Shown here piece after piece: positions 1 through 64,000 of a stretch of 64,000 nt of DNA. The position numbers were made by a program, and so were the translations under genes. The DNA is from Aphrocallistes beatrix (lineage: Eukaryota > Porifera > Hexactinellida > Sceptrulophora > Aphrocallistidae): positions 10,575,524 through 10,639,523 of the forward strand of contig OY725488.1 in assembly GCA_963281255.1 (NCBI GenBank), read 5' to 3'. The notes below the pieces were generated by a model. It was not told the DNA's origin. It saw only the letters and a list, made by a program, of their open reading frames with translations, and ran no database searches. How positions within the stretch are numbered: the stretch's first letter is position 1; every line of letters begins with the position of its first letter.

Positions 1-330
1 TATTAATGTACATTTCTATTTACTTCTCTCGACACTCAAGATATTGATCTTTCACTTTAGTTAGCATTTTATTTTATTTCACTTGATGCCATCTTTTACT
101 CTATAAAATTTCTTAGAAAATATTTAATCGCCTTTACGACTGATTCTCCTAGCCACGAGTTTCTCCAACACAATCCTGAAAGAAGAATTGCCTGGTGTTA
201 GCATGTCTAATTTACATCTAAGGTTCATAGAAAGTACTAGGGTTACATCATACCCACTATGCACCTGCCTCTGTAAGATATTCACGTTGTATGATGTTTT
301 CTCAATGTCTTCCATAATGTGATCTCTATT
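1..330 (-). promoter_or_regulatory. Upstream region of a B-type 7TM gene lying just outside the window
   Basis: This stretch matches the 5' flanks of the B-type genes at 7518-7860, 14177-14520 and 23902-24250. Shared landmarks include the gtacat box (8-13), the cttctctcgac block and the gaagaattgcc-tgttagcatg block (about 181-206). In the B gene starting at 7517 the gtacat box is 28 bases upstream of the ATG, so the missing ATG should lie about 20 bases left of base 1. The TATA segment here is degenerate (aaatagaaa on the minus strand). The 7TM array therefore continues to the left. Confidence 0.7.
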
Positions 331-1552
331 TACATAATTTATGATAATTCTATTTGTGGCCTCTTTTTTCTTTTATGGTATTTCATTGGTTACTTGTTTA
401 ATTCTTAATTATTTATAACAAACCCATTTCGTTCACTTGCGATATACAAATTATAGGCAGTTTTTTAAGATTTGTGCGTAAAACTATGGACATATTATTC
501 ATACCTTTAAATACGATTTTTCAAAGATATGAAGACATCATTCTTTTAATTGCTAGCACTATTAGAAAATAATATATATGGTATGTGTATGAGTTGTTAC
601 TTCGGAGTGTCATATTAAATATAGTTTATTGTAGAAATGTCATGCGAATATTTGCTATTGTGGGAGTAAATCCATATAAAATGCATTAGAAAGTGCGAAG
701 GTTTATTTCATTCATTTTTTGCAGAGGGATGAAAATTTCACTGATTGATAATTGTAAAACGTTGTGAACATATAAAATTAGAAATACTCCACTTTGACTA
801 ATTCGGACTGTTTATTCTGAATCTCAATTAATTGCATCCCATACTGTTTAGAAGTATTATTATTCTTCATGAATTGACACATTCAGTACTATTTGTTTAT
901 GAAATAGTGAAGTGGTCAAATACTTTGTTTGGGTAATATATAAATCAAGATCAAATCAATTATAGCTTAACTCCCCTACAAGCTGAGTAGTCATTGGTAG
1001 TGCAGCCATTTTATAAAGATGGAGATAAGCTGTTATACCTTTCTACACATTTTCCCATCTCTATCTTGCCATCCTTAATGATAAATCATAAATTCTCTTT
1101 GAATTCGAAAGTGTTGCTGTATTCCTGCAATTAATGATTATTCTAGTCAATGACTAGCTTGCTAATGTTGTTAGCTTGTGTGTTTACGTAGGAACTGAGA
1201 GAGTAGACTAAATCTTTTGAATATTTGAGTTGATAAATTCGCATGTCAAGATATGAACAGATGTCCACCATTTAACTATGATAAGTTGGTATTCATGCAT
1301 TACTCATTGATTCATAATTAATTAAAGCCGATAGAGTAGAAACAACAAATATTTCGGATAATGTTGGATTTACACTTTCTGTGGTCTTCCCGTAGATTTA
1401 GCGAATATAACCGTTCTATTCCATTTGATACGTTTAGTGGTCTAGGGAAGCCCAATTTTCATAGAGAAAATACCTTTTTATAAAGTGTTAAGAATAGAGT
1501 TTAATGAAGCTAAGAATATGAAGAAAAACAAACAAACTGGAATGACTAAAGC
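331..1552. other. Intergenic part of the duplicated A-B unit
   Basis: No gene is seen. The sequence is homologous to 14520-15000 plus 17550-19190 and to 24250-26600, which are the equivalent spacers between a B gene and the 3' end of the next A gene. It ends with the block just downstream of an A gene (about 1500-1545), also found near 19145 and 26540. Confidence 0.6.
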
Positions 1553-1796
1553 CATAGCATTCTAATACACTAAGGCACTGGCACTGCCTTGAATTTGGGT
1601 TACCATGGATATGTTAATGCCGTACTGAATACTCGAATTTGATTGGCTAGATTTTAGGCGCCAAATTTTGCACTATGATACTGTATAGTATAAATACATT
1701 ACACTATGCATATTTGTTTACTAACTTTTTTCTTTTATTCAATCAATTATAATTGTTGACTTATTACTTGAATACTCATTTATTACTGAAAAGAAG

Positions 1797-1952
1797 ATGA
1801 CTTGTGTGTTGCCAGGATGTAATTCTAATTACAAGAGCCAGGAGCATCGTTCGCCAACCTTTTCATTCCCCAATGATAAAGAGATGTGTGAGAGGTGGTT
1901 TAGGACTATCCCTAGAGCGAAAGAGGATTATGAGAGAAATGCCAAACTACTG
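1797..1952 (+). pseudogene. First exon of a THAP-domain transposase
   Basis: ATG at 1797 opens a 52-codon exon ending at a splice donor (ctg|gttagt, 1953). The peptide starts MTCVLPGCNSNY: the spacing C3-x4-C8 fits the first half of the C2CH zinc site of THAP domains. It is followed by the usual PTFSFPND stretch and the invariant Trp (residue 34) in CERWFRTIP. The second zinc pair (C-x2-H) should be in a downstream exon and was not found. A TATA-like box (gtataaata, about 1688-1696) lies about 100 bases upstream. THAP domains bind the ends of P-type transposons. This exon lies within the inverted repeats of the 1553-3872 element, so it is read as transposase and not as a host gene. Confidence 0.7.
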
Positions 1953-1999
1953 GTTAGTTAATTCATTCAATTTCAATTATTTCAATATTTATTTCTACT

Positions 2000-2277
2000 T
2001 ACCGTATTGCTTCGAATAAGCGCCCGATCGCTTATTTATTTCGTGCACCCTTTAGACCCGGCGCTTATTTTTTTCATTCGCTCTTTTCTTTGTTTACTAC
2101 ATTGACTGGCACTTTTATTTTTGCCACAACTGAGAATGTTAGTTCTATTAAAAAAAGGATAATGTAATGTTTCAAAAAGCACTTGTATCTATGTCACTAC
2201 TGAGAATACTAGTTTGATATGATGTTCAGAGAACTAAAATGCCCCGGCGTCCGACGCTTATTCAGGGAAATACGGTA
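2000..2277. mobile_element. MITE with TACCGTATT ends, nested in the THAP element
   Basis: The ends taccgtatt (2000) and aatacggta (2277) are inverted, with subterminal cgaataagcgcc and cgacgcttattc also inverted. A TA target duplication is consistent with Tc1/mariner-type mobilisation. No coding capacity. It sits in what would be the first intron of the THAP transposase. Confidence 0.65.
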
Positions 2278-2352
2278 TATACCCTAGATTGAATTGAATT
2301 GTAAGAATTCTAAATACCACACACATTGAAATTCCGAAATAGACAGCACTGA

Positions 2353-2720
2353 TCTAAAATAAATTACAAATTTACTAGCTTGATTACATCATTTCATTAC
2401 GCTATGATATTCTTATACGTTACGTTTGTCGAAAATGTTAGTGATCAAGACTCAAATTCTGATCAACTACAATTTTTCTTGGAAACATTACAGTTTATTC
2501 CCGATATTCTGATAAGTCCTTCACAACTTGAATGCCTTACTTATGGGCATGCCTAATTTACGGGACGGGACGGCATCCCGTCCCGTAAATTAGGCATGCC
2601 CCTTACATATGCTGCTGGGTATGCCGTGTTTTCGTACATGAAAAAACTAATAAATGCACCAATTGTTACAAGTTCTTAACAACTGATAAACAAATGGAAA
2701 ATTTAAATGATGTTGGTTCT
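2353..2720 (+). pseudogene. C-terminal coding relic of the THAP-linked transposase
   Basis: An open frame runs from about 2353 through LETLQFIPDILISPSQLECL. After the hairpin at 2545-2601 it resumes as TYAAGYAVFSYMKK and then, one frame over, NKCTNCYKFLTTD. The order of an AGY motif, then a Cys-x2-Cys pair and a short Leu-rich tail is typical of C-termini of THAP9/P-type transposases (recalled family pattern). The hairpin insertion brings an in-frame stop and a further frameshift follows it, so this copy is dead. Not captured by any single ORF. Confidence 0.55.
2545..2601. repeat. Perfect 26-bp hairpin inserted in transposase relic
   Basis: Two 26-base arms, the first starting gggcatgcctaattta, are exact reverse complements around a 5-base loop (cggca). 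The arms are richer in GC than the surroundings. The hairpin interrupts the transposase reading frame between cttac and a second cttac, suggesting insertion with a short duplication. Confidence 0.8.
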
Positions 2721-2723
2721 CAA

Positions 2724-2944
2724 TACCGTAAACTGAGGCGACTTTGGCCCACAATAGCAATTTTAATAAAATATACTCAAACTTAGAAATATTACGATTT
2801 AAATGTCTTTGGATATATTGAGAGTTTCATTCAACATATTAGCAATGTGATTACATTGATTCATAAGTTTGAGTATATTTTATTAAAATTGCTATTGTGG
2901 GAGAAAGTCACCTCCTAGGGCCAAAGTCGCCCCAGTTTACGGTA
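2724..2944. mobile_element. MITE with TACCGTAAACTG ends
   Basis: The inverted ends are taccgtaaactgaggcgac and its partner ending gtttacggta, and both arms extend about 60 bp through a block containing attttaataaaatatactc. TA duplications bound it. Nested in the THAP element, so it is younger than that insertion. Confidence 0.75.
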
Positions 2945-3299
2945 TATACTTACTGTTGGTTCTCAATATATACAGTTCACTTATGTTCCATCACTTACCG
3001 TTATTGATTGTGTGAGTATTATTTACGAGATTTTTATGAAGATAACACCTCAGAAATTCTATGTAAAAACTTTTATGCTGGCCCATCCCGCAGTTTGTTA
3101 GTGCGAATAAGTATGCCAATAATTGAAGAGGAACATATTGGAAAATTGAGAGAATTATGTAATTGTAAAGTATGGCGATTGAATATTTTACATAAATTAG
3201 TAATGACTGTTCCAAATTGTATTCTATCAAGGAGAGTTACAATTTTAATGCATTAGTCGCGAAGTCTGATAATACAAAGCTTAAAAAAATTAGTATCTA

Positions 3300-3600
3300 A
3301 TTCGTACTTATCTCTTATAGCTGACCTGATGATACTCAAAAGACCCTCACTTAATTCCTACACAATTTACCTCAGTGCAATCAAGATTCTGTACTAGATG
3401 TGTCTACGTGTACTATATCCTCATGTGTACTTATCTTCACTAAAGATACGACGTAGATGTGTACTCACCTCATTCAACATACTAGATGTACGATGTATTC
3501 TAACCTCATTACTCATTAACGACACTAGATGTCATTCTGTACTTGATCTCATTACTCATTACAATTGAAGATACTAGATGTGTACTGCTTTTGTTGGTGT
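3300..3600. repeat. Degenerate short repeats around an actagatgt motif
   Basis: The motif actagatgt, often followed by gta and a ctcat block, recurs at irregular 40-70 base spacing. It looks like an old minisatellite inside the THAP element. No coding potential is apparent here or in the rest of 2945-3872. Confidence 0.4.
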
Positions 3601-3942
3601 TTTAATGTTGTTATTGTGATTGTTGAACTGCTGATTTGTTTGTAATTTACCTTAGAATTGTCAATAAACATCTATTATTTTCTCAAAATTTAGTCTAGGC
3701 GATTAGGTAATACTGGGTTAACATAGTCAATAACATATTCGGATCTTACTATTGTTTCATATTAGAATGATATAATTGATGCTAAACACAATTTTCCAAA
3801 ATCTACATTGAACGGCATTAACCCATCCATGGTACATGCAGTGCCAGTGCCTTAGTGTATTAGAATGCTATGCTAAAGCCATTTATCAAGAATATGCATG
3901 TAAGCATAGCAACATAAACATTGTAAATACAAAACTTGAGTA

Positions 3943-5031
3943 TCAACATCTTCTATAATACAGAGTTGCATGGTATTTGGCAATGATAGGCTTTATTTTC
4001 TTATTGACACGATTAAGTCTCCACTTCTGTCTCAAATGGATTACCAGAAGCATTGTCACAAAGTATAAATAGTTTAAAGACATTAATGTTGAGTACAAGA
4101 AGTAAAATAGATTTGAAATCCCCCAAAAAATTCGAAAAATTTGATAAAAAAGTATTTCAAAGTTTCGACAAGCGCAGGGAATATTGAATAGAAAATAGAA
4201 GTTACTGGGTCCGAAGAGATTAGCTACGACAAAAAGGGAAATAGCTACAGCTATAAGAATATTAGCAACCTTGAAGTGCAGAGGAATCGTCCTCTCATTA
4301 CGATATGAAGCTCTATCCTTAAATAATCTAGCTTCAGTCTCTCTACTCTTCAAGTGATTGTAGAATCTACGAGCATAGAGTATGTAGAGGACGAAGTCAA
4401 GAGAAAATAGTATTACGAATAAAACTGAATTTAAAATAGCTATTTCATTTTTATAATATGGAAATTCAAGGTCTTCCAAGAGCTGAAAGGCTAAGATTAC
4501 TACACATCTCACAGTTATACAACAGCTCCATCTCTTGATTGTGTTCTCGTAGGGGCAATGGAGATATGCCAGCCAGAGAACTTTCATTAACAAACATGGT
4601 ATTGCAATCTGACAGCTAAAAGCTATGTTCCCGACATACCTCCCACATTTTGCAACCAACAATAAAATATAGGATATCGCTGGATTAGAAATTAGAAATT
4701 TAGAGGCATATTTCTGAATGTCTAAGACCAAACTTTCAAAATTGTATAGAATCTCGCAACAGAGGATTATTATTATAAACATTGATATCATTGATTTAAT
4801 TCTGAGGTTTTTGAGATGGTTTTGATAACAAGGATCTATGAGATCACTCTCAGAAATATTCTTGATATCTCGAGCTAGAAGATACCTCCTCCTCACATAG
4901 TAGCAGAGTACTACTGAGGCTAATAAGCAGAATGTTAGATTAGATAACGAGCACATGTAACTGAATATTCTCAATGTCATTTCTAGCATCTCTTTTGGGA
5001 AATATGTATTATTTTTTAGACTTGAATTCAT
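3943..5031 (-). CDS. Seven-transmembrane protein, subtype A (copy A1)
   Basis: A single-exon gene for a 362-residue membrane protein of a family I do not recognise. Hydrophobic helices fall at about residues 28-46, 80-103, 133-157, 167-186, 196-220, 255-273 and 304-331. Arg and Lys concentrate in loops 1 and 3 and the tail, giving N-outside, C-inside topology. Cytoplasmic landmarks are RRRYLLARDIKNIS and CYQNHLKNLRIKS (loop 1), SRETEARLFKDRAS (loop 3) and a basic tail ending LYYRRC. No DRY or NPxxY motif is present, so it cannot be placed in a standard GPCR class. An N-terminal NSS sequon could be glycosylated. The frame is open further upstream, but the first codon of that extension is TTG. 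The ATG at 5031 (MNSS) is chosen because it matches all paralogs and lies 34 bases from a TATA box. Receptor function is inferred from topology only. Confidence 0.85.
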   Translation of the reverse strand: MNSSLKNNTYFPKEMLEMTLRIFSYMCSLSNLTFCLLASVVLCYYVRRRYLLARDIKNISESDLIDPCYQNHLKNLRIKSMISMFIIIILCCEILYNFESLVLDIQKYASKFLISNPAISYILLLVAKCGRYVGNIAFSCQIAIPCLLMKVLWLAYLHCPYENTIKRWSCCITVRCVVILAFQLLEDLEFPYYKNEIAILNSVLFVILFSLDFVLYILYARRFYNHLKSRETEARLFKDRASYRNERTIPLHFKVANILIAVAISLFVVANLFGPSNFYFLFNIPCACRNFEILFYQIFRIFWGISNLFYFLYSTLMSLNYLYFVTMLLVIHLRQKWRLNRVNKKIKPIIAKYHATLYYRRC

Positions 5032-5064
5032 TTGAAATTTCTTATTTAACCTTCTCAAACTGCA

Positions 5065-5073
5065 TTTATATAT
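5065..5073 (-). promoter_or_regulatory. TATA box of 7TM copy A1
   Basis: Minus-strand atatataaatgc, 34 bases from the ATG at 5031. The same box at the same spacing precedes every intact 7TM gene here, implying a very short 5' leader. Confidence 0.6.
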
Positions 5074-5561
5074 CTGTACAATATCCTTGTTTGGGAAATT
5101 TCTAAACTTAAATTACTTATTTCATTTCCATTTTTCAGCATTGCATTATCTCTGAATCGCCTAGAATTGTTTTGCTGTAATCCATTTTCCCTCACTTTCA
5201 ATATGTAAGTCCTTAATTCATTTAATATACAAGTACAAAAGGTCTCCAATATTACCATCTCGTGATTACACATTAATCAGAGGCAGCGCTAGGCTTTATA
5301 TTATGGAGTGGTTCTTTTTGATATTTTATCCAACATTCACTTTGTTCAGAATAGACCCCAAAGTTCAAGATTATTTAGTAGGGGAATTGTGTTTACTGTA
5401 TAGAATTTGTTAGAACAGCCCAGATTCGTAAAAAGGCGAGGTAAATATTAAAAATCTCGTAACCCTTCTCGTGCCGTCCCTAGTATTAATGAGATAATAT
5501 GATCTCTATGTATGAATTTATGCAGGAAAACTACTTTTTTAAAATCAGTTTTCACAGAGGC
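5074..5561. other. 5' flank of A1, conserved among A copies
   Basis: No gene. Blocks such as cgtgattacacattaatcag (about 5260) and the tttcaatatgtaagt segment recur upstream of pseudo-A (11580-11670) and A5 (20500-20590). A weaker match lies upstream of A7 (27930-28020). Part of this may be promoter-proximal regulation. Confidence 0.45.
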
Positions 5562-5690
5562 GTATCTGGAATCTTTAAAGCGAGAAGTTGAGCAGATGTA
5601 TCAACAGTTAGATATATGCCTTATCCTGGAGAAGGCTGCAAGAAATAGCGAGGAAGCAACCGCCTTAATGGTAGTTAGGCCTCTGTTTTA
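5562..5690 (+). pseudogene. Possible terminal exon encoding a coiled-coil tail
   Basis: After a plausible acceptor (tttcacag) an open frame reads AYLESLKREVEQMYQQLD, continues for about 25 more residues and ends VVRPLF-stop. The Leu/Val/Met spacing suggests a coiled coil. Homologous sequence at 11935-12077 and 20910-20995 has TAA in place of the TAT codon near the start, and the third copy is truncated. Only this copy is open. It lies on the strand opposite the 7TM genes and was multiplied along with them. It may be the remnant of a host gene fragment captured in the ancestral unit; no other exon could be joined to it with confidence. Confidence 0.4.
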
Positions 5691-6455
5691 GTTCTACTAA
5701 GTATGTTAATAAGTGGATAACCAATGAATTATAATGCATTGCAGTCTGCTTAATAAAAGAAATATCTTATGAATTATCATTGGTCATCTTTGTTTGAACT
5801 AAGAGGTGTACATTGGAACAGGAATTTCTATGAATGGAATAACTCGAGACAGCGGAAATGAATATATTCTCCAACTCCCTTTTTTGTGATTTCTACTCAA
5901 GAGTCAATTCGTTATAAAGCAAAAATGACATAAATAATCAATAATTGATAGTACCGTAGATAAATTGGTTATAGTGATATATTGTTATAGTGATGATTTT
6001 TTCAGTTTGTAGTCCCCCAATCAGGGTCGCTTAATATGAATATTCGTTTATTATAACAATTTCCCAACATAGGCTAGTTTGAGTATATCTAAACCTGATG
6101 TCATGACCACTAATAACCATCTTGCTGGTCACATGAAGATTAATGATGAGTATTCTTGAAGCAATAACAAGCCTCAGAGAGTGTGGATCAATTTGGTCTA
6201 AACTATTTGTGAACTGCTACTGAATCACGAATGACCACACCGGCCTTTCGCAATTCAGTGGATGTTCAGGCTGTACTGTCGATGGAGAAAATCAATTTGC
6301 GTTTTTCAAAGAATCTCCCAAATTTTAGAAAAACAGTTTCTTAGTGTGGCCATTACACTCTGTATGCAAAGTTCAGAATGTTAATAATATAAATTAGGTT
6401 ACTGATGAATGTCACAATTAAGTAAAGTTAGAGTAAAGAATACAGACAAATGGGA
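5691..6455. other. Spacer between A1 and B2 with a decayed hairpin
   Basis: No gene. The segment 6150-6375 downstream of B2 recurs at 12810-13030 and 21980-22210. Within it, 6220-6256 is a mutated version of the hairpin that is perfect in the second copy (12881-12917). It also has two copies of the 17-bp gtgatatattggttata motif near 5965. Confidence 0.5.
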
Positions 6456-7517
6456 TCAATATCTTCTATATAAAAGGCCTTCATGGTACTTGGCAACGAT
6501 AGGCTTGATCTTCCTGTTGATACGATTGAGTTTCCACTTCTGTATGAGATAACTACCAACAATCTTAGTCACCAAGTACAAATAATTGGAAGCCATTACA
6601 ATTGTGTATAAAATGTAAGCTAGAGTTGTGATGAGGTTACACGTTTGAATAGAATATTCATCCGTTGTAATAAACTGATTTAGAAGATAGAAAAAAGGGA
6701 CGACTGTAAAAGGAATGACGTAAAAGGAAATGCCCAAAGCTATTATGATGCTAGCTACCTTGAAGTGTATACGAATAAATCTTTCACTAACATACGTGGC
6801 TCTATCCTTAAACAATCTAGCTTCAGTCTCTCTACTCTTCAAGTGCTTGTAGAATCTATGAGCGTAGAGTATGTATAGTACAAGGTCGGACGAATACAAA
6901 AGTGCGTAGGCTAGTGCAACTAGAGATTTCACTTCAGTAGGTGATGTAGTAACATAGGAGAATGACATGGTTATACAAACAGTGCATCTCACCGCTATAC
7001 AGCCACTCCATCTTATCACTGTGTACTTGTAAGGACAATGGTGATATGTCAGCAACAGTATTTTCAGTAGAAGACATGGAATAGTAATATGGCAGTTACA
7101 AGATATGTTACGTACATAGTTGAAATATTTTATAGCGAGAAAAAGATACTTAACAAACACAGGATCAATCATTAGAAATTTTGTATTTTGGATAGGAAAA
7201 AAAACAATCAAACTTGAGAAGTTGTAAAGAATTTCAAAAATGACAATCACAATGATGAAATTTGCTATCATTGATTTTATTTGGAGATTTTTCAGATGAT
7301 TTTGATAACAAGGATTGATAAGATCATCCTTAGAAATCTCCTTGATATCTCGAGCTAGGAGAAACCTCCTCCTCGCAAAGTAGCAGAGGACTACCAATGC
7401 TAATATGCAGAATGCTAGACTAGTGCATGATAATACGTACATCAATATTGTATTATCATTTATTAGATCCATGACTATATCTATATATTGTAGATTATTC
7501 TCCACTGTTGAATTCAT
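6456..7517 (-). CDS. Seven-transmembrane protein, subtype B (copy B2)
   Basis: Single exon, 353 residues, ATG at 7517 (MNSTVENN). Predicted helices at about 26-47, 83-105, 135-158, 168-187, 197-219, 253-277 and 295-319. Subtype B keeps the family cytoplasmic core: RRRFLLARDIKEIS, CYQNHLKNLQIKS, SRETEARLFKDRA and QKWKLNR-x-NRKIKP. It differs in outer segments, has a shorter loop between helices 6 and 7 than A, and ends RRY. The sequon N2-S-T in the short N-terminus suggests an extracellular N-terminal tail. The neighbours A1 and pseudo-A3 are on the same strand but about 1.4-3.2 kb apart with their own promoters, so there is no sign of co-transcription. Confidence 0.85.
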   Translation of the reverse strand: MNSTVENNLQYIDIVMDLINDNTILMYVLSCTSLAFCILALVVLCYFARRRFLLARDIKEISKDDLINPCYQNHLKNLQIKSMIANFIIVIVIFEILYNFSSLIVFFPIQNTKFLMIDPVFVKYLFLAIKYFNYVRNISCNCHITIPCLLLKILLLTYHHCPYKYTVIRWSGCIAVRCTVCITMSFSYVTTSPTEVKSLVALAYALLYSSDLVLYILYAHRFYKHLKSRETEARLFKDRATYVSERFIRIHFKVASIIIALGISFYVIPFTVVPFFYLLNQFITTDEYSIQTCNLITTLAYILYTIVMASNYLYLVTKIVGSYLIQKWKLNRINRKIKPIVAKYHEGLLYRRY

Positions 7518-7551
7518 TTATATTTTCTATTTGATTATCTAATTGTACATC

Positions 7552-7559
7552 TATATATA
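7552..7559 (-). promoter_or_regulatory. TATA box of 7TM copy B2
   Basis: Minus-strand gtatatatag, 35 bases from the ATG at 7517. Confidence 0.6.
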
Positions 7560-8404
7560 CTTCTCTCGACATTCAAGATATTTAGCTTTCAATTTTGTTT
7601 GCATTTCATTTTATTTAACTTATTGCCTTCCTTTACTATATATCATACATTTTCTTATAAAATATTCATTTTACAGTATTTTCCCATTTGATTTTCTTAT
7701 CAATGAGAACACAATCTTGAAAGAAGAATTGCCCAGTGTTAGCATTTCTAAATGAAAATCTAAGCTTCATAGAAGTACTAAGGTTACATCATATCTACTA
7801 TGCAGCTGCTCTATGTAAGAAATTCACGTTGTAAGACATTCTCTCAGTTCGTTTCTAAACATTTTCCCTCTATAGTAAATTCAATTTTAAATATTTGATT
7901 GTGTAAGTGCCAGTACATCCACTATACATTTTTGTAGATAGGAATTATAATTTAATTAAGCATCTTTTTATTCAGTGTTTAATACACATAACTTGGTTTA
8001 CGAGTAAATCAACTCAAATGTAGTTCAAGCATACGCGTACCAACAATACTGTGCTATTTAAGATTTTAAACGAAAGTTGTCCTTAAATTGTTGACTTCAG
8101 CATATTTTAATGATCATGCAATGCAAGTCTTCTTTGATGTAGTTTCAATCCATACACACTTGATGGTATCTTTAATAATAAATCATAGATTTTCTTTGAA
8201 TTCTAAAGTGTTGTTGCTGTATTCCTTCACTTATTGAGTATTCTAGCCAATGAATAGTCTATCATTATACATATATTGATAAAATAGAAACTGCCTAGTG
8301 TTAGCATGGCAGAATTGAAATGCTCCATGTAGAAGACTATAGTATTGCATAACATAATGTACCTCGCTTATGTAAGAAAGTAACCAGCGAGTAACCAACA
8401 AATT
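7560..8404. other. 5' flank of B2, with an internally repeated upstream block
   Basis: The block gaattgcc-agtgttagcat ... taagaaattcacg (about 7722-7840) reappears in diverged form at 8285-8395, and the same pairing exists in the other B/A spacers (for example near 18200 and 25670). This suggests an older duplication of the promoter region. No gene. Confidence 0.45.
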
Positions 8405-9755
8405 TGGGACTAGGGATGCGGTAGAAGATGGTTGAATTAATACATAAGCTGCCTTAAATCATTAACAGAGTACAATAGAGGAATGTATTTTCAGCATATA
8501 TAAATATGGTATCAAAGTACCCATATCCGTTGTTAAAATTTAGATTAGTCACCATAGGTTGTGCAATGGGGTATATTTGTGACCAATTTGGTGATATTCA
8601 GAGGTCTGTTGCATGAAAAAATGCCCCCCCCGTGAAAAAATGCCCCCACCATGGATATTCATGTAATATGGGGGGGGGCAAAATTTAATGGAGTTAGCGT
8701 GAAAAATTGCCCCCCACCATGGATATTCTAAAGTATGCCAATGCTTATACAAAACATTTTGAATGCTATTTGGCTTCTATTCGTTTACTAAAGCATTGCA
8801 AATCAACAAACTAGTCGTGTGAAGTAATAACAATGACTTTCATAAATGTATCGTATATAAATAGTATCAGCAATATTTAGTGTTAAACTCAAGAATATCC
8901 ATGGTGGGGGCATTTTTTCATGGGGGGGCAATTTTTCACGCTAACTCCATTAAATTTTGCCCCCCCCATATTACATGAATATCCATGGTGGGGGCATTTT
9001 TTCACGGGGGGGGCATTTTTTCATGCAACAGGTCGTTTAAGGACACTTCTAAGTGTTTTTATTATAAAAATTTTCGCATAGAGTAGAGATGTGAATAGAT
9101 TGATACGAAAAATTTGGTATTTTTTATGGAATATTACTACATTCTAGTGTAAACATGGAAACGTGAATCGGTCAGTTGAGGTCATTTCATGAAAACCGCG
9201 AAAGCTAAGCATTCAAATATAATTCCATTTGATAGCCAATAGACTATTCCCTATTAAGTGATAATATAATTTATTTGTCAAAATTCAATGGTTTACGAGT
9301 TATTAGATAATTTATCATATTGGTCATATTTGGTAATTTGCGAATATCTCGTAAACCATTGAATTTAGACGTCGAAATTATATTATCGCTTAATAGGAAG
9401 TAGTATATTTGTTATCAAATGGGATGACTTATGAATGTATAGCCATCGCGGTTTTAAAGATATGATCCCAACTGACTAAAACACGCAACACTGGAATGTA
9501 GCAATATTCCATGAAAAAAGTCCAAATTTTTCGTATTAACCCATTCACATCTCTACTCTATGCGAAAATTTTTATAATAAAAACACTTAGAAGTGTACTT
9601 AAACGACCTCTGAATATCACCAAATTGGTCACAAATATACCACATTGCACAACCATATGGTGACTAATCTAAATTTTAGCGGATATGGGTACTTTGACAC
9701 CATATTTGTATATGCTGGTAATACATTCCTAAGCTCTATTGTGCTTTATTAATGA
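8405..9755. mobile_element. Foldback element, first copy (truncated, interrupted)
   Basis: Homologous to the complete element at 34896-35947. Its two arms are inverted around a centre near 9315-9325: the tttacgagttattagataat side pairs with the right-arm tctcgtaaaccattgaattta side. The right terminus is missing; the arm stops at the Helitron-like element starting at 9756. The left arm is split by the GC-rich palindromic element at 8607-9030. No open frame. Confidence 0.75.
8607..9030. mobile_element. GC-rich palindromic MITE with GGTC target duplication
   Basis: Begins tgttgcatgaaaaaatgccc and ends with the exact complement (…catgcaaca). Arms of about 120 bp carry repeated runs of C or G next to gaaaaaatg and ccatggatattc. 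GGTC flanks it at 8603-8606 and 9031-9034. The uninterrupted homologue at 35125-35140 has no such insert, so both boundaries are fixed by an empty site. Confidence 0.85.
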
Positions 9756-10243
9756 CAAGCGCGCTTCGCTTGCTTGCGCTGCGCGGCTGGCGGACACTTT
9801 GTGTCCGCGTGAGGCTCCCTTCGGTCGCCTGGAGAAGACATTGGTTAATTATAAGGGAGATATTATCTCTAAATATGACCATCTTAGTTTTAAAATCGAT
9901 TTCACTCGAAAAGTCACCAAATTTGTCAATTTGTAAAATTTTGATGGGTAATGATGAAGTGATGAGTCATCATTTTTTGATGATAGTTAAATCATCATAT
10001 GTGAGGTATGTTAGTATACATATTCTATTAAATTTTCAGCCTTCTATCTCCTATAATGGCTGAGTTATGCCCGAATAACTGTGTTGCTTAACTTTTAAAA
10101 ATGTGACAATGACGTCATAATTCCATGATGAGTCGACATTTTTGTCTGAGCTCAGAACTTACTGGAGCCATAGCCAAAAGACTCCCGCATGCCAAAAATC
10201 ATCTTTCTGTGCCTGGCAGTTTCTTCAATCATTTCGTTACAGA
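9756..10243 (-). mobile_element. Helitron-like non-autonomous element, short-body form
   Basis: Read on the minus strand it starts tctgtaacga and ends in a GC-rich tail. The tail has a hairpin gcggacac-aaa-gtgtccgc and a terminal hairpin caagcg-aagcg-cgcttg, ending CTTG before a T. The same body and ends occur at 57861-58333. No target duplication and no inverted termini, as in Helitrons, but the terminus is CTTG and not the canonical CTRR, so the class is tentative. Confidence 0.55.
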
Positions 10244-10510
10244 TATATATATATATATATAAACAATAATCGAGTTTTAATAGTAAGGATATACACATTA
10301 ATCGAGTTTTAATAGTAAGGATTTAGTCACGCTGAGTCTCTCACAAAGTCACAGAGCAAAACATGGATCCCAAAAGGTGCGACCCCCAGTACATTTCACA
10401 GGCCCGACTTTCGAGAAATGAAGGTGTTATATGCCATATTCTTCGATGTGCAGAGTATAATAGCCTCTATTTGTGTCCCCAAGAAGCGAACTATTACTGG
10501 ACAATTTTGG

Positions 10511-10559
10511 GATATATTAATATACAAGCAAGCGATGCGCGCTTGTATATTAATATATC
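10511..10559. repeat. 19-bp-arm hairpin containing the Helitron-like tail motif
   Basis: The arms gatatattaatatacaagc and gcttgtatattaatatatc are exact complements around aagcgatgcgc. The loop is a shortened form of the GC-rich tail motif of the flanking Helitron-like elements. Confidence 0.7.
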
Positions 10560-10609
10560 TCACATATAATGCAACTATCATCAAAAAATGATTGCTCATC
10601 ACGCTGTTA

Positions 10610-10695
10610 TGACGTCATCATTGTGACTCCAGGCGCCCACAGGGCACCTCCGGCAGACACAAAGTGTCCGCCAGCCGCGCTGCGCAAGTAAGCGG
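10610..10695 (+). mobile_element. Helitron-like 3' tail fragment
   Basis: Contains the tail in plus orientation (ccaggcgcc … cagacacaaagtgtccgcc … gccgcgctgcgcaag) and abuts the 3' remnant of pseudo-A3. It lies opposite the element at 9756. Together they bracket 10243-10610, which holds a direct repeat, tcgagttttaatagtaagga (10270 and 10302), and no recognisable gene. Confidence 0.55.
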
Positions 10696-11417
10696 AGAGC
10701 TATCACCATTAAAACTGAATATAGAATAGCTCATTTTTTAAACTTGCAAAATTATATAGAATCTCACACCAGAAGATTACTATGATGAACATAGAGATCA
10801 TTGATTTAATTCTATGGTTTTTGAGATGGTTTTGATAACAAGGATTTATGAAATCACTTCCAGAAATATTATTGATATCTCGAGCTTGAAGGATTTTGAA
10901 ATTGAGCATCGTGCTGTGATCCTGTACACACATCTCGTGTCTCACAAGCCGGAATTAAACATTGCGGTTTCGAAGAACTCAACCATCCCCCACACAGTCC
11001 AGATTTGGCTCCAGTGACTGTACAAGTGACTGTACTTATTTGGAAAATTGAAATATTACTTAAAGAGACCCGATTTGAGGACGATGAATCCTTGAGAACG
11101 GAGGTTAACACATGATTAAAGTCCAGTCAGAAAAGTTTTACTATTCTGGAAACCAGGCGTTAAAATCTATATTGCTCACTAAACACATATGGATCATTAA
11201 TTGAATGATTTTAAAAGTTGACTAGACTACAAAAATAGTATTAGTTCGCAAAACTTTTCAGCCCACCCTTGTACCTCCTCACATAGCAACAGAGTACTAC
11301 TGAGGCTAATAAACAGAATGTTAGATTAGATAACGAACACATATAACTTAATATTCTCGTTGTCATTTCCAGCATCTCTTTTAGGAAATGTGTACTATTT
11401 TTAAAAATTGAATTCAT
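10696..11417 (-). pseudogene. Subtype A 7TM pseudogene (A3)
   Basis: The start codon region (11415-11417, MNS), helix 1, loop 1 and helix 2 are recognisable by comparison with A1 and A5. The sequence then jumps from helix 2 directly to a short piece of helix 5 (about 10696-10728), and everything 3' of that is missing, replaced by Helitron-like tail sequence. A mariner fragment splits the loop-1 coding region at 10887-11271. With an insertion, an internal deletion and 3' loss it cannot encode a receptor. Its position between B2 and B4 keeps the A-B alternation visible. Confidence 0.85.
10887..11271 (+). mobile_element. Mariner transposase fragment inside 7TM pseudogene
   Basis: The plus-strand frame carries CGFEELNHPPHSPDLAP, followed by KETRFEDDESLRTEV. 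This matches the HPPYSPDLAP region holding the last catalytic acidic residue of mariner transposases and the following KG-RF-DDE segment. The right end, gcaaaacttttcagcccac, is an inverted-repeat-like mariner terminus abutting TA at 11272. The 5' end is truncated, so only the C-terminal part of the transposase remains, with the expected downstream Ser-Asp lost. Confidence 0.75.
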
Positions 11418-12285
11418 TTATATTTCATACTAAACCTTCTCAATCTGCATTTATACACGTTGTACATAAAAATTTAACATTCAAAATCGTGTTCTGGTTT
11501 TAATTTCTCATTTCTTTTTCAGTGGTTAGCATTGCATTATCCTTGAATCGCCTAGAATAGCTTTACTGTAATCCATTTCCCTCACTTTCAATATGTAAGT
11601 ACTTAATTCATTTAATATACAAGTACAAAAGGTCTCCAGTATTTCCATCTCGTGATTACACATTAATCAGAGGCAGCGCCAGGCTTTATATTATGAAGTT
11701 GTTCTTTTTGATATTTTATCCGACATTTACTTTGTTTGGAATAGATCCCAAAGTCTCAAGATTATCTAGTAGGGGAATTGTGTTTACTGTGTAGCATTTG
11801 TTGGAACATCCCGGATTCATAAAAAGACCAGTTAAATATAAAAAATCTCGTAACCCCTCTCGCGTCGCCCCTAGTATTAATGAGATAATATAATCTCTAT
11901 GCAGGAAAACTACTTTTTAAAACAGTTTTCACAAGGGCGTAACTGGAATATTCAAATCGAGAAGTTGAGCAGATGTATCAACAGTTAGATCTCCGCCTTG
12001 TTCTGGAAACAACTGCTAGAAATAGCGAGGAAGCAACCGCCTCCTCTGCCTCACTAGTAGTTAGGCCTCTGTTTTAGTTCTATGTTAATAAGTGGGTCAT
12101 CTTTGTTTGAGCAAAGTGGAGTAGTACATTGAACAGGAATTTCTATGAATGGAATAACTCGAGACAGCGAAAATGTAGTACTATTCTCCAACTCACCTTC
12201 TGTGATTTCTATTCAAGAGTCAATTCGTTATACAGCAAAAATGACATAAATAATCAATAATTGATAGTACCGTAGAGAAATTGGA
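11418..12285. other. 5' flank of pseudo-A3 with second coiled-coil exon relic
   Basis: Colinear with 5032-5960. The coiled-coil exon relic at 11935-12077 has a TAA stop as its second in-frame codon but keeps VEQMYQQLD and the VVRPLF terminus. A TATA-like segment (about 11680) is preserved. No functional gene. Confidence 0.5.
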
Positions 12286-12745
12286 TACAGTGATATATTG
12301 ATTATAGTGATATATTGGTTATAGTGATATATTGGTTATAGTGATATATTGGTTATACAGTACACCCTCGATAGTCCGAACCTCGCCAATCCAAACCCTT
12401 GCTAATCCGAACACTTCATTCTTAAAATCCGAACACCCAAAATATAATTTTATTCGCCTCTATGCTTTGAATACACGTTTATAAACTTAAATCTATCAAT
12501 AAGATTGAGAAACCTCGTTAAATATGCAATCATATAGCGAAATAATGTGCTTGATATTAACAAAGCAAATTTATTATAATTAATACTTTATTGAATTAGT
12601 GTTATTTCACTAATCGGAACAAATTCACTAATCTGAACGATGTTTTCGATGATTGGAACAGAGCTGTTCGGATTAGTGAGGGTGTACTGTAGTGATATAT
12701 TGGTTATAGTGATATATTGGTTTTATTGATGTATTGGATATACTG
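12286..12745. repeat. 17-bp minisatellite gtgatatattggttata
   Basis: Four units precede and two to four (the last ones diverged) follow the MITE at 12358-12689. The equivalent site near 5965 has about two units, so the array expanded in this copy only. Confidence 0.8.
12358..12689. mobile_element. Pogo/Tigger-type MITE
   Basis: Terminal inverted repeats cagtacaccctcgatagtcc and cagtacaccctcactaatcc (minus strand of the right end) match the cagt-acctcg-ntnntccgaac pattern of pogo-like elements. TA flanks both sides (12356-12357, 12690-12691). Non-coding, 332 bp, inserted in the minisatellite. Confidence 0.8.
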
Positions 12746-12880
12746 ATAATTTTTTCAGTTTGTAATCACCCAGGCAGGATCGCTTATTATGAACATTCGT
12801 TTACTAAACCTAACTAAGCGTAATAACAAGCCTCAGAGGGTGTGGACATATTTGGTCTATACTCTCTGTAAACAGACACT

Positions 12881-12917
12881 GAATTTCGAATGGCCACACC
12901 GGCCATTCGAAATTCAA
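12881..12917. repeat. Perfect 16-bp hairpin downstream of B4
   Basis: tgaatttcgaatggcc and its exact complement flank the loop acacc, about 200 bases past the 3' end of B4. The homologous positions at 6220-6256 and about 22060-22098 carry mismatched versions. Confidence 0.7.
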
Positions 12918-13114
12918 TGGATGTTCAGGCTGTACTGTCGATGGAGAAAATCAATTTGTGTTTTTCAAAGAATATCCCGAATTTTAGAAAAACAGTTTCT
13001 TAGTGTGGCCATTACACTTTGCATGCAAAGTACATAAAATTATTAATATAAATTTGGTTACAGATGAATGTTATAAGCATTTAAAGTTAAAGCAAAAAAT
13101 ACAGACAAATGGGA

Positions 13115-14176
13115 TCAATATCTTCTATAAAAAATGTCTTCATGGTACTTGGCAACGATAGGCTTGATCTTCCTGTTGACACGATTGAGTTTCCATTTCT
13201 GTCTGAGATAACTACCAACAATCTTAGTCACTAAGTACAAATAATTGGAAGCCATTACAATTGTGTATAAAATGAAAGAGAGATTTGCCATAAGGTTACA
13301 CACTTGAATGGAATATTCATCCGTTGTAATAAACTGATTTAGAAGATAGAAAAAAGGGACGACTATAAAAGGAATGACGTAAAAGGAAATGCCCAAAGCT
13401 ATTATGATGCTAGCTACTTTGAAGTGTAGACGAATAAATCTTTCACTAAGATATGAAGTTCTATCTTTAAACAATCTGGCTTCAGTCTCTCTACCCTTCA
13501 AGTGCTTGTAGAATATACGAGCGTAGAGTATGTATAGTACAAGGTCGGACGAATACAAGAGTGCGTAGACTAGTGCAACTAGAGATTTCACTTCAGTAGG
13601 TGATGTAGTAACATAGGAGAATGACATGGATATACACACAGCACATCTCACCGCTATACAGCCACTCCATCCTAGTACTGTGTACTTGTAAGGGCAATGG
13701 TGATAGGTCAGCAACAGTACTTTCAATAGAAGACATGGAATAGTAATATGGCAGTCCGAAGAGATGTTACGCATATAATCGAAAAATCTTTTTGCAAGTA
13801 AAAAATATTTAGCAAACACTGGATCAATTTTCAGTAATTTTGTGTTTTGGATAGGAAAAAGTGACACCAAACTCGAGAAGTTGTAAAGCATCTCAAAAAT
13901 GACAATCGCAATTATGAAATTTGCTATCATTGATTTTATTTTGAGATTTTTTAGATGATTTTGATAGCAAGGATTAATTAGATCATCCTTAGAAATATCC
14001 TTGATATCTTGCGCTAGAAGAAACCTCCTCCTCGCAAAGTAACAGAGTATTACCAATGCCAATAAGCAGAATGTTAGACTAGTGCATGATAATACGTAAC
14101 ACAATATTGTATTATCATTCCTTAGATCCATGACTATATCTAGATATTGTAGATTATTCTCCACTGTTGAATTCAT
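13115..14176 (-). CDS. Seven-transmembrane protein, subtype B (copy B4)
   Basis: 353 residues from the ATG at 14176 (MNSTVENNLQYLDIVM). The frame extends 11 codons upstream to an ATG at 14209 (MYIKTKSRKIS). That ATG abuts the TATA box at 14210-14217, so a transcript starting about 25-30 bases downstream would not include it. Relative to B2, differences concentrate in helices 2-3 and the intervening outer loop (for example SLFPIQNTKLLKIDPVFAKYF). Loop 3 reads KGRETEARLFKDRTS, where the usual Ser before RETEAR is Gly. It ends DIFYRRY. No disrupting change is seen. Confidence 0.85.
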   Translation of the reverse strand: MNSTVENNLQYLDIVMDLRNDNTILCYVLSCTSLTFCLLALVILCYFARRRFLLAQDIKDISKDDLINPCYQNHLKNLKIKSMIANFIIAIVIFEMLYNFSSLVSLFPIQNTKLLKIDPVFAKYFLLAKRFFDYMRNISSDCHITIPCLLLKVLLLTYHHCPYKYTVLGWSGCIAVRCAVCISMSFSYVTTSPTEVKSLVALVYALLYSSDLVLYILYARIFYKHLKGRETEARLFKDRTSYLSERFIRLHFKVASIIIALGISFYVIPFIVVPFFYLLNQFITTDEYSIQVCNLMANLSFILYTIVMASNYLYLVTKIVGSYLRQKWKLNRVNRKIKPIVAKYHEDIFYRRY

Positions 14177-14209
14177 TGAAATCTTTCTACTTTTTGTTTT
14201 TATGTACAT

Positions 14210-14217
14210 TTATATAT
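14210..14217 (-). promoter_or_regulatory. TATA box of 7TM copy B4
   Basis: Minus-strand catatataaatg, 34 bases from the ATG at 14176. It decides the start between two in-frame ATGs. Confidence 0.65.
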
Positions 14218-14999
14218 GATCTTCTATGCACTCGAGATATTCAAACTTTCCTTTGGTTAGCATTCATTTTCTTCAACATATTGCCTTCTTTTACTATATA
14301 TCGTCCGTTTTCTTATAAAATATTTATTTTATAGTCTTTTTCCCAATTGATTTTGTATCAATAAGAACACGAGCTTGAAGGAAGAATTGCCTAGTACAAG
14401 TATTAGCATGTCTAAATGGAAATCTAAGGTTCATAGAAAGCACAGAACTAAGATCACATCATTTACTATGCACCTGCTCCCTATAGGAAATTCACGTTGT
14501 AAGACATTCTCTTAATATGTTTCACCATTTGATTTCCATTTACACAATGTTGAGGGATAATTCTATTTATGGAATCTTAGGGGGTCATTTATGGTATTTC
14601 ATTGGTTAATGGTTCAAACTCTTAGTTATTTCTTATAAATTCATGTCACTTCCGATGTGTAACTTGCAGATTGTTTTAAACATTTTTACACAAAGCTATG
14701 GGCATATTTTTCAAACCTTTAAAAACACGACTTTTTAAAGACTCATTCTAATAATTGCTAAGCACTATTAAAATTAATATACGTATATGATATGTGCATG
14801 AGTTGTTACATTAGAGTATCATAGAAAAGACAGTTTATTGTAGTAATGTCATGTAATTATTTGCTATTGTGAGAGCAAAAAGGCATAAAATGCATTGAAA
14901 GGTGCGAAGTGCTTTTTATTCAATTTGTCGTAGAGGGATTAAAATTTCGCTTTGATATTCGTAATTTACACAGTATTTGACACTTATATGCCATTTCAC
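14218..14999. other. 5' flank of B4
   Basis: Closely follows 23945-24700 (for example the ggaatcttagggggtcatttatgg block near 14570). No gene. Interrupted at 15000 by the next insertion. Confidence 0.5.
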
Positions 15000-17537
15000 C
15001 ATATATTGAAAAGTCGAGTGCGCATGCGCACTGGGTCGAGTGCGCATGCGCATTCAAAAGGGTCGAGTTCGTATGCGCATATCATCGTTTGTGCTTGTTA
15101 TGGTATATTTACTCAACTGACTAGCCTTGCGGAAAATAATCAAGATGTCAGTAACAGCAGCCACGTACGTGACGGCCACTTTTAGCCAGTCCTTTGAGTT
15201 CATCATATTCAGGTTTTACTATAAATATTACTTATATGTGATATGCGCGTTAAACAGCATCCGTATTATGTATAACCAGGAGTGTATTGGGAAGAGGGAA
15301 CGGGGGAGAATGCCGTTCCCTTACTTTAAACCCAGAATGGCAACGCAAAGGCGCTTCTGTTAAATTTTTTAATGAATATTTAGACATTCTGTGAGGCAAT
15401 CAAGTATATTTAGATGAGATTTTTGACACAAGCATCTTAATCCTTTACAAAAAGTCTGTACAGGTTGTCATTAACAACCATTATTAAACAAGATGAGTTG
15501 AAAGACTCAAAACTGAGAAATTTCAATGTGGCTAACGAATTAGATATCATACTATATGAAGTATATTTACCTTTTGAGTGTAAAATCCAAATTAAGAATT
15601 CTTGTAGCAACATTTCACTTGTTCGTTGAATCATTTGTTCCCATACCCTGCTTATCCATCTCCAATATTCTTAGTACAAGTACAGTCGACAACCGTTAAT
15701 TCGAACTTTCACTAATTCGAACAAATTTTGTTATTCATTTAAAATTTATTAAGAGTTCCATATTAATCCATCTGAGATAATTCGAACATCTAAATAGCTT
15801 CCATTCTAAGCATTATGTTGGGTATACGTATGTACTTCATCTACATGTTTCAGTTATCAGGTAGAGTCTTTTTAAAAAAGATATAATTAGTGAATTGTGC
15901 GGGGAAGTTTGAAAGTTGAGGTAGAAGATAGCCTACTGGTCATAATAGGTCAAACACTAGTCTGGATGAAATGCTGTTTTTTAGTTACTTTGCTGGTCAG
16001 CTGGTTTTGTACGGCAAGTGCTGGTTAAACTAGCATTTGGCTGGTTACTTGGGGTGTATGTAATACAAGTATATGAATACCAACATAAACCTATCAAGCT
16101 TCATGTACTCTTAGCGTGGGTCTCAAGTTTGAGTGAGCCCAATGCTGGTCACCCTAGTCACTAGGTGCCATATCCGCCAGGTTTATGATTCTGGGAGCCT
16201 GGTGATCATTCCGAAACCAGGTTTAGTATTATTTTTCCGAAATGTCACGCCTATGTATTAAAAATTATTCGCATCAGAGATGTGAGTTCCTAGTGAATTC
16301 TGGACATCATTTTCAAAATTTCCTACTAATTGCTATTTCCTTATTTTTGAGAATATTCAGAAGCAAATTAAACGGTCATTGTTTACAAATGACAGCAATA
16401 GATACTTACTGGGCAAACCCGGGGTATCCCGCCGCAAAACCGGAATAAAAGGCTTCTGGATGGGAAAATAAGAGAATACGGCATCATTGTTTTAATAATA
16501 TGGTTGAGAAATAATTATATTCAAACCTCTTTTTCAGGGTGCCTCTCCGCCCATTTATGAAGGCGCTTCTCAGCATCTTATTGATGTGATACTTAAAACA
16601 AAGATGCCTATTATAATCATACACTGTCTGGTTCTAGTATTGTAACATCATAATGCTTTGTATCATAATAATAAAATGGTCTATCTATGGATGCCAATCA
16701 ATTAAACCCACCAGGGTTAATGAAATCTAACATCAATTTCGAAGTATATGCACTCGAATAAATAAATCTAGAAGCTTCATATAGATAATCCTTTCCAAAG
16801 CGTAATTACTAGCACCTGTACCACCTTGTGCCACTTGCCAACATTATATATTATGGGAACAAGTGGATCAAGGTGGCACAAGCGATAGTAATTATCCTTT
16901 AGGCATAATTAATGAATATAAAACTTTTGTATAGATTTCGAATTTGATATCAGATTTTCAGTAGTTGCCGTGATTTTAATGAATTGGTAACCATGGATAG
17001 ACCCATTTTAGTATTATTTATGATGATGCAAAGTAATATGATGTTCCAATACTTTGGCCAGGCAGTATATAATTAGTGATGGCATTGTTTGATGAAGTTC
17101 ACAAATAATAAGCATAAATATTAGTTTCTACATTTTCGAAAACCAGGATACCAAAGGGCGCCCAGATTATGCTAAGAGTCGAAATTTTAGAAAAAGGCGC
17201 AGTAATTCAGGACGTTCCTTCACTTTTATAGACTTAAGAATACACCGCTACGTATAACGGATATTATACAAATTATATTTGAATACACATATTATGTACG
17301 TATATACTTGTATGTATAGTAAAACCTGAATATGATGAACTCAAAGGACTGGCTAAAAGTGGCCGTCACGTACGTGGCTGCTGTTACTGACATCTTGATT
17401 ATTTTCCGCAAGGCTAGTCAGTTGAGTAAATATACCATAACAAACACAAACGATGATATGCGCATACGAACTCGACCCTTTTGAATGCGCATGCGCACTC
17501 GACCCTATGCGCATGCGCACTCGACTTTTCAATACCT
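15000..17537. mobile_element. 2.5-kb element with about 210-bp terminal inverted repeats (MULE-like)
   Basis: The left terminus (15003-15215) and right terminus (17325-17535) are near-identical inverted copies. They include gtcgagtgcgcatgcgcac units and an inner segment around gccacgtacgtgacggcc. The 9-bp direct repeat ccatttcac flanks it at 14991-14999 and 17538-17546. Long inverted repeats with 9-bp duplications suggest a Mutator-like element. The interior has no recognisable transposase; one short possible exon after an acceptor near 16538 reads ASPPIYEGASQHLIDVILK. It appears non-autonomous. Confidence 0.7.
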
Positions 17538-17546
17538 CCATTTCAC

Positions 17547-19255
17547 AGCTACACAACTTGTCAGTTCTTCAATCTTTTCGAATCAACGGCAAAAGCTAAC
17601 ATTAATCATGCACAAACCTGACAATAGTATTCTACTAAGATCAGTTCATTATTCCCCATACAAATAGTACTGACAATGATCTTTACATGAAAGGAAATCA
17701 TTAAAACCCTAAGAGATACAACGAATCTGATTTATTACCAGAGATAATTCATCATAATATGCATAGTGGTTAAAATTAGAATATATGGCACAAAGTGGCA
17801 CTGATTGATTAATTTATACAATTGTGAATTCTTAAAATTAGGAATATTCTACCATGACTATTTCTACTCTGATTAGCTGTATCTCATACCGTTAAGTATT
17901 ATTCTTTATGAATATACAAATTCAGTCCTATTTGTTTATGAAATAATGAAGTGGTCAAATAGATGTGTTTGGGTAATGTATAAATCAAGATCAGATCAAT
18001 CATTTATTGATCATACAATGCATATTTTCTTTGACATACTTTCAATGCATTATACATTTAAATTCACCTGATGTCATCTTAAATACACGATGAATCATAA
18101 ATTTTCTTTGAATTCGAAAGTGTTGCTGTATTCTTTCACTTAATTAGCATTCTAGTCAATTAATAGTCTACTTTATACATACAGTGATAAAAGAAAAACT
18201 GCAAGTGTTGCTAGCTTGATTGAATTGAAATGCTCTATGTAGAAGACTATAGTATTGTATGACATAATGTACATAACTTATGTAAGAAATCCACTACTGT
18301 AAGAAATTCTTTCATCCAAGTTATCCTAATTCTTATTTCTGTTTACATAATAAAGGGATGATGTTGACACAATTATAGTTATGTGTACTTAAATTGTATT
18401 TATTTAGACTGATTTACAATAGTATTCAATTGGATTTCTAAATAATATAGAAAGTTACTAATCATAGAGGAACAGTTTGCAAGTCACCTGAGATTCAACA
18501 AAAGAATTCTCGATGTGCCAGAAATCAGTTTTCTGCACGGGCAGTTTCTTCAAATAATTTACATACGCACGTCATACTCGAAGCAATTCCTGACCTCTGT
18601 TATTTATACAGAAATAGTGATACAGTTCATCTTATGCTAAAGTTACAATCGCCAACTACGTATAGGAACATTTAATGAAAAATATTCATACTTTATCATT
18701 TGTGCACACAATTGTTCAAATTATATTTGAAATACCCAATTTGTTAATTATTCAATGAGACCAGAGATCTCCCGAACTCATTTTTATTCACAATTTCGAC
18801 TGTTCCTCTTTTATTATTCCTATTCAAGCAATTCCTTGAACGGTTAGAAGGTACGAAAATAATATGACACACTGTATAAGGTATCTTGCAAACGAACTGA
18901 GAGAGCGAACTAGATCTTTCAGATATTTATGCGGATAAAAATTAAGTAAATAATTTATGTGTCAAGGGATATAATAAGTCCGCGGAATTGACTATTTCAA
19001 TTAATTATGGTTTTATCCTTTTTATGGTCGTTTATTCCCTTAGATTAGTTTATGTGCGATTCTGCGACATTCTGACCCGTTCTGTGTTCTGGTAAAGCCC
19101 AAATTTCACAGAGAAAATGTTTTTTTTAATGACAGTACTGAAGATAGAGTTTAATGAAGCTTAGAATATAAAGAAAAACAAACAAACTGAAAAGACTGAC
19201 ACTATATCAAGAATATGTAAAACTAAATAAATATTATAAATACATAACTTGAGTA
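17547..19255. other. Spacer between B4 and A5
   Basis: Matches 24720-26655 for nearly its whole length. Near 18515-18560 it holds an old fragment resembling the 5' head of the short-body Helitron-like element (aaatcagttttctgc … gcagtttcttcaa). The same fragment sits near 25990-26040, so that insertion predates the unit duplication. No gene. Confidence 0.5.
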
Positions 19256-20341
19256 TCAACATCTTCTATAATACAGAGCTGCATGGTATTTGGCAACGAT
19301 AGGCTTAATCTTCTCATTAACACGATTGAGTCTCCACTTCTGTCTCAGATAGGTTACCAAAATCCTAGTTACAAAGTATAAATAGTTCAGAGACATTAAT
19401 GTTGAGTACAAGAAGTAAAATAGATTTGAAATCACACAAAAGATTCGAAAAATTTGATAAGAAAATATTTCAAAGTTTCGACTAACGCAGGGAATATTAA
19501 ATAGAAAATAGAAGTTCCTGGGTTCGAAGAGGATAGCAATGACATAAAATGCAATAACCACAGCTATAAGAATACTAGCAAACTTGAAATGTAAACGAAT
19601 CGTCCTCTCACTACGATATGAAGCTCTATCCTTAAACAATCTAGCTTCAGTCTCTCTACTCAAGTGCTTGTAGAATCTACGAGCGTAGAATATGTAGAGG
19701 ATGAAGTCAAGAGAAAATAGAATAATTAATAAAACTGAAAATAGAATAGCTATCTCATTTTGATAATAGGGAAATTCAATGTCTTCCAAGAGCTGAAAGG
19801 TCAAGATTACCACACATCTCACAGTTATACAACAGCTCCATCTCTTGATTGTGTTCCCGTAGGGGCAATGGAGATATGCCAACCAGAGAACTTTCATTAA
19901 CAAACAAGGTATTACGATCTGACAGCTGAAAGCTATGCAATCTACATATTCACTACATTTTTCCGCTATGAATAAAATATAGGATATCGCTGGATTTAAG
20001 TTTGGAAATTTGGAGGTATATTTCTGAATGTTATAAACCAAACTTGCAAAATAATATAGAATCTCGCAACAGAGGATTACTATAATGAACGTAGAGATCA
20101 TTGATTTAATTCTAAGGTTTTTGAGATGGTTTTGATAACAAGGATTTATGAAATCACTGCTAGAAATATTCTTGATATCTCGAGCTAGAAGATACCTCCT
20201 CCTCACATAGTAGCAGAGTACTACTGAGGCTAATAGGAAGAATGTTAGATAAGATAACGAGCACATGTAGCTTAACATGCTCGTTGTCATTTCCAGCATC
20301 TCTTTTGGGAAATGTGTACTATTTTCTACACTTGAATTCAT
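19256..20341 (-). CDS. Seven-transmembrane protein, subtype A (copy A5)
   Basis: 361 residues from the ATG at 20341 (MNSSVENSTHFPKEM). An ATG 19 codons upstream (20398) is in frame but lies upstream of the TATA box at 20375-20384, so it should not be transcribed as a start. Loop 3 lacks one residue (HLSRETEAR where paralogs have HLKSRETEAR), an in-frame codon loss in an otherwise invariant segment. The outer region after helix 2 (YNIQKYTSKFPNLNPAISY) and helix 6 (IAFYVIAILFEPRNF) differ clearly from A1. Tail ends AALYYRRC. Confidence 0.85.
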   Translation of the reverse strand: MNSSVENSTHFPKEMLEMTTSMLSYMCSLSYLTFFLLASVVLCYYVRRRYLLARDIKNISSSDFINPCYQNHLKNLRIKSMISTFIIVILCCEILYYFASLVYNIQKYTSKFPNLNPAISYILFIAEKCSEYVDCIAFSCQIVIPCLLMKVLWLAYLHCPYGNTIKRWSCCITVRCVVILTFQLLEDIEFPYYQNEIAILFSVLLIILFSLDFILYIFYARRFYKHLSRETEARLFKDRASYRSERTIRLHFKFASILIAVVIAFYVIAILFEPRNFYFLFNIPCVSRNFEIFSYQIFRIFCVISNLFYFLYSTLMSLNYLYFVTRILVTYLRQKWRLNRVNEKIKPIVAKYHAALYYRRC

Positions 20342-20374
20342 TCGAAATTTCATATTTAACCTTCTCAATCTGCA

Positions 20375-20384
20375 TTTATATATA
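20375..20384 (-). promoter_or_regulatory. TATA box of 7TM copy A5
   Basis: Minus-strand tatatataaatgc, 34 bases from the ATG at 20341. Confidence 0.6.
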
Positions 20385-21288
20385 AAAATTCCTAACATTC
20401 AAAATCGTTTTTTGGTTTAATTACTTATTTCATTTTCAGTGGTTAGCATTGTTTTATCCCTGAATCGCCTAGAATAGCTTTGCTGTAATCCATTTTCCCC
20501 CACTTTCAATATGTAAGTACTCAATTCATTTAATATACGACAAGTACAAAAGTTCTCCAGTATACTATGATAGCTCGTGATTACACATTAATCAGAGGAG
20601 GCGCGTCAGGCTTTGTATTATGGAGTCTTACATGAGTGGGAATCCCTCGTGGTAGGGTCACGTACCCGCATCGCATCAGGTTTCTTTTGATATTTTATCC
20701 GACATTCACTTTGTTTAGAATAGACCCCTAAGTTTCAAGATTATTTAGTAAGGGAATTGTGTACTGTATAAACTTTGTTAGAACATCCCAGATTCGTAAA
20801 AAGGTAAATATTAAAAATCTCGTGACTCCTCTCGCGCCGTTCCTGGTATTAGTGAGATAATATAATCTCTTTATAGGAAAACTACTTTTTAAAAATCAGT
20901 TTTCACAAGGTCGTAACTGGGATCCTCAAATCGAGAAGTTGAGCAGATGTATCAACAGTTAGATATATGCCTTGTCCTGGAGACGACTGCACTTCTGCGT
21001 GTTTTTATTATACTTTTTTTCGCATAGAACAGAGCTGCGAATGGTTTGATGCGAAAGATTTGGACAATAGACTGTAATTATTATTTATAGTTCCAAGCCA
21101 TGACTTATGTAGGTACCTTAATTTTATTATAGTATATTGAAAAAAACGGGTATTTGTATATTTTCCCACCTTTATATGCATATTTTCACTCTTTTCAACG
21201 AATTTTAAAATATGCTAAAGACTAGTCTTCTGCAGCTGAGTTGGTTTTAGTAGTGTAGATTTCGAGCATCATACCTTTGGATCTACTA
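20385..21288. other. 5' flank of A5 with third coiled-coil exon relic, truncated
   Basis: Colinear with 5074-5640 until about 20995, where the relic (20910-20995) is cut off. The following sequence first resembles foldback-element sequence (gtgtttttattat … cgcatagaacagag), then the Helitron-like long-body interior. A TATA-like block is at about 20609. No functional gene. Confidence 0.45.
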
Positions 21289-21600
21289 TCTTATATATTA
21301 AAACGTAGGGATTTTTCTTTTGTGTTTGTCTGAATTGATTGAAGAATTGGCATGTCGCAGAGATATGAAAAGATGCTAGAGACTATCTTCTAACGGTTGG
21401 TATAGGATTCTTACGGGTGTAGAATTCGAATATTATATTTTCGTATCCATATGAGAAATTATTTGTTAACTTTTGTTTAAATATATATATAAATTAAACA
21501 ATTTTCCAAAATAGGCTGGATAGAGTAATTCGAGGTTTCAGGAGTGTAGATTCCAAATATTATTATTTCGATCTTATATTGATAATTTGTTGTTTACAAT
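21289..21600 (+). mobile_element. Helitron-like element, 5' part of long-body form
   Basis: Starts tcttatatattaaaacgtag after an A, as at 47159. It continues with the ttgattgaagaattggcatg head shared with the elements at 38600 (minus) and 47210. The hairpin tail is absent, so the copy is 3'-truncated. Confidence 0.5.
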
Positions 21601-22226
21601 ACAGTAGAACATCGTTCTGCGCGGACAACCTTTTTATAACCGAACCTCTTTTTCACACGGTCGTCGAAATTCTGATTCTGAAATGCTAAAATAATTCTAT
21701 AAATTGCTCGATATACACTCGTTTCGATCTTGCACTACAGATCAATAATTAGCCATCTCATCTCACCCCAACTAAATCCCGGCACAAAAAGTACTGAGTA
21801 TGTAAGAGTAAACCTAAAATAGAGGAAAAATAAAGTAGCGAGTAAACGGTAAGCAAAAAAATCTGTGCACCATTTTTCCCAGGTTTGGAATCCCAGAATT
21901 GAAATTCTCAACGTGGAGATATAGCAACAAATCTCAAGACTATACTACTATGATAGATCTCCTCAACCTCCAACATCTAAACCTGTGTCATTCAAGAAGC
22001 AATTACAAGCCTCAGAAGGTGTGGACCTATTTGATCTATACTATTTGTGAACAGCTACTGAATGTCGAATGGCCGCACCAGCCATTCGAAATTCAGTGAT
22101 GTTCAGGCTGTTTAGTCGACAAAGTAAATAAAATTGCGTTTTTCAAAGAATCCCCAAAATTTTAGAAAACAGTTTCTTAGTGTGACCATTACACTCCGTA
22201 TGCAAAGTTCAGAATGTTAATAGTAT
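21601..22226. other. Spacer downstream of B6
   Basis: Begins with a pogo-like end (cagtagaacatcgttctgcg, 21604) without a matching partner. It then holds 21980-22210, the third copy of the block found downstream of B genes. No gene. Confidence 0.4.
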
Positions 22227-22235
22227 AAATTAGGT

Positions 22236-22774
22236 GAGGTGCATGCATTAGTTCGAATTTCAAAGGTTGTCACTAGTTCGAATATCATAGGTTGTCATTA
22301 GTTCGACTCGGTTTTGCTAGGGTTGTCATTAGTTCGACTCGGTTTTGCTAGGATTGTCATTAGTTCGACTCGATTTTGCTAGGGTTGTCATTAGTTCGAC
22401 TCGATTTTGCTAGGGTTGTCATTAGTTTTACTCGAATTTTGGGAGAGTTGGCATTAGTTCTAAATGATCAATTCATTGATATTTACTCATTGTTATGCTT
22501 CCAAACCTCACAAAATTAAAATACCACTTTCGCCGTCAATTTGACACTGTTTCAAACTTAAAATGCCTACTTTCACTTTCTGCGATTATTTTCTCCGCAA
22601 CCATATTTCCGTTAATGAATGTTTACTCTCAATAAAATCGAGTCGAACTAATGACAACCCTAGCAAAGTCGAGTCGAACTAACGACAACCCTAGCAAAAC
22701 CGAGTCGAACTAATGACAACCTATGATATTCGAACTAGTGACAACCTTAAGATTCGAACTAATGTAGCGTCCCC
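22236..22774. mobile_element. Element with inverted minisatellite arms and 9-bp target duplication
   Basis: aaattaggt flanks it at 22227-22235 and 22775-22783, and the matching spot near 6390 has a single aaattaggt, proving an insertion. Each arm opens with cattagttcgaat and carries tandem copies of a roughly 31-bp unit (ggttgtcattagttcgactc…): about five on the left and three inverted on the right. The middle (22440-22620) has no open frame. The 9-bp duplication suggests MULE-type mobilisation. Confidence 0.8.
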
Positions 22775-22839
22775 AAATTAGGTTACTGATGAATGTTACA
22801 GTTAATTAAAGTTAGAGTAAAGAATACAGACAAATGGGA

Positions 22840-23901
22840 TCAATATCTTCTATATAAAAGGCCTTCATGGTACTTGGCAACGATAGGCTTGATCTTCCTG
22901 TTGATGCGATTGAGTTTCCATTTCTTTATGAGATAACTACCAACAATCTTACTCACTAAGTACAAATAATTGGAAGCCATTACAATTGTGTATAGAATGA
23001 AAGATAGATTTGCTATAAGGTTACACACTTGAATGGAATATTCGGTCGTAGTGATAAACTGATTGAGCGGATAGAAAAAAGGGACGACTATACACGGAAT
23101 AACGAAAAAGGAAATGCCCAAAGATATTATGATGCTAGCTATCTTAAAGTGTATACGAATACATCGCTCACTAAGATATGACGCTCTATCCTTAAACAAT
23201 CTAGCTTCAGTCTCTCTACCCTTCAAGTGCTTGTAGAATCTACGAGCGTAGAGTATGTATAGTGCAAGGTCGGACGAATACAAGAGTGCCCAGACTAGTG
23301 CAACTAGAGACTTCACTTCAGTAGGAGATGTAGTAACATATGAGAACGACATGGTTATAGACACAGCACATCTCACTGCTATACAACCACTCCATCTTAG
23401 TACTGTGTACTTGTAAGGACAATGGTGATAGGTCAGCAACAGTACTTTCAGTAGAAGACATGGAATAGTTATATGGCATTCAGAAGAGATATTCCGTACA
23501 TAACCGAAAAAGCTTTTAGCAAGAAAAAGCTGTTTAGCAAACACTGGATCGATCATTAGAAATTTTGTATCTTGGATGGGAAAGAAAACAATCGAACTTG
23601 AGAAGTTGTAAAGAATCTCAAAAATGACGATCACAAGTATGAAATTTGCTATCATTGATTTTATTTTGAGATTTTTCAGATGATTTTGATAACAAGGATT
23701 GATAAGATCATCCTTAGAAATCTCCTTGATATCTCGAGTTAGAAGAAACCTCCTCCTCGCAAAGTAACAGAGTATTACCAATGCCAATAAGCAGAATGTT
23801 AGACTAGTGCATGATAATACGTAACTCAATATTGTATTATCATTCCTTAGATCCATGACTATATCTAGATATTGTAGATTATTCTCCACTGTTGAATTCA
23901 T
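22840..23901 (-). CDS. Seven-transmembrane protein, subtype B (copy B6)
   Basis: 353 residues from the ATG at 23901; an upstream in-frame ATG (23934, MYIKTKSRTIS) abuts the TATA box and is rejected as for B4. Distinct positions against B2 and B4 include KQLFLAKSFFGYVRNISSECH before helix 3 and FFVIPCIVVPFFYPLNQFITT across helix 6 and outer loop 3, while the cytoplasmic core (SERCIRIHFKIAS, NRINRKIKP) is kept. Tail motif is SYLIKKWKLNR with Lys in place of Gln. Ends RRY. Intact. Confidence 0.85.
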   Translation of the reverse strand: MNSTVENNLQYLDIVMDLRNDNTILSYVLSCTSLTFCLLALVILCYFARRRFLLTRDIKEISKDDLINPCYQNHLKNLKIKSMIANFILVIVIFEILYNFSSSIVFFPIQDTKFLMIDPVFAKQLFLAKSFFGYVRNISSECHITIPCLLLKVLLLTYHHCPYKYTVLRWSGCIAVRCAVSITMSFSYVTTSPTEVKSLVALVWALLYSSDLALYILYARRFYKHLKGRETEARLFKDRASYLSERCIRIHFKIASIIISLGISFFVIPCIVVPFFYPLNQFITTTEYSIQVCNLIANLSFILYTIVMASNYLYLVSKIVGSYLIKKWKLNRINRKIKPIVAKYHEGLLYRRY

Positions 23902-23934
23902 TGAAATGGTTCTACTTTTTGTTTTTATGTACAT

Positions 23935-23942
23935 TTATATAT
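23935..23942 (-). promoter_or_regulatory. TATA box of 7TM copy B6
   Basis: Minus-strand catatataaatg, 34 bases from the ATG at 23901. Confidence 0.65.
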
Positions 23943-26658
23943 GATCTTCTATGCACTCAAGATATTTAGCTTTCACTTTGGTTAGCATTTCATTTTATGT
24001 AACTTAAGCCATTTTTTACTATATACCATACATTTTCTTAGAAAATATTTATCTTACAGTATTTTCCCATTTGATTTTCGTATCAATGAGAACACAAGCT
24101 TGAAAGAAAACCTGCCTAGTATTAGCATGTCTAAATGGAAATCTAAGGGCCATAGAAAGTACAGTACTGGGATTACATCATATAGGATTACATTATATAT
24201 ACGATGCGGCTGCTCTCTGTAATATATTCACGTTGTAAGACATTCTCTTAATTTGTTTCACCATTTGATTTCCATTTACACAATGTTGAGGGATAATTCT
24301 ATTTATGGAATCTTAGGGGGTCATTTATGGTATTTCATTGGTTAATGGTTCAAACTCTTAGTTATTTCTTATAAATTCATGTCACTTCCGATGTGTAACT
24401 TGCAGATTGTTTTAAACATTTTTACACAAAGCTATGGGCATATTTTTCAAACCTTTAAAAACACGATTTTTAGACTCATTCTAATAATTGCTGAGCACTA
24501 TTAAAAATGATATACATGGTATGTGCATGAGTTGCTACATTGGAGTATCATAGAAAAGACAGTTTATTGTAGTAGAGTCATGTAATTATTTGCTATTGTG
24601 AGAGCAAAAAGGTATAAAATGCATTGAAAGGTGCGAAGTGTATTTATTCATTTTTCGTGGAGGGTTTAAAATTTCGCTTCTATATTCGAAATTCACTCAG
24701 TATTTGACAACTATGCACAAACCTGACGAAAGTATTCTAACAGTTCATTATTCCCCAAACAAATAGTACTGACAATGATCTTTACATGGAATGAAATCAT
24801 GCAAACACTAAGAGATACAACTAATCTGATTTATTACCAGAGATAATTCATCACTATATGCATAGTGGCTAAAATGAAAATATGTGGCACAAATTGGCAC
24901 TGATTGATTAATTTATAAAGTTGTGAATTCATAAAATTAGGAATATTCTACCATGACTATTTTGAATCTGATTAGTTGTATCCCTTACCGTTTAGAAGTA
25001 TTCTTCTTCATGGATTGACAAATTCAGTACTATTTGTTTATGAAATAGTGAAGTGGTCAAATAGATGTGTTTCTGTAATGCATACATATAAATCAATATC
25101 CGATCAATCATGACGCAACTCCCTTACAAGCTAAGTAGTAACTGGTAGTATAGCTATTTTATAAAGACAGAGATAAGCTGTTGTACCTTTCTATACATTT
25201 CCCCTCTATAATTAATTTTATTTAAAATATTTGAGTGTGTAACAGCCAGTACATTCACTATACACTTTGTGGAGGGAATTTATGAATTAAATATTGTTAA
25301 TTTTATAATTTGAACATCTTTTAATCCTATTTTTAACAGACATAATTTTCCACATAGAGGTTTAAACCAATTCAAATGTTCTACTTTACATAGTTCAAAC
25401 ATATTAACAGGATTGTACTATCTAAGATTTTAAACGAAAGTTATCCTTATTAAATTGTTGATTTTAGCATATTTTAATGATCATACAATGCAGAATTTCT
25501 GTGACATACTTTCAATGCAGTACAAATTTAAATTCACCTGATGTCATCCTTAATAATAAATCATACATTTTCTTTGAATTCGAAAGTATTGCTGTATTCC
25601 TTTCACTTAATGAGCATTATAGTCAATGAATAGTCTACTATTATATATATATGGCTGAAAGAAAAACTGCTAGTGGAGCAGACAGAATTGAAATGCTGCA
25701 TGTAGAAGACTATAGTATTGTATGACATAATGTACATAACTTATGTAAGAAATCCACTACTGTAAGAAATTCTTTCTTCCAAGCTATCCTAATTCTTATT
25801 TCTGTTTACACAATAAAAGGGATGATGTTGACACAATTATAGTTATGACATTTTGTGTACTTAAATTGTATTTCTTCAGACTACAATTTACAATAGTATT
25901 TATTTATAATATCGAAAGTTACCAATCATAGAGGAACAGGTTGCAGGTCAACTGAGATTCAAATTACTAAAGAATTCTTGATGTGTCAGAAATCAGCTTT
26001 CTGCGCAGATAGTTGCTTCAAATAATTTTCATACGCACGTCATACTCGAAGCAATTCCTGACCTCTGTTATTTATACAGAAATAGTGATACAGTTCATCT
26101 TATGCTAAAGTTACAATCGCCAACTACGTATAAGCATATTCAATGAATAATATTCATACTTTATCATTTGTGCACACAATTGTTCAAATTATATTTGAAA
26201 TACCCAATTAGTTAATTAATCAATGAGACCAGAGATCTCCCGAACTCATTTTTATTCACAATTTCGACTGTTCCTCCTTTAATATTCCTATTCAAGCAAT
26301 CCCTTGAACGGTTAGTCGGCAAGAGAATGATATGACACACTATGTAAGGTTTCTTGCAAACGAACTCAGAGAGTGAACTAGATCTTTTGGATATTTAATG
26401 GATAAATTTACGTGTCAAGGAATATAAACAAATGTCTACGGAATTGACTGTAATAAGTTGGGATTTGTGCATTTGACACGTTCCGTGTTCTGACAAAGCC
26501 CAAATTTCACAGAGAAAATGTTGTTTTATGAAAGTAATGAAGATAGAGTTTAATGAAGCTAAGAATATGAAGATAAGCAAACAAACTGAAAAGACACACA
26601 ATATCAAGAATATGTATAAGTAAAACTGCAAAAATATTACAAATACATAACTTGAGTA
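23943..26658. other. Spacer between B6 and A7
   Basis: Uninterrupted version of the B-to-A spacer and the best empty-site reference for the insertions at 1553 and 15000. It includes the old Helitron-like head near 25990. No gene is supported; a short hydrophobic frame at 26395-26631 is not shared by other units. Confidence 0.5.
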
Positions 26659-27744
26659 TTAACATCTTCTATAATACAGAGTTGCATGGTAATTGGCAAC
26701 GATAGGCTTAATCTTCTCATTAACACGATTGAGTCTCCACTTCTGTCTCAGATAGATTACCAGAAGCATCGTCACAAAGTATAAATAGTTTAGAAACATT
26801 AATGTTGAGTACAAGAAGTAAAATAGATTTGAAGTCCCCCAAAAAATTTGAAATATTTGATATGAAAGTATTTCAAAGTTTCGTTTAACGCCTGGGATAT
26901 TCAATAGATAATTGGGATTGAAGAAGTTAGCTCCGATAAAAAAGGAAATATCTACAGCTATAAGAATACTAGCAACCTTGAAGTGCAGACGAATCGTCCT
27001 CTCATTACGATATGAAGCTCTATCCTTAAAAAATCTAGCTTCAGTCTCTCTACTTTTCAAGTGATTGTAGAATCTACGAGCGTAGAATATATAGAGGACG
27101 AAGTCAAGAGAAAATAGAATTAATAATAATACTGAATCTAGAATAGCTATCTCATTCCGATAATAGGGAAATTCAATGTCATCCAAGAACTGAAAGGCTA
27201 AGGTAACTGCACATCTCACAGTTATCCAACAGCTCCATCTCTTGATTGTATTCTCGTAGGGGCAATGGAGATATGCCAGCCAGAGAACTTTCATTAACAA
27301 ACATGGTATTACAATCTGACAGCTAAAAGCTATGTCCCCGACATAGTTCCCACATTTTGCAGCAAAGAATAAAATATAGGATATCGGTGGATTGAAAATT
27401 GAAAATTTAGAGGCATATATCTGAAAGTCAAAGACCAAACTTGTAAAATAATACAGAATCTCACAACAGAGAATTATTATTATGAACGTAGAAATCATTG
27501 ATTTAATTCTAAGGTTTTTGAGATGGTTTTGATAACAAGGATTTATGAGAGCACTCTTAGAAATATTCTTGATATCTCGAGCTAGAAGATACCTCCTCCT
27601 CACATAGTAACATAGTACTACTGAGGCTAATAAGCAGAATGTTACATAAGATAACAAACTTATTCGGCCTAATATACAGTCAAAAAGCGTCATATCTAGT
27701 ATATCTCTTGGATGTTGTGTAGTATTTTTCATAATAGAATTCAT
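26659..27744 (-). CDS. Seven-transmembrane protein, subtype A (copy A7)
   Basis: 361 residues from the ATG at 27744 (MNSIMKNTTQHPRDI). The open frame runs upstream to a GTG, which is not used as a start here. This is the most diverged A copy: helix 1 region FDCILGRISLLSYVTFCLLAS, helix 6 DISFFIGANFFNPNYLLNIPG (slightly shorter outer loop 3), and loop 3 has EARFFKDRAS in place of EARLFKDRAS. N5-equivalent sequon NTT is near the N-terminus. Tail QKWRLNRVNEKIKP … LYYRRC matches A and C types. It is the last A gene; the next genes to the right are subtype C. Confidence 0.85.
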   Translation of the reverse strand: MNSIMKNTTQHPRDILDMTLFDCILGRISLLSYVTFCLLASVVLCYYVRRRYLLARDIKNISKSALINPCYQNHLKNLRIKSMISTFIIIILCCEILYYFTSLVFDFQIYASKFSIFNPPISYILFFAAKCGNYVGDIAFSCQIVIPCLLMKVLWLAYLHCPYENTIKRWSCWITVRCAVTLAFQFLDDIEFPYYRNEIAILDSVLLLILFSLDFVLYIFYARRFYNHLKSRETEARFFKDRASYRNERTIRLHFKVASILIAVDISFFIGANFFNPNYLLNIPGVKRNFEILSYQIFQIFWGTSNLFYFLYSTLMFLNYLYFVTMLLVIYLRQKWRLNRVNEKIKPIVANYHATLYYRRC

Positions 27745-27777
27745 TAGAAATTTCCTATTTACCTTTCTCAATTGGCA

Positions 27778-27787
27778 TTTATATATA
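27778..27787 (-). promoter_or_regulatory. TATA box of 7TM copy A7
   Basis: Minus-strand gatatatataaatgcc, 34 bases from the ATG at 27744. Confidence 0.6.
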
Positions 27788-29764
27788 TCCTCCACAATCT
27801 CTTTGTTTAAGAAATATCCTTACATTCAAAGTTGGTCTTTGACCCTAATTTACATTAATTGATTTTACTTTCATTTGTTAGCTTTTATTTTCCCTGAAAA
27901 ACTGGGAATATGCATAGCTGTATTCCATTTCTCCTCACTTTCAAAATGTAAGTAAAAACTACTAAATTCTTTTAATATGCTACTGAAAGAAATTCACCAT
28001 ATTACCATATCGTGATTACACAGAATATAATGAAGAGATCACTTAAACTCTATGTGAGAAAGCAGGTTCTTTTCAATCTGTTTTTCGTTCTATGTTTAGT
28101 GAATCACCAATAAATTGTAGTTAATCATAAATTCATAACAGCTTAAAGAGGAAAATATATTCATTGAATTAACATTAGTCTTCTTTGTTGAACAAGCTAG
28201 TACAGTGGAACAGGAACTTCTATGAATGGGGAACTCGAGGCAGTGAAAATGTAAATATTTTCCAACCAACAACACTAATTATTATGTAATTTCTGTACAA
28301 GAGTCAATTTAGTACTTATATAAACAAAATGACTTAAATCAATCAATAATGATATCAAGTCACTTTAGTGTATTTAAGTCGAAGTACACATATAACCATT
28401 CTAGCTCATTTATGACTAGTTAGTTAAATTATGTCATTCCAGATCATATGCAAGTTATTCTTAAGTTCAATTCAGATCAACTCTGACCTTTTGACAGCTA
28501 CAAACTATGTCCTGGAAGCTACCCTCTCCTCATTTCCTCCAATGAAAACTAATATATAGCAAATTAAAAGTTTGTCAAGACCTCATGGCGTCCCTGCATA
28601 CACTTCCCTTCTAGTATTCAAGTATTCATATACCTCAATGTTATTATACAAATATGTCGTTGGAATACCAATCTATTTGATTTATTACATCTCTTACTGA
28701 TTAAATGTTATTGAATGAATAAATGGATTAGTAGTATAATAATCTGGATATAAATATTGGAGTGAATGAATTCTTTTGGCAGATCAGTCTACTACATAGT
28801 ATTGATTAATGAACTGAAATGATACTTTCGTATTTAGCATGGCAAAAAGGTTGATACCTTTGCGAAAATAATATTTTACTATTCTAGGATTGAAAAAGAT
28901 CCAAAGGAAATATTATATGCGATAACTATATGTGATAACATGATAATACAATCAGGAGCGTCGGAAACAAATGTAAAGTGGGAGGGCCGATTCCTAAAAT
29001 CAAACAAGTTTTAATATGTAATGTTATGATCTTAGGAAAATAAATAGTTGAATAAATCGTTTTATTAAGACCATTAATTGCAAATTTTCCAAATATGGAT
29101 TTTCTAAATATGGACAAATTAGCGAATTTGGAAGTCATATGAGGATTGAAATTACAAATACGTATACAGATTCTGAATCCTCAGTTGAATGATGAGACTA
29201 ATTTATACGGAAAAGTGCGAATCCAAACACACTATTCAAACAACTTAAACTAATTAATTGAACGCGGAGTGGTTCTACAGCAGTTTCAGTCTGAAAATGT
29301 TTTTGACATAGTTGTAATTTATTACACTATTTTGATAGCCCCAAATAAATGACCAAATTTTTAAAAAAAAATAGGGGCTAGAGCTTCCAGATGCTCCTGT
29401 TCCGACGCCCGAATGCAATCACAAACCCCAATTATGTAGAATACAAAATACACATATTGAAAGTTGAATATATTTAGTTGCACATTAGTTCAAAATACTT
29501 ATGCTAAGATGAGCAACTAATTGAATTAATATAGATAATGAAAGTTCATGATCTAACCCAGAATACTTATTAGGGGAATACTCCTGAATCAGTATCATTT
29601 ACTTACTGACGAAAGTAAGGGATGGGGAAATAAATAATTGTACATCTTATTTTGTGATGTAAAGAAAATATAATGAAATACAAATATGTAATTGTAAGGA
29701 AGGGAAAATAAACAACTAACTTTGAATTGTAAGGTGAAATATCTTATTCATAGAAGTTGTACAT
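27788..29764. other. Intergenic between divergent A7 and C8
   Basis: Up to about 28000 it is a diverged A upstream flank. From about 29460 it is the C-type upstream flank shared with 33740-34000 and 34490-34800. The middle (28030-29450) has no gene or repeat I can name. Confidence 0.45.
29602..29622 (+). promoter_or_regulatory. Conserved upstream motif of subtype C genes
   Basis: cttac-tgacgaaa-gtaag is a short hairpin followed by ggatg. It is present 185-189 bases upstream of the ATG in all three C copies (also 33881-33900 on minus and 34630-34650 on plus). Candidate regulatory site; it may simply reflect recent common descent. Confidence 0.35.
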
Positions 29765-29772
29765 TATATATA
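29765..29772 (+). promoter_or_regulatory. TATA box of 7TM copy C8
   Basis: ttatatatag, about 35 bases from the ATG at 29808. Confidence 0.65.
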
Positions 29773-29807
29773 GATGCAAGTTGAGGAGCTAAATAGAAAA
29801 TTTCAAA

Positions 29808-30872
29808 ATGAATTCGAGTGTGGAAAATAATGCACAAAGACACTATTTGATTGAGATATTAGATTACACGTATCCATTCACTGATCTAATATTTTGCATT
29901 TTAACCTTGGTAGTACTCTGTTACTATGTGAGGAGGAGGTATCTTCTAGCTCGAGATATCAAGAATATTTCTAAGAGTGATTTCATAAATCCTTGTTATC
30001 AAAACTATCTCAAAAATCTCAGGATTAAATCAATGATTTCTACGTTCATTATTATAATCCTCTCCTGTGAGTTTCTATATAATTTCTCAAGTTTGTTTGA
30101 GTATATTTATATATACGTTTCGGATTTTCTATCCTTCGACCCAATGTCAACCCATCTTCTTTCTTTAGCCTCCGAAATTTTCAATTGGTTAGGCCTCATT
30201 GCTTTTAATTGTATTATTGCTATACCATGCTTGTTAATGAAAGTTCTCTGGCTAGCATATCTGCACTGGCCGTACTCTAACACAGTCAAGAGATGGAGTG
30301 TTTATATAGCAGTGAGGTGTGTTGGAACTGCAGCCTTTTTACTCTTTGAAACAAATAAAATTTCCTATCATAGATTTGAGCTAGTTTTCCTATTTAAAGT
30401 GATAACAGAACTATTTTTAACTCTTGACTTCGTCCTTTACTTATTCTACGCTCGTAGATTCTACATGCATTTGAAGAGTAGAGAGACTGAAGCTAGATTG
30501 TTTAAAGATAGAGCTTCATATCGTAGTGAACGAGGTATTCGACTTCACTTCAAGGTCGCTAGTATTCTTACAACTACAGCTATTTCCTTTTTCGTATTGG
30601 CTATGAACTTCAGAACCATCTGCAATTTACTACCTTATATTTCTCTAATTGAAAAGCTTGCATTAGTAACTAAGATATCGCAACATTTCCAGAATTTATC
30701 TCTTCTATTTTTCATTTTGTTCACAACACTAATGTCTCTAAACTATCTATACTTTGTGACTATGCTTTTGGGAATCTATCTGCGACAGAAGTGGAGACGC
30801 AATCGTGTTAATGAGAAGATTAAGCCTATCGTTGCCAAATACCATGCAGCTCTGTATTATAGAAGATGTTGA
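29808..30872 (+). CDS. Seven-transmembrane protein, subtype C (copy C8)
   Basis: 354 residues, plus strand, opposite to the A/B array. Helices at about 22-41, 75-97, 125-152, 163-181, 190-214, 247-266 and 295-322. Cytoplasmic parts match A (RRRYLLARDIKNISKS, SRETEARLFKDRAS, NRVNEKIKP … YYRRC). The N-terminus (NAQRHYLIEILDYTYPF), the outer loop after helix 2 and helices 3, 5 and 6 are subtype-specific, and loop 2 has HWPYSNTVKRWS in place of HCPY. One variant is YQNYLKNLRIKS, where all others have YQNHLKN. The 3' flank is homologous to that of C9, which faces it tail to tail. Function inferred only from topology. Confidence 0.85.
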   Translation: MNSSVENNAQRHYLIEILDYTYPFTDLIFCILTLVVLCYYVRRRYLLARDIKNISKSDFINPCYQNYLKNLRIKSMISTFIIIILSCEFLYNFSSLFEYIYIYVSDFLSFDPMSTHLLSLASEIFNWLGLIAFNCIIAIPCLLMKVLWLAYLHWPYSNTVKRWSVYIAVRCVGTAAFLLFETNKISYHRFELVFLFKVITELFLTLDFVLYLFYARRFYMHLKSRETEARLFKDRASYRSERGIRLHFKVASILTTTAISFFVLAMNFRTICNLLPYISLIEKLALVTKISQHFQNLSLLFFILFTTLMSLNYLYFVTMLLGIYLRQKWRRNRVNEKIKPIVAKYHAALYYRRC

Positions 30873-31036
30873 TACTTAAGTTATGTATTTATATAAGTTA
30901 TTTGGTAATGTTTCTACATGTGTTTAGAGCTTTAAATTATATCTCTACTTTTTTCAATATTTTTACAATCTCTATAATCATTTAATTAATTACATTCTAT
31001 GATTATATCTACATTTTGATTGTTTCAAAAATTTAT

Positions 31037-31443
31037 CACAGAAAATGTTACAGTGATACATCTGTAAACAACGAGCTTATCAGATGTTTACATATTTCGC
31101 ATTAACTTGGTTTCTGAAATTTTATAAATAGGACCAAATTTAGGAGCATTCTGTTTTAGTACAGGTCTGGTTTATGAAATACATTTTGTCACTGGCGTAG
31201 CTATTGGGAAAAAGGGTCACTGCCCCCTTTTTCCCAATAGCTATCTCACATATTTCAAATTTTGATTATTATACGTACACATTATGACCCTAATGCGTCC
31301 CAAATTTTCTCATCAATTTTGTAAGTTTAGGCCCCTTGCAAGTTGTTAAGCTTCCAGATTGTAGTAAAATAGTTGAATATCTAGATTTCCGGGGATGGGT
31401 GGACCGCAGAATTGTAAAGACACAATTCAAAAGAATATGAATT
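31037..31443. repeat. Direct repeat flanking the ankyrin fragment, left copy
   Basis: Starts cacagaaaatgttac, runs through the ataggaccaaatttaggagc and ctggcgtagct segments, and ends with tctagatttccggggatgg and caaaagaatatga. The right copy is 32211-32491 in the same orientation. The left copy carries an extra hairpin (31199-31242; arms agctattgggaaaaaggg) and about 120 further bases. Confidence 0.75.
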
Positions 31444-31823
31444 CAGTACCCATTATGCTAGTTTTGATGCAACATGCAGATACGTACTACTTGTATGTAT
31501 GTTAGTAATCAATTATATAGTAGAGCTCTATTGTAATATGTGGTGCGAACATTTTTGATAAAATTATTGATATAAATTTTAGGATTTCCGTCTTCCCGTG
31601 CACCTCCTCGCACCGCCACTATTTTCCAGCCTCACCATTCAATAAATTTCACCGTTCATTCGATTTTTAGATATTCTACTAATTTCGCCATTCAGTGGAT
31701 TCCACTAAATTCTACTTTTGCTTGACAAAGTAAGATTTTTAATAAATATACATTGATATGTCAATGATATCTAAAAGTACTGAGCAATTAGGGAAAATAT
31801 CTTATATATTCATTACAATCTGT
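31444..31823. other. Spacer and 3' flank of the ankyrin fragment
   Basis: From about 31735 it matches 39380-39466, the 3' flank of the ankyrin gene at 39467, so flank and gene end were copied together. The remainder is unassigned. Confidence 0.5.
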
Positions 31824-32201
31824 TCAATTGATTCCATAGTGAGGTATGAGCAGTTGTCTCATCTGATCAGAGACACTGTAGTCCAATGACAACTCCTCCT
31901 CTCCATTCCACACATCCACACAGCTCCCGTGAAGAAGCAGACACTGCACACACTCCAATCTGTCCCATGCTACCGCCGTGTGGAGTGCGGTGTCTCCGTG
32001 TCCGTTTGAAAGCTCCACAAACTCGGATCGATCTGAGAATGGCACTTGAAGCAAGATATATTCCACTAGCATTCCATTGTCAGTAGCTGTTGCTAGGTGG
32101 AGTGCACTGGAGCTGCTCTTGCCTGTCAGAACTCTCACAACATCTCCTCTCATCTCTCTATCTTCCATCGTCTCTGTCTCACCGGGATTCATCAGCTCTC
32201 T
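31824..32201 (-). pseudogene. 3' fragment of an IkappaB-like ankyrin gene
   Basis: Codes for the last 125 or so residues of the ankyrin family found at 39-64 kb, from RELMNPGETETMED to the HYGIN end, with no stop or frameshift. The 5' part (first three to four ankyrin repeats and start) is missing and the homology stops abruptly at about 32201. The shared 3' flank points to the gene at 39467-40501 as closest source. It lies between direct repeats, about 7 kb from the rest of the family and inside the 7TM cluster. No family-type promoter is seen, so it is treated as a truncated copy. Changes such as LSLDYSVSD (others LPLDYCVSD) suggest relaxed constraint. Confidence 0.8.
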
Positions 32202-32210
32202 CAAATTCAT

Positions 32211-32491
32211 CACATAAAATGTTACACTTATATATCTGTAAACAACAAGCTTATCAGCTGTTTACATATACGTATCGCATTAACTTTGGTATCTGAAATT
32301 TTATGAATAGGACCAAATTTAGAAGCATTCTGTTTTTAGTGCCGGTACTAGTATATGAGATACATTTTTCCATTGGCGTAGCTAAAGGGAAAAAGGGGCA
32401 AGATAATTGTTAAACTATGTTTAGTATCTAGATTTCCGGGGATGGACGGACCGCAGAATTGTAAAGACACGATTCAAAAGAATATGACTTC
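32211..32491. repeat. Direct repeat flanking the ankyrin fragment, right copy
   Basis: See the left copy at 31037-31443. This version lacks the hairpin and the extra segment, and starts at the 5' breakpoint of the ankyrin fragment. Confidence 0.75.
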
Positions 32492-32618
32492 TTTAATTTA
32501 ATTGTTTAATTTAATAAAATGATTATAAATAATCCAAAACTACTGGAATGAGTAGAGATAATGTCTAAACACATGTAGAAACATAACAACATACTAGTTT
32601 ATATACAAAACTTGAGTA

Positions 32619-33692
32619 TCAACATCTTCTATAATACAGAGTTGCATGGTACTTGGCAACGATCGGCTTAATCTTCTCATTGACACGATTGAGTCTCCAC
32701 TTCTGTCGCAGATAGATTACCAGAAGCATAGTCACAAAGTATAAATAGTTTAGAGACATTAGTGTTGTGAAAAAAATAAAAAATAGAGTAGAAAAATCCT
32801 GGAAATTTTGCGATATCTCTACCAATAAACGTGTTTTGAAGTTCCCTTGACTTTGAAAAAAATAAGTGAATAAATCGTGTATAGTTTGGAAGTAGACAGC
32901 CAATATGAAAAAGGAAATAGCTATAGTTATAAGAATACTAGCGACCTTGAAGTGTAGACGAATACCTCGCTCACTACGATATGAAGCTCTATCTTTAAAC
33001 AATCTGGCTTCAGTCTCTCTACTTTTCAAGTGCTTGTAGAATCTACGAGCGTAGAGTATGTAGAGGACGTAGTCAAGAAGAAAAAATAGTTCTGTTATCA
33101 CATTAAATAGAAAAACTATCTCCAATTTATAATAAGGAATATTAGTTGCTTCAAAGAGTAAAAAGGCTGCTTTCGCCACACACCTCACTGCCATATAAGC
33201 ACTCCATCTCTTTACTGTGTTAGAGTACGGCCAGTGCAGATATGCTAGCCAGAGAACTTCCATTAACAAGCAAGGTATAGCAATGGTACAGTTAAAAGGT
33301 ATGATGGCTAACCATTTGATACATTTTGAGGCTAAGAAAAGAAGACGAGTTGACGTTGGATCAAAAATTTTATTGTTCGAGACGTATACATAAAAATATT
33401 CGAACAAACATGAGCAATTATATAGGAACTCACAAGAGAGGATTATAATAATGAACGTAGAGATCATCGACTTAATCCTAAGATTTTTGAGATGGTTTTG
33501 ATAACAAGGATTTATGAGATCACTCTTAGAAATATTCTTGATATCTCGAGCTAGAAGGTACCTCCTCTTCACATAGTAACAGAGTACTACCAAGGTTAAT
33601 ATGCAAAATGCTAGATCAGTGAATGGATACGTACAATCTAATATCTCAATCAAATAGTGTTTTTGTGTAATATTTTCCACAGTCGAATTCAT
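32619..33692 (-). CDS. Seven-transmembrane protein, subtype C (copy C9)
   Basis: 357 residues, ATG at 33692 (MNSTVENITQKHYLIEIL). Strongly similar to C8 in N-terminus, loops 1-3 and tail. Differences cluster in the outer loop after helix 2 (YVYVSNNKIFDPTSTRLL), around helix 3 (KCIKWLAIIPFNCTIAIPCLLMEV, with Glu where paralogs have Lys) and in outer loop 3, which is three residues longer (DLFTYFFQSQGNFKTRLLVEI). Loop 1 begins VKRRYLLARD, so one Arg is replaced by Lys. Convergent with C8 and divergent from pseudo-C10, which suggests that C copies arose by inverted duplication. Intact. Confidence 0.85.
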   Translation of the reverse strand: MNSTVENITQKHYLIEILDCTYPFTDLAFCILTLVVLCYYVKRRYLLARDIKNISKSDLINPCYQNHLKNLRIKSMISTFIIIILSCEFLYNCSCLFEYFYVYVSNNKIFDPTSTRLLFLASKCIKWLAIIPFNCTIAIPCLLMEVLWLAYLHWPYSNTVKRWSAYMAVRCVAKAAFLLFEATNIPYYKLEIVFLFNVITELFFLLDYVLYILYARRFYKHLKSRETEARLFKDRASYRSERGIRLHFKVASILITIAISFFILAVYFQTIHDLFTYFFQSQGNFKTRLLVEISQNFQDFSTLFFIFFTTLMSLNYLYFVTMLLVIYLRQKWRLNRVNEKIKPIVAKYHATLYYRRC

Positions 33693-33727
33693 TTTGAAAT
33701 TTTCTATTTAGTTCCTCAACTTGTATC

Positions 33728-33736
33728 TATATATAC
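33728..33736 (-). promoter_or_regulatory. TATA box of 7TM copy C9
   Basis: Minus-strand gtatatatag, 36 bases from the ATG at 33692. Confidence 0.6.
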
Positions 33737-34834
33737 TGTACAACCTCTACGAATAAGAAATTTATCCTTACAATTCAAAGTTAGCTATCTATTTTCCCAT
33801 TATTTTATTTAGAATATATTTATTTTATTATTTTTCCCTTGCTTCACAAAGTAAGATTTATGATTAATTTATTTCCTCATCCCTTACTTTCGTCAGTAAG
33901 TAAATAATACTGATTCATGAATATTCCCCAAATAATTCCTCTGGGCATAGCCTACTCAAAATAAGGCCTGGTATCAAATGTACCATGGTTGAAATAGAGA
34001 ATGGGAATTTACATTCTTAAAAATGAATCTGCTTAGCTTATGAGTAATTTAATGTCCTTCCATTATGTCCTTCCAGATTTCCATTCTACGAGGTTATCTA
34101 CTCATAATCTAACAATGTAATTGAATTCAACTTTTTATTAATTTCGATATCATTCAGAACAACAATATTTTGTTTCATTTGTAACAACTAATGCTAAAAT
34201 AATAGTAAAATATACTAGATGTCGTGATAGTTCACACTCATCTCTTTCTGTCTTTTAGATCGCATTCTACTCTCAATCTCTTAGTCTTCGTAAATTTATT
34301 GTTTCCATCTCTTTCGTGGGTATGACGGTCTCAAACAATTTTGAAAAATGCCTTATGTATAGAATGCTATGAGTATTATAATGTTGGAAAATTCAAAAAA
34401 GAGTCATCTATAAAGGAATTATAATATGTAAGAACTATGGTATCACAAATCCAAATTATGTACAATAGTGAGGAGTTTACATATTGAAAGCTGAATAAAT
34501 TTTAGTTGCAAATTAGTTCAAAATACTTATGCTAAGATGACCAATTAATTGAATGAACATAGATAATGAAAGTTCATGATCTAACCCAGAATACTTATTT
34601 GGGAAATATTCATGAATCAGTCTTATATGCTTACTGACGAAAGTAAGGGATGATTAATGAATAATCAAACGTCTTACTTTGTGATGCAAGGAAAAACATA
34701 ATAGAATAAAAATATGTAACTGAAATAAAGGGAAAATAAACAACTAACTTTGAATTGTAGGTGAAATATCTTATTCATAGTGGTTGTACAGTACACATAG
34801 ATGCAAGCTGGGGAGCTAAATAGAAAATTTCAGA
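33737..34834. other. Head-to-head promoter region between C9 and pseudo-C10
   Basis: Both ends are C-type 5' flanks in opposite orientation, each with the tgacgaaagtaaggga motif (33881-33900 minus, 34630-34650 plus). The centre (about 34000-34480) is unassigned. A TATA-like acagtacacatag before pseudo-C10 is degraded from the tatatatag of C8. Confidence 0.5.
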
Positions 34835-34895
34835 ATGAATTCGACTGTGGAAAATATTGCACAAAAACACTATTTGTTTGAGATATTAAGTTACG

Positions 34896-35947
34896 CCATA
34901 GCCTACTATATATAAGGCCTAAGAGTAACTTAACCAGGGATGCAGTAGAAGATGGATGAAGAAATACATCAGCTACCTTAAATCATTAACATAACACAAT
35001 AGAGCTAAGGAATGTATTACCAGCATATATAAATATGGTGCCAAAGCACCCATATCCGTTGTTAAAATTTAGATTAGCCATCAAATGATTGCGCAACAGG
35101 TTATATTTGGGTCAAATTTAGTGATTTTCAGAGGCCGTTTAAGGGCACTTCTAAGTGTTTTTATTTTTTTGCATAGAACTGAGAAATGAATGTGTTAATA
35201 CTAAAAATTTGGAATTTTTTCATGGAATATTCTTACATTCCAGTGTTGCTATGGAAACGTGTTTTGGCCGGTTGGGGCTATATCTTGAAAACAGCGATAG
35301 CTAGACATTCAAATATAATCCCATTTGATAGCAAATAGGCTGCTTCCTATTTAACTATAATACAATTTCTGTGTCTAAATTCAATGGTTTACGAGATATT
35401 TGACAAATTACCAAATGTGACCAATATGATAAATTGTCTAATAACTCGTAAATTATTGAATTAAGACACAGAAATTGTATTATAGCTTAATAGGAAGTAG
35501 CCTATTTGCTATCAAATGAGATTAAATTTGAATGTCTAGCTATCGTTGTTTTCAAGATATAGCCCCAACTGACCAAAACACGTTTCCATAGTAAGAATAT
35601 TCCATGAAAAAATTCCAAATTTTTCGTATTAACACATCCACTTCTCAGTTCTATGCGAAACACTTCATAATAAAAACACTTAGAAGTGCCCTTAAACAAC
35701 CTCTGAAAATCACGAAATTTGACCCAAATATAGCCTGTTGCGGAATCATTTGATGACTAATCTATATTTTAACAACGAATATGGGTGCTTTGACACCATA
35801 TTTATATATGCTGGTAATACATTCCTAAGCTCTATTGTGCTTTGTTAATGATTTAAGGCAGTTCATGTATTTCTTCAACCATCTTCTACTGCATCCCTAG
35901 TGCCAAATTTGCAAGTTACTCTGGGGCCTTATTATAGTAGGCTATGG
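34896..35947. mobile_element. Foldback element, complete copy, with TTACG target duplication
   Basis: Begins ccatagcctactatatataa and ends with the complement. TTACG flanks at 34891-34895 and 35948-35952. Nearly the whole 1052-bp length is two inverted arms centred near 35430. No open frame. It lies within codons of helix 1 of pseudo-C10, and C8 serves as the empty site. Confidence 0.85.
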
Positions 35948-36431
35948 TTACGCGTATCTATTCCTTGATCGAACATTTTGCATATTAACCTTGGTAGTAC
36001 TCTGTTACTATGTGAGGAGGAGGTACCTTCTAGCTCGAGATATCAAGAATATTCTAAAATGATTTCATTGGTCCTTGTCATCAAAACCATCTCAAAAATC
36101 TTAGGATTAAATCAATGATCTCTACGTTCATTATTACAATCCTCCCCTGTGAGTTTATGTATAATTTCTCAAATTTGTTCGGGTTTATTTATTTATGCGT
36201 CTCATATTTTCAAAATTTCAATTCAATGTCAACCCATCATCTTTTATTAGTTTTAAAATTTTTCAATTGAGTAGCGTTCATAGCTTTTAACTGTTATATT
36301 GCTATACTATGCTTGTTAATGAAAGTTATCTGGGTAGCATATCTGCACTGGCTATACTATAAAACAGTCAAGAGATGGAGCGTTTATATAGCAGTGAGAT
36401 GTGTTGGAACTCCAGCATTTTTAGTGTGCTT

Positions 36432-37019
36432 CCTATAGTATTAGTATAGTAGCATAGCTACTATACTAATAGTATAGGATGCACAGTACTAAAATGAGGA
36501 TGTTCCGGCCGTCCGAAATTCGTGTCCTGACCAGAGTTTAAGAGATATCGTCTTGAAATTTTACAGGAGGTGCAAAGTGATATGGAGATGTGCACCTCGG
36601 TGTTCACACCTCGCTGAGTTCACACCTCTTCGAGATAGGTGACAAAATGTGCTGGCTAATCAAATTCGATTATTTTGTAGTGCAAATACATTGGAATAAA
36701 ATAGTATTGACTTATGCATACAATCAAAAGAACTATTTGTGATTGAAATTCATTGGTTCATGTGACAACCAATCAATTATCAGCCTTTTATAATGTCATT
36801 CATACGATTCTATTTCATATAAATGATTGAATACTGCTATTTTCAGTCTACAATTTGATTGTTAACAACAATTAAAGTGTGTTATATGCTACGATCAATT
36901 AATTCGATCATAAAATAACTTTTAACAACATGGACTGGAATTGATTATTTAAGTATAATAATAAAGGTGACTTTAGGTGACTTATGAGATTTGGAAGCAC
37001 ACTTCCATCCAGTCTGTGG
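36432..37019. mobile_element. Insertion in pseudo-C10 with inverted ends and a long terminal hairpin
   Basis: gtgtgcttcc near 36431 and ggaagcacac near 37000 are inverted. Just inside the left end, 36436-36495 forms a hairpin with arms around atagtattagtatagtag. Class unknown; boundaries approximate, and no clean target duplication was found. Confidence 0.5.
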
Positions 37020-37396
37020 GGGGTTTTTTATTACTCATTGAAACAAGTAAAATTTTCTATTATAGATTGGAGATAGCTTGCCTGTTTACAGTGATAACAG
37101 AACTATTCTTAATTATTGACTTCGTCCTCTACTTATTCTACGCTCGTAGATTCTACAAGCACTTAAAAAGTAGAGAGACTGAAGCTAGATTGTTCAAAGA
37201 TAGAGCATCTTATCGTAGTGAGCGAGGTATTCGTCTACACTTCAAGGTCGCTAGTATTCTTGTAACTATAGCTATTTCCTTTTTGGTATTGGCTATTAGC
37301 TTCCAAACCTTCAGCAATTTACTATTTTATATTTATTTAAGTAAATGGAGCAACGAAACACCTTTATTAGTAACTAAGATTGGACTCAGAAACTGA

Positions 37397-37614
37397 ATCT
37401 ATAATTTTCTTACGTAAAGTATTTATCACAGAGAATGTTACACTTGATATCAGGGGTGAGGCTAGGTCGGTACCACAGGTGTGCATACACAAATCTCCCA
37501 ATCAAATCAATCGATATTTATACAATCGATGATCGAAATTTGGATTTGAACAAATTGAAGAACTTTTTTGAATTAAAATCTTAGAATTTTTGTTCAGTCT
37601 TGCTTTTATTGTGA
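37397..37614. other. Downstream of pseudo-C10
   Basis: A short piece (37424-37450) matches the 3' flank shared by C8 and C9. The rest is unassigned. Confidence 0.4.
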
Positions 37615-38668
37615 CAAGCACGCTTCGTTTGCTTGCGCTGCGCGGCATGCGGACACTATGTGTCCGCATAGTCGCTCTGCGGGCGCCTGGGATTACTCAA
37701 TCTAATATATTTTGGAAATTTTTTCCTTCATATAAATATTGTAAGCAAAGGTCAACGAATAATTTATCATATGGATCCGAAAATATGATATTCGAAATCT
37801 ACAGCACTAAAACCCCATGTCAACCGTTAGAAACTAGTCTCTAGCCCATTTTTGTAATATGTTTACTTTATGTATCTATTATAAACATAAGTAAACAAAT
37901 AGATTAGCAAATTTACTCGAAAATATGATATTTGAAATCTACACCCCTGAAAACCCCATGCCGACCGTTTAAAACAAGTTTCTAGCATATTCTTGAAATT
38001 TGTTTACTTTATGAATCTATTGTGAACAAAAATAAACAAATAATTTATCAAATCGATCCGAAAATATGATAATCGATCTCGATACCCCTAAAATCCCATG
38101 TCAACCGTTTGAAGCAAGTTTCTAGCCTATTTTGAAGATTTGTTTACTTTATGTATCTTATGTAAACAAAAGTAAACAAATACGTAATTCATCATATTGA
38201 TCTGAAAATATGATATTCGAAATCTACACCTCTAAAAACCCCATGTCACCCGTTGGAAGGTAGTCTCTAGCATTCTTTTCAGAATTCATCAAATGGTGTG
38301 AAAATATGTATATAAAGGTGTGAAAATATGCACTTTTTTATTGCCATACACTATGATACTTTAAGATATCAAACACAAGTCGTGGCTTTGAAGTATTAAT
38401 AACAATGACGATTTATTGTAGTGTCGTACAATGAGATTTCTATTTTGATAGTGTAGTCATTAATTTTGTATAGAATAGGTGTGAAAATTTGTTTTCCATT
38501 TTTTTTGCAGAGGTGTGAAAATTTCGCTTAGATCTTAGAACTTAATCGTAGTTATATTATTTGACGCCTACATACAAATTTTCACACCTCTACGACTGGC
38601 CAATTTTCCAATCAATTCGGACAAAAACACACAAAAATATCCTAGCGTTTTCATATACATGTAAGTGT
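37615..38668 (-). mobile_element. Helitron-like element, long-body form
   Basis: Read on the minus strand: 5' head (tatgaaaacgctagga … ttgattggaaaattggc), a body with about four diverged tandem blocks (accccatgtcaaccgtt … gatatt-gaaatctaca, repeating about every 115-125 bases), then the tail hairpin gcggacaca-tag-tgtgtccgc type and the terminal CTTG before T. The same structure is at 47159-47931 on plus. Confidence 0.6.
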
Positions 38669-38944
38669 GATATAACATGTCAATAGTAGATCGTTGAATT
38701 CCCCCAAATCGTAGTCTATGAAATCCATTTATTGAGATCTAACTGAAGGGAAGCAAAACCATTATTAGAAGGTGTGAAATGTCTCCCTGTACCTCCTAGA
38801 AAAAAGCTCTAACAAGTATTTATTTTCATCTGGGCTTGAAAGGGCATAATGTAAGTTCCTTAGGAGAAAATAAGGCAATGTTAGAGCATGGTTGTAGATG
38901 TGTTTTGCAATACAATGCAACTCTAGCTTTTTGGCTCCAAACCA

Positions 38945-39085
38945 TAGGCGTAGCCAATGGGCCTGCAGGGCCTGTCTGCAGGCCCACTAAATATCCTGCA
39001 GGCCCAGAAAATGTTCCTGCAGGCCCAGTTAAGACGGACCGTAGCCCTTGACAGGCCCTTGTCGGAGCCACTGGCTACGCCCCTA
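38945..39085. mobile_element. Small MITE with ggcgtagcca ends
   Basis: taggcgtagccaatggg and its near complement ending tggctacgccccta bound about 140 bp rich in cctgcaggccc repeats. Isolated ggcgtagct ends also occur at 31191 and 32384. Confidence 0.65.
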
Positions 39086-39466
39086 CTCCAAACCATTTCA
39101 TTATACTTCGACTCGATTAGTGAAGGTATTGGCTAATATCCTTCGCTTTAATTAAAAGCTTCAATGCAAGGAAACTTAAGATATTTAGCTAGCGATATAG
39201 CTAAGAATGTGGAATTAAGAGAAACTTTATCCATCTAGAGTTACATGGACAAAGTGTTGACATTATTATAATAAACACACATCGATCAAAATAGTATAGA
39301 TTAATCCTGGAACATTGTATATCATTTATAATGATTAAACATACATTATAGATTAAATTTATCATAATAAAGATACAATTTCAAAAAATATACACTGATA
39401 TGTTATTGATATTTAAAAAGCATTGAGCAATTAGGGGAAATATTTTGTATACTCATTACAATCTGT
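39086..39466. other. 3' flank of ankyrin gene Ank1
   Basis: No gene. The last 90 bases are shared with 31735-31823. Confidence 0.5.
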
Positions 39467-39963
39467 TCAGTTGATTCCGTAGTGAGGTATGAGAAGTTGT
39501 CTCATCTGATCAGAGACACAGTAGTCCAGTGGCAACTCCTCTTCTCCATTCCACACATCCACACAGCTCCCGTGAAGAAGCAGACACTGCACACACTCCA
39601 ATCTGTTCCATGCTACCGCCGTGTGGAGTGCGGTGTCTCCGTGTCCGTTTGAAAGGTTTATAAACTCAGATCGATCTGAGAATGGCACTTGAAGCAATAT
39701 ATATTCCACTAGCATTCCATTGGCAGTAGCTGCTGCTAGATGGAGTGCACTGGAGTTGCTCTTGCCTGTCAGAACTCTCACAACATCTCCTCTCATCTCA
39801 CTATCTTCCATCGTCTCTGTCTCACCGGGATTCATCAGCTGTCTCACCAGATTGAGCTGCTGGTGAGTTTGAATAGCTCTGTGCACAGGAGTCATGCCCT
39901 CACTGTCTCTTGCAGTGAGAAGTTCTCTCTCAATCTCTCTCACTATCTTCTTGTTATTGTTGC

Positions 39964-40041
<78 letters not shown>

Positions 40042-40501
40042 GTTTGTTTACGAGTGCTGAGTGGATGAGATGAGAGAATCCGATCAAGTTGAGTTTGGCG
40101 ATGTAGTGGAATGCATTCTGTTGTTCTTTATCCTCCTTCAGAGGGTCACAACCAGCTTGAATCAAGGCTGTGAGCATGTGGTGGTTTGTGAAGATGAGAG
40201 AGAGGTGGAGTGCGTTGTGTCCGTGTCTGTTGTAGAGGTGGAGGTTGGATAGAGTATTGAGGGAGTGTGAGGTAGAGCTGGGAGAGGGAAGAGAGAGAGA
40301 GTGTAGGATGGAGAGGAATGGCTGCATCTGTTGATGGATGATAGTGAGCATGAGAGGTGAGTTCCCCTCATGATCTCTCGTGTGGAGTGTAGCATTGAGC
40401 TGTGAGGTGTGTGACATGTCAGCTAGATAGGAAGTATTCCCTGTCTTGCAGTAGTTCAAGAAATTTCTATTGATTTCAGTATTCAGGTATGTCGATGTCA
40501 T
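39467..40501 (-). CDS. IkappaB-like ankyrin-repeat protein (Ank1)
   Basis: 344 residues from the ATG at 40501 (MTSTYLNTEINRNF). The frame opens further upstream only through a GTG. Ankyrin repeats by their TPLH-type cores: GNSPLMLTIIH, GHNALHLSLIF, QNAFHYIAKL, GMTPVHRAIQ, SSALHLAAAT, GDTALHTAVA, then a partial seventh. The opening layout (acidic -DHEGN-PL-L-IIH repeat, long insert, then -AGCDP-) is that of IkappaB/Bcl-3/NF-kappaB inhibitors, proteins that hold Rel factors in the cytosol. No DSGxxS phosphodegron is visible. A 29-codon tract (28 Asn, one Ser) sits between repeats 3 and 4. The 5' end is close to that of Ank2. Confidence 0.8.
39953..40039 (-). repeat. AAC microsatellite coding for poly-Asn in Ank1
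   Basis: 29 codons, nearly all AAC. Orthologous positions have 9 (Ank2), 4 (Ank3), 4 (Ank4) and 16 (Ank5) Asn codons. Confidence 0.95.
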
Positions 40502-40579
40502 CGTAGTAGAATTATATTTTCCTTCAATCTTCACTTTTCTTAATTTTATTCATTTATTTCTATTTTCTATACTTATATA

Positions 40580-40590
40580 CTTATTTATAC
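40580..40590 (-). promoter_or_regulatory. TATA box of Ank1
   Basis: Minus-strand tgtataaataag about 80 bases from the ATG at 40501. The related ttataaataag precedes Ank2. Confidence 0.55.
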
Positions 40591-42215
40591 AAAAAAGGTT
40601 TGCATCTTCGTTTGCCATTCATGGAAAGGAAATTTAAGTAATAGATGAGTATAGTCCGTGGATTTCCAGTACTTTACATTTTTAAGACACGAATTTAATT
40701 TCATCGCTTACAGCGTATTTACATTACTCGATATTATTAATGCTGATACTATTGACCATTTTTGTATATAATTTGAAACGAGATGATTCAACTTTAAAAC
40801 TACCTGATTGTTCTACGTTGAATCATATTTGTGTGAAGCATTTTTAGAATATCCTCCTGCAATACTGTACTGTACTGTACTTTCTGTAAGTAATTATGAT
40901 ATAATTACATTTGTGGCTGTCTGATTATTATGAAATATTAATCTCGTAATCAGATTATTGGGCAAAAACTTTTCATTTATTTGCTGTATTACCTCACATG
41001 AGTGATAGAAACTAGCACAGTATATAATTACATAGTGGCTATTATTCTATATTATTAGATGCTTCAGTGTTATTCTTTATAGGCAAACAATAGATAGATT
41101 GGATGGAAACGTAGTGTTCCCTAGCAGCGTAGTACAAACGAGCAAGGTTTTCTTATACGATTACTTGCTCCATAAAAGCTCTAATTCAGCCAACGATTAT
41201 CTAGGAGCGCGAGACACACATTTAGCCGTATGATTTTGAGCTCGAAAGTTTAGGAGCGTGAAATTTAGAATATACCCAATTTACCCTATATAATAGAGGT
41301 ATTCAGCGATTTAGGCGTAGGCAAATTTATTGGTTTGACTAGGAGCGTATCTAAGGAGGATTGCGTGATACCTTACTCCATTCTCAGTTTGAGGTTTTAA
41401 ATTTTGATGCGCCATCACCCATACTGGAAATAAACTCCGATTTTGTTTTGCGAGGGGCTTTGAAGTTTTATTTTCTGAGATAATATGTATGAAGTGTCTG
41501 TAGTCTAAGCAATTCCAATGGAAGTAAATGTAGAAATGTAAACACTTTTAACATGATATATTTTATGTCTAAACCTTTAGTTTCTACGTGATATTATATA
41601 GTATGAAATGTCACCAATATAATGATTATGTTAGAATTCTGATAATTACGTCTTGTTCGGAAGAAGTGCAGCCTGACATTATCAAAGTCTAGGAAAGATG
41701 TCTCAACCTCCCTATTCACATTATCACTTTCTTCACAGTGAAATAGGCTCGTACATATTTACACCATAAAGGGATCTGACATACAAGTTTTGTTAGAAAT
41801 AGGACTGTTAGATTTCGCAGGATTCCATATACAAACAGGGTTTCATCTAGCGTGTATTTACATACACATACAGCACATGAACAGATTATATATCCATGGA
41901 TTAAATCATAATTAAAACCGAAAACTGTGCGATCTCATTAATTAAGCAAAATGTATGCAGCATGTACCTCTACCACACAATTGAAAATTTCAACAATGAT
42001 CGAACAATGATTTATGAATTATTCATTTGATAACACTAAATCGCATGATCTCGTAAGACCAATAGACAATGAGCGAGAATCTTACTAATCATTATTGTGT
42101 AATATCCATATATCGTGTATAGTAGAATAGTGAAATGTACAATACACTTGTACTATATAATATATGCTTTCGTCTTTGATATAATCATCGACACTATTTG
42201 TGTACAGTTGAAATA

Positions 42216-42314
42216 CAGTCAACTCCACTTAATTGGGACACTGGTTAATCGGGACAATCGCTTCACTGGGACAAAATATCCGGGACCAAAGTGTCCCGAT
42301 TAAGCGAAGTCACT
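42216..42314. mobile_element. Short MITE, cagtcaactcc ends
   Basis: cagtcaactccacttaat on the left pairs with agtgacttcgcttaatc (minus) on the right; the left end follows TA. About 99 bp. Confidence 0.6.
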
Positions 42315-42450
42315 TATAAATTATCCTACCTAAAACGGTGTAGATTAAGGTTTTGCCATAGACGAGAAATATATATCCGAATTAAATTACAATTTAGCTT
42401 CTCTAAAGCACAAACATTGTCGTTTAAACCAGAAACTAGACTCCTGCATA

Positions 42451-42550
42451 CAGTCGATTCAGCTTAATAGGGTCACTGTTTAATCGGGCCTCCGCTTAAT
42501 TGGGGAAAATATCCTCTGACCGATGTGACCCTATTAAGCGGAGTCAACTG
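42451..42550. mobile_element. Short MITE, cagtcgattc ends
   Basis: Inverted ends with gcttaatagggtca cores; TA duplications at 42449-42450 and 42551-42552. Same family type as the one 235 bp upstream. Confidence 0.75.
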
Positions 42551-43296
42551 TATATGTATTTATTAGGTATACATACGTATCAATACAGGTTAAATATTAA
42601 CGATAAATAAGATACAATTAATGCATGCAGCTTCTAATGAACTGAGTGTCTGATCGAAGCTTAGCTTGTGCTGGTCCGCTGGTGGTGATCTGCTACATTG
42701 AGACGATAGATGTATAATTGAATGTGACAATAATTACACAACCTCTCAACTCTCCAAATCTCGTCCTATCACAAGCTTTAAGAAGTCAAAATGTTACAAT
42801 ATCACTCCAGAACCCTTCAATTCTCACGATTTGTACCACAATATGTTTCGTCCAACACTATCTACAGCGCTATACACTCCTAAGATTATACTACTACCTG
42901 TGTGGTGTGCAATACCACCACCCATCAGTTTGAATCCGTTCCTGAGGAACTCCTTCAAAGCGGAGAATCTTTTCAGATCAAGCACTGCTGGAACCAACAG
43001 ACAAATGGCAGGTATGTAGTTTAATTGGTCTCTGAGTTACTTTTGTTTTGTAATGAAAAATGAAAATTATAACAAGGAATAAATTCATACAGAGAAAATG
43101 AACAGGAAAGATACTAAACAATTGAATTACAATTGAATTACAAAATAGAGGAATAATAGGAAACAAACATTTGCTCTAAATATACATGCATCATGTCACA
43201 AAATAAATTCTAGAGACAAAACTTAGATAATATTGATAAATAGAAGATAGTGAGCAATTGAGACTTGAAATTTCATTTTTATATGTAAGAATCTGT

Positions 43297-43780
43297 TCAG
43301 TTGATTCCGTAGTGAGGTATGAGGAGTTGTCTCATCTGATCAGAGACACAGTAGTCCAGTGGCAACTCCTCCTCTCCATTCCACACATCCACACAGCTCC
43401 CGTGAAGAAGCAGACACTGCACACACTCCAATCTGTCCCATGCTACCGCCGTGTGGAGTGCGGTGTCTCCGTGTCCGTTTGAAAGCTCCACAAACTCGGA
43501 TCGATCAGAGAATGGCACTTGAAGCAAGATATATTCCACTAGCATTCCATTGCCAGTAGCTGCTGCTAGATGGAGCGCACTGGAGCTGCTCTTGCCTGTC
43601 AGAACTCTCACAACATCTCCTCTCATCTCTCTATCTTCCATCGTCTCTGTCTCACCGGGATTCATCAGCTCTCTCACCAGATTGAGCTGCTGGTGAGTTT
43701 GAATAGCTCTGTGCACAGGAGTCATGCCCTCACTGTCTCTTGCAGTGAGAAGTGTTCTCTCAATCTCTCTCACTATCTTC

Positions 43781-43811
<31 letters not shown>

Positions 43812-44271
43812 GTTTGTTTGAGAGTGCAGAGTGGATGAGATGAGAGAATCCGATCAAGTTGAGTTTGGCGATATAATGGAATGCATTCTGTTGTTCTCTA
43901 TCCTCCTTCAGAGGATCACATCCAGCCTGAATCAATGCTGTGAGCATGTGGTGGTTTGTGAAGATGAGAGAGAGGTGGAGTGCGTTGTGTCCGTGTCTGT
44001 TGTAGAGGTGGAGGTAGGATAGAGTGTTGAGGGAGTGTGAGGTAGAGCTGAGAGAGGGAAGGGGGAGAGAGTGTAGGATGGAGAAGAATGGCTGCATCTG
44101 TTGATGGATGATAGTGAGCATGAGAGGTGAGTTGCCCTCATGATCTCTCGTGTGGAGTGTAGCATTGAGTTGTGAGGTTTGTGACATGTCAGATAGATAG
44201 GAAGTATTTCCTGTCTTGCAGTAGTTCAAGAACTTTATATTATTTTCAGTATTCAGGTATGTCGATTTCAT
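43297..44271 (-). CDS. IkappaB-like ankyrin-repeat protein (Ank2)
   Basis: 324 residues, ATG at 44271 (MKSTYLNTENNIKF). This is the shortest N-terminus of the family: 12 residues precede the shared KFLNYCKTGNTSYLSDMSQ block. Six ankyrin repeats plus a partial one, with nine Asn between repeats 3 and 4 and the invariant end DQMRQLLIPHYGIN. Body identity with the other members is very high by eye. Tandem neighbour of Ank1 on the same strand, spacing 2.8 kb, each with its own TATA box. Likely cytosolic protein-binding scaffold; Rel-factor binding is inferred from repeat layout only. Confidence 0.82.
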
Positions 44272-44339
44272 TGTAGTAGAATTTTATTTTTTTGATCTTC
44301 AATTTTCTAAACTTGTTGCATTTGATATATTTTCTACTT

Positions 44340-44350
44340 ATTTATAAAGA
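44340..44350 (-). promoter_or_regulatory. TATA box of Ank2
   Basis: Minus-strand ctttataaataag about 70 bases from the ATG at 44271. Confidence 0.55.
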
Positions 44351-45424
44351 AGGCTTGCATCTATGTTAAACCTTTGTTTTGAGGAAATTTTAGCTGGAGT
44401 GTTCCGTATATTTCAGTGCTTTAATTTTTCAACATATAATTTTGTCACAAATAGAGCTTTACGCAGGAATTATTTTCTGAAACTACCTACGTGCTTGAAA
44501 TTGATTCGTATACTCAACCTGAAATTACCTGACTTTTTCTACTGATTCCAGTTGAATCATATTCATTAGGAAATCAATTCAAAATATCCTCCTACATACT
44601 TCATCGTACTGGACTTTGTGCAAGCATAAGCAAGCATAATTTGTGCAAGCATAATGTACTAATTATATTATACATTCTAGTTAGATTGACGTTATTCCTT
44701 GGTGGCTGTCTGGGATTATTTGAGATTATTCCCTAATAAAATTATTGAGCAGAAATCCTTCCCTCATCTTCTACATCTGATTGCTAAGCTAGTATGTCAT
44801 TACAATGAGGTTGCTCTATCCTATTATACCCTTCAGTATGTGAATCCTTCTAGAGGAAATTTTGATAAATTTACATTTATTAGACATTGTTCCTTGTATG
44901 CAAACATTGATAGAGAGGTCCGAAGGCTGTATAGAACAGGAACATAGTGTTCGCTAGCAGCGTAGTACAAGCGAGCAAGGTTTGCTTGTACGAGTACTTG
45001 CTCTATAAAGTTCTAATTTGGTTTACTCCATACTCAGTTTGAGAATTTTAAATCATGATACGCCTTTACTCACACTGGACTGGAGGTATAGTTTAATCTT
45101 GTATGTGGGAGGTTTTTATGTTTAATTTTTCTGAGATAAGATGAAGTGTTTATAGACAAGTAATTCCAGTGATAGAAAATTTAATTAGCAACCAATTTTA
45201 GCTTGATCTCTTTTGTGTATAGATTGGCATAATTGCAAACAGTCCCGATTTCTTCGCTCCTCTATTGAGTTAATTTTCACGCCCCATTTAAATGAACTTT
45301 TCATCATGTACCGTTTTTTTTGTTTGGCAAGTATGATACGCGTACTTCCTCATTGCTTTCCACCATGTCCCGCAAATTCAACCCTATCCTGGTTTTATCA
45401 TGGCTCAAGTTTACATGTATACAA

Positions 45425-45570
45425 TACCGGCGCTCTGGTACGGTTTTAACCAGATCACTTTTCAAAAGTGACTCCAGGTTGGTCCTGTTAAACAGGGCAA
45501 CTTTGAAAAGTAGTCTAATTGGTTCGTTAAATATCAGACCACTTCTTAAATCGTGGCGCCGGCACTTGTA
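45425..45570. mobile_element. Possible small element with ccggcgc ends
   Basis: The ends accggcgct and ggcgccggc are inverted. The interior shares ttggtcctgttaaac-type segments with 55246-55380 in the opposite sense. Class unknown. Confidence 0.35.
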
Positions 45571-45859
45571 TAAATCTGTCGTTCACTATGTCTAGTGTTT
45601 ATTTCATGTGCAATGATCCCTTAGAAATATCGCTAAATTGACAGATTTATCAACTGTGCAATCAATAAAGTTCTCAGTTGCTTCTAATTTCATCTTCTAA
45701 TAATTTAGGACTCTGATTTACTTCCAAATAATATGCCAACAAGCTGAGCTAGCTACTAGTTACTATCTCTCAGCACATAAATACATATGTTTGTAGAGAA
45801 TGTTTTTTTATTACTGTTTTAATGGTGTAATTTAACTGGATAAGACCTTGCATACATCC

Positions 45860-46198
45860 CAGAGTTGCACGCGGGCCGAAATTTGTAACCGCAGTCCGGC
45901 CCGCAAGAAGTCCGCATTAATATTTTTGGCCCGCTTTGTAAGTTACTGACTATAGAGAGACACTTAAGGAATCCTTTTATGGGAGTGAGTTTCTGCAAAC
46001 ACAAATAAGTGGAAACTATCAAAATTCAATTTACGTAAGTATACCTTATTAATTGGTACCTCGTGACAATTAAAAACATCGTCTCGGTTGTCATTGCGGG
46101 GAGTCCTACCAAGATTTCCGGCCGCGGAGCCCGCAACCTATTATATTCGGCCCGCGGGCTGATAAGAATAGTCGGCCCGCAGCCCGCGTGCAACTCTG
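45860..46198. mobile_element. hAT-type MITE
   Basis: Inverted ends cagagttgcacgcgggc and gcccgcgtgcaactctg, with GC-rich subterminal ggcccgc repeats. Flanking octamers atacatcc and attcatac match at 6 of 8 positions, consistent with a decayed 8-bp duplication. Confidence 0.65.
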
Positions 46199-46937
46199 AT
46201 TCATACCGTACATACATTCATACATACACATACGGATGCGGTCAAATTCGTGCATTAAAGGTTTCTTCCTATCGAAACTGCTTTAATACTACAAGGGAAC
46301 TATCCTGATTTATTAGTTCTAACTGTGGTCTCGTTAATTAAGCCAAATTTATACATCACATTGATTAAACGATGATTGTATTAATTGTTTATTCAGTAAT
46401 TCTGAATCAAATGATATCGTTTGACAATATATACGATGAGCAAAGCTCATTGGTAATACGTAGCATGATATCAAATCAGTTAAATCATGCAACAGTAGAA
46501 TGATGTACGTAGTATACATAATGAAAGTGTATGCGAAAGCATAATTACTATGTACGTACAGTACTTCTACTTCTTAGTTATAAATTCCACTATACTATTT
46601 GTAGATGAGAGGTAGAGTTTTTATTAATGTGCAGTATAATGTGGAAAAATATCCGAATGAGACTGCGATTCAACTTCTCTAAAGCTAAAAACACAGCCGT
46701 TTGAATCATAAACTGACTTCTGAATATTTTATTTACATATTAACACAAATTCACTATTAACGATATAGAATTGGTCATTATTTAAGTTGGCTAATTCATG
46801 AATTATCAATGAATTACCCAAAAATTTGAAACTGAAATAATGAAAAAAACATTTGATATTTCGCTTAGGAACTCTGAGCAATGTTAGAGGTATATAACAT
46901 GACCAACCTTTTAACCACTTTTGGGCATAGTATGTGT

Positions 46938-46984
46938 GTTGCAGGCGAAACGCGTTTCGCGTTGAAACGCATTTCGCCTGCAAC
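46938..46984. repeat. 21-bp-arm GC-rich hairpin
   Basis: gttgcaggcgaaacgcgtttc pairs with its complement at 20 of 21 positions around a 5-base loop. No other copy was noticed in the window. Confidence 0.8.
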
Positions 46985-47158
46985 ATGTGCACTAATGTTT
47001 GAGATTTTGAATAATTCATAATTCTTCATCATCTTTCAATGAATTAGTCAACTTAGGTCATTATACGTAATATGTTGATTCTTAAGAAGTCAGTGACGTA
47101 GCCAGGGCTCAATTTGTGGTCCACTGATGGTTCTCTGCCACAATGAGATAGTGGATAT

Positions 47159-47931
47159 CTTATATATTGAAACACTAGGATTTTTTGTTGTTGTTTGTTT
47201 GTCCAAATTGATTGAAGAATTGGCAAGTCGTAGAGATATGAAAATTGGCATGTAGGTGTCAAATGATATGATTACGATTAAGTTCTAAGATCTAAGCGCA
47301 AATTTTCGCACCTCTGCAAAAAAAAGGAAAACAATTTTTCGCATATTTTCTATACAAAATAAATTACTATACTATCACGATAGAAATCATTGTACGACAC
47401 TACAATAGATCGTCATTGTTAGTAATACAAAGCCACAACTTATGTTTGATATCTTAAATGTATTATAGTGTATGGCTATAAAAAAGATTATGTGTATATT
47501 TTCACACCTTTATATACATATTTTCGCACCATTTGACAAATTTTGAAAAATATGCTAGAGACTAGCTTCCAACGGGTGACATGGGGTTTTCAGTGGTGTA
47601 GATTTCGAATATTATATTTTCAGTTCAATATGATAAATATTTTAGTTTTGTTTACATTAGATACATAAAGTAAACAAATTACAAAAATAGGCTAGAGGCT
47701 GGCCTCTAACGGTTGACATGAGGTTTTCAGGGGTGTAGATTTAAAATATTATATTTTCGGATCCATATGATAAATTATTCGTTAACCTTTGTTTACAATA
47801 TTTATATAAGGAAAAATTCTCAAAAAATTCCCAAAATAGGTCAGATTGAGTAACTCCAGGCGTCCGCTGAGCGACTCTGCGGACACACAGTGTCCGAAAG
47901 CCGCGCAGCGCAATCAAGCGAAGCGCGCCTG
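47159..47931 (+). mobile_element. Helitron-like element with paralogous empty site
   Basis: Starts tcttatatattgaaacacta after A and ends in the hairpin tail (ggacaca-cag-tgtccg then gcgcagcgcaatcaagcgaagcgcgcctg) before T. The Ank1-side duplicate near 42713 lacks it with no duplication of target bases, which is the Helitron pattern. No open frame. Confidence 0.65.
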
Positions 47932-48508
47932 TATATTTAAATGTACCAATCGTTGCACAAGCCTCTCAATTCTCCAAATCTCGGAGTATCACACATTGAA
48001 CAAAATGTGAAGATCTAATTCCAGAATCCTTCAATTCTAATGATTTAATCCGCAATATGTTTTCGTGCTCACTTTTGTAATGGTTACGCCTCCTAAGGAT
48101 AATTCTACGTACCATTGCAGATGGTGTATCATACATACCTCTACGAAACACCTTGACTACGCCTCTGTATGAACTCCTTCAAAGGAGTATCTCTGTAAAT
48201 CATGCAGCACTGGAACCAACATATAGATAGATGGTAATTTAAAAAACCGAAGACTTCCATTCTAATGAAACGTTATGATAAATAGGAGAAAATTTAAACT
48301 GTAAAAAGAACAAAAAATATAATTGTAAAATTATTGCATTCAGAATAGTAGAGGAATAGTGGATATATTATAGAAAGAATCAAACATACTTATGTAGTAA
48401 ATATTAAAACACAAAATAAATAATAGATATAAAATATAAGCAATTTTTTAAAATAAAAAGGACTGGACAATTGAGGCATGAAATCTCAACTATCTTGTAA
48501 GAATCTGT
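47932..48508. other. 3' flank of Ank3
   Basis: To about 48240 it matches 42715-43015. Reading frames are not conserved between the two copies, so no exon is called. Confidence 0.45.
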
Positions 48509-49513
48509 TCAGTTGATTCCGTAGTGAGGTATGAGCAGTTGTCTCATCTGATCAGAGACACAGTAGTCCAGTGGCAACTCCTCCTCTCCATTCCACACAT
48601 CCACACAGCTCCCGTGAAGAAGCAGACACTGCACACACTCCAATCTGTCCAATGCTACCGCTGTGTGGAGTGCGGTGTCTCCGTGTCCGTTTGAAAGCTC
48701 CACAAAGTCGGATCGATCTGAGAATGGCACTTGAAGCAAGATATATTCCACTAGCATTCCATTGTCAGTAGCTGCTGCTAGATGGAGTGCACTGGAGCTG
48801 CTCTTGCCTGTCAAAACTCTCACAACATCTCCGCTCATCTCTCTATCTTCCATCGTCTCTGTCTCACCGGGATTCATCAGCTCTCTCACCAGATTGAGCT
48901 GCTGGTGAGTTTCAATAGCTCTGTGCAGAGGAGTCATGCCCTCACTGTCTCTTGCAGTGAGAAGTGTTCTCTCAATCTCTCTCACTATCTTGTTGTTGTT
49001 GTTGTGTTTGTTTAGGAGTGCTGAGTGGATGAGATGAGAGAATCCGATCAAGTTGAGTTTGGCGATATAGTGGAATGCATTCTGTTGTTCTCTATCCTCC
49101 TTCAGAGGGTCACATCCAGCCTGAACCAAGGCTGTGAGCATGTGGTGGTTTGTGAAGATGAGAGAGAGGTGGAGTGCGTTGTGTCCGTGTCTGTTGTAGA
49201 GGTGGAGGTAGGATAGAGTGTTGAGGGAGTGTGAGGTAGAGCTGAGAGAGGGAAGAGAGAGAGAGTGTAGGATGGAGAAGAATGGCTGCATCTGTTGATG
49301 GATGATAGTGAGCATGAGAGGTGTGTTCCCCTCATGATCTCTCGTGTGGAGTGTAGCATTGAGTTGTGAAGTTTGTGTCACCTCAGATAGATAGGAAGTA
49401 TTCCCTGTCTTGCAGTAGTTTATGAACTTTTTACTATCGTCTTTATTAGCGATGCAGATGCTGAATTCTGGCCTTGTTTTTTCAGCATTATCATTATTGT
49501 ATTTTGTAGTCAT
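48509..49513 (-). CDS. IkappaB-like ankyrin-repeat protein (Ank3)
   Basis: 334 residues, ATG at 49513. The 28-residue N-terminus (MTTKYNNDNAEKTRPEF…) is unlike any other member, then KKFINYCKTGNTSYLSEVTQ joins the shared body. Ankyrin repeats at about 59-95, 108-140, 142-175, 189-215, 239-270 and 277-309. Only four Asn follow KH171-equivalent. Small body differences include GMTPLHRAIE, REMSGDVV and AVALDRLECV. No disruption. Upstream TATA at 49563-49571. Confidence 0.82.
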   Translation of the reverse strand: MTTKYNNDNAEKTRPEFSICIANKDDSKKFINYCKTGNTSYLSEVTQTSQLNATLHTRDHEGNTPLMLTIIHQQMQPFFSILHSLSLPSLSSTSHSLNTLSYLHLYNRHGHNALHLSLIFTNHHMLTALVQAGCDPLKEDREQQNAFHYIAKLNLIGFSHLIHSALLNKHNNNNKIVREIERTLLTARDSEGMTPLHRAIETHQQLNLVRELMNPGETETMEDREMSGDVVRVLTGKSSSSALHLAAATDNGMLVEYILLQVPFSDRSDFVELSNGHGDTALHTAVALDRLECVQCLLLHGSCVDVWNGEEELPLDYCVSDQMRQLLIPHYGIN

Positions 49514-49562
49514 TTCTTTACTAGTAATCGTTTATTTTTGTCATTTTCAGATAAATATTTCG

Positions 49563-49571
49563 TTTATATAC
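49563..49571 (-). promoter_or_regulatory. TATA box of Ank3
   Basis: Minus-strand gtatataaacg about 52 bases from the ATG at 49513. Confidence 0.5.
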
Positions 49572-50548
49572 AATATTTTGATCCAAACACTTAGTATAAC
49601 TATTCAAATCTTATTTAAAATCTCGCTGTTAGTGGTAGTTTTCGGAACTTTTGATGTTAATCACCGAAGTTTTATGTTTTGTGCGAAAGTTTTTTGAATT
49701 GCATAGTCTTCCATATTCATCAAGTAATTTTGCTTATTCATTATGAATTTTCAAAAATTTAATTATTTGAACAATTATTCCATACTAATTGCAACATAAA
49801 AACTTCTTAAAAATTATGCCCCAATACATTCTGGTATACGTATCTGTACTTATCATTTTATAACGAAAAAATTTCTTCTAGCGAGTCCCCGGAGTGACCG
49901 AGCCATGAAACATATTTCTGATTTGAGAATACAGCGCCTAACTGGGGATCTGGACAGGAGTGGCTACAGCCTCCCCATTGGGGATTGCTAGCGCCCTATC
50001 GGGGAAAATTTAATAATCTGTTGAAGAAAAAAAGAAAAAGAATTAGAAAATATGCTCTAATTTAGCCTTCCCTATCAGAGACCTTAACTCGGGTCGGGGA
50101 ATTCTTGGCGTCACCCTTGGATCTCAAGGTTACTGTACACCCCCCAGTGGGATCCATGGACTTAGCCCCTGGAAGTTAATAGTATTTGTTCTATAATATG
50201 CCCAGATTCCTCAAATTCAAACAAAATAAATACAATATTGTTTAAATATTGAGTTAATTAAATCCTAATACTAGTAGAAGTACGAAATATTAGAAACTAT
50301 AGAAAAATTAGCCAGGAGACTATTGCTCCCTTTGTCTCACTGTAGCAACGTTCCTGCTTGCAATTTATTCAGTAAATTTACGTAGACAGAAAAGAAAAAC
50401 CTTAGTGATTTAATATATACAATGCTAACGTTGTCATTAAATTGCGCGCCTGAGCTACTTGACCACAAAATTAGGAACTTCAAAATAATAAATTCAAATG
50501 AGATCAACATGCCAGAATGCCTAAACAAAGACAAAATGCTACTATAGG

Positions 50549-50843
50549 CAGTAGCGGATTTAGGAGTGTGCGGAGTGTGCGGAGTGTGCGGCCGCACAGG
50601 GCCCCCACATTTTTGGGGCCCCCACAAATTGACATTAATTATTTGTACTTGTTTTTCCAATGAAATACTCTCACTAATATGAATATTGTATGCGGCAAAT
50701 CTCATTTTTCATTTTCATTTCAAAATTTTAATAAAATTATAATAATAATTATAATAATTTTTTTTTAAATTTAAAAATTTTAGATGCCAGGGACCCCACA
50801 ATCGCACTCGCACAGGGCCCCCACATTCCTAAATCCGGCACTG
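50549..50843. mobile_element. hAT MITE with exact 8-bp target duplication
   Basis: The ends cagtagcggatttagga and tcctaaatccggcactg are inverted; ACTATAGG at 50541-50548 and 50844-50851 is a perfect 8-bp duplication. Internal gggcccccacat occurs twice. Confidence 0.9.
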
Positions 50844-51736
50844 ACTATAGGCACTCTTTCACTGATTTTCAGTCACACTTTGTTATGTGTTAATAGAGCA
50901 GGATTTGGTGATATTCTTTGCTTATAATTAAATATCCATATTATGCCGTTCTTAATGCAATCATACCAAATTTGATAGAAATTGGTCGTCCGATCTCAAT
51001 GGAGTTTCTCATTAACAATTTGGACTACATGCGTATTAACAGTATTCTGATTAGTGAGTAATTATAAGCTTCTCTGTTTCATTTCCTAAGAATTAATTGT
51101 AATCCACAAAAATATATTTCTAGGATGTCTAACTCTCTTATTATTTTAATTAATTTGAATTTAGAAAACTTTATCTTGTTTCCAGTTAATAAATAATTAT
51201 ATTACAATTATCTTACTCTCTAGATTACTCTTAAATATGTTAATTAAATGTTATTGACTACAGAATTTTACTAATTAAGAGAATTCTTTATAGGACATAG
51301 ATATTGACTAATAATATTTCTAACTAATCTATAGAATGGAATAAACCATACGAAAATTCTAGGGATATCAAATAAGATTAGCAATTTTTTAAACATATAC
51401 GTAGGATAGCTATAGAGAATTCAAGATTTTAATTATGATTCCATCATGATCAATTTAAAGCTCCCTCAAATTTACTCTTGTTGAAATACGTAAATAGAAT
51501 GAATATAGCTCGTAATGAATATTCCATTTTGATAAGATATAATATAAACATCATAGCTCCTACATAGTTCTAAATATATATGGCCTATACAGCTGTAAAC
51601 ATTGCTTACATATACAACTCTGCATATAGTTGAAGACTTTTTTTCTACATCTTTTTTTTTGACGCAAGGTTTCTATAAACATTGTTTTATTAGTAGTATG
51701 CACTCCATTACAAAAGAGTCGTTCTCTGCAGCCTAG

Positions 51737-51926
51737 CAGTGCTCGACAAACCTGATGGTTTGGTCCAAATTCCTGAGCGTGGTGGTTAACTACGCCACCA
51801 AATTCAAAGTAAAGTTTTGGTCTATTTATACCGTGTATTTAGAATTTGGTGGCTAATTAAGCCACCAGGAAAAGAAGTATGGTGGTTAAGACATCCACCG
51901 CTAAATTTTGATTTTGTCAAGCACTG
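51737..51926. mobile_element. hAT MITE, cagtgctcgacaaa ends
   Basis: cagtgctcgacaaa and tttgtcaagcactg are inverted with one mismatch; flanks cagcctag and caacctag match at 7 of 8. Internal tggtggttaa repeats. Confidence 0.85.
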
Positions 51927-53177
51927 CAACCTAGGCTATGAAATCAACTGAACAAAAAATGACTTCGACTCTAGTTTAGAATTTCTTGGCTGTTTTACGT
52001 ATGTCATCATTCATTATATTGCAAGATATAGAATTAAGAATGGTATATTGAATCACTATTACAATTCCGTGCAACATCTAATCATTGCTATATATTGATG
52101 ATATAACACCTCAGATAGTCTACCTCACAATGGAGTCTGCAAACTTGTCTGTAAGCCTTCCTGGCTTATGTATACACATGCTCTACGCTAAATACTCATG
52201 CTCTACGCTAAATCGGTTTGCAACTATGGAATCTACCACCCTTCTAGTTTAGAAATGAACTCAATTCATTACGCAAAATATTTTTAAAACAAATTTTTGA
52301 AATATTATCGACCCGGGACTCCAATACTGTGATCTCAAAAATGTCAAGTCGATAATAACTTTTTTATTCTGATTAAATATATTTATATTTTCCTATTGTC
52401 AGTTATTAATTCAAAATACTAAAATATGATTATTTCTTTTGGTTTATAGACCTGTCATATAATGTACCTAGCATTCGACGTTTTTTTCTTTTGATTTTTC
52501 TCTTTTTTCTGAACACATATAAACATTTATAATCCATCTTAGGAAATACAAGCAATTGGATTGCAAAACAATTAAATAGTCCTAAATTTCGGATGCTAGA
52601 TCCACTTGTGTAAGCATAATACTTCAGCAAAATTTGTTGCAGAACTTTAGGATCACCCTGTCTATTTTTTTAATGATGAGTGGAGGAAAATTTAGTTTAG
52701 TAGAGTAAAGTACTGGATTATCTGTAAATTTAGATCAATTACATTAAAATTTTTCTTAGGTTAAAATTGCCAATTTGCCCAAATGCTAAATTTTAATTAT
52801 TTTATCCATTTGAATTGAACAAGTATTGTTCAATACCACAAAATATTGTAGAACTTTCCATTGCTTCACCCAAAAAAATTCCAATTCATACTCAACAAGT
52901 TAGTTCCCATTGCGACATCCCTTATATTTTATGTGTCCATAAATGCAAGGGTTCATACGGAACGGAATGTACTGTGTATAATTATCTTTCACATGCTCCA
53001 CGTGACTCGTAACTGATTGACTCATGAAGCAATAATATAGATATAAATAAAGATATCAATTCATGTATTATTGTCTCCTTCTACCGTAATCCACCAATGG
53101 GCATTGCAGTATACGGTGTTATTTACAGCAATGCACAAACAGACTTGTTTGTTGCATTAGTTTATAGACCTAGCAAT

Positions 53178-53403
53178 CAGGGTTGCCGTGTGGGAATGGA
53201 ATTTCAATTCCCATCCCCACAGAATCCTACAGATTCCCACAGGAAACCCCCCAGAATCCCACAGGAATTCCCACAGAATCCCACAGAATCCTACACATCC
53301 TCACATGTGGGAATTCCTAGGCTTAAAGTCTTTCCCATTCCCATCTCATATGGGCAACTTCATATGTGAATTCCCACAGATTCCTACTTCCACGGCAACC
53401 CTA
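53178..53403. mobile_element. MITE with gggttgccgtg ends and ttcccaca repeats
   Basis: cagggttgccgtg on the left, cacggcaaccc on the right. The interior is short repeats of attcccacagaatccc type. A relative is at 58613-58810. Confidence 0.7.
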
Positions 53404-54457
53404 CCTATGATCCATGGTTCATTTGGATCATACTATTTTCATCCCACGGACTCGGCACCCACTAATTTGAAAGATTATGATATAATAGTTTACGTTAGTG
53501 AGTGAACTATAGAAGGATATTAGTGGACACTTGAAAGGTGATAGTGCAGTCCTAGCAAACTAATAACTAGGGGTGTGAATCCTCCTGTGTGAAAGGATTC
53601 TTCTGAGAAACTGCTCTTTTTCACCCTATTTATGGGAGATTCGGATCGTAGTTCGAATCGGGTTCAATATCAGAATCCAACCCGACCCAAATCCGAATAT
53701 ATTTTATGAAGTTTTGCTAAATTTCACTGTAAACCCAACTTCAACCGAACCCGATTCCAACCCTGATTAGGTTAATATTGCCACATTATTATAGTTAATA
53801 AGATCATTCTTGAATTATGCCTAACTGAAATTCAAAACTAATAGCTTCAAAATGTTCTGAATAAAATCAGCATAGGATTGCCCACAGAAAAAAGAGACAT
53901 ATTCTCTACTCTAAGGGATTTAATCCTTTCTAGAACCAAAATTATAAACTGAATTTCAACTCTTATTGTCTTGGTTACCTACACTGCTGTGTATTAAGTA
54001 GGAGATACCTACCTTTAAGTTAAAGACTAAATTTCTATGTTAAATCGCTGTCGGTGCAAACTTACATACCAAAATTGATTGAAATCGTCGGTTAAATTTT
54101 GAAGTTGCTTTTCTTATTAAAAGAATTGACTATATCATTTGCATTTGCAACTGCAAGTATTCAACTTTAACTGTATTTCATCACTAATGAACAAACTTAG
54201 GTTAATCATATCTAGGATAATATCTAATGCAGTCATCAGTGTAATTAGTTAAACTTTGATTTAATAAACTTTTCCTAACTTTACCTTGCTTTACAGCGAG
54301 CAAATTATCTTATTAAAATTGATGGTATAGATTATCCTTATCCTAAGTACTGATAAACCAAGTAATATTTCTTACTAATTCTTTGCATAACATTTAATAG
54401 CTAGAAATTAATTCTTTTGATATTAAATAATATCACTCTTAAGTTTCTTTGTGAATA

Positions 54458-54628
54458 CAGTGGAGTTCACTTATTATCAACTCCCTAATTAGCAATATTG
54501 TTCTATTAGCAAACAATTTTCAAATCCCAATTATAGAATTTGTATTAATTCTGTCCCCTTATTAACAACTTCGCTTATTAGTAACCATTTTATGAACCAC
54601 ACTCGAGGCTAATAAGCGAATTCTACTG
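54458..54628. mobile_element. MITE with cagtggagttc ends
   Basis: cagtggagttcacttatta and cagtagaattcgcttatta (minus) are inverted; TA duplications at 54456-54457 and 54629-54630. Confidence 0.8.
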
Positions 54629-55245
54629 TATATAGAGTAGCTACAGAGAACCATTCAAGATAAGATATTTAATTATAGACAGATCAGATTTCATTATGCT
54701 CATTTAGAAGAATTGCCTTTGGACACTATTGTTGGAATACTACGTAAATAGACTTAAGATTGTACGTATTGAGAACACTTGATGATGTAGGATACTATTG
54801 AAACACGATATTTCCTATGCATACATACGTAGTCCTGTAGATATAATTAAATACTGCTTAGATGTACAAGTTTGAGCAGCATCACTAGTTCTATTCTCAT
54901 GCAAAGGTTAGCTCTAATTTCAATTTGTGGGCATTAGTACTACACCTGCTATTTATCAATACCAAATGCCAATATTCTAGAATTTATTCTATTGCAATCT
55001 AGAGAAGGAATGGTGTCCAGGATGTGAAATTAAAAAAAGGTGGTTGTTGACTTTGCTTCGTTCGGTTTGTTAAGGAATATCCCTCCAACTCTGTATATTC
55101 ACACATCATCTCTTTTGTTTTTTGCTCATCCATGTCACCATTAAATATACTTGTATTGTAGTGCAGAATATAGATTTAATCTGGATATTCAAATCACCAT
55201 ATAATCCGAGAACATCTAACCAATGCAATATATTAATGATAGAAT

Positions 55246-55380
55246 CACCGCCGGCGACACCGTTTTAGAAGTGATCCTGTTTTAACCAAACCTACTGGAC
55301 CACTTTTGAAGAGTTCTGTGTCTGGTTTAACATGACCAAGTCGGGGTGCCAACCGGACCAGTACCGCCGGCCCGGTACAT
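55246..55380. mobile_element. Possible small element with cgccggc ends
   Basis: Starts cgccggcgacacc and ends ccgccggcccgg. The interior resembles the minus strand of 45425-45570. Class unknown. Confidence 0.35.
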
Positions 55381-55819
55381 TACCACCATGCCCTATGAGA
55401 GGGGGGCAGCAGGGCCATTTGTCCCGGGACTCCAACTCCAAGAGGACCTCCTCACCCTCCAAAGTCTCACAAAATAGACAGGGTTCATGATAAAAATTAA
55501 TAATAAATTATATTTTATAATATTTAGATTATGAGTGTTTATAGTGTTAACCCATAACAGTAACTGTATTTTCAATATTTAGTGAAAACCCAGTACGTTT
55601 TGATTATATTACACTCCATCAATGTTGCCATATCATGAACAAAGTTCATAAATTTGACTATTTTCATGAACTTTTGAGTTGTGGCATGGGCATGGCATGA
55701 ATCATGAACTTTGGCATGAACTTTGTGACTTGTGACATAAACATGGCAAGAATTTCTTACTTTTGGCACTAACATGGCATAAACTAGGCATGACATGCTA
55801 AGCAGTTCAGCTAGCAACA

Positions 55820-56745
55820 ATGCACTCCATGGACAAAGTAGTCATACACCCCAATATTTTCAATGCAAATTGTTATAACACTAATCCATTTGTGAAGAGT
55901 TAATAACATTTAATTAGTAACAAATAAAGTAAATATAGCTGAAAATTCGTTTCCTTTATATTCAAATTACTCACTTTATAAACATTAACATAATTACTCT
56001 CCTTTAACTTTGGTATTTTCGGAATTCGTAACCTTAAAGCATACACTTCCTGAACAAAAGTATTCGTACACCCCATAATTCCCCATACAAATAGTTATAA
56101 TACTGATTTATTTAGCGAGTCAAGGTATTTAATTGGTAAGAGATACGCTTTATTTAACTTCAAATTCGAATTCTCCACATTCGAATTACTCACTTTTTAA
56201 TCTTTAAACTTGTTTACACTCCCACAAGGTTAAAATTTTTCAAACTGCGCCACCTCATACCACCAATGCCATCATATACAATGGTGATCACTCGCGACAT
56301 GTGGCATAGGAAAGCAAATGCTGAAAATAGTTAATCTTGAAGAAGAGTAATTAAGTTAAAAACTTATAAAATGGGTAATTTGAATGTGGAGAATTCGAAT
56401 TTGAAGTCAAATTAAGTGTATCTCTTACCAATTAAATACCTTGACTCGCTAAATAAATCAGTATTATAACTATTTGTATGGGGAATTATGGGGTGTACGA
56501 ATACCTTTGTTCAGGCAGTGTATATCACGAGTTGTCACCATTTACGTATATGATGGCATTGGTGGTACGAGGTGAACAGTTTAAAATGTTTAATATGGGA
56601 GAGTAAACGAGTGGAAAGTTTATAAAGTGAGTAATTCGAATGTGGAGTAATCGAAGTTAAATTAAGCGTCTCTCTTACAGATTAAATGCCCTTTACTCGC
56701 TAAATAGGTTAGTATGAATACTTTAGTCCAGGCAGTGTATACTTT
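55820..56745. mobile_element. Nested foldback elements with Tc1-like ends
   Basis: acttcctgaacaaaagtatt (56047) pairs with gaatacctttgttcaggcag (56504), enclosing inverted arms that share gtacaccccataattcccca. A diverged outer pair (ggacaaagtagtcatacac at 55830; gaatactttagtccaggcag at 56718) brackets it. CACT-CCTG-CAAAAGTATTC termini resemble Tc1/mariner ends. Confidence 0.6.
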
Positions 56746-56752
56746 ATTAAAT

Positions 56753-56835
56753 ATGAAAAGGAAATTTGAAAGTTGTGCTAGCAAAAGACGAAGAAAACAA
56801 CTAGATGAAGCATCAGCGAATTATCGTATAATATT
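56753..56835 (+). pseudogene. Possible start exon of an hAT-type transposase
   Basis: MKRKFESCASKRRRKQLDEA opens after ATG at about 56753. Lys/Arg-rich starts of the form MKRK-x-SG-x-KR are common in hAT (ZMYM/TTF-type) transposases. Nothing downstream confirms it. Confidence 0.2.
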
Positions 56836-57860
56836 TATCACTTCTTCTCATGTTTTCATTTATTGGAATTGTAGCCTAAATTCTAGCAGTGACCCGAGCC
56901 TCTCTGATTCTCTCAGAGGCCCTGATTACCACAGTAGTCTATTTTGCAATGGAACCTGCAACCTTATCTGTAACTTACTAACTAATTATGTGCACTTATG
57001 CTTTGCTCCAAGTACTAAATAGGGACATATACTAAGAGTAACAAAGTTGAAATAATTTGCATTTCATATATATTCCTACTTTCCTTCTCAAGTGGAAATA
57101 TATGATATAATATCCCTCTTGAATACAATTTCAATTAGGTTAGAAGCATAATGAATTATAGCACGATGGTTCAGGTTAATTCACAATCATATGTTACAAA
57201 TTGGAACACCATTATGTAAATCCTGAGCTTATTTAGAATTATTCTCTTCTGTACTCAAAAACTATTTAGTCATCAAAAATCAATTATGCACAACGAATCT
57301 ATATTTGGAATCTCACGCCGCTATTCTCAATTTAACGTAGAAAACCACTTAAATTCGCGATCAAGCGAAACACCGTCCTATTTTTAAACTTTTGATTTCT
57401 CAGTATATTCCAATTATTCGTTTAATCATTTACGGATGATGGTTAAGGTGTAAGTTGATCCATAAGCGTTTGTAGCCTAAAATTATCAGAATTTGGAAAG
57501 CAACATTTGTCTTTCGAGTTTCCTTTCAAAAAATGGTGAGTATCAGAGAAATGTGCAGTCCGTCACCTTTTCCAATGAAATTAAAAATTCCGAATTTCAA
57601 AATAATAACAGCTTCCGTGGACTTATTCGGCTCAGCATTTTAGACCAGACTTATACTAAGATATTTGATCTGAAATTCCAGTATTTTCTTAGAGCTAGCA
57701 GCTGCACCATTCGATCCATCACTTCATACATACATACATACACATTTGGTGATAATTCGAGGTAATAACCCGCTGAAAAAGTTTCGACCGAATAATTTTC
57801 CGCATGTATATTATATTTGCTACATAATTCAAGAAGGTTATGTGCTCAAATTATATGCAA

Positions 57861-58333
57861 CAAGCGCGCTTCGCTTGCTTCGAAGTGTCCATCGGAGGAT
57901 CCCTTCGGTGCTTGGGGTTCCATTGGTTAATTATATGGGAGATAACTTCTCTAAATACGTCTGTCATAATGCTATAATCGATATCGCACGAAAAATCTCC
58001 AAATTTGTCAATTTTTAGAATTTTGATGAGTAATGATGACATCCTAACAGAGTGATGGGTCTTTATTTTTGATGATAGTTATATCATATGTGGGCTATAT
58101 TAATATACAGATTCGATTAAAATTTCAGTCATCTATCACCTAAAATTGCTGAGTTATATTCGAAAAACTGAAATTTCTAATTATAAAAAAAGGTTACAAT
58201 GACGTCATAATTCCATGATGATTAGACATTTCCGTCTGAGCTCAGAACTTAGTGGAGCCATAGTCAAAAGACTCCCACATGCCAAAAATCAGTTTTCTGT
58301 GACCGGCAGTTTCTTCAATCAATTCGTTACAGA
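57861..58333 (-). mobile_element. Helitron-like element, short-body form
   Basis: Body and 5' head match 9756-10243 along the full length. The 3' tail keeps caagcgcgcttcgcttgctt, but the gcggacac hairpin is eroded (gaagtgtccatcgg). Ends CTTG before T. Confidence 0.55.
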
Positions 58334-58612
58334 TAGATTATATATATACATGGCTGCAAATTATTTCTCAGAGAAAATATTTAGGAACAGAGATGCATCA
58401 TCAAAGCTATTATAGTGATCATTGTGGAGTGCTTAGGTTGGTACATCCTAGAAAAAGGGGCAATGTAGTCTTGTTGGGACATTATTTGGCCCTCAATTTG
58501 AAGCCACTGACCAGCATATATCCTTATACCAATTTATAATCTCAGTGAGCTTAGTATTTAAAATAAATCCGATGTACTGCACAATTAATCCGAAACTAAA
58601 ATCTATACAATC

Positions 58613-58810
58613 TACGGTTGCCGTGGGAATGGAATATCAATTCCAGTTCCCACCGGATTTTTGTGGAAATTCCCACAGAATCCCACAGATTCTCATATGT
58701 GGGAATTCCCATAAATTTAAAGATTCCTATTCCCATCTCATATAGTCATATGGGAATCTGTGGGTTTCACATGGGAATTCCCACAGATTCCCATTCCCAC
58801 GGCAATCCTA
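58613..58810. mobile_element. MITE, second copy of the ggttgccgtg family
   Basis: tacggttgccgtgggaatgg and the complement of ccattcccacggcaatccta. Flanks atacaatc and acacaatt are similar. Confidence 0.7.
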
Positions 58811-58829
58811 ACACAATTACATCAGGTTC

Positions 58830-59167
58830 TATATTTCATTGATGTTGATCACCTTTGCGCACACAGCAATTTATTTGTTTATGTACAGAATATTATTGAT
58901 AAACAAAGAAAAATTGAATTAGTGGAGAAATTGTATCTGATATATCACCGAACATTTGATAAGAATAATTGTTGCGAAATGAAAAAGCTAAAATTATTTC
59001 AGGAATATACAAAAAAGTTTCTACTAAATTACGCTGCTAATCTAATTACTCCAGAGTTAGAGGGCTGGAAAAATCTCGAAGTAATAAATACACGTATGTG
59101 TACAGATAAGAAAATTACAGTAAATATTGGAATTGAGAGTGGATTCCCTACTGATGCCTTAATATAA
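58830..59167 (+). CDS. Unrecognised open segment upstream of Ank4, possible exon
   Basis: After acatcag (a possible acceptor, 58829) about 112 codons are open to a stop at 59167, with hydrophilic, Lys-rich sequence (for example IIDKQRKIELVEKLYLIYH and KKFLLNYAANLITPELEGW). The frame also runs back into the adjacent MITE, which is unlikely to be coding. It ends 89 bases before the Ank4 ATG, and the Ank4 TATA box lies between. I recognise no domain. It could be the 3' exon of a gene mostly lost, or chance. Confidence 0.25.
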
Positions 59168-59188
59168 TGAAAGAGTTTTATAGAATCG

Positions 59189-59198
59189 TATAAATAGA
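59189..59198 (+). promoter_or_regulatory. TATA box of Ank4
   Basis: cgtataaatagag about 60 bases upstream of the ATG at 59257. Confidence 0.6.
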
Positions 59199-59256
59199 GT
59201 TGGAATAGAATTATTTTATAATAATATTTGAATCAATTCAATTAAAGATCTCAAAA

Positions 59257-60285
59257 ATGACTTCACCAGTTAACAACATCCAAAATATTAAAGAGAATGA
59301 ACAAGCAATTCACAGTTGGATATCTGGCATATCTGAGTGCAAAGAAAATAATATAAAGTTCTTGAATTACTGCAAGACAGGTGATACTTCCTATATATCT
59401 GAGATGTCACAAACCTCACAACTCAATGCTACACTCCACACGAGAGATCGTGAGGGGAACTCACCTCTCATGCTTACTATCATCCATCAACAGATGCAGC
59501 CATTCCTCTCCATCCTACGCTCTCTCTCTCTTCCCTCTCCCAGCTCTACCTCACACTCCCTCAACACTCTATCCTACCTCCACCTCTACAACAGACACGG
59601 ACACAACGCACTCCACCTCTCTCTCATCTTCACAAACCACCACATGCTCACAGCCTTGATTCAGGCTGGATGTGACCCTCTGAAGGAGGATAGAGAACAA
59701 CAGAATGCATTCCACTATATCGCCAAACTCAACTTGATCGGATTCTCTCATCTCATCCACTCTGCACTCGTAAACAAACACAACAACAACAACAAGATAG
59801 TGAGAGAAATTGAGAGAGCACTTCTCACTCCAAGAGACAGTGAGGGCATGACTCCTGTGCACAGAGCTATTGAAACTCACCATCAGCTCAATCTGGTGAG
59901 ACAGCTGATGAATCCCGGTGAGACAGAGACGATGGAAGATAGAGAGATGAGAGGAGATGTTGTGAGAGTTCTGACAGGCAAGAGCAGCTCCAGTGCACTC
60001 CACCTAGCAACAGCTACTGGGAATGGAATGCTAGTGGAATATATCTTGCTTCAAGTGCCATTCTCAGATCGATCCGAGTTTGTGGAGCTTTCAAACGGAC
60101 ACGGAGACACCGCACTCCACACGGCGGTAGCATGGGACAGATTGGAGTGTGTGCAGTGTCTGCTTCTTCACGGGAGCTGTGTGGATGTGTGGAATGGAGA
60201 GGAGGAGTTGCCACTGGACTACTGTGTCTCTGATCAGATGAGACAACTGCTCATACCTCACTACGGAATCTACTGGACAGATTAA
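59257..60285 (+). CDS. IkappaB-like ankyrin-repeat protein (Ank4)
   Basis: 342 residues on the plus strand, opposite Ank1-3. The N-terminus (MTSPVNNIQNIKENEQ…) is unique up to NNIKFLNYCKTGDTSYISEMSQ. Four Asn in the tract. The usual stop after HYGIN is lost: aac-tga has become tac-tgg, so the protein reads on to YWTD before TAA. The repeat body is otherwise standard, with RALLTPRDSEG and AIETHHQLNL as small changes. The opposite orientation relative to Ank1-3 implies an inversion or dispersed copying. Confidence 0.82.
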   Translation: MTSPVNNIQNIKENEQAIHSWISGISECKENNIKFLNYCKTGDTSYISEMSQTSQLNATLHTRDREGNSPLMLTIIHQQMQPFLSILRSLSLPSPSSTSHSLNTLSYLHLYNRHGHNALHLSLIFTNHHMLTALIQAGCDPLKEDREQQNAFHYIAKLNLIGFSHLIHSALVNKHNNNNKIVREIERALLTPRDSEGMTPVHRAIETHHQLNLVRQLMNPGETETMEDREMRGDVVRVLTGKSSSSALHLATATGNGMLVEYILLQVPFSDRSEFVELSNGHGDTALHTAVAWDRLECVQCLLLHGSCVDVWNGEEELPLDYCVSDQMRQLLIPHYGIYWTD

Positions 60286-61495
60286 ATGCCTTATATAACT
60301 TACCATTCATAAACTTTAATTAATAATCTGTATTTCACTTTAATTAAATTATTCTGAAAATATCTTACTGAATTAAAACTTGATACTTCCGATTAACTTA
60401 ATTAATGATAAAATTTTATCCAAGAGTTACATCGCAGTGTTACTTGTATTTAGAGAGATGAGGTTGCCTAGGCGTTATTAGCTTACGATTAAATTCATTT
60501 AGGCTTGTATATTCTATAGATGATGTAATGATAACTTGTAGCAGATCAATTTAAATAGGGCGAACCATTTTGTTCATTCTTTATTTTATTTTTACGAAAC
60601 AGTTCATTTCGAATCAATGGATTTATTCGATAACCTCTATAGGTTCACAAACTTTGAGGAATATGCTTCATATGTTAATTTAGAGAAAGAGTGCATGTAT
60701 TTTTGAATAATTTTATTTCTAATGTTTTTGGGTTTTAGCGAATGGTAAGAATGTTGAACAAGGTCGTAGCTACTAAGATTGGTCCCGTTTCCTTTGGATC
60801 ATCATTGACCAATTAATCCCAAAGAGAACCATTTTGTAGAATCGGACGGTTTGATCAAGAACACGTTCCACCCGGGCCAGTTCACACCTGATGCTTACAG
60901 CCTTGCGATTGTGAATTATTGTTCAATTTGATATAAGATAAAAGCTTTCATACACAAGATCTTCCCCATCAAACATATTCCCCAGGAGACCTAAATTATA
61001 CTTACTAATATTACAGTTTCTTCCTAAGAGTGATTACATTGTAATCTGATGAAATTATGAATAAAATCATTGTCCTTTTGTATGTCGTAATTCTGTAATC
61101 AATACGACATACATTAATAGTGTAATTGTAACAAATTGTCCCTAAATAGTACAGATGCAATAGCAATTTATCTCTATAATAAATAAATTGGAACTATAGA
61201 AAGGATTATAGATTATAGAGTTCATGTCTAAGTAGATAATATTACCGATCCAACCACTTTCAAGAATCAGTGCATCACTCTTTGAAAGGAATTATTGAAA
61301 TTGCTTAAGTAAATCAGAATATTTGTAGTGCTGTAGGGAGAGCAGTAATTTCAATCTGTCCAGTTTTCAGAAATCCATCAAAAGTTGAATATTGAACATT
61401 GAATGAAATAATAGATTTAATTTTTTGATGATAATAAATCAACAGTACCAAACTGTGATTCTATTAGAAACGAGTACGAGGAGAATAAAATAATT
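60286..61495. other. Spacer between Ank4 and the ankyrin relic
   Basis: No gene or clear repeat seen. Confidence 0.4.
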
Positions 61496-61788
61496 CTCTC
61501 AAATACTGCAAGATAGAGAACACTTCCTATCTACGTACATACTACATGCCAACTTGAGCTATGGAAAAGGCGGAACACATCCTTGAATTTCGTGAGACAT
61601 AGCGGGACGGAATAATATAGTATTATACATGGAATCAAAAGAAATGGGACATAATGGCGAAATTTATTGTAAAAGCGGGACACTTGTGAAAATTAGCTCA
61701 ATAAAAGAGTGTAAAATGCGGGACGGTTGGCATGTATGAATGTATCTGACATGTCACACACCTCACAACTCAATGCTACACTCCACAT
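61496..61788 (+). pseudogene. N-terminal relic of an ankyrin-family gene, interrupted
   Basis: 61496-61532 corresponds to the KYCKTGNTSYL coding block and 61741-61788 to ISDMSHTSQLNATLHM. Homology ends right after, so no ankyrin repeats remain. The gap holds a 192-bp insertion. Confidence 0.75.
61544..61735. mobile_element. Small element inside the ankyrin relic
   Basis: Inverted ends acatgccaac and gttggcatgt. The interior contains gcgggac/gggacgg motifs. Class unknown. Confidence 0.6.
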
Positions 61789-62548
61789 GTTCAGCAAAGT
61801 CAAGTATCATGACATAAACCTGCGAGAAAACAGCCTTATTCTTACTAATTAATAGTCTGTAAATGCCTCTGAAAGAATCACTGGGAATGTAAACAATTCA
61901 ATTAAGATAGTATTGAGTTAAGTAATCTCTTGACTTGACTAAGATCTACATTATTTCCCCGCAGTTAACAGTTCTAGAAAAAGCTGATAAAGTTAAAGTT
62001 GTTGTATCATATTAAATTTAATTAATTGATAAGCTTACACTTGTATATAGTATATATGCAGAGATATATCCCGGTGAGGATCACCTGTATTAACTAATAA
62101 TATGTAGATATATCACCGCATTAAATAACATTGAATTGATCTACTTATCCAGATTGTTCACGTACTATACAACTGTTCTTATCCTGATTAGATCCCTAGG
62201 GAATAGTGTTCGGGAAAATTTTGAAATGAGGCAACAGGAACAACTCTGATTGAGGGAAATATTAATATAGAACAGGGAGTGATCTTAAAATGCTTACAAT
62301 TTTTATTTTTTATGTAGCATTACCATATATCTCAGATTGAAAGTACTGGAATTTTATAAATACGTGTATATTACTAGTAGTACTTTCAAAAGCAAGGTAG
62401 AATTATGGAAGTGAATGATTTAGGTCATAGTTTATCAGTGCTAACATGTTGAAAGTAAAAAGATTCTACTAGAATGTTCAGGAGAATAAACGAAAGGATA
62501 ATAATATCAATGGAATAAACCGTGCAATCTCACTCTAGGACTTTACAA
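61789..62548. other. Upstream spacer of Ank5
   Basis: No gene seen; AT-rich. Confidence 0.4.
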
Positions 62549-62558
62549 GTATAAATAC
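62549..62558 (+). promoter_or_regulatory. TATA box of Ank5
   Basis: agtataaatacat about 60 bases from the ATG at 62614, the same spacing as Ank4. Confidence 0.6.
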
Positions 62559-62613
62559 ATTGCACTGAAGCAAATTGTTATTATTCAAATAAATCAAACT
62601 AAAAATTAAAACT

Positions 62614-63133
62614 ATGATTGCAACAATAAACATGAATGTTACAAATCTCAATAAATCAACAGTAGAAAGCAGCAAATCTGATCCAAATAACCACACTCAT
62701 CATAATAGAAAGTTCTTGAACTACTGCAAGACAGGGAATACTTCCTATATATCTGACATGTCACAAACCTCACAACTCAATGCTACACTCCACACGAGAG
62801 ATCATGAGGGGAACTCACCTCTCATGCTCACTATCATCCATCAACAGATGCAGCCATTCCTCTCCATCCTTCGCTCTCTCTCCCTTCCCTCTCTCAGCTC
62901 TACCTCACACTCCCTCAACACTCTATCCTACCTCCACCTCTACAACAGACACGGACACAACGCACTCCACCTCTCTCTCATCTTCACAAACCACCACATG
63001 CTCACAGCCTTGATTCAGGCTGGATGTGACCCTCTGAAGGAGGATAGAGAACAACAGAATGCATTCCACTATATCGTCAAACTCAAGTTGATCGGATTCT
63101 CTCATCGCATCCACTCTGCACTCTTAAACAAAC

Positions 63134-63190
<57 letters not shown>

Positions 63191-63666
63191 TGAGAGAGAT
63201 TGAGAGAACACTTCTCACTGCAAGAGACAGTGAGGGCATGACTCCTGTGCACAGAGCTATTGAAACTCACCAGCAACTCAATCTGGTGAGAGAGCTGATG
63301 AATCCCGGTGAGACAGAGACGATGGAAGATAGAGAGATGAGAGGAGATGTTGTGAGAGTTCTGACAGGCAAGAGCAGCTCCAGTGCACTCCACCTAGCAA
63401 CAGCTACTGGCAATGGAATGCTAGTGGAATATATCTTGCTTCAAGTGCCATTCTCAGATCGATCCGAGTTTGTGGAGCTTTCAAACGGACAAGGAGACAC
63501 CGCACTCCACACGGCGGTAGCATGGGACAGACTGGAGTGTGTGCAGTGTCTGCTTCTTCACGGGAGCTGTGTGGATGTATGGAATGGAGAGGAGGAGTTG
63601 CCACTGGACTACTGTGTCTCTGATCAGATGAGACAACTGCTCATACCTCACTACGGAATCAACTGA
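62614..63666 (+). CDS. IkappaB-like ankyrin-repeat protein (Ank5)
   Basis: 350 residues, ATG at 62614. A second ATG six codons later is possible. The 32-residue N-terminus (MIATINMNVTNLNKSTVESS…) is unique to this copy, then RKFLNYCKTGNTSYISDMSQ. Sixteen Asn in the tract. Body changes: IVKLKLIGFSHRIHSAL where others have IAKLNLIGFSHLIHSAL, and SNGQGDTALH where others have SNGHGDTALH; the latter alters the residue before the GDTALH core. Normal HYGIN stop. Same orientation as Ank4, 2.3 kb away. Confidence 0.82.
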
Positions 63667-64000
63667 ACAGATTAAATATTGTTTTAAAGAAACTGGAACC
63701 TTCACTTATTTATAACTTGAATTAATAAACTGTAGTCCACTTTTCAAAATTAAATTATTCTGAAAATTTGTTCCAATTTAAGATATTACGTATACACAAT
63801 TGCCGCACATTATGGTTGGCTACTACTGCTATTGATAGAGTATAACTACTTAGGGCATTCAAAAAGTTCTCATCTCATATCTGTATCTCAAATGATAGTG
63901 AAAATAGGATATTTCCGATTTGTCCATTGTATTCCTTAAGGGATCAGCTTCCAATTTATATATTGGTTTATTTTAAAAGGACAATTATTGTGGTTCCTAC
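63667..64000. other. 3' flank of Ank5 to window end
   Basis: No gene. The first 100 bases (…taataaactgtagtccac) resemble the Ank4 3' flank (60290-60360). Confidence 0.45.

Follow-up and report, generated by a model that had tools for sequence, protein, structure and literature searches.

Does the run of single-exon genes in this part of the genome of the glass sponge Aphrocallistes beatrix encode receptors, and would such receptors be chemosensory? Within the window, that is, the whole stretch of 64,000 nucleotides analysed, the initial annotation had described eight intact and two broken genes for proteins of 353-362 residues. We consider it reasonably probable, given the modelled fold, that the cluster is a tandem array of a large GPCR-fold family of seven-helix receptors that is expanded in the glass sponge, novel in sequence and putatively chemosensory.

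The ORF list and tblastn searches confirmed eight intact single-exon genes and two broken copies at 3943-37384 (see table), and part of a third broken copy was found just ahead of the window, at C1:10575246-10575503. The described length range holds when all eight genes are counted from a common MNS start, which is favoured for the gene at 13115-14209 because the longer ORF has its first ATG within reach of the TATA box, the two overlapping. The eight window proteins are 50-88% identical in pairwise comparison, and dN/dS was 0.28-0.49 in seven within-subgroup pairs; the window genes are under purifying selection. These values, together with 174 merged family places genome-wide, exclude chance ORFs.

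Table. Receptor-like genes, broken copies and TATA boxes in the window (positions counted from its first nucleotide; ORF lengths from ATG to stop).
Feature	Position	Strand	Remarks
Intact 7TM receptor-like gene	3943..5031	-	ORF 362 aa; structure modelled; served as genome query
Intact 7TM receptor-like gene	6456..7517	-	ORF 353 aa; structure modelled
Broken copy	10715..11458	-	tblastn pieces 11458-11274 and 10897-10715, gap ~375 bp; last two thirds not found
Intact 7TM receptor-like gene	13115..14209	-	ORF 364 aa; 353 aa from common MNS start
Intact 7TM receptor-like gene	19256..20398	-	ORF 380 aa; 361 aa from common MNS start
Intact 7TM receptor-like gene	22840..23934	-	ORF 364 aa; 353 aa from common MNS start
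Intact 7TM receptor-like gene	26659..27744	-	ORF 361 aa
Intact 7TM receptor-like gene	29808..30872	+	ORF 354 aa
Intact 7TM receptor-like gene	32619..33692	-	ORF 357 aa
Broken copy	35949..37384	+	tblastn pieces spread over three frames and broken by in-frame stops; ~570 bp gap at 36426-36998; C-terminus not recovered
TATA box	5063..5070	-	39 bp before start codon of 3943-5031; coordinates derived from distances
TATA box	7550..7557	-	40 bp before start codon of 6456-7517
TATA box	14207..14214	-	38 bp before MNS start of 13115-14209; overlaps longer ORF's first ATG
TATA box	20373..20380	-	39 bp before MNS start of 19256-20398; 27 bp before Met used by script
TATA box	23932..23939	-	38 bp before MNS start of 22840-23934; overlaps longer ORF's first ATG
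TATA box	27776..27783	-	39 bp before start codon of 26659-27744
TATA box	29767..29774	+	41 bp before start codon of 29808-30872
TATA box	33726..33733	-	41 bp before start codon of 32619-33692

The genome-wide census, made with two queries, merged 222 rows (111 per query) into the 174 places, a lower bound that refers to places rather than confirmed genes and counts in pieces of a foldback element; 102 of the places are open over at least 900 bp. The foldback element itself spreads copies of the 5' half of one receptor, which lie face to face at several sites. Tandem duplication has multiplied the family, which is large. Mitochondrial traits of this genome, the genetic code among them, point to Hexactinellida, and its homeodomains (19 matches, 12 of them read) suggest a sponge-like set. 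In the same genome, a single-exon search gave one class A match, against the 102 open places counted for the new family; 7tm_2 and 7tm_3 genes were numerous by Pfam models and G-alpha genes were present. The new family may rank among the larger receptor families of the glass sponge. For comparisons across the family we used an alignment of 64 members (A1) drawn from 82 ORFs; the 18 left out were 7 repeats of window genes, 9 ORFs of 250-324 aa and 2 full-length ORFs (L044:8582-9691 and L046:635-1744).

Relationships to known families were assessed using profile searches. A Pfam scan of the 64 members gave 28 families at E up to 1, of which 25 were listed and the remaining three, judged by the order of the table, matched one member each; 7tm_1, 7tm_2, 7tm_3, TAS2R and the nematode Sr profiles were all absent from the 25 listed families, and Sr profiles were likewise missing from a scan of 7 receptors. 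The best E-value among the listed families was 0.0029, for TMIE in one member. A PDB profile search with a ceiling of E 10 yielded a single match, to what its name suggests is a designed membrane protein (E 0.15). The search of NCBIfam, a prokaryote library, covered 6 of the 64 proteins in the alignment. The annotated lack of a sequence match to any GPCR class therefore stood among the Pfam matches listed and in the PDB profile search. A known transporter or enzyme, a strong match to which the annotation had named among the findings that would overturn its reading, was rejected as an identity, since neither the listed Pfam matches nor the NCBIfam and PDB searches brought up a sequence match of weight.

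A simple hydropathy scan found 6-9 peaks per protein, with seven peaks in five of the eight window proteins, and both structure models contained seven long membrane helices plus shorter ones, in agreement with the seven hydrophobic helices first proposed. Positive-inside topology was also recovered: charge bias predicted an extracellular N-terminus and a cytoplasmic C-terminus in all 64 members. The predicted N-terminus averages 11 residues within the aligned stretch, and loop 1 has ~34 residues (25-38), far more than the loop 1 of class A receptors. Across the family, cytoplasmic faces are conserved and extracellular faces variable. In all 64 members TM3 ends without [DE]R[Y], TM7 lacks NPxxY (or DPxxY) and TM6 lacks CWxP, so that the reported absence of DRY and NPxxY extends from the window to the aligned family. 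Cysteines occur in both the TM3 and extracellular loop 2 stretches of 10/64 members, counted by presence irrespective of pairing.

The structure prediction proposed as a check gave a GPCR-type seven-helix bundle for both products modelled, at middling confidence and from 8 sequences. The models align with GPCRs in helix order over ~230-285 residues, with no Foldseek E-value below 0.001 for either. PDB seven-helix entries are dominated by GPCRs, which are therefore favoured in any structural ranking; the matches listed were mostly class A, and TAS2R, which stood in the first row for model 1, tied with others, did not appear among the 50 matches listed with model 2, an absence that does not count against a TAS2R-type fold. 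An AlphaFold-database screen elsewhere required pLDDT above 70 and E < 1e-9, according to the excerpted text of that study (PMC12716839). The predicted fold of the new family is a GPCR-type seven-helix bundle, which would make its members GPCRs in the broad sense.

Whether such a fold places the proteins within a known group was judged from likenesses and differences. Adhesion/secretin (7tm_2) and glutamate (7tm_3) receptors have a large N-terminal domain, unlike the new family, and the bitter-taste type differs in that TAS2R was not among the Pfam families listed. The insect OR/GR superfamily (7tm_6, 7tm_7) comprises large 7TM families that lack GPCR motifs, as here, but have the N-terminus inside; an insect-type identity was rejected on the N-out prediction in 64/64 members, and with Sr profiles missing among the matches listed, the annotated lack of insect-type and nematode chemoreceptor matches was sustained. 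Insect odorant receptors do illustrate that a chemosensory family with seven helices can lie outside the GPCRs, a precedent which, together with the failure of every GPCR sequence motif tested, would suit a non-receptor membrane protein such as a transporter, channel, scramblase or enzyme. We regard that reading as very unlikely, because the models follow GPCR helix order, the predicted topology is uniformly N-out, and no transporter or enzyme profile reached a meaningful E among the Pfam matches listed. Choanoflagellates and their kin have new GPCR families (RSF, Hi-GOLD, GPCR-TKL/K and GPRch1-3) which, like the present one, are 7TM families outside the known classes and were found by clustering and fold; the excerpted text describes no glass-sponge family of this kind, and the distinction is drawn by description, not by sequence (PMC12716839).

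The proteins could alternatively be very diverged class A (7tm_1) receptors in which DRY and NPxxY were lost, forming a derived glass-sponge branch of a family known from demosponges and not a family apart. We find this doubtful. It is consistent with the class A majority among the listed structural matches and with a shared predicted architecture of seven helices, external and short N-terminus, and basic cytoplasmic loop 3 and tail. An acidic residue in TM2 of all 64 members (E in 62, D in 2) presumably recalls D2.50. R153 occurs in 27/64 members and P160, the conserved proline starting loop 2, in 59/64; the 25/64 with both have an arginine at the TM3 end seven residues before the proline, a spacing that we take to be that of R3.50 and the loop-2 proline in class A, although this is a lead only and the eight window genes all carry a residue other than R at position 153. 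In Amphimedon queenslandica, 126 receptors of the rhodopsin type fall into groups restricted to sponges; in the excerpted account, its AqRho-A to E are large groups without bilaterian orthologues, which resemble the new family as sponge expansions but were gathered by Pfam domain search, the comparison being one of descriptions (PMC4302439). Against a class A origin, 7tm_1 was not among the matches listed for the 64 members, and the family departs from class A in its TM6 and TM7 motifs and in the length of loop 1. Alignment of A1 to the genome's one 7tm_1 match with hhalign also found nothing beyond 21 N-terminal residues at 2% probability, a weak test with a single template. A Pfam-based GPCR count of the kind described for Amphimedon in that excerpt (PMC4302439) would miss the new family, because it has no meaningful Pfam match among those listed.

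Accepting GPCR-fold receptors leaves the question of what they sense. They might carry signals inside the sponge's cells or from one of its cells to another, in development, allorecognition or microbe sensing as immunity, rather than in environmental chemosensation, a possibility to which we give limited credence. To our knowledge sponges have neither neurons nor sense organs, nor an olfactory organ, which fits own-cell signalling, as does the neighbouring cluster of ankyrin genes, likewise close copies of one another. The glass sponge Aphrocallistes vastus also has a tandem, largely single-exon expansion of AIG1-domain genes linked to pathogen recognition (PMC10282587, excerpted text). The pattern of variable outside and conserved inside, however, fits both functions. 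The annotation had argued from intronless tandem arrays to chemosensation; the family is indeed large and tandem, but the inference carries little weight. Glass sponges have many genes with a single exon (Table 1 of PMC10282587 lists 12,409 single-exon transcripts for A. vastus, which has 19,578 genes), so a lack of introns is weak evidence, and single-exon structure was given up as a chemoreceptor sign.

Under the favoured reading of a putatively chemosensory family, the receptors may serve a nerveless animal's sensing of its surroundings. The variable extracellular half would bind a ligand, most likely a peptide or small molecule that comes from the water, from food, from microbes or from other cells. 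The conserved cytoplasmic half, made up of loop 1 with its unusual length, loop 2 with its P-Y turn, an HLKSRE-type loop 3 and an N...KIKP...YH tail, would then activate one of the sponge's G-alpha proteins. Ligand preference would diverge among paralogues as tandem copies arise and are lost, a course known from other families of chemoreceptors. If these are receptors, glass sponges would clearly exemplify a nerveless animal with an extensive sensory repertoire, and the conserved cytoplasmic residues would form a testable set for G-protein coupling without DRY or NPxxY switches. A bolder version, which we think improbable, is that glass sponges evolved their own chemosensory system on the GPCR fold, independently of class A, with more than 100 intact receptors in a nerveless, largely syncytial body, and that hairpin copies of a receptor promoter and 5' half, made by a foldback transposon, add small-RNA control of receptor use.

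A TATA box lies just upstream of all eight intact window genes, while 32 of the 64 aligned family members lack one at that distance. TATA boxes were dropped as a receptor-specific trait, since the five single-exon ankyrin ORFs adjoining the cluster also carry one, 57-88 bp upstream.

We searched the window for open reading frames and recovered, with the same counts and coordinates, the eight intact and two broken single-exon genes reported in the initial annotation. All eight intact ORFs share a Met-Asn-Ser (MNS) beginning, from which they run for 353-362 aa, and they form three subgroups with identities of 78-88% within and 50-62% between (n = 8). A further broken member lies just before window base 1 (C1:10575246-10575503, minus strand; residues 1-84, 48% identical, one stop). 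A C-terminal fragment of an ankyrin gene (31818-32243, minus strand; 85-94% identical) sits between two receptor-like genes, and 39467-63666 holds five intact single-exon ankyrin-repeat genes (~82-93% identical) with asparagine runs whose length varies widely among copies.

Receptor-like genes of the window and foldback element at locus L066 (C4:2165300-2167000)
Feature	Coordinates	Strand	Detail
Intact single-exon receptor-like ORF	3943-5031	-	ATG-to-stop ORF
Intact single-exon receptor-like ORF	6456-7517	-	ATG-to-stop ORF
Intact single-exon receptor-like ORF	13115-14209	-	ATG-to-stop ORF
Intact single-exon receptor-like ORF	19256-20398	-	ATG-to-stop ORF
Intact single-exon receptor-like ORF	22840-23934	-	ATG-to-stop ORF
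Intact single-exon receptor-like ORF	26659-27744	-	ATG-to-stop ORF
Intact single-exon receptor-like ORF	29808-30872	+	ATG-to-stop ORF
Intact single-exon receptor-like ORF	32619-33692	-	ATG-to-stop ORF
Broken receptor-like copy	10715-11458	-	
Broken receptor-like copy	35949-37384	+	
Foldback element	L066:299-1587		Terminal inverted repeats with iterated TATATATCGGC units
9-bp direct repeat	L066 at 290 and 1588		TAACCTAAA, flanking the foldback element

The family is present in many copies across the genome (100.5 Mb, 28 contigs; six-frame search). One window member and a divergent member, used as queries, each gave 111 matches, which merged into 174 places that include some fragments and pieces of a mobile foldback element; 102 places were open over at least 900 bp, spread over 19 contigs, with 61 of these in 12 clusters. 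Iterative hmmsearch of forty fetched stretches, the window and loci from the genome search with the window member yielded 82 family ORFs, 7 being repeats of window genes, and 64 of the family ORFs entered the alignment (A1). The eight window genes formed one clade in the family tree (support 100/99), and members clustered strongly by contig (20 changes vs a shuffled mean of 42), consistent with birth and death through local duplication.

Lysine plus arginine counts were higher in predicted inside than outside loops in 64/64 members (mean 25.7 vs 6.6), which bears out the positive-inside topology first described for the window genes and predicts an outside N-terminus. The same orientation is found in GPCRs, which the family resembles in its predicted fold, and not in insect receptors, from which the family differs in predicted topology. 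Across the 64 members, conservation was much stronger in cytoplasmic than in extracellular loops (entropy 1.81 vs 2.90, p = 7 × 10−18) and stronger in inner than in outer membrane halves (1.79 vs 2.62), and dN/dS was 0.20-0.28 inside and 0.29-0.69 outside. Receptors with a common signalling partner and different ligands would show such a pattern.

The same or a like residue occupied E93, P160, Y161, R175, D212, Y216, R230, Y321, N343 and Y353 (numbering of the 3943-5031 gene) in 60 to 64 of the 64 members, or 59 for P160. DRY, NPxxY and CWxP occurred in none of the 64, in agreement with the earlier remark that the first two are lacking. The first cytoplasmic loop, at ~34 residues (25-38), is far longer than its class A counterpart and sets the family further apart from that class. 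An arginine lies seven residues upstream of the loop-2 proline in 25/64 members and in 0/8 window genes; in class A, R3.50 and the proline of loop 2 are spaced alike, a lead that may point to distant class A ancestry.

Judged by sequence, family members look like working genes. Purifying selection acts on the window genes (NG86 dN/dS 0.28-0.49, seven within-subgroup pairs), and each of the eight has a TATA box ~40 bp upstream of the MNS start. In genes 13115 and 22840 this box and the ATG of the longer ORF overlap, making the MNS start the likelier one. TATAWAWR was found 140-200 bp upstream of the TM1 end in 32/64 family genes and was not found in this interval in the other 32; a more distant upstream control interval contained it in 2/64 (Fisher p = 6 × 10−10, n = 64 genes). 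We dropped the TATA box as a receptor trait, since such boxes also lie upstream of the five ankyrin genes and are therefore not receptor-specific.

In the mechanism we propose, the variable outer half would bind ligands, the conserved inner half would activate G proteins and the repertoire would grow through tandem duplication; we infer that members are expressed, have a ligand and couple to a G protein, whereas copy number and selection are read directly from the genome and fold and topology come from prediction. A chemosensory role is suggested by analogy, and identical traces would be expected from microbe sensing or from signalling between cells within the sponge.

Single-exon searches of the genome, which undercount genes whose 7TM domain is interrupted by introns, gave one match to 7tm_1, 36 to 7tm_3 (31 above cut-off) and 134 to 7tm_2 (many being pieces), together with several G-alpha genes (54 matches including exon pieces and weak ones). 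The sole 7tm_1 match (C10:4157164-4158087, locus L049) belongs to a 618-aa ORF for a class A-like receptor. Many 7tm_2 matches crowd at ~4.9-5.9 Mb on C4, often as two exon-like pieces, perhaps a second tandem receptor expansion. No glass-sponge family of this kind was described in titles and abstract openings among the best matches in the open-licence literature. As excerpted, the Oopsacas survey of G proteins and GPCRs gives G-alpha counts and frizzled only (PMC10280926), and Amphimedon receptors were gathered by Pfam domain (PMC4302439), which would miss the receptor-like family.

Homeodomain matches numbered 19, and the 12 read include what we take to be Msx-, NK-, Bar-, POU- and LIM-like types, with no Hox among them, a set more in keeping with a sponge than with a bilaterian. 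COX1 on contig C28 (locus L067) contains 14 TGA, no TGG, 42 ATA and 16 AGA codons. Several of the AGA codons fall at positions typically occupied by Ser or Gly in animals, and the ORF adjoining cox1 we take to be nad3-like. Codon usage and gene neighbourhood on C28 match those reported for glass sponges, and together with the homeodomain set they make a hexactinellid the most likely host. According to the excerpted source, AGR is reassigned to serine, UGG is near-absent and AUA is preferred in that group, nad3 adjoins cox1 in A. vastus, and AGR-to-serine reassignment is elsewhere known only in some bilaterian groups (PMC2267718). Single-exon transcripts number 12,409 in the 80.3-Mb genome of A. 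vastus and 9,872 in the 61.5-Mb genome of O. minuta (excerpt of PMC10282587).

The foldback element, fully read from one copy only, holds at L066 the 5' half of a receptor gene of the C8 cluster (family members on contig C8) in inverted orientation, including ~40 bp of upstream DNA with the TATA box. Its arms (475 bp) are 98.5% identical, with 95-96% identity to the C8 gene, and L066 440-1400 as RNA has a folding energy of −706 kcal/mol (z −45). Receptor-bearing copies occur in at least 9 places on 8 contigs (C1, C4, C6, C7, C14, C15 twice, C16, C17). At 5 of these places the arms face each other within ~1 kb, and terminal repeats lacking the receptor part are also present elsewhere. If transcribed, the element would give a hairpin RNA matching receptor genes and might in this way supply RNA that acts against them.
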